Shown: positions 1 through 64,000 of the stretch, one piece after another | How the letters are laid out: each line of letters opens with the position of its first letter | Position numbering within the stretch: position 1 is the stretch's first letter | Source of the DNA: an uncultured Dokdonia sp. | Lineage (GTDB): Bacteria; Bacteroidota; Bacteroidia; Flavobacteriales; Flavobacteriaceae | DNA: 64,000 nt | Assembly: GCF_947496725.1 (NCBI RefSeq) | Contig: NZ_CANMDS010000003.1 | Location: forward strand, 124,001 to 188,000 | Direction of reading: 5' to 3' | Notes under the pieces: generated by a model | The model's database searches: none | The model's input: the letters and a program-made list of their open reading frames with translations, nothing else | What the model was told of the DNA's origin: nothing | Made by a program: the position numbers and the translations under genes

Positions 1-643
1 TATCTGTTTCAATAGGGTGTAATAATCGCTTTAAAGAATTTAAATTGTTGAGTTGTTCTATATGTAGACTCTGTTTATCGCCTATATGTAGTATTTGAAT
101 TGTAGTATCGTCAAGCGCAGATGTTTTTTTTAATGGAGCAATATCATTATCAAACGAACGTGTAAAATCTGTGGGAAAGGCTATTTGCTGTAGTGGTTCA
201 AATTGATAATTATCTGGTATAATAAGTACGTCACATCGTTTAGTATTTTTGACAACCTTAATGGTATTACTCCCAAAAAAAAGCTCTTTTGCTCCTGTAG
301 CTCCTTTGGTGCCCATTACAATAAGGTCAATGTTATGTTGGTTAATGCTCGCTTCAATGCCATTAAGTAGCGAGGTATCTGTGTGTACAGCCCTAAATGT
401 ATGTTGTGCGTTTTTATGTGATTGTGCTATTTGATCTTTATAAGCAGACAATTTTTTTTCTGAAGCTTCCTTCATCTCTTCTACATAATGTGAGGTGATA
501 GTTGCTCTGTTGCTATCAGTAGGGAAAGACCACGCGTGAAATATATAAAATGTGCAATTTTCTTGTGCATATAACTTAATTGCATATTGTATTGCACTAA
601 GTGCATTATTAGAAAAATCGGTAGGGAGTAGTATAGATTTCAT
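1..643 (-). CDS. Universal stress protein, tandem UspA domains (C-terminus outside window)
   Basis: Reading the minus strand from the ATG at 641-643 gives MKSILLPTDFSNNALSAIQY, the classic UspA N-terminus. The first UspA domain covers about residues 1-145 and contains the nucleotide-binding pattern G-x2-G-x9-G with a following Ser (residues 111-126). A second domain starts near residue 153 with a repeated IAFPTDFT strand, so this is the two-domain form common in Bacteroidota. UspA proteins are cytoplasmic ATP-binding stress proteins whose exact output is usually unknown. The gene runs off the left edge, so about 60 or more C-terminal residues are missing. It is divergent from the secreted-protein gene that follows. 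The family assignment is firm; the physiological role is not. Confidence 0.88.
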   Translation of the reverse strand, partial: MKSILLPTDFSNNALSAIQYAIKLYAQENCTFYIFHAWSFPTDSNRATITSHYVEEMKEASEKKLSAYKDQIAQSHKNAQHTFRAVHTDTSLLNGIEASINQHNIDLIVMGTKGATGAKELFFGSNTIKVVKNTKRCDVLIIPDNYQFEPLQQIAFPTDFTRSFDNDIAPLKKTSALDDTTIQILHIGDKQSLHIEQLNNLNSLKRLLHPIETD

Positions 644-762
644 AGGTTTATTTTTCTCAAAATTATGACCATCTTATTAACTCTAAAATGACTTTGGTCA
701 GTGTTTAAAACTTATATATACTGGTAATTTGTATCACACCTTACAAATCATAATACATTGCT

Positions 763-1362
763 ATGCGTTATTATATTTTTCTAATTTTTATGCTAGTTAG
801 CTCTTGGTCTACAAGTGCTACACAAGTAGAAAACCGCTACTTTGATATAATACATAACAATAAAGTTATAGGGAGTTTAAAAGCCGAAAAAACCATAGAT
901 GACAACAAAACTCTTTACCAGAGCACCACAAATATTACAGCAACGATTATATGGGAAACACAAATAAACTATAATTATAAGGTGTTATTTGAGAGTGGGC
1001 TACTACAAACCTCAGACGTTGATATTTTTGTAAATGATAAACCGCGTGCTCAAACATATACAAGAAAACAAGACAGCCTTTTTATAATCTCTAGAGATAA
1101 TAAAAGACCTCAGTTTTATAAAGAACCTATTAATTATACGACCATCCAATTATATTTTGAACAACCCACAACTATAACAAGCTGTTATTCTGAGCAGGAT
1201 GGAAGTATTAATAAACTAGTAGCGCTGGGTAATCACTCGTATAAAAAGGTAAATGCCAAAGGCCGAGAAAACCTTTACTTCTATAAAGATGGGAGACTTA
1301 TAAAAGCAAGTATAGACGGTGGGATTATACAATTTGAACTCGTAGCCACGGCTAAGATGTAA
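763..1362 (+). CDS. Secreted DUF6134-type protein
   Basis: A 199-residue protein with a signal peptide (MRYYIFLIFMLVSSWSTSAT, cleavage near residue 20). The mature part begins with a beta-rich pattern (FDIIHNNKVIGSLKAEK) and ends with YFYKDGRLIKASIDGGIIQF, which resembles the DUF6134 family of Bacteroidota envelope proteins of unknown function. A Ser/Thr-Cys-Tyr-Ser-Glu stretch near residue 145 matches the family's conserved YSEQ/YSEE turn. It is a single gene, followed by a strong hairpin terminator shared with the opposing tRNA gene. The family name rests on recall of pattern similarity; secretion is seen directly. No function can be assigned. Confidence 0.72.
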   Translation: MRYYIFLIFMLVSSWSTSATQVENRYFDIIHNNKVIGSLKAEKTIDDNKTLYQSTTNITATIIWETQINYNYKVLFESGLLQTSDVDIFVNDKPRAQTYTRKQDSLFIISRDNKRPQFYKEPINYTTIQLYFEQPTTITSCYSEQDGSINKLVALGNHSYKKVNAKGRENLYFYKDGRLIKASIDGGIIQFELVATAKM

Positions 1363-1390
1363 AAGTTCAATTATAAGAATGTGTAGAAAT

Positions 1391-1427
1391 AAAAAAAACC
1401 TTACAATCATTTGATTGTAAGGTTTTT
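1391..1427. terminator. Bidirectional hairpin terminator
   Basis: The arms at 1394-1409 and 1412-1427 are exact reverse complements (AAAAACCTTACAATCA), with A-rich and T-rich flanks on either side. The hairpin sits between the plus-strand DUF6134-type gene and the minus-strand tRNA, so it can end transcription from both directions. Confidence 0.85.
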
Positions 1428-1428
1428 G

Positions 1429-1502
1429 TGACCTCGACAGGATTCAAACCTGTAACCTCTTGAGCCGTAATCAAGTGCGCTATTCAGTTGCGCCACGAGG
1501 CC
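1429..1502 (-). tRNA. tRNA-Arg (anticodon ACG)
   Basis: The minus strand folds as a full cloverleaf of 74 nt. The acceptor stem pairs GGCCTCG with CGAGGTC (one G-U pair). The anticodon stem CTTGA/TCAAG encloses the loop TTACGGC, which puts the anticodon ACG at 1466-1468. The T-arm contains GGTTTGAATCC. The discriminator base is A and CCA is not encoded. The anticodon reads CGU and, after A-to-I editing, CGC and CGA arginine codons. Confidence 0.95.
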
Positions 1503-1702
1503 TTTTAGAAACAATAATTACTTGTTTGTTTCGGGGTGCAAATATACAATCATTTTATTGTTACACACAAGAAAAAGATAAAAAAAATGAGATTGTTTTA
1601 AACTCAAAACGATAGTTGTCATTCATTCAGCGTTTTACAATATTGATTAATTTATAGCACAAACTTTTGTATATCTTAGTACTATAAATACTCGCTTTAT
1701 CT

Positions 1703-2215
1703 ATGCAAATTTCAGACTACATAAGAGACGTTCAAGACTTTCCTAAAGAAGGAATTACTTTTAAAGATATAACACCTCTGCTGGGAGATAAGACCGCTTT
1801 CGCGAAAGCGGAAGAAATTCTATACACACTAGTGCCAGAAGTAGCAATAGATGTTGTGGTAGGAATTGAAGCGAGAGGTTTCTTTTATGGACCACTACTT
1901 GCAAAAAGACTCAATGCTGGATTTGTACCCGTACGCAAGCCTAATAAACTACCTTATACTACCATTAAGAAAGATTATGATCTCGAGTATGGTACAGATG
2001 TACTAGAGATGCACAGTGACGCTATAAAGCCGGGAGATAAAGTGTTATTACACGATGATGTACTCGCAACGGGAGGAACGGCTGCTGCGGTAGTTGCAAT
2101 GATTGAGGAGCTAGGGGGAGAGGTAGTACAGTGTAATTTTATTATAGAACTCGATTTCTTAAATGGTAGGAGCAAGCTGCCAGGCAAACACGTTGCTGCT
2201 GCTATAACGTATTAA
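1703..2215 (+). CDS. apt: Adenine phosphoribosyltransferase
   Basis: A 170-residue cytoplasmic purine-salvage enzyme that converts adenine and PRPP to AMP and pyrophosphate. The N-terminus (IRDVQDFPKEGITFKDITPLL) is diagnostic for Apt. The PRPP-binding loop is VLLHDDVLATGGTAAA at about residues 114-129, and the adenine-contacting GIEARGFFYG block lies at 54-63. The length is normal. A copy of the iterated palindrome sits inside the gene and encodes Ala-Phe-Ala-Lys-Ala at residues 32-36 without disturbing the family pattern. Its stop codon overlaps that of the convergent TonB-receptor gene by four bases (TTAA), so the two genes share no spacer. Confidence 0.96.
   Translation: MQISDYIRDVQDFPKEGITFKDITPLLGDKTAFAKAEEILYTLVPEVAIDVVVGIEARGFFYGPLLAKRLNAGFVPVRKPNKLPYTTIKKDYDLEYGTDVLEMHSDAIKPGDKVLLHDDVLATGGTAAAVVAMIEELGGEVVQCNFIIELDFLNGRSKLPGKHVAAAITY
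1795..1810. repeat. Iterated palindrome CGCTTTCGCGAAAGCG, in-gene copy
   Basis: An exact 16-mer, extended by one base on each side (C...G), inside apt. It reads Ala-Phe-Ala-Lys-Ala in the apt frame. Confidence 0.9.
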
Positions 2216-4503
2216 AAACTGTACTGAAGACTAAAGTTAGGAGTGATGCCTAAAGATTTTACTGTAATTTTTTGAATTTCATCATTGCTATTTATGAGAT
2301 AATAGGTGTTGAGTATATTATTGTTGTCTAGTAAATTCCATATAGAGGCTCCTACTTGTACATTTTTAGAAAACAGCTCAAATTTATAAATAGCAGATAC
2401 GTCAAATCTCAAAAAGCTATCTGAAACACTACTGTTAGGTAGGTCATATATGATTTGACCATCTACAATAGGGTTTTCTTCTCTTGGGCTGGTGAGAGGT
2501 GTACCCGTACGCCAGTTAAAGCCTAGTGAAAATTTAAAATCATTAATAGTATAAGTAGAGCCGTAGGTGAGTGAGTGCCTTATATCTGTATTATTTGGGA
2601 AGCGTCTACCATTATTTAAACTCTCAAAATCAAAATTATTCTTACTAAAAGAGTAGGAGAGCCAGGTTCCAAATTTTTGAAACTGTTTGTTTACCAAAAA
2701 GTCTATACCCATCACATCATATGAGCCTACCGCATTTGTAAATTGAAACTGATTTTGAAAACCTTGACTACGTGAAGAAATTCCATCTACATTTTTAATA
2801 TATCCTTCTACACTTAACAGCCATTTACTCTTTGTATAGTCAAGGCTTACAGAAGCTTGTTTGCTTTTTAAAATAGGAAACGAATCATCATTTGCCGCAA
2901 TCCAGCGACTACGTTGCAATCCTAAAAAGTCATTTGGTTGATCAATTATTTGAAAAATAGACTGACTTTTAAACTCTCCCAAAGCACTTATTTTTAAAAA
3001 ACTCAAAAACCGCTGGCTAAAGCGTACTCTAGGCTCTATAATGAGGGTATTAAAAGTATCGAGATAATTACCTCTTACTCCCGTTATAAATTGTGTCCCT
3101 TTTGAGGGAGAGAGGTAAGAAAGTTCAGAATAGAGGCTATGTGTACGTATTACGTCGCGCTCATTACTAAAAAAGATGGGCCTATTAGTTTGTGCTAAGT
3201 TACGTGCGCCCACCTCTGTAAATTGATAGCCATTGTTCCAGATAAAGGTATCGGAGAGTTTGCTGCTTAGCTGAAGTTTTACTCCTACATCTAGTACTTC
3301 GTTTTCTTGATCTAGTTGTTGTCCGTTTTCTAAGTTAAAATTACGTGCATTAAGATTGTAATTTGATAGATAAAGCTCTACATCTGTCGTGTGTTTTTTG
3401 TTCCAGTTTCTGGTGTAAACTAGTCTTGCACCATTGTTACTCTGGTTAATACCGCTACGCTCATTTATTTCTAAGGCTCTAATGGTCTCATCATACCCTA
3501 ACTTATTATAGATTGTGGTTGCACTAAGCTTAAGTTTGTCCTTTTTTGAAATATCATAAATAAGATTTGTACTTACATCATAAAAGTAAAAATTGAGATC
3601 TGAGACTTGTGATTCTTTATCACTATTTATACTCAAGTCTGTATCTTGAAAAATACGATCGGTATAGCTTGTATATGTAGGGCTTTGTATGAAATCAGTA
3701 TTAGAGCGTCTTGCAGAAAGAGAGAGGGTAAGTTTTTTTGAGACCGGAAGTGTAGCAAATCCTTTAAGATGAAGCAAGTTAGCACTCACACTGCCCTCAT
3801 AATCTGTAGCGACTTTATCATCTAGTTCAATATTTATAGTACCAGATACACCATCTCCGTATCGTGCGCTTGTGCCATTTTTAATAACTTCTACACGCTT
3901 TGTTAAGTAAGGATTAAAGGCAGATATAAGACCAAAAAAATGTCCAGATTGATACATTTTAATACCGTCCCATAAGATAAGATTTTGATCATTTGTGCCT
4001 CCACGTATATTTACATCAGACACAGTTTCTTCTGTGCTAAAAATACCGGGTAATGCTTGTACAGCTTGCAAAACATCAGGTTCTATTATGCCTGGTAGTA
4101 TCCCAAATTGTTCTGGGATGATACGCGTGATTCCAGATCTGGATTTTGAAATCCCGGTAGTAAGAAGGTTTGAGATGTAAATCTGGTCAAGCTCTTGTAC
4201 CTCATTAATGATATTTTCTGTAATAACTATAAATCGCTCATTAAGAAAATCAAAAGTGAGATCTGTATTGTTCTCAATATATTCAAGTGCTTTCGTGAGT
4301 GTAGACCCTTTAGATATATCTTTTATATATGTGGGAGCTACAATATGATCTGCATAAGAAAAGCTTACATTAAAAATAGCCTCTAGATTATTTAAAACTG
4401 TAGCTAGCGGAAGCGTTGCTGTATTTTGTTCTTGAGATTTTAGATCAGAAAAAAATAAACAACAAAGTAAAGTGAAGAATGTAAGTACACTTTTTTTAGT
4501 CAC
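2212..4503 (-). CDS. TonB-dependent receptor with N-terminal STN signalling domain
   Basis: A 763-residue outer-membrane receptor. A signal peptide (to about residue 23) is followed by an STN/secretin-TonB N-terminal domain (about 28-95, LATVLNNLEAIFNVSFSYAD). Next come a plug domain (about 110-220, with GIIEPDVLQAVQALPGI and NIRGGTNDQNLILWDGIKMY) and a 22-strand-type barrel ending in a terminal Phe. The STN domain marks a receptor that signals to an anti-sigma factor, here FecR encoded immediately upstream with an 8-bp overlap. No SusD gene is adjacent, so the substrate may be iron-siderophore, a peptide or an oligosaccharide; the sequence does not say which. The last gene of the sigma/anti-sigma/receptor operon; its stop overlaps that of apt. 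Confidence 0.9.
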   Translation of the reverse strand: MTKKSVLTFFTLLCCLFFSDLKSQEQNTATLPLATVLNNLEAIFNVSFSYADHIVAPTYIKDISKGSTLTKALEYIENNTDLTFDFLNERFIVITENIINEVQELDQIYISNLLTTGISKSRSGITRIIPEQFGILPGIIEPDVLQAVQALPGIFSTEETVSDVNIRGGTNDQNLILWDGIKMYQSGHFFGLISAFNPYLTKRVEVIKNGTSARYGDGVSGTINIELDDKVATDYEGSVSANLLHLKGFATLPVSKKLTLSLSARRSNTDFIQSPTYTSYTDRIFQDTDLSINSDKESQVSDLNFYFYDVSTNLIYDISKKDKLKLSATTIYNKLGYDETIRALEINERSGINQSNNGARLVYTRNWNKKHTTDVELYLSNYNLNARNFNLENGQQLDQENEVLDVGVKLQLSSKLSDTFIWNNGYQFTEVGARNLAQTNRPIFFSNERDVIRTHSLYSELSYLSPSKGTQFITGVRGNYLDTFNTLIIEPRVRFSQRFLSFLKISALGEFKSQSIFQIIDQPNDFLGLQRSRWIAANDDSFPILKSKQASVSLDYTKSKWLLSVEGYIKNVDGISSRSQGFQNQFQFTNAVGSYDVMGIDFLVNKQFQKFGTWLSYSFSKNNFDFESLNNGRRFPNNTDIRHSLTYGSTYTINDFKFSLGFNWRTGTPLTSPREENPIVDGQIIYDLPNSSVSDSFLRFDVSAIYKFELFSKNVQVGASIWNLLDNNNILNTYYLINSNDEIQKITVKSLGITPNFSLQYSF

Positions 4504-5398
4504 GTGATAAAGTTACCTTATTTCCCTGTTTTTTATGGGATAAATTAAACGGTAAGCTTATTGACTTTAAAGCAATCTCCATATCAAGATGTGTAAATGT
4601 ACCTGTAAAGAGTAGGTTTTCTACTTCTTTATCTAAAGATACAGTTACGTTATAATGTCTCTCAAATTCTTTAAGTACTTCACCTAGAGGTGTTTTTTCA
4701 AACGAGGTTTCATTAACTATCCAAGAGGGTTGAGATAGCGCAGTACTTGTATTTGTACTAGCTATTTTTACGCTTTCGCGAAAGCGGTCTCCAGGTTTTA
4801 ATATCACAGTATGCTCACCAGTATCAACTTGTACTGATCCCTCGTAGCAGTATACTTCAAACTTATCATCTCTATTGCGCACATTAAACTGGGTCCCTAG
4901 TACTGAAATCACACCATTAGAAGTCTCAACGCTAAATGTAGCACCCTTTGCCACCTGAAAGTAGGCTTCGCCATCTAGTGTCACAGCTCTAAATTCATCC
5001 CAAGTCGCTGGATCATAATATAAATCAGACATTGCATTAATCGTAACAATAGAATTATCTGGTAAAGTCACAACCTCTTTTTGAGCAATGGCAGTTGTTA
5101 TCTCAACGGTTTGTTGTGATAATGTAGTAGCATAATAAATACCTGCAAACAAGATGAGAATTGCTGCGACTTTAAGAAATGGCTTGAGATAGATTATTCC
5201 AGATTTTTTCTTGGTGTCTAAGCTAGTCTGTAATCTCTCATACTCTTGTGTAGCCTTATATGCTGGTGGTACAAGCTGTTTTGTGGTCTCTGCGATACGC
5301 ACAAGATCTTCGTAATCCTCAAGACGCTTAAACTCCTGAAGCTCTGCCTCAGACAGCTCATTGTCTAACCACTTTGTTATTAATTGTTCTCTTTCCAT
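4496..5398 (-). CDS. FecR-type anti-sigma factor
   Basis: A 300-residue inner-membrane regulator. A cytoplasmic N-terminal part (1-70, charged) should hold the ECF sigma factor. It is followed by one transmembrane helix (about 72-92, PFLKVAAILILFAGIYYATT), a periplasmic FecR domain (about 95-215, including VTLPDNSIVTINAMSDLYY and GTQFNVR) and a C-terminal DUF4974/STN-like domain (about 230-298, FEKTPLGEVLKEFERHYNV). This is the Bacteroidota FecR layout. It links ligand binding at the receptor to sigma release. It overlaps the receptor gene by 8 bp and lies 40 bp downstream of the sigma gene. It carries one iterated palindrome, read here as Arg-Phe-Arg-Glu-Ser. Confidence 0.92.
   Translation of the reverse strand: MEREQLITKWLDNELSEAELQEFKRLEDYEDLVRIAETTKQLVPPAYKATQEYERLQTSLDTKKKSGIIYLKPFLKVAAILILFAGIYYATTLSQQTVEITTAIAQKEVVTLPDNSIVTINAMSDLYYDPATWDEFRAVTLDGEAYFQVAKGATFSVETSNGVISVLGTQFNVRNRDDKFEVYCYEGSVQVDTGEHTVILKPGDRFRESVKIASTNTSTALSQPSWIVNETSFEKTPLGEVLKEFERHYNVTVSLDKEVENLLFTGTFTHLDMEIALKSISLPFNLSHKKQGNKVTLSRD
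4771..4786. repeat. Iterated palindrome, in-gene copy
   Basis: An exact copy of the 16-mer inside the FecR gene. It is the one exact coding copy read in a different frame (Arg-Phe-Arg-Glu-Ser). Confidence 0.9.
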
Positions 5399-5438
5399 AG
5401 TATTACCTGTGTATATAACAGTGTGTGTTGAGAAAGTC

Positions 5439-5957
5439 CTACTTAAGTTCTGTAATTTCTTTTTTAAGCTTTGCCAGCGCCCCGTAGATGCGCTTTTCTA
5501 CAGCCTTTTTTGAGATGCCTAGCATCTCTGCTATTTCTTTATGTTTTTTACCTTCTATTCTGTTTAATAGAAATGCGCTGCGTTGTGCCTCACTTAGTTT
5601 TGCAATGGCCGCTTGTAATCTTGCATTGTATTCTTGTTCTTCAAGCACAAACTCTGGCGACTCATTTGTATAATTTTGAGGTTTCGTTTTCTGAAACTTT
5701 AAAACAACCTTTTGATGTGCATAAGCATTTAACGTGAGATTATTTGCAATGGTAAAGAGGTAACTTTTTGCTTTTTCTTCAGGTACTTTTGAGCAATTTT
5801 CCCATAACTTCACAAATGCTTCTTGCACCTTATCTTCAGGGCTGTAGAGGCTCCCGTACTTGTAATATAGAAAATTAAAGAGGTTTTTAGAATGCGCCAT
5901 AAAGACTCTGTTATAAACAGTTTCCTTACATACGCCTTCTGTGTTTTTTGTGCTCAT
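5439..5957 (-). CDS. ECF RNA polymerase sigma factor (FecI/RpoE type)
   Basis: A 172-residue sigma-70 family protein of Bacteroidota ECF type. Region 2 lies at about residues 18-85 (FMAHSKNLFNFLYYKYGSLY, then EDKVQEAFVKLWEN) and region 4 at about 115-170 (LSEAQRSAFLLNRIEGKKHK followed by EIAEMLGISKKAVEKR, the helix-turn-helix). It is the first gene of the operon with FecR and the STN-type receptor, so it most likely drives that operon and perhaps the divergent lipoprotein gene. A possible -7 element (TACGTTTA on the minus strand, 5976-5983) lies about 20 bp upstream of the start. Confidence 0.94.
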   Translation of the reverse strand: MSTKNTEGVCKETVYNRVFMAHSKNLFNFLYYKYGSLYSPEDKVQEAFVKLWENCSKVPEEKAKSYLFTIANNLTLNAYAHQKVVLKFQKTKPQNYTNESPEFVLEEQEYNARLQAAIAKLSEAQRSAFLLNRIEGKKHKEIAEMLGISKKAVEKRIYGALAKLKKEITELK

Positions 5958-6061
5958 TAATAGTGCAATATTAAATAAACGTACATAATTACTGCGGTTA
6001 GGTAGGAGTTTTTTAAATCTAGATGTTCTATAATTGTAATCATAGAATCGATTACCAAATT

Positions 6062-8065
6062 ATGAGTACTAAAAAACTGTCTTTGCATTTTATCACTACA
6101 AGCCTTCTTTTACTAGGAGTGCTTTTAGGTACCTCTAGTTGTCAAGATGACTTATCTCAAGATGAAGACTTTGTTGACGTTATAGACGAGGCAAATGCGA
6201 GCGCACAGTTATTACAGTATATTAATAATGTAGCACTTAATGATGGCTCTGTAGATAATATCATAGACAGAGCGAGCTGTCTCGAGATGGTACTGCCTAT
6301 GACTATAGAGTTAGGACCATCTACGTTTACAGTAGAAAATGAAGAAGATCTTATCACGGTAGAGGAGTATCATTATGAAAACCCTGCAGATTCTATTACG
6401 ATAAACTATCCAGTAGATGTAATTTTAATGAACCACGAGGTGGTTACTGCTAGCTCACAAGATGAAATGGATGCGCTTGTAGCAACTTGTAGTGACCCTA
6501 GTATTGCAGATATAGATATAGAATGTGTAGACTTTGATTACCCAATCACGTTTAATACGTTTGACCCAGAGTTTCAAGTAGCGACGACTGTTACCGTTAC
6601 GAGTGACGCAGAAATACTTGAGTTTATAAACACGTATACAGGTACAAGTACGGTGATAGGACTTACGTTTCCCATCACTCTTATTAACCACGACAGTACA
6701 AGTACAGAAATAGTAAATTATAATGAACTAGAAGAGGCACTTGCTACTGCTATCTCAAGTTGTGATGAAGATGATGGTATAGACTTCGAGACACAACAAG
6801 GCTGCCCAGAAGAGCAAATAGATCAATATCTCACAAGCTGTTACTGGCAAATCACATCATATAATGATGAAAATACGTTAAGTAATTATACCTTTTTCTT
6901 TAGTGTAGATAATGGTTATATGTTCTTTTATGATGTAAATACATTTGTTGAGTCTACCTGGTCTACCTCACAGTCTGATCAAGGAGGTGTACTCTCTTTT
7001 CCGAGTATCGCGGTGCTTAGTCAAGAGTTACAAGGCGACTGGATAGTTACAGAGTGCAGCGCCACCACATTATTAATGCAGCGAGGTGATAACACACTAG
7101 TTTTTGAACGTAACTGTTTTAATGAACCACTTGACTGTTTTACAAGTTCCATACTGGGTGTTTGTGATAACGGTACTACAAATGAAGGTAGCCTAGATCT
7201 TGAAGCAGCTCTTTTAGGTTGTGATACCACAGAGGTAAATGTAGATTACTACATTTCTGAAGCAGATGCAATGGCAGAGATAAATGCTATTCCAAATCCA
7301 GAAACGTATGAGTTTACTGGTGATATAGTAATCTGGTCACGTATAAGTTTACTTAGTGATCCTAGTGCATATAAAATTATATTCTTAGACCTCACTGTGG
7401 TAGATTGTTGTGATAATCCACAATTATACTTGGAAGATGCTATTATATATATGCCACTTTCTGAGTATCCACTTGAGCTTATAAGTGGTTATTACAATGA
7501 GAATGCTCTTAATGAGTGCGTGGTAGATAGAGATGGTAACGACCACTGTTCTATCGCTTTCTCACAAGACGACTTTACTATACCAGTGACAGATGAAAAT
7601 ATGCTTGTACAAGGAAATGCATATTCTATAAGTATATGGTTTAAAATGCAGAATGAAATTGCAGGAGATTACGAGGTGTTTTTTCAAAAAGGAACCACAA
7701 CGGGAGAAGGCTTTCAGCTGGGAGTATATGACTTAAACACACCTTTGTTTTCATCTGGAAACTTTAGCATATGGGATGAAGACTGGGCAAACGAGACAGA
7801 CGTTGCTTGGAATAATACAGACTGGCATCACCTAGTTGTTACCGTAGATGAGGGTAACACTGTAAAGCTTTATAGGGATGGCATTTTACGTAATGAGGTA
7901 ATAAATGCAACGCTAGATATAGGCAACACAGCGCTTAATGTATACACACTTGGACAGGGCTTTCAAGGTCATCTAGATGACCTTAGAGTTTATAACAGTA
8001 CTTTAAATCCTACTGAAATCAATCAACTCTATGCTTTAGAGGGAGATTGTTACACCTGTCTATAG
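6062..8065 (+). CDS. Surface lipoprotein with duplicated N-terminal domain and C-terminal LamG domain
   Basis: I start this at MSTKKLSLHFITTSLLLLGV rather than 13 codons earlier, because a proper lipoprotein signal then begins directly, with lipobox Gly-Thr-Ser-Ser-Cys (Cys27). The mature protein starts with an acidic tether (QDDLSQDEDF). Two related domains follow (about residues 50-140 and 155-245), each opening with Cys-x-x-x-x-x-Pro-Ile/Met-Thr and closing with a helix ending in Cys. The C-terminal ~180 residues form a LamG/concanavalin-type jellyroll (QGNAYSISIWFKM, GFQLGVYDLN, WHHLVVTVDEGNTVKLYRDG). It is divergent from the sigma/FecR/receptor operon, 104 bp away. A partner in substrate capture is plausible but inferred. 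An inverted repeat (TTCTAT-N10-ATAGAA, 6026-6047) lies just upstream of the start. Confidence 0.82.
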   Translation: MSTKKLSLHFITTSLLLLGVLLGTSSCQDDLSQDEDFVDVIDEANASAQLLQYINNVALNDGSVDNIIDRASCLEMVLPMTIELGPSTFTVENEEDLITVEEYHYENPADSITINYPVDVILMNHEVVTASSQDEMDALVATCSDPSIADIDIECVDFDYPITFNTFDPEFQVATTVTVTSDAEILEFINTYTGTSTVIGLTFPITLINHDSTSTEIVNYNELEEALATAISSCDEDDGIDFETQQGCPEEQIDQYLTSCYWQITSYNDENTLSNYTFFFSVDNGYMFFYDVNTFVESTWSTSQSDQGGVLSFPSIAVLSQELQGDWIVTECSATTLLMQRGDNTLVFERNCFNEPLDCFTSSILGVCDNGTTNEGSLDLEAALLGCDTTEVNVDYYISEADAMAEINAIPNPETYEFTGDIVIWSRISLLSDPSAYKIIFLDLTVVDCCDNPQLYLEDAIIYMPLSEYPLELISGYYNENALNECVVDRDGNDHCSIAFSQDDFTIPVTDENMLVQGNAYSISIWFKMQNEIAGDYEVFFQKGTTTGEGFQLGVYDLNTPLFSSGNFSIWDEDWANETDVAWNNTDWHHLVVTVDEGNTVKLYRDGILRNEVINATLDIGNTALNVYTLGQGFQGHLDDLRVYNSTLNPTEINQLYALEGDCYTCL

Positions 8066-8067
8066 AG

Positions 8068-8132
8068 CAGCTCAATTTTTAAGGTTATTGAGCTGTATAA
8101 AGGGCTATCTTCTCAGATAGCCCTTTATTTTT
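8068..8132 (+). terminator. Double hairpin terminator
   Basis: Two stem-loops follow the LamG lipoprotein stop. The first has arms CAGCTCAAT and ATTGAGCTG at 8068-8076 and 8087-8095. The second has arms TAAAGGGCTATCT and AGATAGCCCTTTA at 8098-8110 and 8115-8127, with loop TCTC and a T-rich tail. The second is the stronger terminator. Confidence 0.8.
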
Positions 8133-8151
8133 GATGGTTCTTACAGTATTA

Positions 8152-8167
8152 CGCTTTCGCGAAAGCG
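8152..8167. repeat. Iterated palindrome, intergenic copy
   Basis: An exact 16-mer; the symmetry extends three bases further on both sides (TTA...TAA). It lies between two convergent genes, after the terminator. Confidence 0.9.
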
Positions 8168-8183
8168 TAACTATGAGCATTTC

Positions 8184-9512
8184 TTAATTAGTATCTCCTG
8201 TGGTTTTTTCTACATTAGGTAATCTATAGCTTTTTACAGCTCCCAGAAGTCCTATTATGGATAGTGCAAGTATCACACTCTCAACAGAGACTAGTGATAA
8301 TACAGCACTTAGACCACCAGTGACTAGAAGTATAAGACCTATAATTGTATTACTTACAGAGACATAATTTGTTCTCTCATTACCACTTGCCATATCTATA
8401 ATGTAGGTTTTTCTCCCTTGACGCACACCGCTATGAGCAACTCCTAAAACAAAGAAAGCAATAGGGTATAGCCAGAGTTGCGTTTTAAAATCACCAGCAA
8501 ATGTGATTATCAAAAAAAGGATTAAACCACAAAGCGATGCTATGGTAACGGCATAAGCCATTGTGTTTTTACTAGACTTATCTGCCAGTTTACCCCAGTA
8601 CGGAGAGCTCACGATAGATGCAAGGCCATTTGATATAATAAGTAAGCCTAGTAAATAACTGGTGTCTTTTACACTATTTTGTGCAACAGTAACATAAAAC
8701 GGTGCAGAGAGTGCAGAGCAGAGCAAAAGAGATCTTGCTATAACAAAATCTCGTAGATGTTTATCATCTTTTAATAGTTTAAGATTATCTGCTATACTGT
8801 TTTGCTCGCCAGCCTCATTTTCAATAGGAGTGGGAAACTCTTTTACAGAAGCATATATCACAGAAGCAATAATCCACATTGAGGCTGCAAAGAAAATTAG
8901 GTTAGTATAAAACTGAATGTTTTCTGTTGTTTTTGAAGTGTAGGTTATATAGAGCCCGGCTATAAGTACTAATATGCCAGAAAAGGAAGAGGTATAACCG
9001 CCTAGTCTCCCTCTACGAGTTTTTGGTATCGTTTTACCCTTAATATCTTTAGAACTTACTGAGGCAAGACTACGAGCTAAACTAAAAATGATTAAACAAA
9101 CTATGATTAACCAGCCAGCCACTTTTTTATCAAAGTGTAATGAGACGAGACCTATAGCAGCAATGGCTACCCCTTGTATTATAGAACCTACTACCCATAT
9201 GTATTTACGTATAGGTTTTTTCTTTACGTAATTTGAGATTGCTACCTGCGGGATAAGAGCGCCAGACTCGCGTATGGGTACAATAAGACTTATAAGAAAC
9301 ACAGGAGCATTTACATAATTCATTAACCAAGTGAGTACTGTTTTTGGGTTACTGAGGGTGTCACCTAGTTTTGTAAAAGTGTGAGTAAAGAGTATGGTAA
9401 AAAAATTACTAGCTACGTGATTGCAAGCCTCATCTGTTATGCCCTTGCATACACGATCTTTACTTTCATTATTCAGGTAATCATAAAGTTTATTAAGAGT
9501 AGATGTAAGCAT
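8184..9512 (-). CDS. MFS transporter
   Basis: A 442-residue polytopic inner-membrane protein with about 12 predicted helices in two halves. The halves are split by a charged cytoplasmic loop at about residues 220-245 (SVKEFPTPIENEAGEQNSIA). The pattern of small-residue-rich helices, and a GLLIISNGLASIVSSPYWGKLADKSS stretch resembling an MFS motif A loop, support the major facilitator family. The ~60 N-terminal residues before the first helix are unusually long and carry three Cys. The substrate is unknown; the gene stands alone and is transcribed toward the LamG lipoprotein gene. Confidence 0.8.
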   Translation of the reverse strand: MLTSTLNKLYDYLNNESKDRVCKGITDEACNHVASNFFTILFTHTFTKLGDTLSNPKTVLTWLMNYVNAPVFLISLIVPIRESGALIPQVAISNYVKKKPIRKYIWVVGSIIQGVAIAAIGLVSLHFDKKVAGWLIIVCLIIFSLARSLASVSSKDIKGKTIPKTRRGRLGGYTSSFSGILVLIAGLYITYTSKTTENIQFYTNLIFFAASMWIIASVIYASVKEFPTPIENEAGEQNSIADNLKLLKDDKHLRDFVIARSLLLCSALSAPFYVTVAQNSVKDTSYLLGLLIISNGLASIVSSPYWGKLADKSSKNTMAYAVTIASLCGLILFLIITFAGDFKTQLWLYPIAFFVLGVAHSGVRQGRKTYIIDMASGNERTNYVSVSNTIIGLILLVTGGLSAVLSLVSVESVILALSIIGLLGAVKSYRLPNVEKTTGDTN

Positions 9513-9611
9513 ATGGTATGACTAAGTAGGAGGTATGTTTCTTATACTGATTCTAAATATACGTTATTTTACAAGGCGTTTATATAGAATGATATGTTAC
9601 AGTTGTGTATA

Positions 9612-9627
9612 CGCTTTCGCGAAAGCG
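9612..9627. repeat. Iterated palindrome, intergenic copy
   Basis: An exact 16-mer flanked by TA on both sides, directly after the T-run of the terminator behind the small membrane gene. Confidence 0.9.
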
Positions 9628-9628
9628 T

Positions 9629-9660
9629 AAAAAAAAAGAAGACCTTACGATCTTCTTTTT
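9629..9660 (-). terminator. Terminator of the fahA operon
   Basis: On the minus strand, arms AAGAAGATC (9657-9649) and GGTCTTCTT (9644-9636) close a GTAA tetraloop and are followed by a run of seven T. The stop codon TAA of the upstream small gene forms three of the four loop bases. Confidence 0.85.
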
Positions 9661-9824
9661 TTTAATTGTACTCTAACTACCGTTATACCTATAAGGATAA
9701 GCAATATGCTTGCGGCGGCTATTTTGCCAAATATAAGCCATAGTAGCCAGTAGGCTAGTAGCAGTGCACTAGCATAAAAAGAGACTGCTAGTAGCATTAC
9801 AAAGTATAAGGCTATTGTTTTCAT
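9645..9824 (-). CDS. Small membrane protein (59 aa), not recognised
   Basis: An ORF of 59 codons just below common length cut-offs: MKTIALYFVMLLAVSFYASA and onward. It has two hydrophobic helices (about residues 3-31 and 34-50) and a very basic tail (VRVQLKKKRRS), so an inner-membrane protein with a cytoplasmic C-terminus is likely. It starts 13 bp after the fahA stop on the same strand and ends inside the operon terminator, which supports a real, co-transcribed gene. No family is recognised. Confidence 0.55.
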   Translation of the reverse strand: MKTIALYFVMLLAVSFYASALLLAYWLLWLIFGKIAAASILLILIGITVVRVQLKKRRS

Positions 9825-9837
9825 TTACTCGGTATTC

Positions 9838-11130
9838 TTATTTTGTCTTAGGCTCAAATACTGGTAATAGCTTAGTTGATACTTCGCCAAAACCTATGCG
9901 CGGGTAATCCTTAGACTTAGAGTAACCACGTATAATTACCGTATCATTATCTTCTATAAACTTGCGGTCACCACCTTCTTTAAGTTTTACAGGTTTCTCA
10001 CCTCTCCACGATAACTCAAGCATAGAACCATATGAGTCTGGTGTAGATCCAGATAGTGTACCACTACCCATCATATCTCCAGCATTTACAGGGCAACCAT
10101 TTACTGTATGGTGTGCAAGTTGCTGGCTCATATTCCAGTACATATATTTAAAGTTAGACTTACACACAGTAGTCTCCTTCATACCTTCTGGCTGTAATGC
10201 CACCTCAAGGTTAATGTCAAAACTCTTTTTACCTTCAAACTTAAGGTAAGGTAAAAGCTCTTTTTTAGGCGCTGGACTCTCTACTCTAAAAGGCTCAAGC
10301 GCATCTAGTGTCACAATCCACGGTGAGATAGATGAGGCAAAGTTTTTTGCAAGAAACGGTCCTAGTGGCACATATTCCCATTTTTGAATATCACGCGCAC
10401 TCCAGTCATTAAAGAGTACAAGGCCAAAAATATTTTCTTCGGCTTCTTCTGTAGAGATAGATTCTCCCAGATTATTTGCATCTGTTGTTATAAAAGCCAT
10501 CTCAAGTTCAAAATCTATAAGTCTTGATGGGCCAAATATTGGGTTTGTCGCACCGTTAGGTAGCTTTTGTCCTTTTGGTCTGTGTACTGGTATTCCAGAT
10601 GGTATTACAGAAGAGCTACGACCGTGATATGCGACAGGTAGGTGTAACCAGTTAGGCATAAGCGCGTTTTCTTCTCCACGGAACATTGTACCCACATTAG
10701 TCGCGTGCTCAATACTTGAGTAAAAATCTGTGTAATCACCTATTTGTACTGGTAGTTGCATTTCTACCTCTTCTAGTTTAAAAATAACCACGTCACGATC
10801 TTTTGCATTGTCACGCAGTGCAGCATTGCTCTCCTCAAAGATTTCAGAAATGCGGTTACGTACGAGTCGCCACGTCTTGCGACCATCTGCAATAAAGTCA
10901 TTAAGGGTATCTTGTAAAAAGATATCATCTGTAAGAGGTATGCCCTCAAAGTATCCTAGTTGGTGTAGCGCACCTAGATCTATTGCATAATCACCTATGC
11001 GTGTGCCTATTGTGATTACATCATCACGAGTTAAGAACACCCCAAAAGGAATATTCTGTATGGGAAAATCTGTATTCTTAGACGTGTCTAACCACGTTTT
11101 TCTAGAAGGATCGTTTGCAGATAGAGGCAT
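9838..11130 (-). CDS. fahA: Fumarylacetoacetase
   Basis: A 430-residue cytoplasmic enzyme of tyrosine and phenylalanine breakdown; it hydrolyses fumarylacetoacetate to fumarate and acetoacetate. An N-terminal SH3-like domain (about 1-120) precedes the FAH catalytic fold. Visible catalytic and metal-binding blocks are DYTDFYSSIEHATNVG (the Asp metal ligand), LPVAYHGRSSSV (the general-base His), DFELEMAFI (two Glu metal ligands) and LFNDWSARDIQKWEYVPLGP (the Asp ligand). GDMMGSGTLSG near residue 353 is also typical. Its length fits the family. It is divergent from glyA with a 111-bp shared promoter region and is followed by a small membrane gene. Confidence 0.95.
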   Translation of the reverse strand: MPLSANDPSRKTWLDTSKNTDFPIQNIPFGVFLTRDDVITIGTRIGDYAIDLGALHQLGYFEGIPLTDDIFLQDTLNDFIADGRKTWRLVRNRISEIFEESNAALRDNAKDRDVVIFKLEEVEMQLPVQIGDYTDFYSSIEHATNVGTMFRGEENALMPNWLHLPVAYHGRSSSVIPSGIPVHRPKGQKLPNGATNPIFGPSRLIDFELEMAFITTDANNLGESISTEEAEENIFGLVLFNDWSARDIQKWEYVPLGPFLAKNFASSISPWIVTLDALEPFRVESPAPKKELLPYLKFEGKKSFDINLEVALQPEGMKETTVCKSNFKYMYWNMSQQLAHHTVNGCPVNAGDMMGSGTLSGSTPDSYGSMLELSWRGEKPVKLKEGGDRKFIEDNDTVIIRGYSKSKDYPRIGFGEVSTKLLPVFEPKTK

Positions 11131-11168
11131 TCTATATGTTTTAATAAGTTGTTTGTAAATCTCTTCCT

Positions 11169-11176
11169 CAAATATA
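11169..11176 (-). promoter_or_regulatory. Candidate fahA -7 element
   Basis: The minus strand reads TATATTTG, an exact match to the Bacteroidota -7 consensus TAnnTTTG, about 40 bp upstream of fahA. No clear TTG is found at the -33 distance. Confidence 0.4.
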
Positions 11177-11208
11177 TGATTTATAGCATTCTTAAAAAGA
11201 GATTGTAG

Positions 11209-11216
11209 TATTTTTG
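11209..11216 (+). promoter_or_regulatory. Candidate glyA -7 element
   Basis: TATTTTTG matches TAnnTTTG exactly, 25 bp upstream of the glyA start. The -33 TTG is not evident. Confidence 0.42.
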
Positions 11217-11241
11217 TATCACTTTAACAAACATCTTAAAT

Positions 11242-12516
11242 ATGCAACGAGATACCGCCATTTTTGACCTAATACAAGAAGAAAAAGAACGCCAACTTAA
11301 TGGCCTTGAGCTTATTGCTTCAGAAAACTTTGTGAGTGACCAGGTAATGGAAGCCGCAGGATCTGTACTAACTAATAAATATGCAGAGGGGTATCCCGGT
11401 AAGCGCTATTATGGTGGTTGTGAAGTAGTAGACGAGGTTGAGACACTAGCTATCGAGCGTGCAAAAGAGCTTTTTGGCGCAGCTTATGCAAACGTACAGC
11501 CGCACTCAGGTTCTCAAGCAAACACGGCCGTTTTTCACGCTTGTTTAAAACCAGGAGATAAGTTTTTAGGTTTTGACCTTGCTCACGGTGGTCACTTAAC
11601 ACACGGGTCGCCAGTAAACTTTTCTGGTCGCTTATATAACCCTGTTTTTTACGGAGTAGATAAGGAAACAGGATTACTTAATTACGATAAAATACAAGAA
11701 ATAGCAACTGCAGAGCAGCCTAAAATGATCATAGCAGGTGCCTCTGCATACTCACGTGAGATTGATTATAAACGCTTTCGCGAAATTGCAGACTCAGTAG
11801 GCGCCATCCTTCTTGCAGATGTTGCTCATCCAGCAGGTCTTATTGCAAAAGGAATCATAGCAGACCCTATACCACACTGTCACGTAGTAACAACTACTAC
11901 GCACAAAACACTAAGAGGGCCACGCGGTGGAATGATACTTATGGGTGAAGATTTTGAAAACCCTTTTGGGATCACACTTAAAAGTGGAAAGAAACGTATG
12001 ATGTCTTCTCTACTAGATAGTGGTATTTTTCCAGGTAACCAAGGAGGACCATTAATGCACGTGATAGGAGCAAAGGCAATTGCCTTTGGAGAAGCACTTA
12101 CAGATGAGTTTTTACACTATATGGTGCAGGTTAAGAAAAATGCAACTACACTAGCAGATGCACTTGTGCTTAAAGGGTATGACATTATATCTGGAGGTAC
12201 AGATAACCATATGATGCTTATAGACCTACGCAATAAAGATGTAACGGGTAAAGCTGCCGAAGAAGCGCTAGGTAAGGCAGACATTACGGTAAACAAGAAT
12301 ATGGTGCCATTTGATGATAAGTCACCATTTGTAACTTCTGGTATACGCATAGGTACTGCTGCAGTAACTACACGTGGTCTTGTAGAAGGTGATATGCACG
12401 AGATTGCAAACTTTATAGACAAGGCAATACAGCACCACGATAATGACGAGGTGCTAGAAAACGTAGCAAAGAGTGTAAACGAGATGATGGGGCACAGACC
12501 ATTGTTTAAAGCATAA
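11242..12516 (+). CDS. glyA: Serine hydroxymethyltransferase
   Basis: A 424-residue PLP enzyme interconverting serine and glycine and charging tetrahydrofolate with one-carbon units. It opens with [20 protein letters not shown]. It contains [18 protein letters not shown] (about 50-67), [15 protein letters not shown] for cofactor and folate contacts, [10 protein letters not shown], and the PLP lysine in [16 protein letters not shown] (Lys about 226). Full length with no gaps. The sequence KRFREIA contains a half copy of the iterated palindrome (11772-11784). A strong terminator follows. Confidence 0.97.
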
Positions 12517-12534
12517 TAAACACATATATTATAT

Positions 12535-12567
12535 AAAAGCCAGTAATTATATTGCTGGCTTTTTTTA
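12535..12567 (+). terminator. glyA terminator
   Basis: Arms GCCAGTAAT (12539-12547) and ATTGCTGGC (12551-12559), with one G-U pair and a three-base loop, followed by eight T. Confidence 0.85.
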
Positions 12568-12623
12568 TGTTTGTTTGTAACAAAAGCTTAAAAGCGTACA
12601 CCTACCGTAAGAGATTAAGATTT

Positions 12624-13043
12624 ATGAAACATATACATTTTAACAAGAATAATTGGTTCTGGGTAACACTACTAGTGCTTTCTCTTGTATGCATACTCGC
12701 AGGCACCTTTGAGTTTTATGAATTTGAAAATCCTGGTATAAATAGGAAGATTGCTGCAGCTGGCTTCTTGCTACAGGTGATATATTTTTTTCGATTTTTT
12801 ATCTATAAGAATGATGTACAGGTTACTAAAAATATAATAATGATACGTCTCAACTCGTGGAATGGTAAACGCATATATTTTGACCACATCGCTAGTACAA
12901 TTCTTACAGAAAGCTCTCTTATAGTAACTAAAACCAATGGCGAGCACATCACTTTTGATGCAAAAGGAATTCACCCAGATGATTTGCAAAAGTTAAACGA
13001 ACTCTTATTAAGTAAGTTAGAAAGCCCCATAAATATAGGGTAG
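12624..13043 (+). CDS. Membrane protein with two helices and a PH-like C-terminal domain
   Basis: I choose the ATG giving MKHIHFNKNNWFWVTLLVLS (139 aa). The upstream in-frame start lies inside the glyA terminator and would add an unlikely cytosolic peptide. Two transmembrane helices (about residues 12-30 and 43-61) are followed by a ~70-residue soluble domain (NDVQVTKNIIMIRLNSWNGK, then HIASTILTESSLIVTKTNGE). Its strand pattern and C-terminal helix resemble bacterial PH (DUF304-like) domains. No function is known. It is a single gene convergent with a small membrane gene. Confidence 0.6.
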   Translation: MKHIHFNKNNWFWVTLLVLSLVCILAGTFEFYEFENPGINRKIAAAGFLLQVIYFFRFFIYKNDVQVTKNIIMIRLNSWNGKRIYFDHIASTILTESSLIVTKTNGEHITFDAKGIHPDDLQKLNELLLSKLESPINIG

Positions 13044-13077
13044 TGCCCTATTTTAGACTTGTGAGTATCTATCCCGA

Positions 13078-13266
13078 TTAAGGTTTTAAAACCAGTTTAA
13101 TTAAAAACAGAAGTACTACAAACCCTATAAAACCTAGCAATACCCATTTACTTCCTTTGTATTGCTTTTTGTGTAGCTTAAGATCTTTGCGATAGCTCCA
13201 TATAATGAGTGTTATGAAAGCAATCACAAAAAAAAGTACGAATATAACCTGACCAGTGCTAAACAT
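13078..13266 (-). CDS. Conserved small membrane protein (62 aa)
   Basis: MFSTGQVIFVLFFVIAFITL begins a first helix, then a basic loop (SYRKDLKLHKKQYKGSK) and a second helix (WVLLGFIGFVVLLFLIKLVL). This pattern is familiar from many Flavobacteriaceae genomes as a hypothetical protein. The two helices with a Lys-rich cytoplasmic loop suggest an inner-membrane hairpin. Divergent from the pyrophosphohydrolase gene, with an iterated palindrome in the 73-bp gap. No function is known. Confidence 0.72.
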   Translation of the reverse strand: MFSTGQVIFVLFFVIAFITLIIWSYRKDLKLHKKQYKGSKWVLLGFIGFVVLLFLIKLVLKP

Positions 13267-13303
13267 TTGGAGTATTTTAGAAGTGTAAAAATACGTATGA
13301 GTA

Positions 13304-13319
13304 CGCTTTCGCGAAAGCG
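13304..13319. repeat. Iterated palindrome, intergenic copy
   Basis: An exact 16-mer flanked by TA...TA, in the divergent gap 20 bp before the pyrophosphohydrolase start. Confidence 0.9.
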
Positions 13320-13339
13320 TAATAAAACAAATTTAACTT

Positions 13340-13726
13340 ATGAAAAATAAAATAGCAGCTGTAACCCTTTTTCACGATACTTATGGGCTGGATAGAAAGG
13401 CTACGCCTACAGCTCAACTCTCTAAAGCCAAAAATGAGTTACGTTATAACTTGATGAAGGAAGAAAATGAAGAGTATCTAGAAGCAGCAAATAATGGAGA
13501 TCTCGTAGAAGTGGCAGATGCGCTAGGGGATATGCTGTATATTTTATGCGGGACTATTATAGAACACGGTATGCAAGATAAGATAGAGGAGGTTTTTAAT
13601 GAGATACAACGTTCTAATATGAGTAAGCTGGGGGAAGATGGAAAGCCTATCTATAGAGAGGATGGTAAAGTACTTAAAGGACCTAACTATTTTAAGCCAG
13701 ACATTGCAAGTATACTTAACAAGTAA
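13340..13726 (+). CDS. MazG-type nucleoside triphosphate pyrophosphohydrolase family protein
   Basis: A 128-residue all-alpha NTP pyrophosphatase-fold protein. The metal-binding signature appears as LMKEENEEYLEA (E-x-x-E, about residues 38-49) followed by LVEVADALGDMLYILCG (E-x-x-x-x-x-D, about 55-71). The C-terminal part (NMSKLGEDGKPIYREDGKVL then GPNYFKPD) is typical of the phosphoribosyl-ATP-pyrophosphohydrolase-like group found in phages and bacteria. The likely role is hydrolysis of a noncanonical or excess nucleotide; the exact substrate is not visible. It is a single gene with its own terminator. Confidence 0.83.
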   Translation: MKNKIAAVTLFHDTYGLDRKATPTAQLSKAKNELRYNLMKEENEEYLEAANNGDLVEVADALGDMLYILCGTIIEHGMQDKIEEVFNEIQRSNMSKLGEDGKPIYREDGKVLKGPNYFKPDIASILNK

Positions 13727-13733
13727 AAACTAT

Positions 13734-13769
13734 AAAAAAAGCCGCTCTCTTAAGAAAGCGGCTTTTTTT
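13734..13769. terminator. Bidirectional terminator
   Basis: Arms GCCGCT (13741-13746) and AGCGGC (13757-13762), extended by seven A on the left and seven T on the right. It serves the convergent pyrophosphohydrolase and OmpH genes. Confidence 0.88.
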
Positions 13770-13786
13770 ATGAAGTAGTAAGGTTT

Positions 13787-14299
13787 TTACTCCTCTACTT
13801 TGATACCCATTTTTGCAAGTACAGCCATTGTGATGTCTGATGCAGGATCTGCATATGCAAAGTTGTTATTGTTACCTATAGTAAGGATGTGTGAGAAGCC
13901 TTGCTCTTTTGCCACTGTAGTTACAACTTCACCTATTTTTTTATAAAGTGGTTGTACTACTTCAGATTGCTTAAGTTGTAAGAGCTGTGCTCCGTTCTGA
14001 CGAAATTTTGAAATATCGTCTTCTAATGCTATGATTTCTCCTTGCTTAGTTTTTCTTTCTTCGTCTGTAAAGCCTGCTTGTCCCGCTTGGTATAGTTTTA
14101 CTTTAGCTTCATAATCTTCAATCTTTACCTTCATTTGAGACTCAAGATCAAGATTGTATTTTTTTACTTCTTCATTTGCAGCAGTAAGCTCTGGCATTTT
14201 TGTGAGGATAAAATCTGCATCTACAGTTCCTACTTTACTTTGTGCAAAAGCTGTTGCTGTAAATAGCACGACTAACATTGCGAGTACGAGTTTTTTCAT
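13787..14299 (-). CDS. OmpH/Skp family periplasmic chaperone
   Basis: I start at MKKLVLAMLVVLFTATAFAQ, which is a complete signal peptide; the longer ORF adds 13 codons upstream without support. The mature protein (about 150 aa) begins KVGTVDADFILTKMPELTAA, the usual OmpH/Skp opening. It has a long charged coiled-coil helix hairpin (about residues 40-125) and ends in a small beta part (HILTIGNNNNFAYADPASDI), as in Bacteroidota OmpH proteins. Skp-type trimers hold unfolded outer-membrane proteins in the periplasm. Single gene; function by family. Confidence 0.9.
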   Translation of the reverse strand: MKKLVLAMLVVLFTATAFAQSKVGTVDADFILTKMPELTAANEEVKKYNLDLESQMKVKIEDYEAKVKLYQAGQAGFTDEERKTKQGEIIALEDDISKFRQNGAQLLQLKQSEVVQPLYKKIGEVVTTVAKEQGFSHILTIGNNNNFAYADPASDITMAVLAKMGIKVEE

Positions 14300-14380
14300 T
14301 GTATGTGTTTTGTTAAGGTTTATCATTTGCGCGTGCAAATATATGTGATTGAAGACAATATCTGTGCCAAGGGCGCTTTT

Positions 14381-14614
14381 TTAAGTAAAGAGCTGTCCTC
14401 TGTGGGGTTTTAAGTCGTCTCTCACTGGTTTCATTGCTTCTTTGTCTACTACAAGGTAAGCAAGTGCAAAGTCTTCAGATTGTTTTTCTACTCCTGTAAT
14501 AGGGGTGGCTAGTTCTTTTGCACTTGCATACTCCTTTAAGTGTATCTCGTGGTGAAGAGCAATCTTCTCTGCGTCTGGACCTCTAAAGTCCCATATAAGT
14601 TTAAGTCTTTCCAA
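14381..14614 (-). CDS. Conserved small soluble protein (77 aa)
   Basis: MERLKLIWDFRGPDAEKIAL then a conserved HHEIHLKEY motif and ALAYLVVDKEAMKPVRDDLKPHRGQ near the end. No signal or membrane segment is present. The His-rich HHEIH stretch and the C-terminal RDDLKPHRGQ are the kind of invariant blocks seen in conserved Bacteroidota hypotheticals. No function is recognised. It sits behind OmpH on the opposite side from the isomerase operon, whose promoter lies in the next gap. Confidence 0.65.
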   Translation of the reverse strand: MERLKLIWDFRGPDAEKIALHHEIHLKEYASAKELATPITGVEKQSEDFALAYLVVDKEAMKPVRDDLKPHRGQLFT

Positions 14615-14708
14615 TGGTGATGATCTTAATATTATTATGCCAAAAATATATAATATGCTTCTTACTCAAGGGTATATATGTACTAAAGATTACTTAAAAC
14701 CGTTGGTA

Positions 14709-14738
14709 TTGCACAGTAGTTGATTATGCCTATTTTTG
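14709..14738 (+). promoter_or_regulatory. Bacteroidota-type promoter of the isomerase/surA operon
   Basis: TTG at 14709-14711, exactly 19 bases, then TATTTTTG at 14731-14738. This is an exact TTG-N19-TAnnTTTG match, 20 bp before the first gene of the operon. Confidence 0.68.
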
Positions 14739-14757
14739 CAATTATCTAAACCCTCAT

Positions 14758-16689
14758 ATGCGTTATCTTTTTATAGTATGTTTTTTATTCTCTTTTGCTT
14801 TAATGGGGCAAGAAAAAGTGCTACTTAAAGTAAATGATGAAGAAGTAAGTACAGAAGAATTTATACGTGTTTACGAGAAAAATTTATCACTCATTAAGGA
14901 GGTGGAACATAACTCTCCAAAACAGTATCTTGATCTCTTTATAGATTATAAGCTCAAAGTGCAAGAGGCATATAAGCAAGGGCTTGATAAGAAACAGGCT
15001 TATCAAAAAGAGATTGCATCATATAGGTCACAACTAGCAAAGAATTACCTTAATGATGTGCAAGTAACAGATGATCTTGTAAAAGAGGCATACTTTAGGA
15101 GTAAAAATGAGCTTCGTGCTCGACATATACTTATACGACTTCGTCCAGATGCATTGCCTAAAGACACTCTCGTAGCCTATAATAAACTTATAGCTGCTCG
15201 TGACCGTATCATTAAAGGGGAGGATTTTAATAAGATTGCCCGTATTTACAGTGAGGATCCATCTGCAAAGCAAAATGGTGGAGACCTAGGTTGGTTTAAG
15301 GCTTTTAAAATGGTTTATCCATTTGAAAATGCTGCGTACAGTACACCGATACAGGAAGTCTCAATGCCTTTTAGAACAAATTTTGGTTATCACATTGTAC
15401 AACCTACAGCGACAAGAATATCACAAGGAACTGTACAGGTAGCACACATTATGGTTTCTTTAAATCAAAAGGATAGTACAGTCTCACCAGCGGCTAAGAT
15501 CATTAAAGTAAAAGAACTTCTAGATTCTGGAGCAGATTTTGAAACGCTAGCTCTCAATTACAGTGATGATAAGAATACAGCAAAGAAAGGCGGTGTGATC
15601 AATGCGTTTGAAAAAGGACAACTTAGTAGTGATGTTTTTGAAAAGACAGCTTTTAATCTCAAAAGCATAGGAGAAATTTCAGAGCCTTTTAAAACAAAGT
15701 TTGGCTGGCATATCCTTAAGTTAGTAAAGAAAAATCCACTACAGGCATTTGAAGAGATAGAAGCTTCCTTAACACAAAAGGTTACAAGAGATGCCAGAGC
15801 ACGTGTTTTATCTGAGGCTTTATATGAAAAACTACGTAAGAAATATAATGTAACAGAAGAGGTAGCAATTGTAGAATACTTTACAAGTGTCTTGCCAGAA
15901 GTGTATAACAGAGAGGAACAATTATTTACAGATAAGAGCGCATTAACAAGAACAGCCTTTACCATAGGTGACGAGACTTTTTTATACAGTGATATAGCAA
16001 AGGTGATTGATAACAAGCTTAAGCGAAAAAACTATACATCACGTTCATATTTTGTAGAAAATGAGGTGGCAAATTTTATAAATGACGCGCTTAAAACATA
16101 TCATCTAGCACATTTAGAAGAAGAAAATCCTGGATTTAGGTCTCTTATTAATGAATATAAAGAAGGATTGTTGCTATTTGATCTTTTAGAAAGCCAGATT
16201 TGGAAGAAAGCGCAAAAGGACTCTGTTGGGTTAAGAGCTTTTTATAATGCAAATGCACAAAACTATAAAACTCCTAAAGTATATAACACACGAGTATTTA
16301 CTACAAAACAGAAGGAAATAGCAACCACGTATAGAAAGCGTCTACTTAAGGGAGAAAAAAGTGAGATAATTATAGAGGCACTTAAAGTGAAATATAAATC
16401 ACCCTTAATTGTTTCTAACAGAGAGATTGTTGAAGAAAACCTCCCATTTTCGGGAGATAATAATCTTGGTATAAAAAAAGTAATAACAGAAGGAGACAAT
16501 TATATCTTGTACGAGGTTTTGAGCATAGATGAAGCAAAGTTAAATACACTAGCAGAGTCGCGAGGGGCAGTAATGAGTGATTATCAAAAGTACTTAGAGA
16601 CTAATTTTGTGAAAGAATTGAGAGAAAATAGTGAGATCAATGTTAATACAACAATCTTAAACAACCTTGAAAAAAGATATGATGAGTAG
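14758..16689 (+). CDS. Periplasmic peptidylprolyl isomerase with two parvulin domains
   Basis: A 643-residue protein with a short signal peptide (MRYLFIVCFLFSFALMGQ). A SurA-N-like helical part (about 20-115) is followed by two tandem PpiC/parvulin domains. The first covers about 117-218 (RARHILIRLR, DPSAKQNGGDLGWFKAFKMV, FGYHIV) and the second about 225-325 (QVAHIMVSL, KNTAKKGGVINAFEKGQL, FGWHILK). A long C-terminal helical region has weak parvulin similarity. It acts on outer-membrane protein folding by family. First gene of a three-isomerase operon; its end overlaps the next gene by about 11 bp. Confidence 0.9.
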   Translation: MRYLFIVCFLFSFALMGQEKVLLKVNDEEVSTEEFIRVYEKNLSLIKEVEHNSPKQYLDLFIDYKLKVQEAYKQGLDKKQAYQKEIASYRSQLAKNYLNDVQVTDDLVKEAYFRSKNELRARHILIRLRPDALPKDTLVAYNKLIAARDRIIKGEDFNKIARIYSEDPSAKQNGGDLGWFKAFKMVYPFENAAYSTPIQEVSMPFRTNFGYHIVQPTATRISQGTVQVAHIMVSLNQKDSTVSPAAKIIKVKELLDSGADFETLALNYSDDKNTAKKGGVINAFEKGQLSSDVFEKTAFNLKSIGEISEPFKTKFGWHILKLVKKNPLQAFEEIEASLTQKVTRDARARVLSEALYEKLRKKYNVTEEVAIVEYFTSVLPEVYNREEQLFTDKSALTRTAFTIGDETFLYSDIAKVIDNKLKRKNYTSRSYFVENEVANFINDALKTYHLAHLEEENPGFRSLINEYKEGLLLFDLLESQIWKKAQKDSVGLRAFYNANAQNYKTPKVYNTRVFTTKQKEIATTYRKRLLKGEKSEIIIEALKVKYKSPLIVSNREIVEENLPFSGDNNLGIKKVITEGDNYILYEVLSIDEAKLNTLAESRGAVMSDYQKYLETNFVKELRENSEINVNTTILNNLEKRYDE

Positions 16690-17539
16690 ATATATAACGG
16701 TCTTACTATATAGCTGTGTTGCTCTGCTCATATCTAGTTGTAGCTATTTTCAGAAAACTGAAGAAGAGACTGTCATTGCTAGAGTAAATGACCATACACT
16801 TACAGAAGAAACATTAAAAGATATTCTATCATCAAATACAATTACAGATAGTGCATCTTTTGTGCAAAACTACATAAATAATTGGGCGACAGACCAGTTG
16901 TTGCTTGATGGAGCAATGCGCAATTTACCCAAAGATGACCAAGAAGAATTTGAAGCGCTAGTGGCAAATTACAGAAAGGATTTATACATACGTTACTATA
17001 AAGATGCGCTTATTAATAAGCAGCTTGACAGTGTTGTTTCAGATGTAGAAGCTACGACCTTTTATGAAGACAATAAACAGAATTTCTTGCTCAATGAGCC
17101 CTTGTTGCAGTTTAAGTTTATACAAGTAGAAGAGGACTATAATGGCTTAAACGATTTGAAAAAGAGATTTAGAAGTTCAGATTATGAAGATGCAAAAATA
17201 TTAGACTCTCTTAAGTTTCAATATAAAAATCATTTTCTTAACGACTCTATATGGGTAAAAGAGCGGGTTGTCATAAACCAAATAAATATTATTAACAACG
17301 AAAATTCAAAACAGTTGTTAAAAAAAACCAATTTCATACAGCTACGAGATTCATTAGGATTATATTTGATCGCTGTAAAAAATACGTTAGGTCGCAATGA
17401 TATCGCACCATTAGAATATGTGCGCCCTACTATCAATCAGATTATTAATAACAAAAGGAAGTTAGCCCTTATAAAAAGGCTTGAAAAGGAGATTAAGGAT
17501 GATGCTATTAAAAACAAGAAATTTGAAATTTACAACTAA
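16679..17539 (+). CDS. Lipoprotein related to SurA/PpiC, without a clear parvulin domain
   Basis: Read from the first ATG, giving MMSRYITVLLYSCVALLISS with a lipobox ending in Cys near residue 20. The protein is about 286 aa. After the Cys comes TEEETVIARVNDHTLTEETL, the usual start of SurA-N chaperone domains, then a helical region and a C-terminal part with no visible HILV/GGDLGWF parvulin signature. It may therefore be a chaperone-only paralogue. It overlaps the genes on both sides (about 11 bp upstream, about 41 bp downstream), which points to translational coupling in the operon. Confidence 0.78.
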   Translation: MMSRYITVLLYSCVALLISSCSYFQKTEEETVIARVNDHTLTEETLKDILSSNTITDSASFVQNYINNWATDQLLLDGAMRNLPKDDQEEFEALVANYRKDLYIRYYKDALINKQLDSVVSDVEATTFYEDNKQNFLLNEPLLQFKFIQVEEDYNGLNDLKKRFRSSDYEDAKILDSLKFQYKNHFLNDSIWVKERVVINQINIINNENSKQLLKKTNFIQLRDSLGLYLIAVKNTLGRNDIAPLEYVRPTINQIINNKRKLALIKRLEKEIKDDAIKNKKFEIYN

Positions 17540-18953
17540 CATATTAGTCCTACTTTTTGCTATACAAATAGGTTTTGCACAAACTACAGATGTAACATCA
17601 GAGCCTGTAACTACGCAGGTTGAAGAAGTGGCAGTAGTAAAAAAGGATACCGTAAAAATATCTTATGATAAATTTAAGGTAGACGGAGTAGCAGGTGTAG
17701 TAGGTGAGTACCTTATACTTGAGAGTGATATAAATAAATTTCTTTCAGATATAAAAAACCAAGGGCAAGCAGCTTCAGAGGTTACACCTTGTCAAGTAAT
17801 GGGTAATTTACTTGAGAGTAAATTACTTGCACACCAAGCGGTACAAGATAGTCTTATAGTGCAAGATGCTAGAGTAAACGGAGAAGTAGATCAAATTATA
17901 CAACGTTTTTCGAGCCAGTTAGGTTCAGAACAAAAGGTTGTAGAATTCTACAAGAAAGATAATATGGCAGATCTAAGAGCCGAACTTTTTGGAATTAGAA
18001 AAGACATTATCTTATCAGAATTAATGAATGATAAAATCATTGAGACGGTAGATGTTACACCAGACGAGGTTAAGACATTCTTTGAGAGTATTCCAGAAGA
18101 TCAAGTACCTACAGTAGGAGTAGAGTTAGAAATATCAAGAATCGTAATTGAGCCTAAAGCTTCAGAAGAAGAGCGTGAGAAGGTGATAGATCGTCTTAAA
18201 GGTTTCCGTAGTGACATACTTGAGAACGGGAGTAGCTTTGCTACAAAGGCTGTACTATATACCCAAGATCCAGGTTCAAGACCAGAAGGAGGACTTATGG
18301 TAATAGACCGAAATACACCACTTGTAAAAGAGTTTAGAGACGTTGCCTTTAGCCTTCAAGACGGAGAGATAAGTGAGCCTTTTGAGACAGAGTTTGGGTT
18401 TCACATTGTTTATGTAGAAAAAACAAGAGGAGAACGTAAGGACATACGTCACATACTGCTTGTACCAGAAATTAAAGAAGCTCAAGAAGAAGAAGCAAAA
18501 GATCTTGTGAAACTCGTAAGAAAGCGCATTATAGACGGTGAGTTAACTTTTGAAGAGGCTGCAAAGGAGTTTTCAGATGAAGAAGAAACTAAGTATGATG
18601 GAGGTACGCTTACAATACCACAAACAGGTAGCAGACGTTTTGAGCTTACTAAAGTAGATCCAGACATTTACTCAAAAATAGATGACCTTGAGGAGGGTGA
18701 AGTATCACTTGTTTTTACAGATCAAACTAGAACAGGGCAAAAGCAGTATCTTTTGTACTCAGTAAACAATAGACTTGAAGAGCACAAGGCAGACTATGTA
18801 AATGATTACATAAAGATTAAAGAACTTGCCTTACGCCAAAAGCAAATTAAAGCCATAGAGAAGTGGCAAGAAGAAAAAATTGCAGAAACTTATATCAAAA
18901 TCAATGGAGAAAACCGTGATTGTGATTTTGTAAGTAACTGGTTAAAAAAATAA
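17499..18953 (+). CDS. SurA-like periplasmic chaperone and peptidylprolyl isomerase
   Basis: The start is taken at the first ATG (an alternative lies one codon on), giving MMLLKTRNLKFTTNILVLLF with signal peptide cleavage after GFAQ. The N-terminal chaperone domain (VDGVAGVVGEYLILESDINK, about 60-200) is followed by a parvulin domain at about 205-310 (ISRIVIEPK, DPGSRPEGGLMVIDRNTPLV, EFGFHIVYVEK). A second, more diverged one follows at about 315-420 (RHILLVPEI, YDGGTLTIPQ). Its role is escorting outer-membrane proteins to the BAM complex. The start lies inside the previous gene. The MoxR gene begins 8 bp after its stop. Confidence 0.9.
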   Translation: MMLLKTRNLKFTTNILVLLFAIQIGFAQTTDVTSEPVTTQVEEVAVVKKDTVKISYDKFKVDGVAGVVGEYLILESDINKFLSDIKNQGQAASEVTPCQVMGNLLESKLLAHQAVQDSLIVQDARVNGEVDQIIQRFSSQLGSEQKVVEFYKKDNMADLRAELFGIRKDIILSELMNDKIIETVDVTPDEVKTFFESIPEDQVPTVGVELEISRIVIEPKASEEEREKVIDRLKGFRSDILENGSSFATKAVLYTQDPGSRPEGGLMVIDRNTPLVKEFRDVAFSLQDGEISEPFETEFGFHIVYVEKTRGERKDIRHILLVPEIKEAQEEEAKDLVKLVRKRIIDGELTFEEAAKEFSDEEETKYDGGTLTIPQTGSRRFELTKVDPDIYSKIDDLEEGEVSLVFTDQTRTGQKQYLLYSVNNRLEEHKADYVNDYIKIKELALRQKQIKAIEKWQEEKIAETYIKINGENRDCDFVSNWLKK

Positions 18954-18961
18954 AGAAATAG

Positions 18962-19915
18962 ATGTCTGACGTTGCAGCCATAAAGAATCTCGTGCAAAAG
19001 CACGGATTACTCAAAACAGAAATATCAAAAATAATAGTAGGTCAAGAAAAAGTGATAGATGAGATTCTTCTCTCTATTTTTTCTGGTGGACACGCTTTAT
19101 TAATAGGTGTTCCTGGGCTTGCAAAGACATTAATGGTAAACACTATTGCTACTACCTTAGGTCTTGATTTTAAACGTATACAGTTTACTCCAGATTTAAT
19201 GCCTAGTGATATATTAGGATCAGAGATACTAGATGAGTCTAGACAGTTTAAGTTTATTAAAGGCCCTATCTTTTCTAATATTATTCTAGCAGATGAGATT
19301 AACCGTACACCACCTAAGACACAAGCAGCCCTTCTAGAAGCAATGCAAGAGCGTGTGGTTACAGTTGCTGGGCAGAGATACCCTTTGTCATTACCTTATT
19401 TTGTACTAGCTACTCAAAACCCTATCGAGCAGGAGGGTACCTACCCACTGCCAGAGGCACAGCTAGATCGCTTTATGTTTTCTATTAATCTTGATTACCC
19501 ATCTTTTCAAGAAGAGGTAGATGTTGTAAAAGCGACCACATCAGATAGTAAGCCTACAGTAAGTGCATTATTAAATGCAGCTCAGATTATAGAGTTTCAG
19601 CAACTAGTGAGACGTATCCCTGTTGCAGATAATGTGATAGAGTATGCAGTAAATCTAGTAAGCAAGACAAGACCTAAGACAGAAAAGGCAGCTCAGATTG
19701 TAAATGATTACATAGACTGGGGAGCGGGACCACGTGCATCTCAAAACTTAATACTGGGAGCAAAGACACACGCAGCTGTAAATGGTAAATTCTCTCCAGA
19801 TATAGAAGATGTGCAAGCCGTAGCTACCGGTATCCTTAGGCACAGAATGATTAAAAACTATAAAGCAGAGGCAGAGGGACTCACTATAGAGTCTATTATT
19901 AAAGATCTTTTTTAG
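18962..19915 (+). CDS. MoxR family AAA+ ATPase
   Basis: A 317-residue cytoplasmic ATPase with Walker A GVPGLAKT (about residues 45-52), Walker B ILADEINR (about 107-114), the MoxR signature PPKTQAALLEAMQE, sensor 1 LATQNPIEQEGTYPLPEAQLDRF and a C-terminal helical lid (GAGPRASQNLILGAKT). MoxR ATPases usually work as chaperones with DUF58 and von Willebrand A partner proteins encoded next to them. Here no such partner follows, and the gene ends an operon of periplasmic isomerases instead. Its role in this setting is unknown. Confidence 0.93.
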   Translation: MSDVAAIKNLVQKHGLLKTEISKIIVGQEKVIDEILLSIFSGGHALLIGVPGLAKTLMVNTIATTLGLDFKRIQFTPDLMPSDILGSEILDESRQFKFIKGPIFSNIILADEINRTPPKTQAALLEAMQERVVTVAGQRYPLSLPYFVLATQNPIEQEGTYPLPEAQLDRFMFSINLDYPSFQEEVDVVKATTSDSKPTVSALLNAAQIIEFQQLVRRIPVADNVIEYAVNLVSKTRPKTEKAAQIVNDYIDWGAGPRASQNLILGAKTHAAVNGKFSPDIEDVQAVATGILRHRMIKNYKAEAEGLTIESIIKDLF

Positions 19916-20031
19916 TACGCTTTCGCGAAAGCGCTATTACCTAATTCTTCATATACAGCAAGTGATTGATAAACAGTACAATGTTTATTATGGGGCTTGT
20001 ATTGTCTAATTTTTTTCTCAATATCTGCCAT
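19912..20031 (-). CDS. Possible 39-residue ORF ending in the palindrome
   Basis: The minus strand encodes MADIEKKIRQYKPHNKHCTV and onward, ending Ser-Ala-Phe-Ala-Lys-Ala-Tyr, where the last residues come from an iterated palindrome. Its stop overlaps the moxR stop by two bases. It is too short to judge; it may be a real small protein, a remnant or chance. Confidence 0.25.
   Translation of the reverse strand: MADIEKKIRQYKPHNKHCTVYQSLAVYEELGNSAFAKAY
19918..19933. repeat. Iterated palindrome, intergenic copy
   Basis: An exact 16-mer starting two bases after the moxR stop codon. Confidence 0.9.
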
Positions 20032-20158
20032 ATTTAAGGTATTTCAACACCTAAGTAAAAACACAAATTTGTGTATTTCATCGAATATTTGTGTTTTTCA
20101 ACGATGATTTGAGGTGTTTATTATACATTTGAATTATACGCCCCAAATCATAAGTATA

Positions 20159-20662
20159 ATGAAGAAATATATATACTACACAGCTTTAAGTTGTTTACTA
20201 GCTTTTACCTCTTGCTCAGTAGAAGAAACGGTACCTAATAATACATTGGGTAATGAGAACGGATTTCAGTACAATAGCGTTGCTTACATTACAGATATGG
20301 TATATGTAACACCACAGGGAGACGTGATACTTTCTAATAGTAATCTCTCTGATGATGGATCTGCAAGTGATGTAGATGTGGCTGTATTTAAAACTACTGA
20401 GAATAACTTGCTAGAAAGATCATATTATGTAGGAGGTGATCTCACAAATTTTGTTACTGTAGCAAATGGTAATCTTAATCAAGGAGAAGTGACAGACGGC
20501 GACTTTATTCTTGATCAGGATAATGTTTCTTCTGGTTTTTTTAGAATTGTTTCTGTAGATAGAAATAAGAAAGAAATCCACATCATTTTTGAATTTCAGC
20601 GCACAGATGGTGATCTAGTAGCTGGCTCTTTTGATGGAAATTATGCATTAAGTACATTTTAA
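20159..20662 (+). CDS. Small lipoprotein, not recognised
   Basis: Start chosen at MKKYIYYTALSCLLAFTSCS, which gives a lipoprotein signal with lipobox Ala-Phe-Thr-Ser-Cys (Cys19); the upstream in-frame ATG adds an unsupported peptide. The mature part (about 149 aa) is beta-rich and acidic, with Asn/Asp-rich strands (NTLGNENGFQYNSVAYITDM; DGDFILDQDNVSSGFFRIVS) and ends FDGNYALSTF. The pattern is that of an outer-membrane anchored beta-sandwich protein. No family is recognised. It is monocistronic with a strong terminator. Confidence 0.7.
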   Translation: MKKYIYYTALSCLLAFTSCSVEETVPNNTLGNENGFQYNSVAYITDMVYVTPQGDVILSNSNLSDDGSASDVDVAVFKTTENNLLERSYYVGGDLTNFVTVANGNLNQGEVTDGDFILDQDNVSSGFFRIVSVDRNKKEIHIIFEFQRTDGDLVAGSFDGNYALSTF

Positions 20663-20667
20663 TACAA

Positions 20668-20683
20668 CGTTTTCGCGAAAGCG
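20668..20683. repeat. Iterated palindrome, one-mismatch copy
   Basis: CGTTTTCGCGAAAGCG differs at one position from the consensus. It lies just after the lipoprotein stop and before its terminator. Confidence 0.75.
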
Positions 20684-20704
20684 TAATTATCAACATATAA
20701 ATTT

Positions 20705-20750
20705 AACCCCTTCAAATTATTAATATGATAATTTGAAGGGGTTCTTTTTT
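20705..20750 (+). terminator. Long perfect hairpin terminator
   Basis: Arms AACCCCTTCAAATTAT (20705-20720) and its exact reverse complement (20728-20743), a seven-base loop, then C and six T. Confidence 0.88.
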
Positions 20751-20829
20751 AGAATTGTGTAATCTGAAGTTTAATTTTTATGCACCTTCATAAATCTCAC
20801 TTTCTCTAGATGAAGCGCCCATTGTACTA

Positions 20830-20860
20830 TTGCTATTAAGTAGGGTATTTTGTACTTTCG
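20830..20860 (+). promoter_or_regulatory. Candidate aconitase promoter
   Basis: TTG at 20830-20832, 20 bases, then TACTTTCG at 20853-20860, seven of eight matches to TTG-N19/20-TAnnTTTG. It lies 48 bp before the start codon. Confidence 0.45.
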
Positions 20861-20908
20861 TAGACCGTTTTTAGAACGGAATTATTTAACAACCTAATAC
20901 ATAAATAT

Positions 20909-23182
20909 ATGGCATTTGATATTGATATGATCAAGAAGGTTTATGCAAGTATGGCAGAGCGTGTAGACGCGGCTCGTGATCTTGTAGGTAAGCCCCTTAC
21001 ACTTTCTGAAAAGATTTTATATTCTCACCTTTGGGATGGGAAGCCTTCTACGGCATTTGCACGTGGTAAAGACTACGTAGACTTTGCTCCAGATCGTATC
21101 GCTTGTCAAGATGCTACGGCGCAAATGGCGCTATTGCAGTTTATGCAGGCTGGTAAGGATAAAGTAGCAGTACCTACAACGGTACACTGTGATCACCTTA
21201 TACAAGCAAAAGAAGGTGCAGCAACAGACCTTAAAAATGCAAACAATGTCTCTAGCGAGGTTTTTAACTTCTTAGAGTCGGTTTCAAATAAATACGGTAT
21301 TGGTTTTTGGAAACCAGGAGCTGGTATTATACACCAGGTAGTTCTTGAGAACTACGCATTTCCAGGAGGAATGATGATAGGTACAGATTCTCACACAGTA
21401 AACGCTGGTGGTCTAGGTATGGTAGCGATAGGAGTAGGTGGAGCAGATGCTGTAGATGTTATGGCTGGTATGGCTTGGGAGCTTAAATTCCCTAAGCTTA
21501 TAGGTGTAAAACTTACAGGTACTATTTCTGGATGGACAGCGCCAAAAGACGTTATCCTTAAAGTAGCAGAGATTCTTACTGCAAAAGGAGGTACAGGTGC
21601 TATTGTAGAGTACTTTGGCCCTGGAGCAGAGTCTTTATCTTGTACTGGTAAAGGTACTATTTGTAATATGGGAGCAGAGATAGGAGCAACCACTTCTACA
21701 TTTGGATATGATGCTTCTATGGAGCGTTACTTACGTGCTACAGATCGTGCAGATGTTGCAGATGCTGCAAACAATGTAAAAGAATATCTTACTGCAGATG
21801 CAGATGTTTATGCAAATCCAGAACAATATTTTGACCAAGTAATTGAGATTAACCTTACTGAGCTTAACCCATTACTTAACGGTCCTTTTACTCCAGACCT
21901 TTCTACAGCTGTAGGGTCTGATATGACAGAAAAAGCAACAAAAAATGAGTGGCCACTAGAAGTAGAGTGGGGACTTATAGGTTCTTGTACTAACTCTTCT
22001 TATGAAGATTTATCTAGAGCTTCATCTATTGCTCAACAAGCAATAGATAAAGGAATAAAAATGAAAGCAGAGCTTGGTATCAACCCAGGGTCTGAGCTTG
22101 TGCGTTATACAACAGAGCGTGATGGTATCTTAGATATTTTTGAAAATCTAGATGCTAAGATATTTACAAATGCTTGTGGACCTTGTATCGGGCAGTGGGC
22201 TCGTTATAGCGATCCTAAAAATGCGCCAAAAAACAGTATCGTACACTCGTTTAATAGAAACTTTGCAAAGCGTGCAGATGGTAATCCAAATACACACGCC
22301 TTTGTAGCATCACCAGAGATTACTGCTGCTATAGCAATTGCTGGTAGATTAGATTTTAACCCAATGACAGATACGCTTCTTAATGAAGATGGTCAAGAGG
22401 TTAAATTTGATGAGCCTACAGGATGGGAATTACCTCCTAAAGGATTTGAAGTACAAGATAATGGTTACCTAGCTCCGGTAGAAGATGGAAGTGGTGTCGT
22501 TGTAAGTGTATCTCCTGATTCTGAAAGGCTAGAGCTCTTAACGCCATTTACACCTATCCAAGATAGTGAGATGCAGGGTATGAAGTTACTTATCAAAGCA
22601 TTTGGTAAGTGTACAACAGATCACATCTCTATGGCAGGACCTTGGTTACGTTATAGAGGACACTTAGATAACATTTCTAACAACTGTCTTATAGGTGCTG
22701 TAAACGCCTTTGGAAAAAAGACAAACTTTGTTAAAAATCAACTTACAGGTGAGTATGGTGGAGTGCCAGACACACAACGTGAGTATAAAAAGGCAGGAAT
22801 TAAAACTGTAGTTGTAGGAGATCACAACTATGGTGAAGGTTCTTCTCGTGAGCACGCGGCAATGGAGCCTCGCCACCTAGGCGTAGCTGCAGTGATTGTA
22901 AAATCTTTTGCACGTATACACGAGACAAACTTAAAGAAGCAAGGTATGTTAGGTCTTACCTTCCAGAACGAGGCAGATTATGACCTTATTCAAGAAGATG
23001 ATACTTTTAACTTTGTAGATATTGCAGATTTTACTCCAGATACTCCACTTACAGTAGAGATCGTTCACGCAGATGGAAGCAAAGACACTATTAAAGTAAA
23101 CCACACGTACAACGATGCTCAAATCGCTTGGTACCGTGAGGGAAGTGCTCTTAACTTAATCAAAAAAGAGAACGCTGCATAA
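20909..23182 (+). CDS. Aconitate hydratase
   Basis: A 757-residue TCA-cycle enzyme that isomerises citrate to isocitrate with a 4Fe-4S cluster. The length and motifs match the mitochondrial-type aconitase group. The three cluster cysteines are visible in [16 protein letters not shown] and [11 protein letters not shown]. Substrate-binding blocks include [34 protein letters not shown] and, in the C-terminal swivel domain, [25 protein letters not shown]. It is complete and monocistronic, with a candidate promoter upstream and a terminator downstream. Confidence 0.97.
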
Positions 23183-23203
23183 GCACATCTCTTTTAAGTA
23201 TAT

Positions 23204-23238
23204 AAAAAAACTCCGCTAGTAATAGCGGAGTTTTTTTT
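23204..23238. terminator. Aconitase terminator, bidirectional
   Basis: Arms CTCCGCTA (23211-23218) and TAGCGGAG (23223-23230) around a GTAA tetraloop, flanked by seven A and eight T. It ends the aconitase gene and faces the convergent VOC gene. Confidence 0.9.
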
Positions 23239-23240
23239 GT

Positions 23241-23762
23241 TTAAGCTGGTTTGCCTGTGTAAGCTCCAGATGAGTAGGTTAACTCATAACTATGTGTGTA
23301 TACCTCAAAAACAATCCCAAAAGGATCTTCTACATAACACATCTTAAATGGTTTCTCTTTTGGGTAATACTCACGTATAGGCATTCTTTGTTTTCCTCCG
23401 TGAGCGACTATTTTATCTACTAGCTCTTCAATTTGTGGATCTTGTATACAAAAGTGAAATAACCCAGTATGAAACGGATTAAAAGCAGGAGCTTTTTTGA
23501 CTCCGTGCGGAAATGAAAATAGCTCCACACCGATACCGTCTGATGTGGCTAGGTGTGCAATTTCAAATTCTTCCCAATCTGTCCCAAAAACATCAATACA
23601 CATTTGCCCTATCGCAGTATCTGTTTCTTTTTTTACGGTAGATGGTTCCATAATTACATACCATCCCATAACCTCTGAGTAAAATTGTACTGCAGCTTCT
23701 ATATCTGGAACGGTGAGCCCAATGTGGGAAAATGACTTTGGATAATTATTTTCTGTTTTCAT
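23241..23762 (-). CDS. VOC (glyoxalase/bleomycin-resistance) family protein
   Basis: A 173-residue metal-dependent VOC-fold protein with two beta-alpha-beta-beta-beta units. The first begins FSHIGLTVPDIEAAVQFYSE (His metal ligand) and the second FHTGLFHFCIQDPQIEELVD (His ligand), ending with YVEDPFGIVFEVYTHSYE (Glu ligand). Such proteins act as lactoylglutathione lyase-like enzymes, dioxygenases or drug binders; the substrate cannot be read here. It is divergent from an HxlR regulator with a 122-bp gap, so control by that regulator is likely. Confidence 0.86.
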   Translation of the reverse strand: MKTENNYPKSFSHIGLTVPDIEAAVQFYSEVMGWYVIMEPSTVKKETDTAIGQMCIDVFGTDWEEFEIAHLATSDGIGVELFSFPHGVKKAPAFNPFHTGLFHFCIQDPQIEELVDKIVAHGGKQRMPIREYYPKEKPFKMCYVEDPFGIVFEVYTHSYELTYSSGAYTGKPA

Positions 23763-23884
23763 AGATTGTTATTTTAAAGTCAAAATTAGAGTATATTGTA
23801 TCTTAAGGCAATAACGCACCATAAAGTATGATAGTTACTAAAAGGTGTAAAATAATGATTGTTAATTAAGTAAAAATAAAACTT

Positions 23885-24199
23885 TTGGAAAATAATAACA
23901 TTTGCCCACTCCATTATACAATGCAACTTATAGGCACAAAGTGGAAACCGCTAGTTCTTTTTCATTTACTTGACCAGCCACTTAGATCTGGTAAACTCCA
24001 AAAGCACATTAATGGGATATCAAATAAAATGTTTACTCAAACGGTAAGAGAGCTCGAGAGGGATGGACTGGTTTTTAGAAAAGTATATCCTGTTGTGCCT
24101 CCTAGGGTGGAATACGGTCTCACTAAGAGAGGAGAAACGCTTAGAGATATATTACTCAGTTTAGATAAATGGGGAGTAGATGATGCTGCGAGTAGTTAG
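23885..24199 (+). CDS. HxlR family transcriptional regulator
   Basis: A 104-residue winged-helix regulator. It must start at the TTG, giving (M)ENNNICPLHYTMQLIGTKW, because the next ATG would cut off the conserved Cys-Pro N-terminus. That Cys is the redox or ligand-sensing residue in family members such as HypR and YodB. The body GTKWKPLVLFHLLDQPLRSG followed by a recognition helix (SNKMFTQTVRELERDGLV) and wing (YPVVPPRVEYGLTKRG) is classic HxlR. It is divergent from the VOC gene. In the gap, an AGTA...TACT inverted motif (23825-23839) could be its site, but this is weak. Confidence 0.92.
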   Translation: MENNNICPLHYTMQLIGTKWKPLVLFHLLDQPLRSGKLQKHINGISNKMFTQTVRELERDGLVFRKVYPVVPPRVEYGLTKRGETLRDILLSLDKWGVDDAASS

Positions 24200-24240
24200 T
24201 ATTTATAAGATACTCTTGTGATGATTAGTAGTTTTGAGTA

Positions 24241-24256
24241 CGCTTTCGCGAAAGCG
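24241..24256. repeat. Iterated palindrome, intergenic copy
   Basis: An exact 16-mer extended by A...T, between the HxlR gene and the Crp/Fnr gene. Confidence 0.9.
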
Positions 24257-24340
24257 TGATTCACCTTTCAATATTTACTATAGTTGTAAGAAAATGTTAA
24301 AATGTTCGACAGAGCTTATGATCACTAACTTCATATTGCG

Positions 24341-25006
24341 ATGTCAAAAATTTGGTTTTTAGAAGATGTAAATGTTTTTGGAGCCTTATGCCCACACAAA
24401 ACAAAAAGATATAGAGAGCGTAATCATTTTTGCCAATACGGAAAGCAAGATTATATCTACTTTGAAGAAGATGCGGCTACAAAGGTCTATCTTATAGAAA
24501 AGGGTAAGGTAAAACTAGGTTACTATGCCGAAGATGGTAAAGAAGTGGTACGTGCAATACTTACAAAGGGAGAATTATTTGGCGAAAAAGCAATACTTGG
24601 TGAGGAGTCTCGCAGTGAGTTTGCACAATCGCTAGATGCTCAAACTATGGTGTGCCCAGTGCCAGTAGGGCAGATGCAGGAGTTAATGCGATCTAACAGA
24701 ACCTTTAGTCTCAAAGTATATAAGTTTTTAGGAATGCGTTTTAAAAAATTAGAACGTCGCTTAGATTTATTACTTTTTAAGGATGCCACGACTCGTGTAA
24801 AGGAATTTCTTGATGAACTTGCCGACGATTTTGGCTACTGCTGCCCAAATACTGGAGACACAGTAATAAAACACCCATATACACAAAAAGATATTGCCAG
24901 TCTTATAGGAACCTCACGTCCTACTTTAAATGCTATAATGAATGATCTCAAGGCAGTAAATTTTTTAGACTTCTCGCGCAATGAAATTAGACTTAAAGTC
25001 GCATAA
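24341..25006 (+). CDS. Crp/Fnr family transcriptional regulator
   Basis: A 221-residue regulator. An N-terminal cyclic-nucleotide-binding-type beta barrel covers about 25-125 (YFEEDAATKVYLIEKGKVKL, GELFGEKAILGEE), followed by the long dimer helix (about 126-160) and a C-terminal winged helix (YTQKDIASLIGTSRPTLNAI, about 184-203). The nucleotide-contact motif of true Crp (G-E-x6-R-S/T-A) is only partly kept (GEKAILGEESRSEFA). Two Cys lie in the first 35 residues (Cys17, Cys30) and two adjacent Cys at about 167-168; whether they bind a cofactor is unknown. It is followed by a 22-bp perfect palindrome and then a lipoprotein gene, its possible target. Confidence 0.9.
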   Translation: MSKIWFLEDVNVFGALCPHKTKRYRERNHFCQYGKQDYIYFEEDAATKVYLIEKGKVKLGYYAEDGKEVVRAILTKGELFGEKAILGEESRSEFAQSLDAQTMVCPVPVGQMQELMRSNRTFSLKVYKFLGMRFKKLERRLDLLLFKDATTRVKEFLDELADDFGYCCPNTGDTVIKHPYTQKDIASLIGTSRPTLNAIMNDLKAVNFLDFSRNEIRLKVA

Positions 25007-25013
25007 TTTTTCC

Positions 25014-25035
25014 AAATGTAAGCTAGCTTACATTT
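25014..25035. promoter_or_regulatory. 22-bp perfect palindrome, candidate Crp/Fnr operator
   Basis: AAATGTAAGCT is followed directly by its reverse complement. The half-site TGTAA...TTACA resembles Crp-family sites. There is no T-run, so it does not look like a terminator. It lies 8 bp after the Crp/Fnr gene and 52 bp before the repeat lipoprotein start. Confidence 0.55.
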
Positions 25036-25087
25036 AAAGATAACAGATGGTAATAGTTTTACAGTATAAAAAACAAATTACTATCAA

Positions 25088-26164
25088 ATGAAAAAACAAT
25101 TGCTATTAGGATGCTTAGCTCTAGGAGCTTTATTTGCATCTTGTGAGTCTGATGATGACAACACAAACACAATCACTCCAGAGGCAGGTATGCTAGAAGG
25201 AGGTCCATTTACATTCTTTGTAGACGGTATGCCAGATATGGTGACAGGAGTCTCAGTGAGTGGTGAACTTGCCGGTGACGTTACTACCTTTGTGGTAACA
25301 GATGCAGATCGTAATATTTTAGGAATCCCACCTACAATTGATGCCTTAGAAGGAGTAAACTTTGATGATGCTGGAGTAGGTGCTTGTTATGTGTACCATC
25401 TTGCATATCAAGACGGTCTAGCTGGACTTGCAATGGGTGAAAATCTAGATGACTTTTCTGGAGATTTTGATTTATCTAACTTTATTATCGTAAATCGTAA
25501 TGCAGGACCTATGGCAGCAGAGATTGTAGGAGGACCTTTTGAGTTTTGCGTAGATGGAACACCAGATATGGTGAGCGGTTTATCACTTACTGGTGATTCT
25601 GTAGGATCTGAGAGCACGTGGGTAATAACATCAGACACAGGGGAGATTTTAGGATTACCACCTACACTTGAAGCAGTACAAACTGTAGTAGATTTTGATG
25701 CTGCCGGACCAGGAGTATGTCTTATATGGTATATGAGATATGAAGAAGGTGTAGAGGGTCTAGAAGTAGGAGGAAATACAAACGATCTCACTGGACCTTT
25801 TGATCTTTCAGAACCTGTAGAAGTTGTGCGTAACCAAACCCTAGCTGCCGAAATTACGGGAGGTCCTTTTACCTTTACTGTAGATGGCACGCCAGATATG
25901 GTTTCTGGTTTAGGCCTTACAGGTGACAGTATGGGGTCGCTTAATACTTGGGTAATTACATCAGATACTGGTGAGATTTTAGGATTGCCACCTACGCTTA
26001 CAGCTGTAGAGGGAGTAAACTTTGACGATGCAGGTACAGGCGTTTGTCTTATCTGGTACCTACGTTATGAAGATGGACTTGAAGGTTTAATGGTGGGAGC
26101 AAATGCAAATGATCTAGAAGGATGTTATGATCTTTCTGAGCCTGTAACGGTTACTCGTAACTAG
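25088..26164 (+). CDS. Lipoprotein made of three tandem ~105-residue beta domains
   Basis: A 358-residue protein with a lipoprotein signal (MKKQLLLGCLALGALFASCE, lipid Cys19) and an acidic tether. The rest is three tandem copies of one domain, at about residues 38-138, 146-248 and 256-358. Each begins Gly-Gly-Pro-Phe-x-Phe-x-Val-Asp-Gly, includes PDMVSGL, TWVITSDTGEILGLPPTL, a Cys before LIWY, and closes Asp-Leu-Ser then V-x-R-N. The same repeat style is known from large secreted proteins of marine Flavobacteria, with no known function. Copies 2 and 3 are closer to each other than to copy 1, suggesting later duplication. It follows the Crp/Fnr gene and the palindrome; a hairpin terminator ends it. 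Confidence 0.82.
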   Translation: MKKQLLLGCLALGALFASCESDDDNTNTITPEAGMLEGGPFTFFVDGMPDMVTGVSVSGELAGDVTTFVVTDADRNILGIPPTIDALEGVNFDDAGVGACYVYHLAYQDGLAGLAMGENLDDFSGDFDLSNFIIVNRNAGPMAAEIVGGPFEFCVDGTPDMVSGLSLTGDSVGSESTWVITSDTGEILGLPPTLEAVQTVVDFDAAGPGVCLIWYMRYEEGVEGLEVGGNTNDLTGPFDLSEPVEVVRNQTLAAEITGGPFTFTVDGTPDMVSGLGLTGDSMGSLNTWVITSDTGEILGLPPTLTAVEGVNFDDAGTGVCLIWYLRYEDGLEGLMVGANANDLEGCYDLSEPVTVTRN

Positions 26165-26200
26165 CGGTTACACCATTTTAATAATAAAATATGTAAGTTT

Positions 26201-26240
26201 AATGCGTGTATACGACTCTTGTATACACGCATTATTTTTT
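26201..26240 (+). terminator. Hairpin terminator or attenuator just before tlpA
   Basis: Arms AATGCGTGTATAC (26201-26213) and the exact reverse complement (26221-26233) with a seven-base loop, followed by ATTTTTT. The T-run ends directly at the start codon of the next gene, so it may also act as a 5-prime leader hairpin. Confidence 0.8.
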
Positions 26241-26813
26241 ATGAAAAAGCAAAAGAAGTTTACCTGGCAAAATGTTCTATTTATAGTAGTGATATTGTTG
26301 TTACTTATACCACAAACTAGAACGCCTATACAGGTGGCCTTAAATAAAGTTAAGATGGCAATTTTTTCTCCTTCCGCTTTCGCGAAAGCGGACCAGCAAC
26401 AACTTAAACCATTTACATATAGCCTTACATCACTAGATGGAGCGCCCAAAGAAGTATCTATAGGAACAGGAAAAGTAACCTTTATAAGTTACTGGGCTAC
26501 CTGGTGCCCGCCTTGTATAGCAGAGCTACCATCTATAGAAGCTTTATATGAAGATTATGGCGACAAAGTAGAATTTTTACTTATCACAAATGAAAACCCA
26601 GAAGTAGTAGCCCGGTTTATGGCAAAAAAAGATCACAAACTACCGGCAGTCTTACCAGCTATGGAAACTCCAGAACAACTCTTTGAGCGTTCTATACCTA
26701 CAACATATATTATAGATAAAACAGGTCATATCATTATAAAAGAAAAAGGAGCATCAAACTGGAATAGTGATGCTGTGCGTACTACACTAGATGAGCTTAT
26801 TACCGAAGATTAA
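26241..26813 (+). CDS. TlpA-like membrane-anchored thioredoxin
   Basis: The start is taken at MKKQKKFTWQNVLFIVVILL, after the hairpin; the longer ORF begins inside the hairpin. It has 190 residues: one N-terminal signal anchor (about 10-28), a linker, then a thioredoxin domain with the redox motif Trp-Cys-Pro-Pro-Cys (in YWATWCPPCIAELPSI, about residues 84-99) and the cis-Pro in RSIPTTYIIDKTGH. TlpA-type proteins reduce periplasmic disulfides, for example in cytochrome c maturation. The linker carries an iterated palindrome read Ser-Ala-Phe-Ala-Lys-Ala-Asp. Its stop overlaps the convergent lipoprotein gene by four bases. Confidence 0.9.
   Translation: MKKQKKFTWQNVLFIVVILLLLIPQTRTPIQVALNKVKMAIFSPSAFAKADQQQLKPFTYSLTSLDGAPKEVSIGTGKVTFISYWATWCPPCIAELPSIEALYEDYGDKVEFLLITNENPEVVARFMAKKDHKLPAVLPAMETPEQLFERSIPTTYIIDKTGHIIIKEKGASNWNSDAVRTTLDELITED
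26375..26390. repeat. Iterated palindrome, in-gene copy
   Basis: An exact 16-mer with symmetric C...G flanks in the linker between the membrane anchor and thioredoxin domain of the TlpA-like gene, read Ala-Phe-Ala-Lys-Ala. Confidence 0.9.
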
Positions 26814-27274
26814 TCTTCCATTCTCCAGAAGATAAATGGAATCTCTGTATCCTCTGCAGAGATGGTCGCTGTGAGCACATCATCAAAGTACGAGTACGTA
26901 ATTACCTTTGGAAACTCATTATCAGGATTTACAGCTGTAAATGCACTGTTTGTATGTTGAGTAATTTTAAAAAGTGTAGGGTTTTCATTAGGACCACTTA
27001 TAGAAAGTATCCACTGTTCTTGCTTTTTGTAAATGCGCATACGTTCATTAAAAACTGTATCCTCATCTTCTATGGTATAACCGTGACCTCTCAAGTCCTC
27101 GCTAGTTGTCACCCTCCAGTGTTCTGACGTTGCACTACCACCTTTACTATTAGTACGTTCCCAATCACCTATGAGGTAATCAAATTGACTAGTAACAACA
27201 GTGTGTTTCTCTTCATTTTTACAAGAGTAGAGAAGGAGTGTAAAGAGAGATAATAAAAGTAATGTGTAGCGCAT
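26810..27274 (-). CDS. Lipoprotein, DUF6265-like
   Basis: A 154-residue protein with a lipoprotein signal (MRYTLLLLSLFTLLLYSCKN, Cys18). The mature part starts FDYLIGDWERTNSKG and contains EHWRVTTSEDLRGHGYTIED, MRIYKKQEQWILSI and a closing EIPFIFWRM. The opening I-G-x-W-x-R motif and lipocalin-like strand order are typical of the DUF6265 family of calycin-type proteins, with no known function. Its stop overlaps tlpA by four bases; on the other side it lies 18 bp downstream of miaE and could be its operon partner. Confidence 0.7.
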   Translation of the reverse strand: MRYTLLLLSLFTLLLYSCKNEEKHTVVTSQFDYLIGDWERTNSKGGSATSEHWRVTTSEDLRGHGYTIEDEDTVFNERMRIYKKQEQWILSISGPNENPTLFKITQHTNSAFTAVNPDNEFPKVITYSYFDDVLTATISAEDTEIPFIFWRMED

Positions 27275-27292
27275 AATGATGACGATTATACC

Positions 27293-27898
27293 TTATCCGT
27301 GCATTGTTTCTTTAACGCTTAGATCTTTCATTACTTGCTTTTCAAAATCAAGTAATTCTTGCCACTTAGCGTCTACCTTTTTGCGTTCTCCATATTGACG
27401 GGCAAAATTTAAGAACATTGTGTAGTGTCCTGCCTCACTTATCATAAGCTTACGGTAAAACTTTGCGAGTTTTTTATCTTCTAGTTGTTCAGAAAGTAAT
27501 CTAAAGCGCTCACAACTTCTTCCTTCTATAAGTGCTGCTACGAGTAACCTATTTATCAAGCTTTCTACTCTTGAGCCACCTTTTGGGAAGTAAAAACGTA
27601 GTTTATGTACATATTCATCTTTACGTTCTCTACCTAAGTGTAAACCTCGTTCCACCATAAGGTCGTGCACCATTTTAAAATGGCTCATCTCCTCGATAGC
27701 TAGATCACTCATTGCTGCTACAAGCTCTGAGTATTCTGGAAAACCTATAATAAATGAGATTGCGCTAGAGGCTGCCTTTTGCTCACAGTAAGCGTGATCT
27801 GTAAGGATTTCTTCTATGTTTTTTTCTACTATATTTACCCACCTAGGATCTGTAGGTAGTTTAAGATGTAGCATCTGTATTGCTTCTTTATTTTCCAT
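27293..27898 (-). CDS. miaE: tRNA-(ms2io6A)-hydroxylase
   Basis: A 201-residue ferritin-like four-helix protein with two di-iron half-sites. In the first, a Glu near residue 35 precedes AIEEMSHFKMVHDLM (Glu-x-x-His). In the second, LLVAALIEGRSCERFRLL precedes SEAGHYTMFLNFA (Glu-x-x-His). MiaE hydroxylates the isopentenyl group of ms2i6A37 in tRNAs reading UNN codons, using oxygen. Length and order match the family. It lies 11 bp downstream of dnaX on the same strand, so the two may share a transcript. Confidence 0.9.
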   Translation of the reverse strand: MENKEAIQMLHLKLPTDPRWVNIVEKNIEEILTDHAYCEQKAASSAISFIIGFPEYSELVAAMSDLAIEEMSHFKMVHDLMVERGLHLGRERKDEYVHKLRFYFPKGGSRVESLINRLLVAALIEGRSCERFRLLSEQLEDKKLAKFYRKLMISEAGHYTMFLNFARQYGERKKVDAKWQELLDFEKQVMKDLSVKETMHG

Positions 27899-27909
27899 AG
27901 CAAAGGGTT

Positions 27910-29847
27910 TTATAAGTCTAGGTCAAAGGTCTTTCTCAAAATATCCAGAGCAGGATTTTGCTCTCTTAATTTATCGTATTTTTCTTGAGGAGTGTAGGCA
28001 TATTTGCGCTGTACTTCTTCATTTACAGTGATATCAAGGGTGATATCATAGTTTTTTAAGCTTCTTTTTAAATATTCAAGTAGTGGGCCTTGTGCTCGTT
28101 CTACCTCAATTTTCATTGTTTCGTTAGGGTACTCTAGTTCTATAGTCGTACCGTTAAGAGTAGGTTGGTCTGCCTCAAGGTTTGAAGCGATGATGCGTTC
28201 TCCTTTTTGTAGTAATTTTTGTACGTAAGAAGCCCAAGCGGCTTGCATTGCGATTTCTGTAAAAGGTTCTGATGGCAAGTTTTGCACATCTACTTTTTTA
28301 TCTGCCTTTTGTTGTTCAAGTTCTTTTTTGCGTTGCAATCCTTTTAGAGAAAGCCCTGATACTCTGTCTTTACGTATAGATAGGCTTGGAGTTGCCTGTG
28401 TAGTAGGTGAGACTTGAGCAGATACAGGTTGCTCTGGTTGAGCAGGAGTAGCTGGACTTGTTTGCTCTGTTGCTGGTACAGTTGCATTAGTTTCAACGGT
28501 GGTTGGTGAAACTTGCGTAGTCACTTGCGACTCATTATCGCTTACTGGAGTAGCTATGTTGTTATTTACGGGCTGCTTTTCTGTAATAGCTGGTTCTTGT
28601 ACCTGTTGTACAGGTGATGTTTGTTGAGCTTGCGTAGGGCTATGTACGGCTTGCCCTTGTGGAGTTTGAGGTTGTGCTACCTGCTGTACGGCCGGAGTGT
28701 TAACTTGAATTTGTGTTGTTTGTGTAGCACCTACCTTATAATAAGATGGCGGAACTATGAATGGACCGTCATTTTTTTTTTCTCCATCAAAAGTGATAGA
28801 GGCAAGTTGCATAAGGCTTAGTTCTACCAGTAATCTCTGGTTGCGACTAGTTCTATACTTGAGATCACAACTGTTTGCAATATCTATCGCTTCCATTAAG
28901 AAAGCCATTGTTGTTTTTTGTGATTGCTCGTAATATTTTTTCTTAGTACTGTCACCTACTTCTAGTAAATGTATTGTAGGTGGGTTTTTACAAACCATTA
29001 GGTCTCTAAAGTGGGATGCAAGACCCGCGATAAAGTGATGCCCGTCAAAACCTCTTGCTAGGATATCATTAAACTGTACGAGTACCTGCGGGATATCATT
29101 TGCAAGTAAAAGATCTGTAGTTGTAAAGTAGGTGTCGTAGTCTAATACGTTTAGATTTTCGGTTACCGCTTTTCGCGAAAGCGTCTTTCCACTAAAACTT
29201 ACTACTCTGTCAAAAATTGATAATGCGTCACGCATTGCTCCATCTGCTTTTTGTGCGATAATGTGCAGTGCTTCTTCATCTGCTTCTATCCCTTCTTCGT
29301 CAGCGATTTGTACTAAGTGCTTGCGCGCGTCTGCTACTGTGATACGTTTAAAGTCAAATATTTGACAACGTGAGAGTATAGTAGGTATGATTTTATGCTT
29401 CTCTGTGGTGGCAAGTATGAATATGGCGTGCTTAGGTGGTTCTTCTAGTGTTTTAAGAAAAGCGTTAAAAGCAGCTGCAGAGAGCATATGGACCTCATCT
29501 ATAATATAAACTTTGTACTTACCTACTTGAGGAGGTATACGTACTTGATCTATGAGGCTTCGTATATCATCTACAGAGTTATTTGAAGCGGCATCTAGCT
29601 CAAAAACATTGAAGGCAAAGTCTTCATCTGGGCTAGTATTTTCGTCTGTGTTAATCTGTTTTGCTAGTATACGTGCACAACTCGTCTTTCCCACTCCTCT
29701 AGGACCACAAAAAAGTAGTGCCTGTGCTAGGTGGTTGTTTTGAATCGCATTTTCAAGCGTGTTAGTAATAGCCTGTTGTCCCACAACATCTTTAAAGGTG
29801 GTAGGGCGATATTTTCGAGCTGATACTATGAAGGGTTCCATACTCAC
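27910..29847 (-). CDS. dnaX: DNA polymerase III subunit gamma/tau
   Basis: A 645-residue clamp-loader subunit. The AAA+ core (1-360) shows YRPTTFKDVVGQQAITNTLE, Walker A GPRGVGKTS (about 48-56), DEVHML and sensor 1 ATTEKHKIIPTILSRCQIFDF. Between Walker A and the ELDAASNNSVDDIR block the usual four-Cys zinc module is missing (only INTDENTSPDEDFAF remains). A Gln/Thr/Pro-rich linker spans about 385-490, then a C-terminal tau-type domain. A degraded palindrome with one extra T (29168-29184) encodes LSRKAV. No clear frameshift signal for a short gamma form was seen. Confidence 0.95.
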   Translation of the reverse strand: MSMEPFIVSARKYRPTTFKDVVGQQAITNTLENAIQNNHLAQALLFCGPRGVGKTSCARILAKQINTDENTSPDEDFAFNVFELDAASNNSVDDIRSLIDQVRIPPQVGKYKVYIIDEVHMLSAAAFNAFLKTLEEPPKHAIFILATTEKHKIIPTILSRCQIFDFKRITVADARKHLVQIADEEGIEADEEALHIIAQKADGAMRDALSIFDRVVSFSGKTLSRKAVTENLNVLDYDTYFTTTDLLLANDIPQVLVQFNDILARGFDGHHFIAGLASHFRDLMVCKNPPTIHLLEVGDSTKKKYYEQSQKTTMAFLMEAIDIANSCDLKYRTSRNQRLLVELSLMQLASITFDGEKKNDGPFIVPPSYYKVGATQTTQIQVNTPAVQQVAQPQTPQGQAVHSPTQAQQTSPVQQVQEPAITEKQPVNNNIATPVSDNESQVTTQVSPTTVETNATVPATEQTSPATPAQPEQPVSAQVSPTTQATPSLSIRKDRVSGLSLKGLQRKKELEQQKADKKVDVQNLPSEPFTEIAMQAAWASYVQKLLQKGERIIASNLEADQPTLNGTTIELEYPNETMKIEVERAQGPLLEYLKRSLKNYDITLDITVNEEVQRKYAYTPQEKYDKLREQNPALDILRKTFDLDL

Positions 29848-29899
29848 AAATATAAAGGGGTATGTAAAATTATACTAGTGAGTATGGCCTCTTTCTTGT

Positions 29900-30073
29900 T
29901 TACTTATTAACAGTAAGGGCAGATACTTTTTGATCTATGACCTTTACCATTATTTGATAGCTGTGACTTGCCATCTCGTCTGTACCGTTCCATTTTTTTG
30001 CATTTGAGATTGCTTTTTTACGGTACGCTTTTAAGCGCCTCAGTTTTTCTGAGGAATAGAATAGGGATTTCAT
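29900..30073 (-). CDS. Small basic protein (57 aa), not recognised
   Basis: An ORF of 57 codons beginning MKSLFYSSEKLRRLKAYRKK, then AISNAKKWNGTDEMASHSYQ and ending VSALTVNK. It is helical and strongly basic in the first half, with no membrane segment. It lies upstream of dnaX on the same strand, and codon use looks coding. It could bind nucleic acid, but that is only inferred from charge. No family is recognised. Confidence 0.5.
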   Translation of the reverse strand: MKSLFYSSEKLRRLKAYRKKAISNAKKWNGTDEMASHSYQIMVKVIDQKVSALTVNK

Positions 30074-30156
30074 ATAAGAGTGTTTAAGGTTTGCTGTTGT
30101 AAAATAGAAAAAATCTTACAATACTTAATAGAAAATCAAAACATTATGTTAAAAAG

Positions 30157-30321
30157 TTATGAATGTCGTGATATCTCTTTTTCTATTTCGGCAGCTTCTG
30201 CATATAGCTTATCGCTTGCACTTCGGTCACTCTTAGATAGTTGGAAGGCTTGTTCTAGTATCTTTTTGTGTTTTTCTTGTAGTTTTTCAACTGGGCTTTT
30301 CTTTTTAAATAATCCAAACAT
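30157..30321 (-). CDS. Lacal_2735-type small protein (54 aa)
   Basis: MFGLFKKKSPVEKLQEKHKK, then ILEQAFQLSKSDRSASDKLY and a C-terminal helix AEAAEIEKEI. This is the pattern of the Lacal_2735 family, a widespread short Flavobacteriaceae protein of unknown function: a basic N-terminal anchor-like segment followed by two amphipathic helices. It is too short for many gene finders. It lies between the 57-residue gene and the 2TM gene cluster, facing away from the latter. Confidence 0.75.
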   Translation of the reverse strand: MFGLFKKKSPVEKLQEKHKKILEQAFQLSKSDRSASDKLYAEAAEIEKEISRHS

Positions 30322-30483
30322 TTCTTTTTTTTATTTTAAAGATACGGCTTGTAGCGGTCTTTTTCAAGGCTATATATGTCCGTTTTACAATTGAGGGCAT
30401 ATTTTCTACAATTCGGTAACTGCAACTTTAAAAAGAAGCAATTTGATATGATATTTACACCATCAATCAATAACAAAGTAATT

Positions 30484-30768
30484 ATGAGAACTTCAGATCA
30501 AGAAAACAAATATCAAAGAGCACAAGCGAGAGTAGGAGAACTTAAAGAGTTTTATAACCATTTAGGCATTTATTTAATTTTTGTCGTATTCTTTCTAGCG
30601 CTTAACTATTTTACGAGCGCTTATTTTTGGGCAATCTTCCCTATATTAGGTTGGGGGCTTGGTATATTAGGCCACGCAGCAAATACCTTTAGATGGAATC
30701 CTTTTTTCTCAAAAGACTGGGAGCAGCGTAAGATAGATGAGTACTTACGTAATGATGATTTAAAATAA
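30484..30768 (+). CDS. 2TM domain protein, copy 1
   Basis: Start chosen at MRTSDQENKYQRAQARVGEL (94 aa), since family members open with a charged helix directly before the membrane part. The 36 extra upstream codons look noncoding. A 2TM domain follows: a first helix (HLGIYLIFVVFFLALNYF), a second (FWAIFPILGWGLGILGHAAN), and the closing KDWEQRKIDEYL motif typical of the family. 2TM domains are also found fused to LytS-type sensor kinases in Bacteroidota. First of three tandem copies; 6 bp separate it from copy 2. Confidence 0.85.
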   Translation: MRTSDQENKYQRAQARVGELKEFYNHLGIYLIFVVFFLALNYFTSAYFWAIFPILGWGLGILGHAANTFRWNPFFSKDWEQRKIDEYLRNDDLK

Positions 30769-30774
30769 TAACAT

Positions 30775-31086
30775 ATGGAAACGCCACAAGAAAAATATCA
30801 AAGAGCTGCGGCTCACGTACAAAAGGTGCGTAAGTTTTATGGTAAAATCATAAATGCTGTCATCGTTTGTGCCGTTATCGCGGGGATAAATTATTATGTA
30901 AATGAGTTTAGAAATCCTTGGGTGCTGTGGGTAGTAGGCTTCTCACTTCTAGGTATTGTGATAGATGGTCTCAAACTGTTTGGTCTAGGTATCTTTTTAG
31001 GAAAAGGATGGGAACAGCGCAAAATACAAGAACACCTAGAGAGAGATGAAAGAGAAAATTCTTCAAACCCTATAATAAGAAAGTAA
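30775..31086 (+). CDS. 2TM domain protein, copy 2
   Basis: A 103-residue protein with METPQEKYQRAAAHVQKVRK, two hydrophobic helices (about 23-40 and 48-68) and the closing GKGWEQRKIQEHLERDE motif. It is the second tandem member. Its stop overlaps the start of copy 3 by one base (TAATG), showing translational coupling. Unlike copy 1, the loop between helices is short (NEFRNPWVL). Confidence 0.85.
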   Translation: METPQEKYQRAAAHVQKVRKFYGKIINAVIVCAVIAGINYYVNEFRNPWVLWVVGFSLLGIVIDGLKLFGLGIFLGKGWEQRKIQEHLERDERENSSNPIIRK

Positions 31087-31421
31087 TGGAGTATAGCAAA
31101 GAAAAATATGAACGCGCAAAAAAACGCGTAGCAGATGAGAAAGGTTTTTATAATCACCTTACCGTCTATCTAGTAATAAACACCTTACTACAGCTGTTTT
31201 ATTCAGGTATCTTTTTTGACTTACATATCGGTGAGTATGCGCCGTGGTGGGTGCGATTTACAACACCATTTTTCTGGGGATTGTCTCTATTTATACATTG
31301 GATTTATGTTTTTAAAGGCTTTAGATTCTTAAAAGGTATACGTAAGTGGGAAGAGCGCAAGATTAAAGAGTTTATGCAAGAAGAGGAGGAAGAGTTTTCT
31401 TCACGCTTTCGCGAAAAATAG
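31086..31421 (+). CDS. 2TM domain protein, copy 3
   Basis: A 111-residue protein with MEYSKEKYERAKKRVADEKG, two membrane helices separated by a longer loop (FDLHIGEYAPWW) and the closing RKWEERKIKEFMQEEEEEF. The very acidic tail ends in a half palindrome read Arg-Phe-Arg-Glu. Starts in the stop codon of copy 2; the amidohydrolase gene begins 5 bp later, so all belong to one transcript. Confidence 0.85.
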   Translation: MEYSKEKYERAKKRVADEKGFYNHLTVYLVINTLLQLFYSGIFFDLHIGEYAPWWVRFTTPFFWGLSLFIHWIYVFKGFRFLKGIRKWEERKIKEFMQEEEEEFSSRFREK

Positions 31422-31426
31422 AAGCT

Positions 31427-32563
31427 ATGAAAACACTACTACTCACGCTCCTGCTAGTTATAACTTCTATAACTAGCGCTCAAGGAGATTTTGTTATAAA
31501 CAATGTAACACTATTTAATGGTGAAGAAATTTTAGAAAACCGCTCTGTAGCAGTAAGTAACGGAACGATAACTAAAGTATCTAAAAGACCCCAAAAAGCC
31601 GAAACCATCATAGACGGTCGAGGTAAATTCTTAATGCCAGCTCTTACAAATGCACACGTGCACACTTGGGCATTACCACAGCTTAAAGAAGCAGCTCAAG
31701 CGGGAGTGCTCAACCTACTAGATATGCACGGTATGGAACCTATGCAAAAAGCAATGGTAGAAGCCAGAACCTCTCTAGATGGTGCCAGATTATACAGAGC
31801 GGGATATGCTGCCACGACAGAGGGTGGTCACGGTACACAATATGGATTTCCTATACCCACTTTAAGCAAACCAGCAGATGCTGAACCGTGGGTGAATGAC
31901 AGAGTAGCTGCAGGTGTAGATTATATTAAAATCATAGTAGAGCCGTGGAAGAAAACTCTAGATAAAGAAACGGTAGCACAGATTATAAATGAAGCACACA
32001 AAGCAAGTAAAATTGCAGTTGTACACGTTTCAAATGAAGAAGATGCTTATAATTCCTTAATTAGTAATGCAGATGGACTCGTACATATCTATCACGATAA
32101 ACCTATGACAGACCAGCATTTGCAAAAGCTGGTAGGAGAGAAGGACTTTTTTGTAATTCCTACAATTTTAACCACAGTATTGATACAGCCTTTATACTTT
32201 AATAAAACTACAGAGGAGACAGCTCTTATAGAAGCAAATCTTTTAAAAGAGGTAAAACGTTTGTATGACGCTGGTATACCTATACTAGCAGGTACAGATC
32301 CACCTAATGCAAATATTAATATAGGAAGTGATTTGTATAAAGAGTTGGCTTTTTTCGCGAAAGCGGGATTACCCATAGAGGCTGTACTAGCAAGTGCTAC
32401 GTCACTACCTGCAGAGAAGTTCTCTCTAGAAGGAGTAGGGTACATAAAGAAAGGTTATAAAGCAGATTTGCTATTGCTGGAGCAATCACCAGTAAATGAT
32501 GTAATGAAGCTCAATACATTATCACATATCTGGAAAGAAGGTACCCTTGTCGAGCAAGAATAA
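31427..32563 (+). CDS. Secreted amidohydrolase family protein
   Basis: A 378-residue protein with a signal peptide (MKTLLLTLLLVITSITSAQG) and an amidohydrolase TIM barrel. Metal-site motifs are visible: PALTNAHVHTW (His-x-His), a carboxylatable Lys in VDYIKIIVEPW, single His residues in KIAVVHVSNEEDA and GLVHIYHDKP, and the catalytic Asp in PILAGTDPPNAN. A composite beta domain frames the barrel (INNVTLFNGEEIL, KKGYKADLLLLEQSP). It may be a periplasmic or secreted dipeptidase-like or imidazolonepropionase-like hydrolase; the substrate is unknown. It lies between the 2TM genes and the LytTR regulator, and has a half palindrome (read Phe-Ala-Lys-Ala). Confidence 0.86.
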   Translation: MKTLLLTLLLVITSITSAQGDFVINNVTLFNGEEILENRSVAVSNGTITKVSKRPQKAETIIDGRGKFLMPALTNAHVHTWALPQLKEAAQAGVLNLLDMHGMEPMQKAMVEARTSLDGARLYRAGYAATTEGGHGTQYGFPIPTLSKPADAEPWVNDRVAAGVDYIKIIVEPWKKTLDKETVAQIINEAHKASKIAVVHVSNEEDAYNSLISNADGLVHIYHDKPMTDQHLQKLVGEKDFFVIPTILTTVLIQPLYFNKTTEETALIEANLLKEVKRLYDAGIPILAGTDPPNANINIGSDLYKELAFFAKAGLPIEAVLASATSLPAEKFSLEGVGYIKKGYKADLLLLEQSPVNDVMKLNTLSHIWKEGTLVEQE

Positions 32564-32599
32564 GAATTAGTATTTTTACGTAAATCAAAGCACAAATAA

Positions 32600-33358
32600 A
32601 TGAATGTACTCATCATAGAAGACGAAAAACCATCTGCTAGAAGACTTAATAGAATGCTAGCTGAACTAGGAGTAACTGTAAACGAAATGCTACACTCTGT
32701 AGCAGAAGCAGTGGCTTGGTTTAAGTCTAATGCGCATCCTGATTTGATTTTTTTAGATATCCAATTATCTGATGGCTTGTCTTTTGAAATTTTTGATGAG
32801 ATAGAGGTTAAGAGTGCTATAATTTTTACTACAGCTTTTGATGAGTATGCTTTACAGGCTTTTAAACTTAACAGTGTAGATTATTTACTTAAACCCATAG
32901 ATGACGAAGATCTTGAGAAGGCGGTAAACAAGTTTAAGGAGCGCACACCTAAGCCGCAAAATGTAGCTCTTAACTTTGAAGATATACGTAAGCTTCTAGG
33001 CGCTACGCCGGTAGAGCGGGAGTATAAAAAGCGTTTTACTACTAAGGTAGGGCAGCATATAAAAATGATTCCTATAGACGAGATTGAGTGTTTTTATAGC
33101 GAAAACAAAGGGACCTATGCCGGTACTATAGAGGGGCGCAATTACTTGCTAGATACTACGCTGGAGCTTCTGGAAAATGATCTGGAGCCTGAGACATTCT
33201 TTCGCGTAAGCAGAAAGTATTATGTAAATATTAATGCCATTGCAGATATTATAGCATACACAAATTCTAGACTTAAGATAAAGCTTAACAACTGGGATGA
33301 GCAAGAAATAATTGTGAGCCGTGAGCGCGTAAAAGATTTTAAAACCTGGATTGCTTAA
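32600..33358 (+). CDS. LytTR-type response regulator
   Basis: A 252-residue two-component regulator. The receiver domain covers 1-120, with acidic pocket IIEDEKP, phospho-acceptor Asp in DLIFLDIQLSDG (about residue 54), Thr in TTAFDEYALQAF and Lys in YLLKPID. A LytTR DNA-binding domain follows at about 145-250 (FTTKVGQHIKMIPIDEIECF, then FFRVSRKYYVNINAI). In Bacteroidota such regulators pair with LytS-type membrane kinases, often next to 2TM proteins. No kinase gene lies in this cluster. Its stop overlaps that of the LETM1-like gene by four bases. Confidence 0.94.
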   Translation: MNVLIIEDEKPSARRLNRMLAELGVTVNEMLHSVAEAVAWFKSNAHPDLIFLDIQLSDGLSFEIFDEIEVKSAIIFTTAFDEYALQAFKLNSVDYLLKPIDDEDLEKAVNKFKERTPKPQNVALNFEDIRKLLGATPVEREYKKRFTTKVGQHIKMIPIDEIECFYSENKGTYAGTIEGRNYLLDTTLELLENDLEPETFFRVSRKYYVNINAIADIIAYTNSRLKIKLNNWDEQEIIVSRERVKDFKTWIA

Positions 33359-34548
33359 TCTTCAAGATTTTCATTAAAAGCACTTGGAAGCATTTTTGGG
33401 ATAAGTCGCACGAGTATAGGTAGTAACAAACCACCTCCAGGTAGTAAAAATACTGCGAGTGACGGTATACTTTTACAAATATCTAACAGCTGATTTTTCA
33501 CCAGTTTACGTTCGTCTTTAGATAAATCCCGCGTGGTAGATTGCCCCAGTAATATGACCAGATCGCGGCTCTCACGTATCTCTCTTACTAGTCTTTTACT
33601 ATTGCGAGAGATGAGATTACTTACCGTGCTAGTGGTCTGGTTATAAAAATGCTTTACAGGATTACTGTAGTTGAGATAGGCTACTTCATCACTATGCTCG
33701 GTAAGGAAGGTTTTTACAGCAAGTACACCCTCTAGATAGCCTTTTTCATCTAGGCCCATTACAGTGCAAAATTCCATAATAAAAAGACGCTCGTGCTCAT
33801 CTATTTTTTGATCATCCCAGAGGGATAAACTACATAAGTCAAGTAGGTATTGTTGCTCTAGCGGTTCTGTGACTATACTTAAGTCTATCTCTGTAACCCG
33901 TGTATGTGTGTGCTTAATTAATGAGTTATAACGCAGCGAACTTTCAAAAAGCTTTATGAGTAGCTTGTTGTACTCATCTTTACTTTCTTTTTGTTGCAGG
34001 GCTAACCAGATGGTCTCAGTAAGTACGGCTTCTAGCTTTTTTGCATACTCATAAGGATCTTCTTGTGTAATAAGGTAGTGGTCAAAACTTAAGATGTCTA
34101 TATAAACCAGTGCATTAGTTATAATGTGACTAAAGTTTTTTTGTAAAACAGACTCGTTAGTCTGTACACGCTGGTGTATGATTTTTTCTACCTTATACTC
34201 AAGTGACCCTTTACCTATAGGGATATTTATGATGTACTGTTCCTTCTTATCAAGTAATTTGTAAAAAGCGATGATGGCCTCAAGGCAATCTTCTTTTCTT
34301 GCATTTGTAATAGTATCGTAATAGGTGAATGCAAGTGCGTCAAAAAGGTTCACCTTTGTCTTTTCTTGAGTAGTCCAGGTAAGACCTTTAGGTTGTTTTT
34401 CTGTTATGGTATCTAGAGAGTGCCCATAAATAAATCCCACCGCTCGCAATGCCTCATAGAAGTCTTCTTCATCCATCGTATTCTTGTCTATAAAATCAAG
34501 AAATGATGAGAAGTGCTTTTTTACCCAGCCAGTTGCAGAGGGATTCAT
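33355..34548 (-). CDS. LETM1-like protein
   Basis: A 397-residue protein without a signal peptide. Most of it is helical and charged. Near the C-terminus a LETM1-like block stands out: DERKLVKNQLLDICKSIPSL followed by the hydrophobic glycine-rich AVFLLPGGGLLLPILVRLIP and KMLPSAF. This matches the Flavobacteriaceae proteins named LETM1-related biofilm-associated proteins. LETM1 in mitochondria takes part in ion exchange; whether this protein does is unknown. It stands alone, convergent with the LytTR gene, upstream of nothing obvious. Confidence 0.68.
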   Translation of the reverse strand: MNPSATGWVKKHFSSFLDFIDKNTMDEEDFYEALRAVGFIYGHSLDTITEKQPKGLTWTTQEKTKVNLFDALAFTYYDTITNARKEDCLEAIIAFYKLLDKKEQYIINIPIGKGSLEYKVEKIIHQRVQTNESVLQKNFSHIITNALVYIDILSFDHYLITQEDPYEYAKKLEAVLTETIWLALQQKESKDEYNKLLIKLFESSLRYNSLIKHTHTRVTEIDLSIVTEPLEQQYLLDLCSLSLWDDQKIDEHERLFIMEFCTVMGLDEKGYLEGVLAVKTFLTEHSDEVAYLNYSNPVKHFYNQTTSTVSNLISRNSKRLVREIRESRDLVILLGQSTTRDLSKDERKLVKNQLLDICKSIPSLAVFLLPGGGLLLPILVRLIPKMLPSAFNENLED

Positions 34549-34579
34549 TTTATTTACTTTTTAAATAGATTGCTACCTG

Positions 34580-35821
34580 TTATGCTTTCTTTTGAGCAGT
34601 AAGCTCTGCAATTTTTACAATGACCTCAACGGCCTTCATCATACTCTCTACAGGAACATATTCATATCTACCGTGAAAGTTATGACCGCCAGCAAAAATA
34701 TTAGGACAAGGTAATCCCATAAAAGATAGTTGCGATCCATCTGTACCACCACGTATAGGTTTTATGAGTGGCTCTATATCAAGTGCCTTCATAGCTTCTT
34801 CTGCAATGTCTACAATGTGCATTACAGGTTCTACCTTTTCACGCATATTAAAATATTGATCTTTTACCTCAACGGTAACGAGCTCTTTTTCTAGCTGTGC
34901 ATTAAGCTCACCTGCTAGTTGTACCATCATAGCTTTGCGAGCTTCAAAATGTCCTTTATCGTGATCTCTTATGATGTACTCAAGTTTTGTGCTATCTACA
35001 CTCCCTTCTATATTATGAAGGTGAAAGAATCCTTCTCTATCTGAGGTATGCTCTGGAGTTTCTAGTCTAGGTAAGCTATTTATATAATCTGTAGCGATAT
35101 ACATACTGTTTACCATCTTACCTTTTGCATAACCGGGATGAACTATTTTACCCTCTATGGTAACCACAGCACCTGCGGCATTAAAATTTTCATACTCAAG
35201 TTCACCTATCTGGCTACCGTCCATCGTATATGCCCAGGCAGCTCCAAATTTATCTACATCAAATTTATGCGCTCCGCGGCCTATTTCTTCATCTGGCGTA
35301 AAGCCTACACGTATCTTACCGTGTTTTACTTGAGGATTTGCCAGCAAGTATTGCATTGCTTCCATAATCTCAGTAATCCCAGCTTTATCATCTGCTCCTA
35401 GAAGGGTAGTACCATCTGTAGTTACAATAGTTTGACCTTTGTATTGTTTAAGATCTTCAAAATAATCTGGAGATAATACAATATTCTGCTCCTTGTTAAG
35501 CATAAGATCGCCTCCATCATAGTTTTCCCATATTTGCGGTTTTACATCTTTACCCGTAAAATCTGGAGTGGTGTCAAAGTGTGCGACAAACCCTATAACT
35601 GGCACCTCATAATCTACATTGCTAGGTAATGTAGCCATTACATATGCATTCTCATCTATAGTAACCTCTGTCATCCCCATTGCTTCTAGTTCATCACGCA
35701 GTTGTCTTGCGAGGTCCCACTGGCACTCAGTACTAGGGGTTGTGTCACTTGCGGGATCACTTTCGGTATAGGTGGTTACGTAGCTTATAAATCTTTTGAG
35801 TAGTGCGTCTTTATCTATCAT
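34580..35821 (-). CDS. pepT: Peptidase T
   Basis: A 413-residue M20 family di-zinc aminotripeptidase of the cytoplasm. Zinc ligands are visible in [12 protein letters not shown] (His), [12 protein letters not shown] (bridging Asp), [14 protein letters not shown] (Glu catalytic and ligand), YTMDGS (Asp) and [14 protein letters not shown] (His). A dimerisation (lid) domain lies between about 210 and 325. Full length. An iterated palindrome lies 19 bp upstream of its start in the divergent gap with pyrD. Confidence 0.95.
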
Positions 35822-35839
35822 TGTGGGTGGTTATGAGTG

Positions 35840-35855
35840 CGCTTTCGCGAAAGCG
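35840..35855. repeat. Iterated palindrome, intergenic copy
   Basis: An exact 16-mer in the pepT/pyrD divergent gap. Confidence 0.9.
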
Positions 35856-35880
35856 TAAAAATCATCATTCAGTTCTACTT

Positions 35881-35909
35881 CAAAAATACCTCTTTTTGGA
35901 GTATTTTTG
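35881..35909 (+). promoter_or_regulatory. pyrD -7 element inside an inverted repeat
   Basis: TATTTTTG at 35902-35909 matches TAnnTTTG exactly, 19 bp before the pyrD start. The same bases form the right arm of a nine-base inverted repeat (CAAAAATAC at 35881-35889 and GTATTTTTG at 35901-35909), a layout that suits an operator. Confidence 0.45.
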
Positions 35910-35928
35910 CACCACAGAAATCACCGAA

Positions 35929-36963
35929 ATGTACAAACTCCTTATACGCCCGATTCTATTTTCTTTTGATCCAGAAAAAGTGCACTATTTTACCTTTAGA
36001 TGGATAAAACGACTGCATAAACTCGGACTTTCTGGAATACTCAATAATATGGGTAAAGTAGAAGATAAGCGCCTAGAGAGAAAAGTATTAGGTCTTACCT
36101 TTAAAAACCCCGTAGGTCTTGCCGCAGGGTTTGATAAAGATGCAAAACTTTTTAATGAGCTAGGGGATCTTGGTTTTGGTTTTATAGAGATAGGTACGGT
36201 CACGCCTAGAGCTCAAGAAGGAAACCCAAAGCAACGCCTCTTTAGACTAAAAGAAGATCAAGGTCTCATAAACAGAATGGGATTTAACAATGGCGGTGTA
36301 AAAGAAGCAGCAAAGCGACTTAAGACTAGAAAAAATAATTCTATTATAATAGGAGGGAACATAGGTAAAAATACCGACACAGACCCAAAAGATTATACAG
36401 AGGACTATCTTACGTGTTTTCACGAGTTACATCCCGTGGTAGATTACTTTGTACTCAATGTAAGTTGTCCTAATGTATCTAGTCACGCAAAGCTTAATGA
36501 TAAGGATTACCTAGAAGAGCTTATACAAGCAGTACAAAAAGCAAATGCGTCTTATGAGATACAGCGCCCTATTGTTCTTAAAATCGCACCAGATCTAAAT
36601 GACCAGCAACTAGATGAGATTGTGGGACTTGTAAAAGACACAGGCCTAGATGGTGTAATAGCGAGTAATACATCTGTAAATCGTGAGGGACTTAAAGTTA
36701 CAGATGCTAGACTAGAAGAGATAGGTAACGGTGGTTTAAGTGGTAAACCTGTAACAGATCGCTCTACAAGAGTTATAAAATATCTAGCAGATAAGAGTAA
36801 TAGATCATTTCCTATTATAGGGGTAGGTGGTATACACAGTGCGCAAGATGCGCTAGATAAAATAGAAGCTGGTGCCTCGCTGGTACAATTATATACTGGC
36901 TTTGTGTATGAAGGGCCAAGTCTCATAAAAGACATAAATAAAGCAATACTAGCGAAAGGATAA
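35929..36963 (+). CDS. pyrD: Dihydroorotate dehydrogenase, class 2 (quinone)
   Basis: Start chosen at [20 protein letters not shown] (344 aa), the normal class 2 N-terminus; the longer ORF runs back into the palindrome and pepT. The short N-terminal helical part docks to the membrane and takes quinone. The barrel shows [33 protein letters not shown], the class 2 catalytic-Ser region in [17 protein letters not shown], the catalytic Lys in [11 protein letters not shown], and FMN-phosphate-binding [12 protein letters not shown]. It oxidises dihydroorotate to orotate in pyrimidine synthesis. The pyrR-pyrB genes lie about 5 kb away. Confidence 0.95.
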
Positions 36964-36999
36964 GAAACAACTCTCGTCTACAAGTTTTTATTTATAACT

Positions 37000-37161
37000 A
37001 TGAGAAATTCTCACAAACTTATTTTTGCCTCCATTGCCGTTATGCTTTTTGTAATGAAGCCAGATGTGGCTGCATTTATTCCACAATGGCTCAAACTTGC
37101 AGTTGCGGGCTTGTTACTAGTTTTAGGTTTTTACACAATGTGGAAAGAACGACAGTGGTAA
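37000..37161 (+). CDS. Small membrane protein (53 aa), not recognised
   Basis: An ORF of 53 codons, MRNSHKLIFASIAVMLFVMK and ending VLGFYTMWKERQW. It has two hydrophobic segments (about 7-25 and 31-46) with a basic C-terminus, so an inner-membrane hairpin is likely. It lies 36 bp after pyrD and 48 bp before the LysE-type gene on the same strand, as expected for a co-transcribed small gene. No family is recognised. Confidence 0.5.
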   Translation: MRNSHKLIFASIAVMLFVMKPDVAAFIPQWLKLAVAGLLLVLGFYTMWKERQW

Positions 37162-37209
37162 TCGTGTTTGCTTTTTCCTTATTTTAGGGCTTCATAAACC
37201 TACCTATCT

Positions 37210-37827
37210 GTGATAGCATCTTTACTAGCCTTTCTTGCAGCAACTGCCTTACTAGCATTTTCGCCTGGACCAGATAATATATATGTACTTACTCAGAGTA
37301 TTGCAAATGGGAGTAAATCTGGACTAGCAACTACAGCTGGGCTTATTACGGGTTGCATTGTGCATACAACGCTAGTTGCCTTTGGACTCTCTGCAATTAT
37401 AGCAGCTTCTCCTTATCTGTTTCTCGCAATAAAAATTGTAGGGGCAGTTTACTTACTCTACCTGGCTTACAAAGTGTTTAAAAGTGATAGTACTATAAAC
37501 CTAGCAGAAGCAGCGCCAAAGAAAACATATCTCGCACTCTTTAAACAGGGCGTACTTATGAATATCCTTAACCCCAAGGTCACCATATTTTTTCTAGCGT
37601 TTTTCCCAGGTTTTCTCTGGGATCCTGAGGGTAATACGGTGTTTCAATTTTATGTGTTAGGTATTGTATTTATGGTAGAGTCGTTTTTGATTTTTGGATC
37701 TATAGCTATTGTTGCTGGTAAAATATCACATATACTACGCACCAGTGAGAAAGCTGGGGTTGTCTTAAAATGGCTACAAATTATTGTATTTATTGGTATT
37801 GCGATATTTGTACTATCAGACTACTAG
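37210..37827 (+). CDS. LysE/RhtB family amino-acid exporter
   Basis: A 205-residue inner-membrane exporter with six predicted helices. It starts at GTG, because the conserved opening (LLAFLAATALLAFSPGPDNI) would be lost with any later ATG. The family signature is SPGPDN at about residues 18-23, with GSKSGLATTAGLITGCIVHT after it and GVLMNILNPKVTIFFLAFFP in helix 4. Substrates in this family are amino acids such as lysine, homoserine or threonine. Its stop overlaps that of the convergent glucosidase gene by four bases (CTAG). Confidence 0.9.
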   Translation: MIASLLAFLAATALLAFSPGPDNIYVLTQSIANGSKSGLATTAGLITGCIVHTTLVAFGLSAIIAASPYLFLAIKIVGAVYLLYLAYKVFKSDSTINLAEAAPKKTYLALFKQGVLMNILNPKVTIFFLAFFPGFLWDPEGNTVFQFYVLGIVFMVESFLIFGSIAIVAGKISHILRTSEKAGVVLKWLQIIVFIGIAIFVLSDY

Positions 37828-39518
37828 TTTTCTAATTTATATACAATAGCTTGCCAAGGTCTTAATAAGAATTCTTTAAAAGTTTTATCATCAAGTATCT
37901 TGTCATTTGAGATGAGTTTTATCTTTCTATTGTAACTTAATGATAAGGGTAATGAGAATCGCTCCACCTCGTTAGAAAAATTGAGAAGGATAAGGAACCT
38001 CTGGTCCTCTTGGGTTCTTGTATAGCAGTATACACGCTCGTGCTCTGGCCGTATGCACTCATAATCTCCATATACTAGCGCTGGGTGCGTTTGTCTAAGT
38101 GCAGTAATATCTTTAAAATAAGAAAGAACAGAATGCTTGGTTTTAAGCTGTGCTTCTACATTTACTCCATTTTCATAATCTGGATTTACTTTTATCCAGG
38201 GAGTTGCGCTTGTAAATCCAGCATTTGTGCTTGTATCCCATTGCATAGGTGTGCGTGCATTTTCTCTAGCTGCGTGTTGCTCACTTTGCATAAAGGCTTC
38301 TAGATCGCCACCTCGATTTTGTACAGTTTTATACCTATTTATTGTATTTATATCTCTATAATCTTCTATATCTGTAAAGCATACATTAGTCATACCTATC
38401 TCATCACCTTGATAGAAGTAGGGGGTACCTCGCATAGTGAGTAAAAAGGTGTGGAGTAGGGTAGCGCTGTTTTTCCAGTGTTCTGGACTATCATTCCCCC
38501 AGCGGCTTACAGACCTTGGGAAGTCGTGGTTTGCGAGAAATAAGGAGCCCCATCCAGCTTTTTGAAAAGCAGCATCCCAGTCACTAAATACTTTTTTAAA
38601 TTCCACAAGACTATATCCTCCTTCCCTCATTTTAAAAACTTCTCCAGGAGCTCTATCTAGGCTCATCAAGTCAAAGTGAAAGAACATATCCATCTCCTTA
38701 CGATCCTCGTGTACAAAATCCAGCGCTTGGTCTATAGCTATGCCAGGACCTTCACCTACGGTAAATGCATCATACTTTGAGATTACCTCTGTATTAAGTT
38801 CATTAAGATACTCGTGTACCTTAGGCCCATTTGCATAATAGGCAATATACTCGTGCGGCTCTGTCGCATTAATCTCTGGATAGCTAGTGTCTTTACTTAT
38901 AAAGGGAATAACATCCATACGGAAACCATCTACTCCTTTTTTAAACCAGAAATGCATCATATCATATACCTCCTTGCGCACGGCTGGGTTTTCCCACTTA
39001 AGATCTGGTTGCTTTACGGCAAAGTAGTGTAGGTAGTAAGCATCTGTTTGCTCATCATATTTCCAGGCATTTTGTTCTACATCAAAGTAGCTCCATCTTT
39101 TAGGCGGCGTTCCTTTTTCGGCAGGCCACCAGTGAAAGTAATCTCGATAGGCATTATCTCTAGAAGATCTACTCTCTTTAAACCACTTGTGCTCATCACT
39201 GCAGTGATTAACTACAAGATCCATAATGAGACGTAACCCTCTTTCTTTCATACCAGAGAGTAGCTCATCAAAATCTTCCATAGTGCCAAACTCTGCCATT
39301 ATCTTGCGATAATCACGTATGTCGTACCCATTATCATCATTTGGCGAGTCATATATAGGGTTTAACCATATAATGGTAACACCAAGACTTGCTATATAAT
39401 CTAGTTTTTCTATAATACCACGTAAATCTCCTATACCATTTCCGGTAGTGTCATTAAAAGATCTAGGGTAAATCTGGTATACAATACCTTCTTTCCACCA
39501 GGTTTTAGTTTGCGACAT
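37824..39518 (-). CDS. GH13 alpha-glucosidase (oligo-1,6-glucosidase type)
   Basis: A 564-residue cytoplasmic glycoside hydrolase of family 13. The GH13 blocks are WWKEGIVYQIYPRSFNDTTG, DLVVNHCSDEH (conserved region I), GVDGFRMDVIPFISKD with the nucleophile Asp (region II), AFTVGEGPG with the acid/base Glu (region III) and FLANHDFPRSVSRWGND with the transition-state Asp (region IV; the usual His-Asp-Gln is His-Asp-Phe here). A C-terminal beta domain follows. It hydrolyses terminal alpha-glucosides, isomaltose or trehalose-type sugars; exact specificity is unclear. A single gene. Confidence 0.9.
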   Translation of the reverse strand: MSQTKTWWKEGIVYQIYPRSFNDTTGNGIGDLRGIIEKLDYIASLGVTIIWLNPIYDSPNDDNGYDIRDYRKIMAEFGTMEDFDELLSGMKERGLRLIMDLVVNHCSDEHKWFKESRSSRDNAYRDYFHWWPAEKGTPPKRWSYFDVEQNAWKYDEQTDAYYLHYFAVKQPDLKWENPAVRKEVYDMMHFWFKKGVDGFRMDVIPFISKDTSYPEINATEPHEYIAYYANGPKVHEYLNELNTEVISKYDAFTVGEGPGIAIDQALDFVHEDRKEMDMFFHFDLMSLDRAPGEVFKMREGGYSLVEFKKVFSDWDAAFQKAGWGSLFLANHDFPRSVSRWGNDSPEHWKNSATLLHTFLLTMRGTPYFYQGDEIGMTNVCFTDIEDYRDINTINRYKTVQNRGGDLEAFMQSEQHAARENARTPMQWDTSTNAGFTSATPWIKVNPDYENGVNVEAQLKTKHSVLSYFKDITALRQTHPALVYGDYECIRPEHERVYCYTRTQEDQRFLILLNFSNEVERFSLPLSLSYNRKIKLISNDKILDDKTFKEFLLRPWQAIVYKLEN

Positions 39519-39559
39519 AATGTGTAAAATAAGATGAGTTACGAAGTTAGGTATCTATA

Positions 39560-39575
39560 CGCTTTCGCGAAAGCG
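39560..39575. repeat. Iterated palindrome, intergenic copy
   Basis: An exact 16-mer flanked by TA...TA, 41 bp upstream of the glucosidase start. Confidence 0.9.
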
Positions 39576-39839
39576 TAAAAAGATCTTCTCTTCATCTAAG
39601 CTCGCGTTTTGATAATCAAGGCATTAAACAAAAACAGCAGATCTAGGCTTTATTAATTCATTTTTGTAAGAATAATCATCAAAATAAATTGCTAAATTTT
39701 TTAAAAAGTAGTTAATGTTAAATTCGTAAAACGTTGAAAACGTAGCTATTAATCGAGTGTTTAAAAAGAATTTTCTCACGTTATCGAAAAATTGTAAGAA
39801 TTTACTTTTTGTTTAGCATTCTGTTTTAGCTTTACAATG

Positions 39840-39853
39840 TTGATAAAGATCAA
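39840..39853. promoter_or_regulatory. FNR-type box TTGAT-N4-ATCAA
   Basis: TTGATAAAGATCAA matches the classical E. coli FNR consensus in all ten defined positions. It lies 147 bp before the curlin-repeat gene. The Crp/Fnr gene elsewhere in the window is a candidate binder, but this is inference; chance occurrence in 64 kb of AT-rich DNA cannot be excluded. Confidence 0.45.
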
Positions 39854-39999
39854 ACGCCTTCCCCCTTTAGTTTGTATCTCAACGTCCTCCCCCGTAGTAA
39901 ATTGATTAAGCGCACATTAGTGCACTCCATACTATTGTAAAATAGTAGAGATAGACTGTATTTATTAACCATTTATTTATTAATCTAATTTTTTATACT

Positions 40000-41370
40000 A
40001 TGAAAAAATTAATGATCAGTGCTGCGGCGCTAGTATTTGCTACAACAGTTGTAGCGCAAGACAATGTAAGCTCTGTAGAGCAAGTAGGAGATGCAAACCT
40101 TTCTACAGTATTACAAGTAGGATCTATTAACAACAACAAACTAGTTACTAAGGGGGACAATAACACTGCAGAGGTAGTATCTCTAGGTAGAAACAACCGT
40201 AATGTAAATAGTCAAGGTGGAGATGATAACAACTTTGAAGTATTACAAACAGGAAGTCACAACTCTTCTAGAGTTAACCAAGGTCAAGTATCTAGTAACG
40301 GTGCTGTGACACGTGTAGGTAATGACAACGAGGCTCGTTTATTACAAGATGGAGTAGGAAACTCTTCTGTAATTAATCAATACTCTGCAACTCCTGGACA
40401 ACTATCTAATGACAATGAGGCTGTTGTAAGTCAAGTAGGAGATGGTAATGCAAGTGTTGTAGGTCAAGACGGAGATTTTAACTTTGCAGACACTGCTCAA
40501 AATGGAAATGATAACGACGCTATCGTAAGCCAGGTTGGAGATTCTAACTTTTCTGAAGTAGATGCGCAAGGTAACTCTAACGTTGCAAGAGTATACCAAG
40601 GTGGACAGTCTAACACTAGTACAATTCTTTCTTCTGGAAACGGAAACTTTGCAGATACTGCTCAACAAGGAACTCTTAATGATTCTACAGTAGATCAGTT
40701 TGGAGACGGAAACTCTTCTGAGGTAGACGCACAAGGTAACTCAAACATTGCACGTACGTACCAAGGTGGTAATAACAACGACAGTTCTATATTTTCTACA
40801 GGAGATAGCAACTTTGCAGATACAGCACAGCAAGGTAATGGTAATAGCTCTGAAGTAATCCAGACTGGAGATTCTAACTTTTCTGAAGTAGACCAACAAG
40901 GTAACGGAAACTTAAATTTTGTTTCTCAAGTAAGTAATAATAGTAGCTCTGACGTTTTTCAAGTAGGAGACGGAAATGATACTCGTGTAAGCCAGTTAGG
41001 TGAGAGCCAGGTGTCTTTTGTATCACAACTAGGTGATTCAAATGTTGCACGTGTTTATCAAGGTGGAGATTCTAACTTAAGTGTTATTGCTCAAGACGGT
41101 ACTTCAAACTTTGCAGATACAGCACAGCAAGGTACTAATAACTTATCTGGAGTTTTACAGATGGGAACAGGTAACCAGTCTGAAGTAGATCAATTAGGAA
41201 CTGCAAACCTTTCTTTAGTAGGTCAATTTGGAGCAGGAAACGTATCTACAGTATTACAAGACGGTACGTCTAACGGGTCTCTAGTAGGTCAGTTAGGTAC
41301 AGGTAACACAAGTACAGTTTCTCAAACAGGAACTGGTAACGCTTCTGTAGTATTACAAGCTGGATTCTAA
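40000..41370 (+). CDS. Long curlin-repeat (CsgA-like) amyloid-type protein
   Basis: A 456-residue secreted protein: signal peptide MKKLMISAAALVFATTVVAQ, then about 39 consecutive 11-residue strands with few breaks. The consensus is V-x-Q-x-G-x-x-N-x-x-x, for example VSQVGDGNASV and TAQQGNGNSSE. This is the curlin repeat: paired strands form one 22-residue rung of a beta-solenoid, with Gln/Asn ladders. E. coli CsgA has five rungs; this has about nineteen. Some blocks (VDAQGNSNVARVYQGG, NFADTAQQG) recur nearly unchanged, pointing to recent internal duplication. Two irregular segments (QYSATPGQLSND and VSNNSSSD) interrupt the ladder. No csgB, csgE, csgF or csgG gene is near. It likely forms extracellular fibres for biofilm or attachment. 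Monocistronic with terminator. Confidence 0.88.
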   Translation: MKKLMISAAALVFATTVVAQDNVSSVEQVGDANLSTVLQVGSINNNKLVTKGDNNTAEVVSLGRNNRNVNSQGGDDNNFEVLQTGSHNSSRVNQGQVSSNGAVTRVGNDNEARLLQDGVGNSSVINQYSATPGQLSNDNEAVVSQVGDGNASVVGQDGDFNFADTAQNGNDNDAIVSQVGDSNFSEVDAQGNSNVARVYQGGQSNTSTILSSGNGNFADTAQQGTLNDSTVDQFGDGNSSEVDAQGNSNIARTYQGGNNNDSSIFSTGDSNFADTAQQGNGNSSEVIQTGDSNFSEVDQQGNGNLNFVSQVSNNSSSDVFQVGDGNDTRVSQLGESQVSFVSQLGDSNVARVYQGGDSNLSVIAQDGTSNFADTAQQGTNNLSGVLQMGTGNQSEVDQLGTANLSLVGQFGAGNVSTVLQDGTSNGSLVGQLGTGNTSTVSQTGTGNASVVLQAGF

Positions 41371-41434
41371 GCATAAAAACATAAAGCCATTATAGACATT
41401 GTAGTTATTATTAATTAATAATTATATAAATGGT

Positions 41435-41470
41435 GAAAGCACTACCGTATGGTGGTGCTTTCTTTTTTTA
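41435..41470 (+). terminator. Terminator of the curlin-repeat gene
   Basis: Arms GAAAGCACTACC (41435-41446) and GGTGGTGCTTTC (41451-41462), one G-U pair, loop GTAT, then a T-run. Confidence 0.88.
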
Positions 41471-41489
41471 GAGAAGGGGTTGCAGAGTA

Positions 41490-41505
41490 CGCTTTCGCGA
41501 AAGCG
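41490..41505. repeat. Iterated palindrome, intergenic copy
   Basis: An exact 16-mer flanked by TA...TA, about 70 bp upstream of pyrR and just upstream of its likely promoter. Confidence 0.9.
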
Positions 41506-41538
41506 TAACAAACCCTACCAGTAAACCTTAATATTGTG

Positions 41539-41546
41539 TAACTTTG
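41539..41546 (+). promoter_or_regulatory. Candidate pyrR operon -7 element
   Basis: TAACTTTG matches TAnnTTTG exactly, 27 bp before the pyrR start. No clear TTG at -33; the iterated palindrome ends about 33 bp upstream of it. Confidence 0.45.
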
Positions 41547-41573
41547 TCCTCCGAACAGATTTCGGAAATATCT

Positions 41574-42113
41574 ATGAGCCAAAAAGTACTTCTTAACGCG
41601 ACAGAGATCAACATCATTCTCAATCGTCTGGCTTGTCAACTCATTGAGAATCATCTAGATTTTAAAGAAACCGTTTTAATAGGTATACAGCCCAGAGGTG
41701 TCTACTTAGCCGAACGTATTAAAAAGTTATTAATAGAAGAATATGCCATAGAAGAAATAAGGCTAGGCTATCTTGATATCACTTTTTATAGAGATGATTT
41801 TAGAAGAACAGAGAAGACGCTAGAAGCAAATAAGACCAAGATTGATTTTGTAGTAGAAAAGAAAAAGGTAGTCTTTATAGATGACGTTCTTTATACAGGT
41901 AGAAGCATTAATGCTGCTCTTACTGCAGTACAAAGCTTTGGACGTCCAGAAGAGGTAGAGCTACTATGTCTTATAGATAGAAGGTTCTCTCGACACCTAC
42001 CTATACAACCAGATTACAAAGGGAGACAGGTAGATGCCATAAACGAAGAAAAAGTAAAGGTGTGCTGGAAAGAAAATGAAGGCGAAGACACCGTATATCT
42101 TGTAAAAAGCTAA
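41574..42113 (+). CDS. pyrR: PyrR: pyrimidine operon regulator / uracil phosphoribosyltransferase
   Basis: The ATG giving MSQKVLLNATEINIILNRLA (179 aa) is preferred to an earlier in-frame TTG. Phosphoribosyltransferase fold with TVLIGIQPRGVYLAERIKKL, LDITFYRDDFR (the uracil/UMP hood region) and the PRPP loop VVFIDDVLYTGRSINAAL. PyrR in Firmicutes binds pyr mRNA; in Bacteroidota the regulatory role is less certain and it may act mainly as uracil phosphoribosyltransferase. It lies 9 bp before pyrB, in line with a pyrimidine role. Confidence 0.9.
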   Translation: MSQKVLLNATEINIILNRLACQLIENHLDFKETVLIGIQPRGVYLAERIKKLLIEEYAIEEIRLGYLDITFYRDDFRRTEKTLEANKTKIDFVVEKKKVVFIDDVLYTGRSINAALTAVQSFGRPEEVELLCLIDRRFSRHLPIQPDYKGRQVDAINEEKVKVCWKENEGEDTVYLVKS

Positions 42114-42122
42114 TTTTTGAGT

Positions 42123-43052
42123 ATGAGTGAGCTTAGTGTCAACCATTTGCTGGGTATTAAATATATCACTGCTGCAGATATTGAACTTATTTTTAAAACG
42201 GCAGATCATTTTAAGGAAGTGATTAATAGACCTATTAAAAAAGTTCCTTCTTTGCGTGATATTACCATCGCAAATCTATTTTTTGAAAACAGCACCCGTA
42301 CAAAGCTCTCTTTTGAGCTAGCCGAAAAGAGACTAAGTGCAGACGTAATTAACTTCTCTGCTGCAGCCTCCTCTGTTAAGAAGGGAGAAACACTTATAGA
42401 TACCGTAAATAACATCTTATCTATGAAGGTAGATATGGTGGTAATGCGTCACCCTAATCCTGGAGCAGGTATATTTTTATCAAAACATATTAAGGCAAGT
42501 ATTGTAAACGCTGGAGATGGAGCACACGAGCACCCTACGCAAGCGCTACTAGATAGTTACTCTATACGTGAGAAACTAGGTGACGTTGCTGGAAAAAACG
42601 TGGTTATAGTGGGCGATATTTTGCACAGTAGAGTAGCACTCTCAAATATTTATGCCCTTAAGCTACAAGGAGCAAATGTAAAAGTTTGTGGACCCAAAAC
42701 ATTAATGCCTAAGTACATTGAGTCACTAGGCGTTGAGGTAGAACTAGATTTAAGAAAAGCACTAGAGTGGTGTGATGTGGCAAATATGCTTAGAGTACAA
42801 AACGAGCGTATGGACATAAGTTACTTCCCTAGTACTAGAGAGTACACCCAGCAGTATGGAGTCAATAAACAACTGCTTAACTCACTCAATAAAGAAATTG
42901 TAATAATGCACCCAGGTCCTATAAATCGAGGTGTAGAGATTACCAGTGATGTTGCAGACTCAGACCAGGCTATTATTCTAGATCAAGTACAAAATGGGGT
43001 AGCCGTGAGGATGGCTGTCATCTATTTACTTGCGTCAAAAATTAAGCAATAA
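42123..43052 (+). CDS. pyrB: Aspartate carbamoyltransferase catalytic subunit
   Basis: Start at the ATG giving MSELSVNHLLGIKYITAADI (309 aa), two codons after an in-frame TTG. Carbamoyl-phosphate-binding loop FFENSTRTKLSFELAEKRL (about 49-67), VVMRHPNPGAGIFL, the GDGAHEHPTQALLDSYSI block (His and Gln contacts), and the aspartate-binding loop region MHPGPINRGVEI (about 260-271). It makes carbamoyl aspartate, the first committed step of pyrimidine synthesis. No pyrI regulatory subunit follows. Its stop overlaps the next start (TAATG). Confidence 0.95.
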   Translation: MSELSVNHLLGIKYITAADIELIFKTADHFKEVINRPIKKVPSLRDITIANLFFENSTRTKLSFELAEKRLSADVINFSAAASSVKKGETLIDTVNNILSMKVDMVVMRHPNPGAGIFLSKHIKASIVNAGDGAHEHPTQALLDSYSIREKLGDVAGKNVVIVGDILHSRVALSNIYALKLQGANVKVCGPKTLMPKYIESLGVEVELDLRKALEWCDVANMLRVQNERMDISYFPSTREYTQQYGVNKQLLNSLNKEIVIMHPGPINRGVEITSDVADSDQAIILDQVQNGVAVRMAVIYLLASKIKQ

Positions 43053-43387
43053 TGAAAATTATAGAAAAAGATACATACACTATACTAGGAGACGAGCGTG
43101 ATGACGTGTTAGACTTTGCGATGTATCTGGAGAAAATAGTACCATTACATTACGATAAAAAAAATCTTGTTATAGATTTATTAAAGTATGAGAACCTCAC
43201 TCTAGACCAGCTAGTGCAGTTTATAAAACTGTCTAACTACCAGCGTGGTGGTAAGCTCTCTTATGTGATTGTAAATACAGGTATAGATTATGACCTTGTA
43301 CCAGACGAGATGGTGGTAGTCCCTACGCTAGAAGAGGCTGGAGATATTATCGCGATGGAAGAGATAGAGCGTGATCTCGGTTTTTAA
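43052..43387 (+). CDS. Conserved small cytosolic protein (111 aa), STAS-like
   Basis: MKIIEKDTYTILGDERDDVL opens a compact alpha/beta protein with KKNLVIDLLKYENLTLDQLV and GGKLSYVIVNTGIDYDLVPD. Alternation of strand and helix (strand, helix, strand DLL, helix, strand SYVIVN, helix at the end) resembles a STAS/anti-sigma-antagonist fold, but no phospho-Ser signature is clear. The C-terminus is acidic (EEAGDIIAMEEIERDLGF). It is coupled to pyrB by a one-base overlap and lies 11 bp before the ribonuclease Z gene; homologues in this position are often misannotated as ribonuclease Z. Role unknown. Confidence 0.65.
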   Translation: MKIIEKDTYTILGDERDDVLDFAMYLEKIVPLHYDKKNLVIDLLKYENLTLDQLVQFIKLSNYQRGGKLSYVIVNTGIDYDLVPDEMVVVPTLEEAGDIIAMEEIERDLGF

Positions 43388-43398
43388 AAAGTAATATA

Positions 43399-44316
43399 AT
43401 GTCTAGCAATCTACATCTTACCATATTAGGTTGTTATGCAGCTGCGCCCGGTAGTTATAAAAACCCCACCTCTCAAGTTTTAGAAATACGCAACAATCTA
43501 TTTCTCATAGACTGTGGTGAAGGTACTCAAGTAGCCTTACGACGCAATAAGATTAAGTTTGCCCGTATTAAACACATTTTTATATCACACCTGCACGGTG
43601 ATCATTTTTTTGGTCTTATGGGCGTGATAACAACTTTTAGTTTACTTAAACGTACTGCACCACTTACCATTTATGGACCTAAGGGTATAAAAGAGCTTAT
43701 CTTACTGCAATTAAAACTCACAAAAGGATTTACAAGCTATCCCTTACACTTTCGTGAAATAACAAGTAAGGAGCCAGAAGTGATTTTAGAAAATGAAGAG
43801 ATTACGGTAACCACTATACCACTCAAGCATCGCATCTATACAAATGGTTTTTACTTTGAAGAAAAACTAGGTGAGCGCAAGCTAGATATAACTGCTTGTT
43901 TAAAACTAGATATAGATCGTGCATATTATAATAAAATAAAGCAGGGGGGAGATATCACATTAGATAACGGGACAGTTGTAAAAAATGAACAACTCACCTT
44001 TGATCCGCCGCAACCTAAAAGTTATGCTTATTGTAGTGATACTGCTTATTATGAAGAAATTGTACCACAAATACAAGGGGCAACAGCATTGTATCACGAG
44101 GCTACATTTCTAGAAAGTCACGCACACTTGTGTAAACCTACTGGGCACAGTACAGCAGCACAAGCAGCTCAAATAGCAGCTATGGCTGGAGTAAAAAATT
44201 TAATATTAGGTCACTACTCTGTACGATATGGTGATTTACAAGAATTTATAAAAGAAGCCACACCCTACTTTGAAAATGTACACCTAGGTGACGATGGTAA
44301 GAATTTTACCTTTTAA
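43399..44316 (+). CDS. rnz: Ribonuclease Z (tRNA 3-prime processing)
   Basis: A 305-residue metallo-beta-lactamase endonuclease that cuts tRNA precursors after the discriminator base. The two-zinc motif is ISHLHGDHFFG (His-x-His-x-Asp-His, about residues 60-70). Further ligands are in YCSDTAYYEE (Asp), ATALYHEATF, HSTAAQAAQIAAMAG and LILGHYSVRY (His). The flexible arm (about 150-180) is present. This fits the tRNA gene at 1429-1502, which encodes no CCA and therefore needs RNase Z. It is in the pyrB operon. Confidence 0.95.
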   Translation: MSSNLHLTILGCYAAAPGSYKNPTSQVLEIRNNLFLIDCGEGTQVALRRNKIKFARIKHIFISHLHGDHFFGLMGVITTFSLLKRTAPLTIYGPKGIKELILLQLKLTKGFTSYPLHFREITSKEPEVILENEEITVTTIPLKHRIYTNGFYFEEKLGERKLDITACLKLDIDRAYYNKIKQGGDITLDNGTVVKNEQLTFDPPQPKSYAYCSDTAYYEEIVPQIQGATALYHEATFLESHAHLCKPTGHSTAAQAAQIAAMAGVKNLILGHYSVRYGDLQEFIKEATPYFENVHLGDDGKNFTF

Positions 44317-44325
44317 AAAAAGATT

Positions 44326-44742
44326 ATGATGGAAGAAGAAGTAAAGAAAATAGCAAAACCTATTTTAGCAAGATTACAAGTACATTTTGATGGTTTAATC
44401 CCTCGTAACCTGTTTCTTGTTAATCCAGATATACGTCTTAAAAAAGTTAATAAAACCTACGGTTCTACCTCTGTAAAGGATAGCATAAGTATTGCGTTTA
44501 AGGTTTTCATTTTTGAAGATCAATATATCTGTGAGTACTTTTTAAATGCAGATGGATACACTGAGCACCGCAGGTATAATATAGATAGAGATCAGGTAGA
44601 AATGCTTGAAAATTTTGAGGGGCAGTTTGGTGCAGAAGATTTTGATGATGATGATATGGACTATGAAGAATTTACCCGTATTAGAAAACACAATGATAAG
44701 GTGAGAAAACTCTTGATAAAGAAAGGGTTTATGAGGAAATAA
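44326..44742 (+). CDS. Hypothetical soluble protein (138 aa)
   Basis: MMEEEVKKIAKPILARLQVH then FDGLIPRNLFLVNPDIRLKK; no signal peptide or membrane helix. The middle contains strands (SISIAFKVFIFEDQYICEYF) and the second half a very acidic stretch (FGAEDFDDDDMDYEEFTRIR) followed by a basic end (KLLIKKGFMRK). Either of two adjacent ATGs could be the start. It lies 9 bp after rnz on the same strand and is likely co-transcribed. No family is recognised. Confidence 0.6.
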   Translation: MMEEEVKKIAKPILARLQVHFDGLIPRNLFLVNPDIRLKKVNKTYGSTSVKDSISIAFKVFIFEDQYICEYFLNADGYTEHRRYNIDRDQVEMLENFEGQFGAEDFDDDDMDYEEFTRIRKHNDKVRKLLIKKGFMRK

Positions 44743-44793
44743 TACTGCCACTTCCACTTTTAATTTTATAGCGGTCTTTGTACATTTACTACA

Positions 44794-45438
44794 ATGAACA
44801 GGGACTTACACGACTACAGAAAATCATACGAAAAAGGCGAGTTACTTATACAAAACGTCGCACAACATCCTATAGATCAATTTAAAACTTGGTTTAAAGA
44901 GGTAGAAGAAGCTGGAGGTATTGCAGAGCCTAACGCGATGACTATTGCCACGCTAGGCGATGACGGTTTTCCAAAATCAAGAATTGTACTTCTTAAAGAA
45001 TATGACCAGCAGGGATTTGTATTCTACACAAACTACACGAGTGAGAAAGGAGTGAGTATCGCACAACATCCTAAAGTGGGTGTTTCTTTCTTTTGGCCTA
45101 ATTTAGAGAGACAAGTCATTATAAAAGGTGATATAGAAAAAGTTTCAGACGCTCGTTCGGATGCATATTTTAATAATAGACCTAAAGACAGTCAGCTAGG
45201 GGCTTTAGTTTCAGACCAAAGCACTGTTATAAAAGATAGAACTGTTCTTGAGGAAAAGATGATTTCGCTTAAAGCGAAATATAAAAATCAAGATATACAG
45301 CGTCCCTCACACTGGGGTGGTTACATTATAAAACCAGTTACAGTTGAGTTCTGGCAAGGTAGACCAAGTAGATTACACGACCGTGTGCGCTATCGTAAAG
45401 AAGGTGATAACTGGATAATAGAGCGACTAGCACCTTGA
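44794..45438 (+). CDS. pdxH: Pyridoxamine 5-phosphate oxidase
   Basis: A 214-residue FMN enzyme that oxidises pyridoxine or pyridoxamine phosphate to PLP. The opening [20 protein letters not shown], the FMN contacts [25 protein letters not shown], and the C-terminal signature [20 protein letters not shown] are all present, with ERLAP at the end. Normal length. It begins a tight run with sixA-ppk1-ppx (2-bp or smaller gaps), which is likely one transcript; PLP synthesis with polyphosphate genes is a chance or housekeeping pairing. Confidence 0.95.
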
Positions 45439-45439
45439 T

Positions 45440-45922
45440 ATGAAAACATTATACCTAGTACGACACGCAAAGTCAAGTTGGAAATTTGATGTAATAGACC
45501 ACGAGCGACCGCTCAATGAGCGAGGCCTTGAAGATGGACCAAAAATGGCGGCACATATTGCGGCTACAATGCCTAAGCCAGATCTTTTAATGAGCAGTGA
45601 CGCCTTAAGAGCAAAGACTACTGCAGTATTTTTTGCAAAGGCATTTACTATTCCAGATAAAGAGATTATACTTAATCATAAAATGTACGATTTTGAAGGA
45701 CGTGATGTGGTTGAGGTGATAAAGAGTGTAGGTGATGAGGTAGATACACTTATGGTTTTTGGTCATAATAATGCAATGACAAATTTTGTAAATTCCTACG
45801 GTGATTTACGAGTAGATAATGTAGCTACTGCAGCATTTACGGCTATCACATTTGAGATTCATAATTGGCAAGATTTAATACCCGGAAAGACAATTTATCA
45901 TAAGGCTCCAAAAGAACTTTAA
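45440..45922 (+). CDS. sixA: SixA-type histidine phosphatase
   Basis: A 160-residue member of the histidine-phosphatase superfamily. The catalytic motif Arg-His-Ala (TLYLVRHAKSSW, His8) replaces the RHG of other branches, as in SixA. The second His lies in LMVFGHNNAMTNFV. SixA dephosphorylates phosphohistidine proteins such as Hpt domains and phosphotransferase components. It is sandwiched between pdxH and ppk1 with gaps of one base. The link to polyphosphate is contextual. Confidence 0.85.
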   Translation: MKTLYLVRHAKSSWKFDVIDHERPLNERGLEDGPKMAAHIAATMPKPDLLMSSDALRAKTTAVFFAKAFTIPDKEIILNHKMYDFEGRDVVEVIKSVGDEVDTLMVFGHNNAMTNFVNSYGDLRVDNVATAAFTAITFEIHNWQDLIPGKTIYHKAPKEL

Positions 45923-45923
45923 A

Positions 45924-47990
45924 ATGACGCAAACTAAAGAAAACAGGTATATAAATAGAGAACTAAGCTGGTTACAGTTTAACGCACGTGTGTTGCAAGA
46001 AGCAGCAGATGAGAGTGTGCCGCTTATAGAACGCTTTAGGTTTTTGGGGATTTTTTCAAATAACTTAGATGAGTTTTTTAAAGTACGATATGCTACCGTA
46101 CGTAGAATTGTAGATGCGGGTAAAACGGGTAGAAAAGCACTAGGAGTATACTCTGCCGAGGAGTTGCTCGGTAAAATAACCGAGATTGTTATTGAGCAAC
46201 AGACAGAAAGTCTCCAGATTCTAGAAGATATTTACAAAAAGCTAGAAGAACAAAATATTTATATGCTTACTGAGGAGGAGGTAACACTTCCTGAGCATAA
46301 GGCATTTATAAAAGACTTTTTTACAGATAAAGTAGCCCTTGCGGTAGAGACTATTATATTACGTGAGGATTTAGAATTGCCACGTATACAAGACCTTGAT
46401 GCCTACCTTATGGTAAAGATGAATCTTACAGAGGAGCAAAAACCGCTATATGCACTTCTGGAGATTCCTAGTTCATTAGACCGCTTTGTGGTACTCCCAC
46501 AGGTAGATGGTAAAGATTATATAATGATTCTAGATGATTTGATTCGTTATAATCTAGATACCATTTTTAGCATTTTTGAGTACGACAGTATCTCTGCACA
46601 TATGATTAAAATTACTCGTGATGCAGAGTTAGATATTGAGTCAGATCTTGGTAAGAGTTTTTTAGAGAAACTCACTCGTAGTGTAAAGGGGAGAGAAGAT
46701 GGTGAGCCTGTACGTTTTGTTTTTGATAAAACAATAGAGGATGAGACCCTACAATTTTTACTTAATAAATTGGGTATTAAACGTAAGGATAGTATTATAC
46801 CTGGCGGGCGTTATCATAACCGTAAGGATTATATGAACTTCCCTACATTTGGTAGGCAAGAACTTTATTACCCTAGTGTAAAGCCATTACCCATACCAGG
46901 TATAAGTCTCGAAGACAATCTATTTTCTATAGTTGCAAAAAAAGATTTCTTACAATATACTCCCTATCAAAGTTTCTCATATACCATCAAGTTTCTTAGA
47001 GAAGCTGCTTTAGATCCAAAAGTGAGATCTATAAAAATCACTATTTATAGGCTTGCAAAGCTTTCAAGTATAGCTAGCGCATTAATAAATGCGGCTCAAA
47101 ACGGTAAAGAAGTAACCGTACAGATTGAGCTTAGAGCAAGATTTGACGAAGAGTCAAATATGCGCTACGCAAAAAAAATGCAAAATGAAGGAGTACGACT
47201 CATATTTGGCGTACCTGGTCTTAAAGTACACAGTAAAGTCTGTGTGATTGAGCGTGAAGAAGAAGGTAAAATTGTACGCTATGGTTTTATAAGTACGGGT
47301 AATTTTAACCACGCTACAGCACGTATATATACAGATTACACACTATTTACAGCAAATAAAGAAATACTTAAAGACCTCTCAAAACTCTTTAACTTTTTTG
47401 ACACAAATTATATAGTAAATAAGTACAAACATTTAGTAGTGTCTCCACACTACTCACGTACAAGAATGTATAAGCTCATTCAAGAGCAAATAGAGGTGGT
47501 TCAAAATGGGGGAGAAGGCCTTATAAGACTTAAGCTCAACAGTATCTCAAACTATGATATTATAGATAAGCTATATGAAGCAAGTCAGGCTGGGGTAAAA
47601 ATAAAAATGATTGTTCGTGGTATTTGTTGTCTCATTCCAGACGTTCCTGGTATGAGCGAAAACATTGAGGTTATAAGTATTATAGATAAGTTCTTAGAGC
47701 ACCCTAGAGTATACATTTTTGGTACTGCTGGAGAAGAAAAGGTATTCTTATCATCATCAGACTGGATGAGTCGTAATCTAGATAATAGGGTAGAGGTTTC
47801 TGTCCCTATTTATGATGAAGATGTAAAGCAAGAAATTATAGATACACACGAGATATCGTGGAGTGATAATGTAAAGGCGCGCGTTCTTAACAAACAAATG
47901 GATAATAAGTACAAAAAAGACGAATTACCATTCGTGAGATCACAATTTGCTACTTATGATTATTACGTAAACAAACTCACAGACTTATAG
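45924..47990 (+). CDS. ppk1: Polyphosphate kinase 1
   Basis: A 688-residue enzyme that makes polyphosphate from ATP. The N-terminal domain begins YINRELSWLQFNARVLQEAA, the head domain follows, and two phospholipase-D-like C-terminal domains carry the catalytic histidines: GLKVHSKVCVIERE (phospho-His, about residue 430) and LEHPRVYIFG further on. Also visible are ITIYRLAKLSSIASALINAA and YTLFTANKEI. Full length. It starts one base after sixA and overlaps ppx by one base (TAGTG). Confidence 0.96.
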   Translation: MTQTKENRYINRELSWLQFNARVLQEAADESVPLIERFRFLGIFSNNLDEFFKVRYATVRRIVDAGKTGRKALGVYSAEELLGKITEIVIEQQTESLQILEDIYKKLEEQNIYMLTEEEVTLPEHKAFIKDFFTDKVALAVETIILREDLELPRIQDLDAYLMVKMNLTEEQKPLYALLEIPSSLDRFVVLPQVDGKDYIMILDDLIRYNLDTIFSIFEYDSISAHMIKITRDAELDIESDLGKSFLEKLTRSVKGREDGEPVRFVFDKTIEDETLQFLLNKLGIKRKDSIIPGGRYHNRKDYMNFPTFGRQELYYPSVKPLPIPGISLEDNLFSIVAKKDFLQYTPYQSFSYTIKFLREAALDPKVRSIKITIYRLAKLSSIASALINAAQNGKEVTVQIELRARFDEESNMRYAKKMQNEGVRLIFGVPGLKVHSKVCVIEREEEGKIVRYGFISTGNFNHATARIYTDYTLFTANKEILKDLSKLFNFFDTNYIVNKYKHLVVSPHYSRTRMYKLIQEQIEVVQNGGEGLIRLKLNSISNYDIIDKLYEASQAGVKIKMIVRGICCLIPDVPGMSENIEVISIIDKFLEHPRVYIFGTAGEEKVFLSSSDWMSRNLDNRVEVSVPIYDEDVKQEIIDTHEISWSDNVKARVLNKQMDNKYKKDELPFVRSQFATYDYYVNKLTDL

Positions 47991-48889
47991 TGCTTAACAT
48001 ATTAAAATACGCTGCAATAGATATAGGTTCTAATGCAATTAGATTACTTGTTGCAAATATAATTGAGCAAGAAAACGGGCCCACATTATTTAGAAAAAAT
48101 GCCTTAGTACGCGTGCCCATACGCCTAGGAGAAGATGTCTTTATTAATGGAGAAATCTCTTTGAAAAATCAGGCACGTATGGAAGATGCGATGAAAGCCT
48201 TTAGACTACTTATGAATGCACACCAGGTAAAAGAATACCGTGCCTGTGCTACCAGTGCGATGAGAGATGCAAAAAATGGTCACGCTTTCGCGAAAAAAAT
48301 AAAAGAAACCTCAAATATTAATATTGAAATTATAGACGGAGAAGAAGAGGCACAAATTATCGCCGCTACAGATCTTCAAAGTTTTATAAAAGAAGATAGA
48401 ACATACATCTACGTAGATGTAGGAGGTGGAAGCACAGAGATAACTATTTACCATATGGGTAAAGTTGTAGCCTCAAGGTCCTTTAAAATAGGAACAGTAA
48501 GACTTCTTAATGATTTGGTTTCTTCAGAAGATTGGGAGGTATTTAAAAACTGGATACATCAGCACTGTAAAGATTTTAATCACATAGACCTTATAGGCTC
48601 TGGAGGTAACATTAATAAAGTGTTTAAACTGAGTACAAAAAAACCAGGTAAAACGTTATCATATTTATTCTTATCACAACTATACAAAGATTTAAGTGAT
48701 ATGAGCTACGAGCAACGCGTGATAGAATTACAGCTTAATCCAGACCGTGCAGACGTTATAATACCAGCTTTAAGAATATACCTACAAGCAATGAAGTCGT
48801 CAAAAGCAAAGCAAATTATTGTCCCAAAAATTGGTCTTGCAGATGGTATTATCAAAAGTTTATATCTTTCAAAACAAATGTTAACATAA
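47990..48889 (+). CDS. ppx: Exopolyphosphatase / Ppx-GppA family phosphatase
   Basis: A 299-residue ASKHA-fold protein that removes terminal phosphate from polyphosphate or guanosine pentaphosphate. GTG start within the ppk1 stop. The phosphate-binding loops are YAAIDIGSNAIRLLVANI (phosphate-1) and YVDVGGGSTEITIYHMGKV (phosphate-2), with ACATSAMRDAKNG in between. The protein is the short, C-terminally truncated Bacteroidota form. A half palindrome encodes His-Ala-Phe-Ala-Lys. Its pairing with ppk1 gives polyphosphate turnover from a single transcript. Confidence 0.92.
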   Translation: MLNILKYAAIDIGSNAIRLLVANIIEQENGPTLFRKNALVRVPIRLGEDVFINGEISLKNQARMEDAMKAFRLLMNAHQVKEYRACATSAMRDAKNGHAFAKKIKETSNINIEIIDGEEEAQIIAATDLQSFIKEDRTYIYVDVGGGSTEITIYHMGKVVASRSFKIGTVRLLNDLVSSEDWEVFKNWIHQHCKDFNHIDLIGSGGNINKVFKLSTKKPGKTLSYLFLSQLYKDLSDMSYEQRVIELQLNPDRADVIIPALRIYLQAMKSSKAKQIIVPKIGLADGIIKSLYLSKQMLT

Positions 48890-48900
48890 ATAAAATGATG

Positions 48901-48908
48901 TATATTTG
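48901..48908 (+). promoter_or_regulatory. Candidate -7 element of the first barrel gene
   Basis: TATATTTG matches TAnnTTTG exactly, 27 bp before the start codon and 11 bp after the ppx stop. TTA at 48881-48883 could be a weak -33. Confidence 0.45.
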
Positions 48909-48935
48909 TGTCCTAACCCTCTGAAAATTCGATAA

Positions 48936-49541
48936 ATGAAAAAATTATTACTCAGTACAATTGTCTTTAGTTTATTTGTGTTTACCGCTGTAAATGCTCA
49001 AGTTACATCTGGATTTAAAGCCGGAATTAACTTCTCAGATGTTAATAGCTTTGAGTTTAGTAATGATGGTTCTTCTGCGGCAAATACGATAGAAGATCAA
49101 CTTGATGGAAAACGTACAGGTTATTTTGTAGGTTTTTTAGTTGATATTCCACTTACTGAAAAGTTAAGTTTTGTTCCAGAATTTATCTTCTCACAACAGG
49201 GTAAAAATTTAGAGAGCTTTAGACTTGATTATTTAAATCTTCCACTTGGTCTTAAATTAGAAATAAGCGATTTATATGTAAATCTAGGGCCACAAATAGG
49301 TGTGAGGGTTTGGAATCCAGATAGATCTGGTGAATTTGCAAACTTTGAAGCTTCGGCATTTGGAGGTATAGGATATATTTTTAAATCTAATATATTTATT
49401 GAAGCTAGATATACGCTAGGATTAACAGATATTTTTCAAGATAACAACAGTACAACCTTTAGTAATGGAGGAGGAACAACTTTCTCAAACCTTGAAGGTA
49501 AAAATGCAGTAATACAATTAGGTGTTGGTTATAGACTTTAA
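48936..49541 (+). CDS. Outer-membrane beta-barrel protein (PorT-like), paralogue 1
   Basis: A 201-residue protein with a signal peptide (MKKLLLSTIVFSLFVFTAVN, cleaved near residue 21). It opens SGFKAGINFSDVNSFEF and continues with alternating amphipathic strands: GYFVGFLVDIPLTEKLSFVP, EFIFSQQG, YLNLPLGLKLEI, FGGIGYIF, and a final QLGVGYRL. This is the eight-stranded porin-family barrel of the PorT/outer-membrane beta-barrel domain group. The function is not known; a structural or signalling role is possible. Similar in order and key residues to the next gene. Confidence 0.85.
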   Translation: MKKLLLSTIVFSLFVFTAVNAQVTSGFKAGINFSDVNSFEFSNDGSSAANTIEDQLDGKRTGYFVGFLVDIPLTEKLSFVPEFIFSQQGKNLESFRLDYLNLPLGLKLEISDLYVNLGPQIGVRVWNPDRSGEFANFEASAFGGIGYIFKSNIFIEARYTLGLTDIFQDNNSTTFSNGGGTTFSNLEGKNAVIQLGVGYRL

Positions 49542-49699
49542 GTCTTAAAGTGCACCTTATCGATTGTATGTTGTTTTTTATAGTGTGTAAATAGCTTTGT
49601 AGTTTAAAAGCCATATTATCTAATATATAGCATTTATCTTTACATTCTAGTAGTTTCCCAGCGACTTAAAATGTTATTAACGACTATTATATTATTGAT

Positions 49700-50356
49700 A
49701 TGAAAAAACTAGTACTTTCTTTATTATTCTTTGCATTTTTATGCAGTACACAATTGTTTGCTCAAGGAGCAAGACTTGGCTTTAAAGCTGGATTAAGCTA
49801 TAGTCAAATAACCGGTTATGAGTTTAGTCTCTTTAATCAAGCAGGCGAGACCGCTAGACAAGCACCTACTGGAGCCGAAGAAGGACGTTATGGATTTGCA
49901 GTAGCATTTCTTGCCGAATTCCCGATTAATGATAAAATAAGTTTTCAACCAGAATTTGCGTTTTCTTCTCAAGGTAATAAATACGAAGGAACACGTTTTG
50001 ATAACTTACAATTACCATTAGGTTTAAGAATAAATTTCAATCAGCTTTTTGTAATTGCTGGTCCACAAGCAGGAATAAAAATATCTGACCCATTGCAGTC
50101 TGAAAATTATAAGTCTATAGACTTCTCTGTTTTTGGAGGTATAGGATATCACTTTAACGAGAGTGTTTTTATAGAAGCACGTTTTACAAGAGGGTTTTTA
50201 GAAGTATTTGAAGACGACTCTAAAATTGTTGTTCCTTTCACACCTAAGGATGGTGAGTCTGCAAATAGCAATAGCTTAGTAAACAGCGATAACTTCCTTG
50301 TAAATAATACAGGAAAAAATCAATACTTTACTTTAAGTGTAGGGTACAGATTATAA
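49700..50356 (+). CDS. Outer-membrane beta-barrel protein (PorT-like), paralogue 2
   Basis: A 218-residue protein with signal peptide MKKLVLSLLFFAFLCSTQLF. It repeats the same barrel blocks as its neighbour: RLGFKAGLSYSQITGYEF, EFPINDKISFQPEFAFSSQG, NLQLPLGLRI, AGPQAGIKI, FSVFGGIGYHF, FIEARFTRGF and a final LSVGYRL. The two are tandem duplicates with diverged loops. It ends at a strong terminator. A 158-bp gap with no clear exact promoter separates the pair. Confidence 0.85.
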   Translation: MKKLVLSLLFFAFLCSTQLFAQGARLGFKAGLSYSQITGYEFSLFNQAGETARQAPTGAEEGRYGFAVAFLAEFPINDKISFQPEFAFSSQGNKYEGTRFDNLQLPLGLRINFNQLFVIAGPQAGIKISDPLQSENYKSIDFSVFGGIGYHFNESVFIEARFTRGFLEVFEDDSKIVVPFTPKDGESANSNSLVNSDNFLVNNTGKNQYFTLSVGYRL

Positions 50357-50372
50357 GATGACAATGATTAAC

Positions 50373-50408
50373 AAAAAAGCCCAGACTAGTTGCTAGTCTG
50401 GGCTTTTT
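50373..50408. terminator. Bidirectional terminator
   Basis: A perfect 17-base hairpin: AAAAAAGCCCAGACTAG (50373-50389) and its reverse complement (50393-50409), three-base loop, T-run. Between the second barrel gene and the convergent phosphatidyltransferase gene. Confidence 0.9.
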
Positions 50409-50429
50409 TATGCGCTATAGTCAGATTGA

Positions 50430-51191
50430 TTAAAACTTCATACGTAACAAGATACAAATGGGTACCAGTATCGTGTAACCTATAAAAAATGGAATAATAA
50501 CCTCAGGCAGCTGGATTACCAGAAGTACAGCCATAATGAGAAGTTGAAATCCTAAACCAAAGGTTGACACAAGTGTCATTAACCAGTTTGGAATTATTTT
50601 ACCATCAGAGGCTTTAGGATCTAGCGTGTATATAAGCTTGTCAAAAAGCCCATACAGTATTTTATAGGTGTAAAAAAGGATATTTACCGTAGTTTGCTCT
50701 TCTCCTGGTAATGCGGTAGGAGAGCCGGTCTCAATAATACGACTAGTGGTGTCTCCATCTAGTTTATTGCGTAAAATAACATAATAGTAGTTATACAAAG
50801 TGCCTTGTACTTGTAAGGCAATAAATGCTAGAACAATGTACATAACAGAAGATCCAGTCACGTATCCTATCATAAATAAAAATAGAGCATTGAGCACTAT
50901 GTCAAGTATAGAATCTAGATAGCGCCCAGTGTATGAAGGTGTTTTTTTAACCCTGGCCAGTTCTCCATCTGCGGCATCTAGTATAGATTTCAACACTAAG
51001 AAAATTGCCGCTAGTACATAGTGTCCAGTATAAATACAATAAAGGGCGACAATTCCAGATACAAAAAATAGTAGGGTAACTTGTACAGGTGTAGTAGTTG
51101 TGTTTTTAAGAATGTTTACAAGGTACTGAGCAGGTTTTCTGCCATAGTCTGATAGATCTGTAAAGCGGTGAGCTTTAGGTAATTTTGACAT
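50430..51191 (-). CDS. CDP-alcohol phosphatidyltransferase family protein
   Basis: A 253-residue inner-membrane enzyme. The family signature Asp-x2-Asp-Gly-x2-Ala-Arg-x8-Gly-x3-Asp-x3-Asp is intact: DAADGELARVKKTPSYTGRY then LDSILD (about residues 67-92). Six helices are predicted. It joins a CDP-linked lipid with an alcohol; the acceptor (glycerol phosphate, inositol phosphate, serine) is not evident. The C-terminal half is longer than in PgsA, with a loop NKLDGDTTSRIIETG between helices. Alone in its neighbourhood. Confidence 0.88.
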   Translation of the reverse strand: MSKLPKAHRFTDLSDYGRKPAQYLVNILKNTTTTPVQVTLLFFVSGIVALYCIYTGHYVLAAIFLVLKSILDAADGELARVKKTPSYTGRYLDSILDIVLNALFLFMIGYVTGSSVMYIVLAFIALQVQGTLYNYYYVILRNKLDGDTTSRIIETGSPTALPGEEQTTVNILFYTYKILYGLFDKLIYTLDPKASDGKIIPNWLMTLVSTFGLGFQLLIMAVLLVIQLPEVIIPFFIGYTILVPICILLRMKF

Positions 51192-51282
51192 ATATTCTAG
51201 GTTGTAGCATTTTTAAAAACCTAGAAGGGCAATTTAAAACAGCAATTCTTGATTAAATATAAGTATTAAAGATGTCTTTTTA

Positions 51283-51298
51283 CGCTTTCGCGAAAGCG
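51283..51298. repeat. Iterated palindrome, intergenic copy
   Basis: An exact 16-mer, symmetry extended by TTA...TAA, between two minus-strand membrane-protein genes. Confidence 0.9.
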
Positions 51299-51309
51299 TA
51301 ATTAATAAC

Positions 51310-52308
51310 TTATTTATTTATTTGATTAGTTATATATGGGTACATAGATAGCATCATAAACATAAGCACACTAAGTACCACACTTATAGATATAAAGCTG
51401 AAGATTACGTCAAGATTAAAGAGGATGATAGCTATGGGTTGAAATACTCCAAAAATTACCAGAAATACAAATAATGTAAATGCCAGTGTTATAATTTTTG
51501 GAACTCGTTTTACAGATTGTACGGTCAACCCGAGTAACTGCGGTATTACTTCATCTGAGAGCTGGATACCTAGCTTTGATATAAGTTCTTCACTAAATCC
51601 TACATTTTGATAACGCAGGGGGTCAATCTGCACGGCATACTTCATTATTTTTTCTTGGTGTCGTTCATATATACGTGACACATCAAGCTCTTCTTTAAAC
51701 TGATTATATTTAAAACCAAAGTAATGGCTCCATCCAGTTCCTACTTTGTGATCTCGCCATTTTTTGAGCATACGGCGATCATACTCTTTAGGATTCATAT
51801 AATTATCTACCCTCCCTTTACTAGGGTCATTAAGAAGTAATGCTTTAGTCTCTAGATATAGTATTTCGGTCTCACCATATCTGTCTTTTTCTTCAATATA
51901 TTCTAGTGCAAGTTTTGATCTTCCTTTGTAAAACTCCTTTACTAAAAAGTAGTTGAGATGTGTAAACTCGTCATCTATATATTCTTTTAAGCCAGGAGCC
52001 CAAACCTTAGAACGTACGAGTATATCTGCAATATCTCTAAAGTAATGCATTTGTTGTGTGAGCTTCTCAATCTCTGCATTAGTAGAGTCTCCTGTAAACT
52101 GTAACTGTGCTGTTTTACTTAAAATAAAACCTATAATAACGACTACAAGTACTATACTTATAATGGCAATAATTTGTAATGCAGATGAGAGTTGTGCGAC
52201 GTTTTCAAGAGGGAAATAAAGTATGAGCCCTATAATAGAGAGCATACCTCCACAAACGCTTATTAACGCCGGGATAAAGGGTGTGACCAACTTGACAAAA
52301 TTGCGCAA
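51310..52308 (-). CDS. Membrane protein of unknown function (332 aa)
   Basis: Four helices in two pairs: about residues 11-30 and 41-64 at the N-terminus, then about 277-297 and 301-325 at the C-terminus. A large ~190-residue soluble charged domain lies between them, probably cytoplasmic, starting after LQFTGDSTNAEIEKLTQQMH. Conserved-looking stretches are SKVWAPGLKEYIDDEFTHLN and GTGWSHYFGFKYNQFKEEL. No enzymatic motif is recognised. Possible roles (sensor, scaffold) cannot be separated. It stands alone between rsmE and the phosphatidyltransferase gene. Confidence 0.6.
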   Translation of the reverse strand: MRNFVKLVTPFIPALISVCGGMLSIIGLILYFPLENVAQLSSALQIIAIISIVLVVVIIGFILSKTAQLQFTGDSTNAEIEKLTQQMHYFRDIADILVRSKVWAPGLKEYIDDEFTHLNYFLVKEFYKGRSKLALEYIEEKDRYGETEILYLETKALLLNDPSKGRVDNYMNPKEYDRRMLKKWRDHKVGTGWSHYFGFKYNQFKEELDVSRIYERHQEKIMKYAVQIDPLRYQNVGFSEELISKLGIQLSDEVIPQLLGLTVQSVKRVPKIITLAFTLFVFLVIFGVFQPIAIILFNLDVIFSFISISVVLSVLMFMMLSMYPYITNQINK

Positions 52309-52477
52309 TTTTATCTATCTTTTTAATAATTAAGTAGTTGGGCCCCTTACCGTAAGGTAAAACAAGGTGAGCAAATAAACAATTTATAATTGGATCTACA
52401 AAATTGTAAGAAAATGAATTGTAATAGTCGTATTTACCAGATATACGATGGGTATTAAGTAATCAATATTATAACCC

Positions 52478-53179
52478 TCACTCATTTATAAATGCTACAC
52501 TGTGAGAGGCTACAATAGCTGCAGTCTCAGTGCGTAGTCTACTATTACCTAGTGATACTGGAGTGATACCTTTTTCTAGCGCTAGTTGTATTTCAGTTAT
52601 AGAGAAGTCTCCCTCTGGACCTATCAAAATTGTGTAGTCTGTTGCGGGTGATAGTTCGTTTTTGAGTAGGCTCTTTTTATCATCTTCACAATGAGCTATA
52701 AATGTGTTACTTTGAGTACCTGCTACAAAATCTTTAAAGGAGGTGAGAGGATGTAATATAGGTAGGTGATAGTGCAGTGACTGCTTCATTGCACTTTGCA
52801 GGATTTTAAGAAAGCGCTCTTCCTTTATAACTTTGCGTTCACTATGATCGCAAAGTAGTGGCGTGATTTCTGTAACGCCTATCTCTGTTGCCTTTTCTAA
52901 AAACCACTCAAACCTATCATTGAGTTTTGTGGGAGCTACGGCAAGGTGTAAATTATAATCTCTGGGATTTTGGTACGTGTAACTTGTGATGGATAATTTA
53001 CATTTATTTGGATTTGCATCATATATCTGTGCAGTAAATAAGTATCCCTTTCCATTAGTAAGATAAATGCTATCACCTGGTTGCTTGCGTAGTACACGTA
53101 TAACGTGCTTACTCTCATCCTTAGGTAAAGTGTACGAGGTACTTTCTATATCAAGACTCTTGCTGTAAAATAGTTGCAT
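52478..53179 (-). CDS. rsmE: 16S rRNA (uracil-1498-N3)-methyltransferase
   Basis: A 233-residue SPOUT methyltransferase. An N-terminal PUA-like domain (about 1-70, ESKHVIRVLRKQPGD) precedes the trefoil-knot domain. SAM-site motifs are ERFLKILQSAMKQSLHYHLP, LIGPEGDFSITEIQLALEKG and LGNSRLRTETAAIVASHSVA. It methylates U1498 in helix 44 of 16S rRNA. Normal length. Two bases separate it from tsaD upstream on the same strand, so they form an operon. Confidence 0.95.
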   Translation of the reverse strand: MQLFYSKSLDIESTSYTLPKDESKHVIRVLRKQPGDSIYLTNGKGYLFTAQIYDANPNKCKLSITSYTYQNPRDYNLHLAVAPTKLNDRFEWFLEKATEIGVTEITPLLCDHSERKVIKEERFLKILQSAMKQSLHYHLPILHPLTSFKDFVAGTQSNTFIAHCEDDKKSLLKNELSPATDYTILIGPEGDFSITEIQLALEKGITPVSLGNSRLRTETAAIVASHSVAFINE

Positions 53180-53181
53180 AC

Positions 53182-54222
53182 TTATATTTTCAATCTAGAT
53201 TGAGCACTTACTTCTAAGTTTTGAAAAGAATCTCGTTCTACAAGGTCTTTGTACTTAAGATATCCTACAATCCCTATCATAGCCGCGTTATCTGTGGTGT
53301 ATTGAAATTTTGGTAAAAAGGTTTTCCAGCCGTGAGTAGTTTCGGCATTTTTGAGAGCTGTTCTTATACCACTGTTTGCAGAAACACCACCACCTATAGC
53401 GATTTGAGTAATTCCGGTTTCTTTTACCGCTTTCTTAATTTTATCCATTAAGATATTTACAATTGTATATTGTATTGAGGCACATACATCGTTTCTATTT
53501 TCTTTTAAAAAGTCAGGATTTGCCTCCTGTTGTCTTTGTACAAAGTACATTATTTGTGTTTTAAGACCGCTAAAGCTAAAGTTAAGACCACCAACTTTTG
53601 GTTTTGTAAAAGGAAAAGCTTTTGGATTACCTAGTTGTGCATACTTATCTATGAGCGGTCCTCCAGGATAGGGCAAATCCATAATTTTTGCACTTTTATC
53701 AAAAGCTTCACCCACAGCGTCATCTATGGTCTCACCTATAACCTCCATCTTAAAGTAATCATCTACACGTACTATTTGTGTATGTCCACCAGAAATAGTT
53801 ACTCCTATAAAAGGAAAACTAGGTTTATCATACCCTTCTTCACCTATGAAGTGAGCGAGTATATGTGCTTTCATATGGTTAATATCTAGCAGGGGTATAT
53901 CTAGTCCCATCGCAAAAGACTTTGCAAATGAGGTGCCTACCAGAAGGGAGCCAAGTAAGCCAGGTCCACTAGTAAAAGCAATGGCGCTTAGTTGTTTTTT
54001 GTCGATATTTGCTTTACGTAATGCAGCGGTAACAACTGGTACTATATTTTGTTGATGTGCTCGCGAGGCAAGCTCTGGAACTACACCTCCATATTCTTGA
54101 TGAATCGCTTGGTTTGCAACAACATTTGAGAGTACCTTATCGTTTTGTAATACGGCAGCAGCAGTATCATCACAAGAGGATTCAATAGCGAGAATGTAAG
54201 TTTTTTGAGAATCTGTATTCAT
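53182..54222 (-). CDS. tsaD: tRNA N6-adenosine threonylcarbamoyltransferase
   Basis: Start at the ATG giving MNTDSQKTYILAIESSCDDT (346 aa); a start six codons earlier would push into the tamB start. An ASKHA-fold protein that transfers threonylcarbamoyl to A37 of ANN-reading tRNAs. It has ESSCDDTAAAVL, the metal-binding His-x-x-x-His in NHMKAHILAHF, GGHTQIVRVDDYFKMEVIGE, LPYPGGPLIDKYA and the C-terminal GGVSANSGIRTAL. Full length. It pairs with rsmE. Only 21 bp separate its start from that of the divergent tamB gene, leaving no room for a separate promoter region. Confidence 0.95.
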   Translation of the reverse strand: MNTDSQKTYILAIESSCDDTAAAVLQNDKVLSNVVANQAIHQEYGGVVPELASRAHQQNIVPVVTAALRKANIDKKQLSAIAFTSGPGLLGSLLVGTSFAKSFAMGLDIPLLDINHMKAHILAHFIGEEGYDKPSFPFIGVTISGGHTQIVRVDDYFKMEVIGETIDDAVGEAFDKSAKIMDLPYPGGPLIDKYAQLGNPKAFPFTKPKVGGLNFSFSGLKTQIMYFVQRQQEANPDFLKENRNDVCASIQYTIVNILMDKIKKAVKETGITQIAIGGGVSANSGIRTALKNAETTHGWKTFLPKFQYTTDNAAMIGIVGYLKYKDLVERDSFQNLEVSAQSRLKI

Positions 54223-54243
54223 AAGGCACGTAAGTTGCAATAA

Positions 54244-57200
54244 GTGTACAAAGTTAAAACAATAAGCCCTATCAAGAAATTTAAAAAAATAGCACTTCGC
54301 ACTCTTTTGGTGTTGTTCTTACTATTTGGGCTCATTGTGCTGCTTTTTTCTATTCCCGCGGTACAAACTCGTATTGCAAAAAATGCAACAGATCGTATTA
54401 ATGATAAGTATGGTACAGAGATTCATCTAGAGCGCGTAGGTCTTAAATGGAATGGTGATGTACTCGTAAAAGGTACACTTATAAAAGATCACAAAAATGA
54501 CACGATGATTTACGTGCGTGAGCTAGCCACAAGTGTTTTTAGCTTACAAAAAGTATTAGATAGTGATCTTGAACTGGGAGATATAAGCCTAGATGGTGTG
54601 CGATTTTATCTTACTAAATATAAGGGCGACACCTCTGATAACTTATCATTGTTTTCACGCAAGTTTGCTTCTCAAAATCCTAAAGGCAGTACAAATTTCC
54701 TTCTCTCATCAGACGATGTAGATATTACAGATGGTAGATTTATGTATATAAATGAGGAGCTTGATGACCCTTTTGTGCTAGATTATCAAAATCTCTCTAC
54801 AGACTGGCAAGACTTTGTACTTAACAATGAGACGGTAGATGCTCATATAAGAGCACTCTCTTTTGATGCCATAAAAGGATATCAAATTAGGACACTAGAT
54901 GGCCTATTTCACTACGATCCAGATTTAATTTCTCTTAAAGAATTTTCATTAACTACAGATGATTCTTCACTTGAGGGCGACATTACCTTAGATACCTCAG
55001 ATGGTGCACTAGATGATTTTAACACACTGGTAGAGGTGGAGGCCGCTTTCGCGAAAGCGGAAATATCAACAAACGATATACGCCCTTTTTATAATGACAT
55101 CGCACCAGATATTATATTAGATATAAAAGGTAACCTCACGGGACATCTCAATGATTTTAGGGTTCCTAATCTTGAGGTCCGAGGTTTAGGGAAATCCCTG
55201 ATACGAGGAAATGTTTTTTTTGAAAATTTACTAGACAGTAATGGCTTTAGAATTTCTGGTAATTATCAAACCGTACAAACAAGTTATTTTGACCTTAAAA
55301 AGTTACTGCCCAAGCCACTTGCGAGTCTACCTACAGAAATAACACAACTTGGAACAATACGTTTTACAGGAAATAACGCACTTACAAGTGAGGCTGTTGT
55401 GACAGAAGGTATTATAACCACAGATCTAGGTACAGTAAACCTTGACCTTGCAATGACTGGCTTACAAGATGCAGATAATGCTGGTTATGAAGGTACCGTG
55501 ATAGTAGATGATTTTAACCTAGGTAAGTTATTTAATGATGAAAGGCTAGGTAATGCTACATTTAACCTAGATGTAGATGGTAAGGGATTTATACAAGAAA
55601 CGGTAAACACAAAGCTTTCTGGGACGATTGCAAGCCTAAATTATAACGACTATACGTATAAGGATATTACAATTTTTGGAAATCTTAAAGCTCCAGTTTT
55701 TGACGGAGAAGTACTCATAGATGATCCTAATGCTCGGGGTAAGTTTAATGGACTGGTAGATATCTCAAAAGATGTAAATAGTTATGACCTAGAGGCACAA
55801 ATAGATTATGCAGATCTGGTAACCCTCAATTTTATTAACGATAGCATCTCTATTCTTAAAGGTAATGCTGTTGTAGATATGAAGGGTACAGGTATAGAGA
55901 ATATGTATGGCCGTATATCTTTTGAGGATGCTAGTTATCAAAATAAAAATAACACCTATAGCTTTAAAGATTTTGAGATTACTTCAAAGTTTGATAAAAA
56001 GCAAGTACGCACCATTGCTATAAACTCTACAGATATCATAAGTGGAGAGGTAAGTGGTATATACAAGTTTAGTGAAGTGGTTCCTCTTTTTAAAAATGCC
56101 ATAGGCAGTTTGTATACAAATTACCAACCTGAGATTCTTACAGAAAATCAGTTTATGGATTTTGAGTTTACGATCTATAATAAGATTGTAGAAGTCTTTG
56201 TGCCAGATTTAAAACTAGAGCCAGAGACTATTATAAGAGGTAGTGTGGTGGCAGACGACTCTGAGTTTAAACTCACCTTTAAGTCACCACAGATAGATGC
56301 CTTTGGGTATATGGCAGAAGCCATAGAAGTTCGTGTAGATAATAAGAACCCACTATTTAATACATACGTCGCTGCAGATAGTATAAACGCAGGATTTTAT
56401 GCTGTATCAGACTTTAATCTCATTAATGTGACACTTAAAGATACACTCTTTATGCGCTCAGAGTTTACAGGTGGTAAGCGCAATGATGACTCTTTTGACC
56501 TATCATTATACCATACAATTAATGAGGAAGGAAACTCTGTATTAGGTTTTAAAAAATCTGAAATCGTTTTTAAAGACAATCCTTGGTTTATTAATGAGAA
56601 AAATGATCAAAATAACAGTGTTGTCTTTGATAATAACTTTAAAGATATAGATATTAAAACGCTGGTGTTAAGTCATAAAGATGAGCTTATAGATCTCAAA
56701 GGACAAATACGTGATAGCACCTATAAGAACATAAAAGCAAATTTTAAAAATGTAGATTTAGCTAAGGTTACTCCAGAGCTGGACAGTCTTAATCTAGGAG
56801 GCCGTATTAATGGACAGCTAGATGTACTTCAGAAAAATGGAGCTTACTTACCTGTAACTTCTCTAGCAATTTCGGACTTCTCTGTAAATGAGACTAATCT
56901 TGGTCAGTTAGATATAAATGTAAGAGGTAATGCAACTTTATCAAAATATGAAATAGATTCCCGTCTTGCACGTGAGGGACTTAAATCTTTTACTGCTAGT
57001 GGTACTATAGATGCCGCAGGTACTACACCTATCATAGATATGGCTGTGGGTCTTCAAGATCTTGATCTAAGTCCGTTTAACCCTATGGGACAGGGCGTGA
57101 TAGATAGAATACGTGGTTTAGTGAGTGGTAGAGCAAAAGTAGAAGGTGACTATCGCAATCCTGAGATAAATGGTGATTTAACACTAAAAGATGCTGGGCT

Positions 57201-58704
57201 ACAGATTCCTTATCTTAATGTGGATTATGATTTTAAAGGTATCTCAAATGTAGTACTAAGAAAACAAGAGTTTGAGTTTCAAGCAGTGCAGCTAGAAGAT
57301 ACAAAGTATAAAACACTAGGTGTTCTTAATGGTAAGATAAGTCACAAGTCTTTTAGTGACTGGAAACTCGACTTAGGTATAAGTGCTGCCAGAATAGCTG
57401 TACTAGATACAGAAGAAGATCTAGAGTCACTCTATTACGGTACAGCTTTTCTAGAAGGAGAGGCATTTATAAAAGGCCCTACAGATAATCTGGTTATAGA
57501 CGTTTTTGGAGAAACAGCAAAGGGTACCGTTTTTAAAATCCCTATCGACGACTCAGAAACTCTAGGAGACAATTCTTATATCAAATTTTTGAGCCCAGAG
57601 GAGAAAGAAGCTCGTATTAATGGTGAGAAAATTATCACAGAAGCTGTAAAAGGTCTTTCTGTAAATTTTGACCTAGATATAGATCCAGATGCAGAGGTAG
57701 AGGTGGTTGTAGATAAAACTAATGGAAGTACTTTGAGAGGTAGAGGAGTGGGTACCTTACTTATACAACTTGATACTAATGGTAAGTTTATAATGAACGG
57801 GGATTTTATTGCCACCGAAGGGGTATTTAATTTCCGTTATGGAGGCTTTGTGACTAAAGATTTTATATTACAACAAGATGCAAACATACGCTGGGATGGT
57901 GATCCAGCAAAAGCCATACTAGACGTAAGTGCGATTTATAGAACGCAGGCTAACCCAAGTACATTACTAGAAACTTCTACCGTAAATAGAAAAATACCAG
58001 TAAACGTAATTATTAATCTAGCTGGCGAGCTGTTAAAACCAGATATTACTTTTGACATTGAGTTTCCTGGAGCTGGTAGTACAGTGGTGTCAGAGTTAGA
58101 ATTTTTATTACAAGACCGTAATGCAAAAGAGCTTAACGCTATATCTCTTGTTTCACAGGGAGCGTTCCTAAGTTCAGCTAGTGTAAATACCGCTACTGCG
58201 GCTGTAAATAATCTTCTTGAGACTACGTCTTCTATACTATCTGGTATTCTTTTTAATGATGACGATAGTATTTTTGACGTGGGTGTAGATCTTGTGCAAG
58301 CAGAGCGCGACCCCACTGCAAATATCCAGTCTGCAGGTAGAGTGGGAGTGACCTTGTCTACTCAAATTACAAACCGAGTTCTCATAAATGGTAAGGTAGG
58401 AGTGCCTACAGGAGGTATTAGTGAGAGCGTGATTGTGGGTGATGTAGAGATAGATTTCTTACTCAATGAAGACGGTACACTGCGAGCAAAAGTTTTTAAT
58501 CGCCAGACAGATATCCAGTTTATAGGAGAGACAGAAGGATATACGCAAGGAGTAGGGCTCTCTTATGCTGTAGATTTTAATACTTTTGAAGAACTCTTGC
58601 GCAAAGTTTTTAAGGGTAAAGTAGAAGAAGCTGTTCTTCAAGCTCAAGGCGAAAGAGATGTGCCAAAAAAGATTGGACCAGACGGCGTTCAATTTAATAA
58701 ATAG
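54244..58704 (+). CDS. TamB-type translocation and assembly module protein
   Basis: A 1486-residue envelope protein. It starts at GTG (no in-frame ATG for the first 60 or so codons) with a basic end (KVKTISPIKKFKKIALR) and one signal-anchor helix (about 20-40, TLLVLFLLFGLIVLLFSIPA). A very long periplasmic region of short beta strands follows, typical of AsmA/TamB bridge proteins. The C-terminal ~350 residues are the DUF490/TamB domain (GVFNFRYGGFVTKDFILQQD, TQITNRVLINGKVGVPTGG, GVGLSYAVDFNTFEELLRKV). It bridges inner and outer membrane for protein or lipid transport. One iterated palindrome inside reads Ala-Ala-Phe-Ala-Lys-Ala-Glu. No tamA gene is next to it. Confidence 0.92.
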   Translation: MYKVKTISPIKKFKKIALRTLLVLFLLFGLIVLLFSIPAVQTRIAKNATDRINDKYGTEIHLERVGLKWNGDVLVKGTLIKDHKNDTMIYVRELATSVFSLQKVLDSDLELGDISLDGVRFYLTKYKGDTSDNLSLFSRKFASQNPKGSTNFLLSSDDVDITDGRFMYINEELDDPFVLDYQNLSTDWQDFVLNNETVDAHIRALSFDAIKGYQIRTLDGLFHYDPDLISLKEFSLTTDDSSLEGDITLDTSDGALDDFNTLVEVEAAFAKAEISTNDIRPFYNDIAPDIILDIKGNLTGHLNDFRVPNLEVRGLGKSLIRGNVFFENLLDSNGFRISGNYQTVQTSYFDLKKLLPKPLASLPTEITQLGTIRFTGNNALTSEAVVTEGIITTDLGTVNLDLAMTGLQDADNAGYEGTVIVDDFNLGKLFNDERLGNATFNLDVDGKGFIQETVNTKLSGTIASLNYNDYTYKDITIFGNLKAPVFDGEVLIDDPNARGKFNGLVDISKDVNSYDLEAQIDYADLVTLNFINDSISILKGNAVVDMKGTGIENMYGRISFEDASYQNKNNTYSFKDFEITSKFDKKQVRTIAINSTDIISGEVSGIYKFSEVVPLFKNAIGSLYTNYQPEILTENQFMDFEFTIYNKIVEVFVPDLKLEPETIIRGSVVADDSEFKLTFKSPQIDAFGYMAEAIEVRVDNKNPLFNTYVAADSINAGFYAVSDFNLINVTLKDTLFMRSEFTGGKRNDDSFDLSLYHTINEEGNSVLGFKKSEIVFKDNPWFINEKNDQNNSVVFDNNFKDIDIKTLVLSHKDELIDLKGQIRDSTYKNIKANFKNVDLAKVTPELDSLNLGGRINGQLDVLQKNGAYLPVTSLAISDFSVNETNLGQLDINVRGNATLSKYEIDSRLAREGLKSFTASGTIDAAGTTPIIDMAVGLQDLDLSPFNPMGQGVIDRIRGLVSGRAKVEGDYRNPEINGDLTLKDAGLQIPYLNVDYDFKGISNVVLRKQEFEFQAVQLEDTKYKTLGVLNGKISHKSFSDWKLDLGISAARIAVLDTEEDLESLYYGTAFLEGEAFIKGPTDNLVIDVFGETAKGTVFKIPIDDSETLGDNSYIKFLSPEEKEARINGEKIITEAVKGLSVNFDLDIDPDAEVEVVVDKTNGSTLRGRGVGTLLIQLDTNGKFIMNGDFIATEGVFNFRYGGFVTKDFILQQDANIRWDGDPAKAILDVSAIYRTQANPSTLLETSTVNRKIPVNVIINLAGELLKPDITFDIEFPGAGSTVVSELEFLLQDRNAKELNAISLVSQGAFLSSASVNTATAAVNNLLETTSSILSGILFNDDDSIFDVGVDLVQAERDPTANIQSAGRVGVTLSTQITNRVLINGKVGVPTGGISESVIVGDVEIDFLLNEDGTLRAKVFNRQTDIQFIGETEGYTQGVGLSYAVDFNTFEELLRKVFKGKVEEAVLQAQGERDVPKKIGPDGVQFNK
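55044..55059. repeat. Iterated palindrome, in-gene copy
   Basis: An exact 16-mer with symmetric C...G flanks in tamB, in the Ala-Phe-Ala-Lys-Ala frame. Confidence 0.9.
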
Positions 58705-58720
58705 GAAAAGTCTTTTTTTA

Positions 58721-58736
58721 CGCTTTCGCGAAAGCG
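58721..58736. repeat. Iterated palindrome, intergenic copy
   Basis: An exact 16-mer, symmetry extended by TTA...TAA, 16 bp after the tamB stop. Confidence 0.9.
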
Positions 58737-58857
58737 TAATTCTTCCTCATTTTATCAGTTTAAGCTTCTTTTTGATGTGTCATTATTAAGAATTCCAAAA
58801 AACTTTTCAACCGAAAACGTTTGAAATTGACAATCCAATAAATTACACCCCAATTCA

Positions 58858-58889
58858 TTGATTTTTCTACATTAAGTTTGCTAAATTTA
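58858..58889 (+). promoter_or_regulatory. Candidate pfkA-gapA promoter
   Basis: TTG at 58858-58860, 21 bases, then TAAATTTA at 58882-58889 (seven of eight to TAnnTTTG), 18 bp before the pfkA start. Confidence 0.4.
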
Positions 58890-58907
58890 ATCTAAAATTG
58901 TGCTTAT

Positions 58908-59894
58908 ATGAGTAAAAAAATCACCAAAATAGCAGTTATGACCTCTGGAGGAGACGCCCCAGGAATGAATGCTGCAGTAAGATCTGTTGTACGTGCTTGT
59001 GCCTATCACGAGCTAGAATGTGTAGGGATACACAGAGGGTATGACGGTATGATTGAAGGTGATTTTATTCCGCTAGACGCAAGAAGTGTACGTGGTATTA
59101 TTAATAAGGGAGGAACCTTTTTGAAATCTGCCAGGTGCCAGCGTTTTAGAACTACAGATGGTAGACAGATTGCACATAACCAGATGGTAAAGGCAGGTGT
59201 AGATGCGCTTGTAGTTATAGGTGGTGACGGTACGTTTACGGGAGCACTTCATTTTAATGCAGAGTTTGACTTCCCAGTGATAGGTATACCCGGTACTATA
59301 GATAATGACATAAGTGGTACAGATCGCACACTAGGATATGATACAGCCCTTAATACTGCTGTAGATGCAATAGATAAAATACGTGATACTGCACACTCAC
59401 ACGACAGGCTCTTTTTTGTAGAAGTAATGGGCCGCGATGTAGGACACATTGCTCTTAATGCGGGAGTAGGTGCTGGGGCCGAAGAGATTTTAATACCAGA
59501 AGAAGATATGGGTATAGAACGACTAGTAGAGTCACTACAGCGTTCTAAAATATCTGGAAAATCATCAAGTATCGTTGTCGTAGCCGAAGGTGATAAAATA
59601 GGTAAATCTGTTTTTGAACTTAAAGATTATGTAGATGAAAATCTTGAGGGGTATGACGTACGTGTTTCTGTACTAGGGCATATGCAACGAGGAGGATCTC
59701 CTACTTGTTATGACCGCGTGCTAGCTAGCCGTATGGGAGTAAAAGCTGTAGAAAGTCTTATAGAAGGTAAGAGCAACTTTATGGTAGGTACCATACACGA
59801 TAAAATGACACTCACACCGCTAGAACAAGCAATTAAAGGTGAGAGTAAAATAAATAAAGAATTAATCCGTGTGTCTGAGATAATGACCACATAA
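58908..59894 (+). CDS. pfkA: ATP-dependent 6-phosphofructokinase
   Basis: A 328-residue glycolytic kinase making fructose 1,6-bisphosphate. ATP site: MTSGGDAPGMNAAVRSVVRA (about 11-30), then GGDGTFTGA, where the Gly before Thr in GGDGT marks an ATP-using rather than pyrophosphate-using enzyme. The catalytic block is PGTIDNDISGTDRTLGYDTA with the base Asp, and the substrate-binding MGRDVGHIALNAG and GHMQRGGSPTCYDRVLASRM are present. Full length. It is 15 bp upstream of gapA and followed by an N-acetylglucosamine-kinase-type gene, a sugar-metabolism group. Confidence 0.96.
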   Translation: MSKKITKIAVMTSGGDAPGMNAAVRSVVRACAYHELECVGIHRGYDGMIEGDFIPLDARSVRGIINKGGTFLKSARCQRFRTTDGRQIAHNQMVKAGVDALVVIGGDGTFTGALHFNAEFDFPVIGIPGTIDNDISGTDRTLGYDTALNTAVDAIDKIRDTAHSHDRLFFVEVMGRDVGHIALNAGVGAGAEEILIPEEDMGIERLVESLQRSKISGKSSSIVVVAEGDKIGKSVFELKDYVDENLEGYDVRVSVLGHMQRGGSPTCYDRVLASRMGVKAVESLIEGKSNFMVGTIHDKMTLTPLEQAIKGESKINKELIRVSEIMTT

Positions 59895-59900
59895 TAATAG

Positions 59901-60911
<1,011 letters not shown>

Positions 60912-61023
60912 GATGCATTAACGCGCTTTTGTAGTAATATGTGCTTAGCTGCTCTTAAATAGGAGGTAGGTGTATATTGCTGTAAAAGCGTTTTTATATT
61001 ATTTTTCTTCATACACGTATTAT

Positions 61024-61890
61024 ATGATTTTAGTAGTAGATAGCGGTTCGACAAAAACAGACTGGATTGCGCTAACTGATGATGGTAAAAGTCTTTTTCA
61101 AACACAAACTTTAGGATTAAATCCTCAAGTTTTATCTCGAGAAATTTTAAGAGAACGTATTGTAAACAACTTTGAGCTTTATAAACATAGAAAAGATGTA
61201 AAAGCACTTTACTTCTATGGTGCTGGTTGTGGTACAGAGCGCCCTCGTGTTTTAATGAGAAGTGTTTTTGATGAGATATTTACTCAGGCTACTGATATTG
61301 TTCTTAAAGAAGATACGTATGCAGCATTATATGCTACAGCCACAGAGGGAGAGAGAAGTATTGTGTCTATATTAGGTACAGGGTCAAACTGTAGTTACTT
61401 TGATGGTACAGACATCATTCAGAAAGTAGTTTCTTTAGGTTATGTAGTAATGGATGATGCTAGTGGTAATTACTTTGGACGTCAACTCATACGTGATTAT
61501 AAGTTCGGGAAAATACCGGCTGCACTAGCCCAAAAATTTGAGTCAGAATATGACTTGAGTTCAGAAAATATAAAGAATCACCTTTATAAAAATCCTAACC
61601 CTAATACGTACCTAGCAACCTTTGCACGTTTCATTATTGAAAATAAAGATGAGGAGTATTGCCAGAGCGTTATAAAGGAAGGGCTTTCTGTATTTGTAGA
61701 GCACCAGATTGTTCTTCAATTTCCAGATGCAAAAGATATACCTATACACTTTGTAGGATCTATAGGTTTTTATTTACAAGCCGAACTTAAGGAAGTATTA
61801 GGTAGTTTTGGACTTACTGCTGGTAAGATTCTTAAACGACCTATAGATGGCCTCGTTGCGCATCATAAAGAACACATACTTGCCAAGTAG
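61024..61890 (+). CDS. N-acetylglucosamine kinase-like ATPase (BadF/BadG/BcrA/BcrD family)
   Basis: Start set at MILVVDSGSTKTDWIALTDD (288 aa), the standard N-terminus; an earlier GTG would add 18 hydrophobic residues. ASKHA fold with phosphate-1 loop DSGSTKTDW, phosphate-2 region SIVSILGTGSNCSYFDGTDI, and the adenosine region IHFVGSIGFYLQAEL. Family members phosphorylate N-acetylglucosamine or glucosamine from cell-wall or chitin recycling; others activate dehydratases. The position after pfkA-gapA supports a sugar kinase. Full length, 112 bp after gapA. Confidence 0.82.
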   Translation: MILVVDSGSTKTDWIALTDDGKSLFQTQTLGLNPQVLSREILRERIVNNFELYKHRKDVKALYFYGAGCGTERPRVLMRSVFDEIFTQATDIVLKEDTYAALYATATEGERSIVSILGTGSNCSYFDGTDIIQKVVSLGYVVMDDASGNYFGRQLIRDYKFGKIPAALAQKFESEYDLSSENIKNHLYKNPNPNTYLATFARFIIENKDEEYCQSVIKEGLSVFVEHQIVLQFPDAKDIPIHFVGSIGFYLQAELKEVLGSFGLTAGKILKRPIDGLVAHHKEHILAK

Positions 61891-61898
61891 CAACACTA

Positions 61899-62345
61899 TT
61901 AATTATAAAAAGAAAACAGCTGGAGTATATTAAGTTTTAATACCGTTATACAGAGAATTATAACCCATAAAACAACACGTATCCAGTTTTTTGAAACAAG
62001 TGACCTAAGATCTCCATCTGTGTGAGTATTTTGGGTCACTTTTTTATGTAACGGTACAAATATAAGTGCAGTGGTAACCCAGGTAGATAATACAAAGACT
62101 AGATAAATAGTCCCTATCATATATAAACCACCGGCAAATACAGTATAAACGGCTAGTAAAAGTTGTATGACCATAAGCGGCCCTACTATTACAGCAATCT
62201 TACCTGTATACTTGTTATGCCAGCTTACAAGATTATCACGAGTATAATATAAGAAGCTAGGGTATATTATGAGCTGTACGATTAAAATAAGTACAACAAG
62301 AGCCGCATCTACTGCAAGACCTATGAGGCTTAGTGAATCTATCAT
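61899..62345 (-). CDS. Membrane protein with four helices (148 aa), not recognised
   Basis: Four helices at about residues 5-27, 47-68, 72-93 and 124-143. A basic loop with His/Lys (FVPLHKKVTQNTHTDGDLRS) lies between helices 3 and 4. A DUF-type small integral membrane protein common in Flavobacteriaceae, but no name is recognised. It is convergent with the kinase gene (8-bp gap) and 23 bp downstream of the GNAT-like gene on the same strand, so co-transcription is possible. Confidence 0.65.
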   Translation of the reverse strand: MIDSLSLIGLAVDAALVVLILIVQLIIYPSFLYYTRDNLVSWHNKYTGKIAVIVGPLMVIQLLLAVYTVFAGGLYMIGTIYLVFVLSTWVTTALIFVPLHKKVTQNTHTDGDLRSLVSKNWIRVVLWVIILCITVLKLNILQLFSFYN

Positions 62346-62368
62346 AATTGTGTCAGCCGTATTAAGTG

Positions 62369-63514
62369 CTATAAATCCTTACGGTAGGTTCTTCTACGTT
62401 TGTGAAGCTTGTGTTCGTAATTTTTCCAGAGCTGTTGTATGGCTTTATTTTCTTCTAGTTCTGGGTTTGTTTCAACTTGAGTAATTCCTCTAGAGTTAAA
62501 TAGTTCCTGCATTTTTTGAAAAATAACAGCTGTTACCCCTTTGTTTTGATACTCTGGATCAATACCTATAAGGTAGAAGGCAGCAGTGTCATTTTTCTTT
62601 TTTGCTTTAAGCAAGTGATAAAACCCAAAAGGAAAGAGCGATCCATTTGCTTTTTTGAGCGCTTCATTAAAAGATGGCATTGTAATAGCAAAAGCTACTA
62701 GTTTACCCTCCTTATCTTGTACACACTTTATAAAATCTGGGTGAATATATTTTATATATTTCTCCTTATAATGATCTATTTGATACTGCTGTATAGGTAC
62801 AAAGGTGCTAAGAGTATTATATGTCTTATTAAGTAACCCAAACATCTCATCTACATACGGCTTTACATCTGCAGAGGTTTTAAACTCTAGCGGGCTAAGC
62901 TCGTAGCGCTTTGCAATAATATCTGCAAACTTCTTCACTTTAGGGTTCTGCTTTTCTGGTGGGTCTATTTGAATTTTATATTCAACCCATTCGGCAGCTT
63001 TTTCAAAACCTAGTTGCTCAAAGTGATCCTTGTAATACGGGTAGTTATACCAAGTAATCATTGTGTTGAGATACTCAAACCCCTCTATCAGCAATCCTGC
63101 TTTCTCCATATTAGAAAAACCTACCGGCCCTTCTATAAACTCAAGATTGTTTTCTTTTCCTATCTCTGAGACTTTGGATAACAGTGCTTTAGTCACCTCT
63201 ATGTCATCTATTACATCAAACCAGCCAAAACGCATTTTTGATTTCTTTTGCTCGTTGATTTCTATATGATTTATGATAGCACATATTCTTCCTACGGCTT
63301 CTTGTTTTCCGTTTTCCGCTTTCGCGAAAGCGAGAAAATAACGTGCCTCTGCATTTTTAAACACAGGGTTTTTTGCCGGGTCCATACTATCTAGCTCATC
63401 TGCTACAATAGGAGGTACCCACTTAGGTTCATTTTTATATAGGGAAAATGGGAACTTAACAAATTGTTTAAGTTCTTTTGGGGTAATCATTTCCTTAAGC
63501 GTAATCATCTGCAA
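62369..63514 (-). CDS. GNAT-like protein of Bacteroidota type (381 aa)
   Basis: It starts at MQMITLKEMITPKELKQFVK or two codons later. The N-terminal part (FVKFPFSLYKNEPKWVPPIV, GFSNMEKAGLLIEGFEY) and the C-terminal part (AAFYLIGIDPEYQNKGVTAV, IFQKMQELFNSRGITQVETN) each look like an acetyltransferase fold; the Gln/Arg-x-x-Gly-x-Gly/Ala acetyl-CoA loop is seen as Gln-Asn-Lys-Gly-Val-Thr. Probably two GNAT-type domains in tandem. The substrate is unknown. An iterated palindrome near residue 62 reads Ala-Phe-Ala-Lys-Ala-Glu. Confidence 0.75.
   Translation of the reverse strand: MQMITLKEMITPKELKQFVKFPFSLYKNEPKWVPPIVADELDSMDPAKNPVFKNAEARYFLAFAKAENGKQEAVGRICAIINHIEINEQKKSKMRFGWFDVIDDIEVTKALLSKVSEIGKENNLEFIEGPVGFSNMEKAGLLIEGFEYLNTMITWYNYPYYKDHFEQLGFEKAAEWVEYKIQIDPPEKQNPKVKKFADIIAKRYELSPLEFKTSADVKPYVDEMFGLLNKTYNTLSTFVPIQQYQIDHYKEKYIKYIHPDFIKCVQDKEGKLVAFAITMPSFNEALKKANGSLFPFGFYHLLKAKKKNDTAAFYLIGIDPEYQNKGVTAVIFQKMQELFNSRGITQVETNPELEENKAIQQLWKNYEHKLHKRRRTYRKDL
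63317..63332. repeat. Iterated palindrome, in-gene copy
   Basis: An exact 16-mer inside the GNAT-like gene, read Ala-Phe-Ala-Lys-Ala on the minus strand. Confidence 0.9.
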
Positions 63515-63526
63515 TATTTAGGGGTA

Positions 63527-64000
63527 TTATTTAATGCCGTCACCGTCAGGATCTACTGCATCTTTACGTTTTCTGTTTTTATTTATGCGCTCTGCTTGAC
63601 GCTTTGATGAGCTTTTTTTATCACCATCTGCATCTCTATCTTTTATAATCTCATCCTTCTCGTGTAAATCTAGTCTATAAGAAACTCCTGCAGAGACGTT
63701 CCAGCGTGTAGGAGTGTCTTTAAAGTTTGCCAGACCACTAAGGTCTACTTGTAGATTTTTTGTGATAAGATATGCAGCTCCTGCTCGTACTAGATAATCT
63801 GCATAGAGATCACCATCTATAAGCTGGTACTCTGCAAAGCCAGCAAATTTTGAATTAAAGGAGTGTGTTAAGGTTGTAATCCAAGAGTTAGTAGGGTATG
63901 TGGTACCTGCTCTATCTACTATAATATTATTTACCCACACCCAGCGACCCCAGTTATGCTGGAGTATAAGCGCTAAGTTAGGACTAATACCATCCTCACG
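63527..64000 (-). CDS. Outer-membrane transporter-type barrel protein (N-terminus outside window)
   Basis: The reading frame stays open to the right edge, so the start and signal peptide are missing. The visible 157 residues include REDGISPNLALILQHNWGRW, then beta strands WVNNIIVDRAGTTYPTNSWI, GFAEYQLIDGDLYADYLVRA, NLQVDLSGLANFKD and WNVSAGVSYRLDL. This strand pattern matches the PF13557 putative outer-membrane transporter family (MetA-pathway of phenol degradation type). After the last strand comes a charged tail (DADGDKKSSSKRQAERINKN and DPDGDGIK) with Asp-rich calcium-loop-like ends. Function is unclear. Confidence 0.7.
   Translation of the reverse strand, partial: REDGISPNLALILQHNWGRWVWVNNIIVDRAGTTYPTNSWITTLTHSFNSKFAGFAEYQLIDGDLYADYLVRAGAAYLITKNLQVDLSGLANFKDTPTRWNVSAGVSYRLDLHEKDEIIKDRDADGDKKSSSKRQAERINKNRKRKDAVDPDGDGIK

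Follow-up and report, generated by a model that had tools for sequence, protein, structure and literature searches.

An evenly spaced, strongly conserved palindrome across the genomes of Dokdonia and related marine flavobacteria

Introduction

Could one long palindrome be repeated hundreds of times along a bacterial chromosome, and what would such a word be for? This question is raised by a stretch of Dokdonia DNA of 64,000 nucleotides (hereafter the window), in which the original prediction had picked out 15 exact copies of a 16-bp palindrome, a one-mismatch copy and five partial ones. Neither the word nor any iterated palindrome was found described for Dokdonia, Nonlabens or Krokinobacter in the open-licence PMC literature, the Krokinobacter search being a loose term match that says little. 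A paper on absent words of the human genome (PMC8034619) contains the 10-mer TTTCGCGAAA, and its excerpted text does not mention Bacteroidetes, Flavobacter or Dokdonia. PMC5217627 likewise lacks Bacteroidetes, Dokdonia, Krokinobacter, Flavobacter and TTTCGCG as terms.

The palindrome in the window and in its genome

On rescanning the window, the same 15 starts were recovered, and the one-mismatch copy at 20668 was right. The partial copies at 29168, 31404 and 48283 also stood (three mismatches each), while those given at 11772 and 32353 were shifted to 11773 (two mismatches) and 32350 (three mismatches). With up to three mismatches allowed, the window holds 21 matches compared with 0.11 expected, and the largest number in 100 dinucleotide shuffles was 1. 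The genome of the window (G000) contains 711 exact copies in 3.29 Mb, about 216 per Mb, and none of the reversed word. The count is thus far above that of the control word, and the copies, instead of being confined to the window, occur all over the genome and in its relatives. The observation is confirmed, and was too modest as worded: this is a genome-wide, highly iterated palindrome. The sites in the window are listed below, where G-numbers denote the genomes compared.

1795..1810, exact, in phosphoribosyltransferase ORF 1703-2215, frame reads AFAKA; 16-mer kept in G007, G005 and G003
4771..4786, exact, in FecR ORF 4496-5398; kept in G007 and G005
8152..8167, exact, intergenic between convergent genes
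9612..9627, exact, intergenic
11773..11788, imperfect (two mismatches), in SHMT ORF 11242-12516
13304..13319, exact, intergenic; kept in G007, G005, G003 and G011
19918..19933, exact, intergenic; kept in G016; no site in G011, a single base instead
20668..20683, one mismatch, intergenic; exact in G011, same as window in G016
24241..24256, exact, intergenic, upstream of Crp-type regulator; kept in G016
26375..26390, exact, in redoxin ORF 26202-26813, frame reads AFAKA; kept in G011
29168..29183, imperfect (three mismatches), in dnaX ORF 27910-29847; identical in G016
31404..31419, imperfect, one-armed; identical in G016
32350..32365, imperfect, one-armed, in amidohydrolase ORF; identical in G016
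35840..35855, exact, near start of ORF 35803-36963; kept in G016
39560..39575, exact, intergenic between divergent genes; kept in G016
41490..41505, exact, intergenic; kept in G016
48283..48298, imperfect, one-armed, in Ppx/GppA ORF; identical in G016
51283..51298, exact, intergenic; kept in G016
55044..55059, exact, in TamB-like ORF 54244-58704, frame reads AFAKA; kept in G016
58721..58736, exact, intergenic, directly beyond the TamB-like ORF; kept in G016
63317..63332, exact, in ORF 62369-63514, frame reads AFAKA; kept in G016 and G003

The encoded protein sequence (RFREIAD) may account for the persistence of the copy at 11773, and the site at 35840 possibly lies upstream of the true start of its ORF. 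Among the 19 window ORFs compared with protein families there is one Crp-type regulator (24341-25006), and ORF 62369-63514 has no Pfam match.

The site is a sequence-specific element, with a nearly invariant GCTTTCGCGAAAGC, favoured C...G ends and symmetric T/G-rich 5' flanks. The inner 14 bp are almost invariant, with an exact to one-mismatch ratio of 14.9 for the inner 14-mer, and the flank signal extends about 15-17 bp beyond on either side. For the intergenic sites of G000 and G016, the base frequencies are 0.81 for A at -1, 0.89 for T at -2 and 0.68 for T at -3, and in-gene sites have more C at -1, 0.20-0.36 versus 0.09. Consequently, the earlier remark that intergenic copies are extended by TA or TTA and in-gene copies by C...G was broadly right. 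The flanks also show a 3-base rhythm (P 0.01-0.04 for T+G, 0.02-0.06 for T alone), which was spotted post hoc and is a hint.

Distribution across genomes and genera

The word is abundant in all 18 Dokdonia genomes searched, and the Nonlabens genomes searched and one further genus (G203) are also rich in it; the remaining 200 of the 203 sampled genera of the family have 0-13 copies each. Dokdonia congeners range about fivefold, from 138 to 711 copies, with some genomes incomplete, and G013 and G017, each 99% complete, contain 230 and 248. G203 carries 153 copies per 3.2 Mb, which are sparse, and the listed ones look scattered. Site-poor genera often hold the word in clusters, on islands common to several genera, copper islands among them. 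Some phage contigs also have sites (six in 37 kb). With regard to scarcity in recently acquired DNA, a trait of DUS/USS, these islands stand beside two other observations: a restriction-modification stretch (L312) has one core, and a polysaccharide stretch (L317) has no exact copy but five imperfect cores.

As for other dialects of the word, 20-kb samples of 20 other genomes contained no palindrome repeated three times; the test also missed the word itself in 20 kb of the site-rich G203 (two copies), and a sparse dialect would escape it. A dispersed non-palindromic 12-mer occurs five times in the 20 kb of G030. In the aconitase tree a starred split sets G203 apart from Dokdonia and Nonlabens, which would imply more than one gain or loss of the word; this is one gene, with the site-poor G023, G034 and G109 falling among Dokdonia, and no weight is placed on it. 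The plasmids gave no aconitase match, which is uninformative.

Even spacing and conservation in place

The copies are spread much more evenly than chance would have it. In 400 kb of G000 the spacing of exact copies has a coefficient of variation (CV) of 0.51 versus 0.99 by chance, and none of 100 neighbour distances is below 500 bp, compared with 11.8 expected (1 of 224 for two samples pooled). A null model with the intergenic preference built in reached the observed evenness in 0 of 5000 trials. Imperfect sites keep further from exact sites than chance (2024 vs 1231 bp) and tend to sit in the gaps between them; all cores together, exact and imperfect, are equally even (CV 0.51), and the widest core gap in the 400 kb is 8.7 kb compared with 16.4 kb expected. 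On average there is a core every 3 kb or so and an exact copy every 4-5 kb. In 100 kb of Nonlabens, the core spacing has a CV of 0.32 versus 0.96 by chance. For G016, 40 stretches round the whole chromosome contain 163 sites (variance/mean 0.68), and core-free holes of 12-16 kb occur in five of them, all within 1.72-2.48 Mb. Distance from the skew minimum does not predict site density significantly (rho -0.26, P 0.10), and an ori-ter gradient was rejected; site density correlates with GC (rho 0.46, P 0.003).

The sites are also very strongly conserved where they stand. Between G000 and G016, which are close species and not independent (92.4% identity), 35 of 36 mapped sites are unchanged each way when sites are masked before alignment, compared with 0.44-0.46 of control 16-mers; the sole changed one among the 36 of G000 is the site at 26375, by one base. 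All 13 noncoding sites are unchanged (39% of noncoding control 16-mers), as are 22 of 23 coding sites (control 0.45) and 12 of 14 imperfect sites, which puts conservation at the level of the position far above that of the surroundings. In two of two cases between these genomes, a single-base difference separates site from non-site. Against four congeners, 11 of 12 sites are kept (control 0.015-0.059), with few window positions involved and hence not 12 independent tests.

In a wider comparison, with loci fetched for holding the word and tested counterparts chosen independently of it, an exact counterpart is missing for 7 of 18 Dokdonia sites (control 0.09 kept); the core is kept in three of these seven, one base differs in one, and nothing is left in three. 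None of seven Dokdonia sites is kept in Nonlabens (control 0.005), and two of these cases are possibly alignment shifts. Positions thus apparently differ between Dokdonia and Nonlabens, and, with those two cases in mind, site turnover between genera is weakly indicated. The even spacing, the very strong conservation and the islands in other genera go beyond what the original prediction could see.

What might the word be for?

Then, could the palindrome act at the RNA level, as a transcription terminator or hairpin? The original prediction argued that it has no loop and so is not a REP hairpin. The conclusion stands, but the reason does not, since, with CGCG as the loop, one strand could fold on itself (predicted at -4.3 kcal/mol for the 16-mer, -8.3 and -10.5 with two extensions). 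It is not a REP hairpin because compensated changes are not in excess at the outer pair (4 double vs 74 single); the loop is as fixed as the arms, and covariation of the two arms around it was not found. Besides folding alone, intergenic copies lie nearer to gene 3' ends than random positions do (median 39 vs 105 bp). However, 138 of 279 sites lie inside ORFs, a rough count from plain ORF calls (greedy, with a minimum of 60, 80 or 100 aa depending on the script), the roughly half that are intergenic indicating a preference for such spaces; divergent spaces are enriched 4.4-fold too, the downstream flank is A/C-rich without a T run, and Rfam yields nothing but a tRNA in the window. An RNA element is accordingly highly improbable. 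An insertion element or mobile repeat, which would account for copies travelling on shared islands and for two near-empty counterparts (G011 at window 19918, one base; L114 at 2503, none), is the least probable of all: 8 of 10 core-less counterparts are exactly 16 bases long, a length that the masking may favour (the other two have 13 and none, and the one-base-difference case is left out), single bases split site from non-site, and the spacing is even. A ParB site is likewise disfavoured, together with hairpin, terminator and insertion element. All 30 genomes tested have one strong HTH_ParB match, and a weak second one appears in 2 of 16 site-rich (G010, G015) and 2 of 14 other genomes (G029, G034); a second ParB/Noc-like protein as reader of the word was rejected, as none tracks it in the 30 genomes. 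G016 has a near-canonical parS separately, adjoining the skew minimum.

The palindrome had also been likened to HIP1, or to a protein-binding or methylation site. That the palindrome is iterated genome-wide and behaves like a target of protein recognition is supported; methylation is not, as far as the three methyltransferase families surveyed go, none of which tracks the word. That a methyltransferase and linked repair make and keep the palindrome would agree with its iterated perfect symmetry, and HIPs are tied to matching DNA methyltransferases in the excerpted text of Elhai (2015; PMC4390886). In a survey of PF01555, PF00145 and PF02086, none of the three was matched in the site-rich Dokdonia G008 (556 copies; a single contig, 99% complete), G000 has one PF02086 protein alone, and PF02086 is without a match in the site-rich G005, G007, G008, G027, G248 and G203; these three families were rejected as partners of the word. 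G016 has one protein of Eco57I, a further methyltransferase family beside type I and others. Moreover, usual methyltransferase sites are shorter than 14 nearly invariant bases plus flanks, and this reading is very unlikely, if less so than an RNA element. By contrast, a chromosome-folding site is nearly as likely as a self-mark. The sites would anchor a putative nucleoid-organising dimer and split the chromosome into few-kb units, which is a real possibility in view of the dyad symmetry, the near absence of close neighbours, the spread over the whole chromosome of G016 and the strong conservation. However, the fivefold density range and the sparse word in G203 are hard to square with an essential lattice, and the holes in G016, the lack of a significant trend away from the skew minimum and the absence of an extra ParB-type protein tracking the word also count against it.

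The mechanism that we prefer, as possible rather than probable, is that each site serves as a bidirectional self-mark in recombination or uptake, by analogy with DUS/USS or Chi. One lineage-specific, putative dimeric DNA-binding factor would read the word in Dokdonia, Nonlabens and the genus of G203, and purifying selection or drive would keep a site wherever no other site covers that stretch. With such a lattice, fragments of a few kb from the species' own DNA would mostly bear a site, and a site-bearing piece would be preferentially taken up, spared by nucleases, or recombined. The palindrome would make one word usable from both ends, and T/G-rich flanks lying 5' on both strands, with their hinted 3-base rhythm, would suit RecA-type filament loading on either strand. 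RecA is known for a taste for GT-rich DNA and for its triplets.

Copy number, lineage restriction, even spacing, conservation and intergenic preference all support the self-mark, and the Dokdonia word has the hundreds of copies, the evenness and the conservation of the DUS/USS type. Excerpts of the literature report that neisserial DUS spacing matches conversion fragments, with stringent conservation and permissive positions (PMC2397512), that USS distribution in Haemophilus is relatively even (PMC7811141), and that, in transformation, Riemerella columbina, a flavobacterium, favours its own DNA (PMC7965970). ComEC is present in 22 of 22 site-rich genomes tested and in 13 of 14 site-poor ones, and does not discriminate between them. 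The T2SSF/PilC platform protein (PF00482) was found in 6 of 16 site-rich and 1 of 14 site-poor genomes, and not in G000, for which uptake by a type IV pilus was rejected; with the platform absent in 10 of the 16, entry through a pilus as in known DUS systems is unlikely. Against the self-mark, an intracellular dimer would suit a palindrome at least as well as an uptake receptor would, sites on phage contigs are not a DUS expectation, site-bearing islands occur in site-poor genera, and the lattice has 12-16 kb holes and is sparse and scattered-looking in G203.

Meaning and comparison with known systems

Taken together, marine flavobacteria, isolated strains among them, carry a genome-wide lattice of putative protein-recognition sites, which looks like an undescribed system marking or organising the bacterium's own DNA. 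Are iterated palindromes there for chromosome folding, repair or sex? This question can now be tested, and with the same word in several lineages, at apparently other positions in Dokdonia than in Nonlabens, attention turns to the putative reader protein. Given its frequent clustering on shared islands in site-poor genera, the word is possibly a built-in tracer of gene flow too; DUS/USS have served as such tracers between Neisseria and Haemophilus. Tentatively, Bacteroidota may have a genome mark of a new class: an even lattice of long, palindromic and bidirectional sites for self-recognition, read by a putative protein, steering uptake or recombination without type IV pilus or methylation and tagging DNA passed between genera.

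Like DUS/USS, the word comes in many copies (hundreds to thousands), is spaced rather evenly, is conserved stringently and prefers intergenic or permissive positions, and it can be used as a tag of inter-genus transfer. It differs in being a 14-16 bp palindrome with symmetric flanks, in the lack of a PilC/GspF platform in G000 and in an uptake role that is putative; to our knowledge, DUS/USS and Chi are not palindromes. One-off forms are also rarer, the exact to one-mismatch ratio being about 2.4 in Neisseria according to the excerpted PMC2397512. Like HIP1 and the alternate HIPs, the word is a highly iterated perfect palindrome within and between genes; HIP1 has 8 bp, compared with 14 nearly invariant bases and a flank signal here, and HIPs occur at 1000-2000 per Mb (PMC4390886, in excerpt) with a matching methyltransferase, whereas none tracks the Dokdonia word in three families. 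With parS, Noc-binding sites and matS, which are palindromic targets of chromosome-organising dimers, the sites share their palindromic form, and they differ in having far more copies and another sequence. Finally, Chi sites are likewise genome-wide marks with few-kb spacing and a GT-rich context, but they are short, asymmetric and read on one strand, whereas the Dokdonia word is a long palindrome.

Copy number and taxonomic distribution

All 15 exact copies of the 16-bp palindrome CGCTTTCGCGAAAGCG placed in the window by the original prediction were recovered at their positions, together with six further copies with one to three mismatches, where 0.11 matches would be expected by chance. The suggestion that the word is iterated genome-wide also holds. 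The window's own genome, G000 (3,291,590 bp in 121 contigs, of which contig 3 includes the window; 99.98% complete), contains 711 exact copies, compared with 0 for the word read backwards as a control, and each of the 17 congeners searched contains 138–704. Among the 59 genomes searched, 20 have matches: 18 of Dokdonia, one of a genus taken to be Nonlabens (495 copies) and one genome with four copies. In a family sample of 395 genomes from 203 genera, 54 genomes have a match, and more than 13 copies occur only in Dokdonia, Nonlabens (448, 495 and 579) and G203, the one genome of a third genus (153); these lineages are termed site-rich here. In the phylum sample, nine of 247 genomes match, with two copies at most apart from the own genome. 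A scan taking one genome per species (84,980 species) gave at least 105 stretches with the word; among the 105 matches listed, 85 come from records named Dokdonia or Nonlabens, five from ‘Flavobacteria bacterium BBFL7’, which we take to be a Nonlabens, and 15 from others.

Anatomy of the site

The sites were dissected in 1.26 Mb, made up of the window, a 400-kb part of G000 contig 1 and forty 20-kb stretches from G016, a close Dokdonia species. The central 10-mer TTTCGCGAAA, the core, occurs 409 times, 279 of them within the full 16-mer, while the runner-up 10-mer around CGCG occurs 13 times. Among the 88 one-mismatch copies, the outermost base alone is changed in 74 (C to T in 52, C to A in 22, C to G in none), and positions 2–8 combined account for 14. 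A second class of sites has the core and a single outer arm only. For the inner 14-mer, 357 exact and 24 one-off copies were counted (ratio 14.9), and the reversed control gave none of either kind.

On both strands, the sequence 5' of the palindrome is poor in C and enriched in T and G as far as about -17. The T+G peaks at -3, -6, -9 and -12 are found in both Dokdonia and Nonlabens, and in intergenic sites alone. With the phase picked post hoc, a 3-base phase test gives P values of 0.0096 (Nonlabens), 0.036 (G000) and 0.014 (G016) for T+G, and 0.055, 0.055 and 0.018, respectively, for T alone.

Placement and spacing

Sites within ORFs number 138 of 279 (0.50 vs. 0.88 expected) and intergenic sites 133, with enrichments of 6.6-fold in tandem, 6.6-fold in convergent and 4.4-fold in divergent gaps; the remaining eight, close to stretch ends, were left unclassed. 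None of the 279 overlaps an ORF end (2.1% expected). The frame reading AFAKA is used by 83 of the 138 in-gene copies, 28 of which lie in the first 45 codons, compared with 5/24 and 5/31 in the other two frames. Many of these early copies directly follow a hydrophobic stretch and precede Q or Y/S-Q. By the usual signal-peptide cleavage rule, the AFAKA encoded by the palindrome could be a cleavage site there.

The sites are evenly spaced. In the 400 kb of G000, 101 exact sites have a mean spacing of 3.9 kb and a CV of 0.51 (0.99 for random placement); distances below 500 bp are absent (0/100, 11.8 expected) and those below 1000 bp number five (22.3 expected), and the evenness holds with the intergenic preference included in the null model (0 of 5000). 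For the 31 imperfect sites, the closest exact site is 2024 bp away on average (1231 expected, 0 of 5000). For all 132 cores the CV is likewise 0.51, with 2/131 distances below 500 bp and a widest gap of 8.7 kb (16.4 kb expected). In 100 kb of the Nonlabens genome G248, with 20 exact sites and 25 cores, the core CV is 0.32 (vs. 0.96) and the shortest distance 2.0 kb. The ten copies listed for G203 look uneven and scattered.

The 40 G016 stretches hold 163 sites (variance/mean 0.68), with 1/124 exact-site distances below 500 bp (14.5 expected). Between 1.64 and 2.48 Mb the mean is 2.9 sites over 11 stretches vs. 4.5 over the other 29, and core-free holes of 12–16 kb occur in 5/40 stretches, every one between 1.72 and 2.48 Mb. 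A polysaccharide stretch (L317) has five imperfect copies and zero exact ones, and a restriction-modification stretch (L312) has a single core in its 20 kb. Individual features of these and other stretches are listed below.

L304:8746-9507, AFAKA at an apparent signal-peptide cleavage site (first 45 codons)
G000 C1:378756-381293, the same arrangement
G016:C1:2050001-2070000 (L312), Eco57I methylase (497 aa) adjoining an 837-aa T5orf172 and ResIII protein, a restriction-modification-like pair
G016:C1:738001-758000 (L296), three near-canonical parS (ParB sites) adjoining the GC-skew minimum, likely marking the origin
Window 40000-41370 (+), 456-aa protein with several repeats, matching curli subunit models CsgB/CsgA
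G376:C1:1099778-1109366, row of five copies spaced about 2.3-2.6 kb, perhaps a tandem gene array

Conservation between genomes

When every site was masked ahead of the alignment, G000 was 92.4% identical to G016 over 164 kb, a sample outside which 80 and 144 sites lie. Exact sites are common to both in 35 of 36 mapped cases, in either direction, compared with 0.44–0.46 for ordinary 16-mers; noncoding sites are kept in 13/13 (control 0.39), coding sites in 22/23 (control 0.45), and imperfect sites are identical in 12/14. Exact sites that could be mapped in four genomes at 73–77% identity (G007, G005, G003 and G011) are identical in 11/12 cases (controls 0.015–0.059), with 4–5 of 21 window sites mappable per genome and positions recurring. 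Compared with G000/G016, named Dokdonia loci keep 11/18 sites exactly and 14/18 with the core (control 0.09), and Nonlabens loci keep 0/7 (control 0.005), two of the seven being possibly shifted. Of 12 Dokdonia genomes compared at parB, nine carry the adjacent site exactly, G011 has its copy at another place, and G013 and G017, like G203, show a core at an equivalent offset, compared without alignment; both Nonlabens loci compared lack the site. Sites are thus retained in place within a genus, but from one genus to another most seem to be replaced at other positions with the word itself unchanged, so that the lineages appear to share a reader more than the places it reads.

Islands and phages

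In site-poor genera, copies are often clustered with recurring spacings (933, 2446 and 3460 bp). Among 18 island stretches from 15 site-poor genomes, 14 stretches from 12 genomes have one related region in common (blastn, 67–99.9% identity):

Stretches: L156-L159, L161-L168, L172, L173
Genomes: G111, G116, G303, G138, G167, G284, G128, G029, G326, G106, G427, G131

The proteins examined in L156, L157 and L168 have copper/heavy-metal functions (RND pump PF00873, outer-membrane efflux PF02321, multicopper oxidase and heavy-metal P-type ATPase), and all 38 copies across the 18 stretches lie in ORFs. In G109, 12/12 copies fall inside 75 kb of contig 3 (32–107 kb), and its spacings of 1460 and 2446 bp are seen again in G286 contig 5 (180–240 kb); the two clusters are probably one large common island. 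The simplest reading is that word-bearing islands would have been transferred out of site-rich lineages.

In IMG/VR, the word occurs on 30 contigs (41 stretches), of which several GC-rich ones with a single match may be due to chance. The densest carry one copy per 6 kb, and contig 3300040781_000495 has six, two within portal- and terminase-family genes. The Nonlabens phages P12024L and P12024S (L404 and L405; about 35.7 kb each) contain neither the word nor TCGCGA.

What reads the site?

The sites are very probably recognized sequence-specifically by a common lineage-specific factor and maintained wherever one covers a stretch of a few kb. The original prediction had likened the word to highly iterated palindromes (HIP) or to a genome-wide protein-binding or methylation site; HIP-like methylation lost ground here, since none of the three methyltransferase families examined tracks the word. 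A ParB-type reader was likewise rejected, ParB presence not tracking the word. An RNA hairpin is disfavoured: the palindrome could fold into one, but its arms are without covariation. The sites might tentatively serve as a bidirectional self-mark, after the manner of the uptake sequences of Neisseriaceae and Pasteurellaceae (DUS/USS) or of the recombination mark Chi; a role as folding anchors is nearly as likely. ComEC is present in 22/22 site-rich and 13/14 other genomes, and PilC/GspF in 6/16 and 1/14, being absent from G000. By the formula given in PMC2397512, whose assumptions may not hold here, 2Nes is about 6.4 for the inner 14-mer, compared with about 4 for DUS in that paper.
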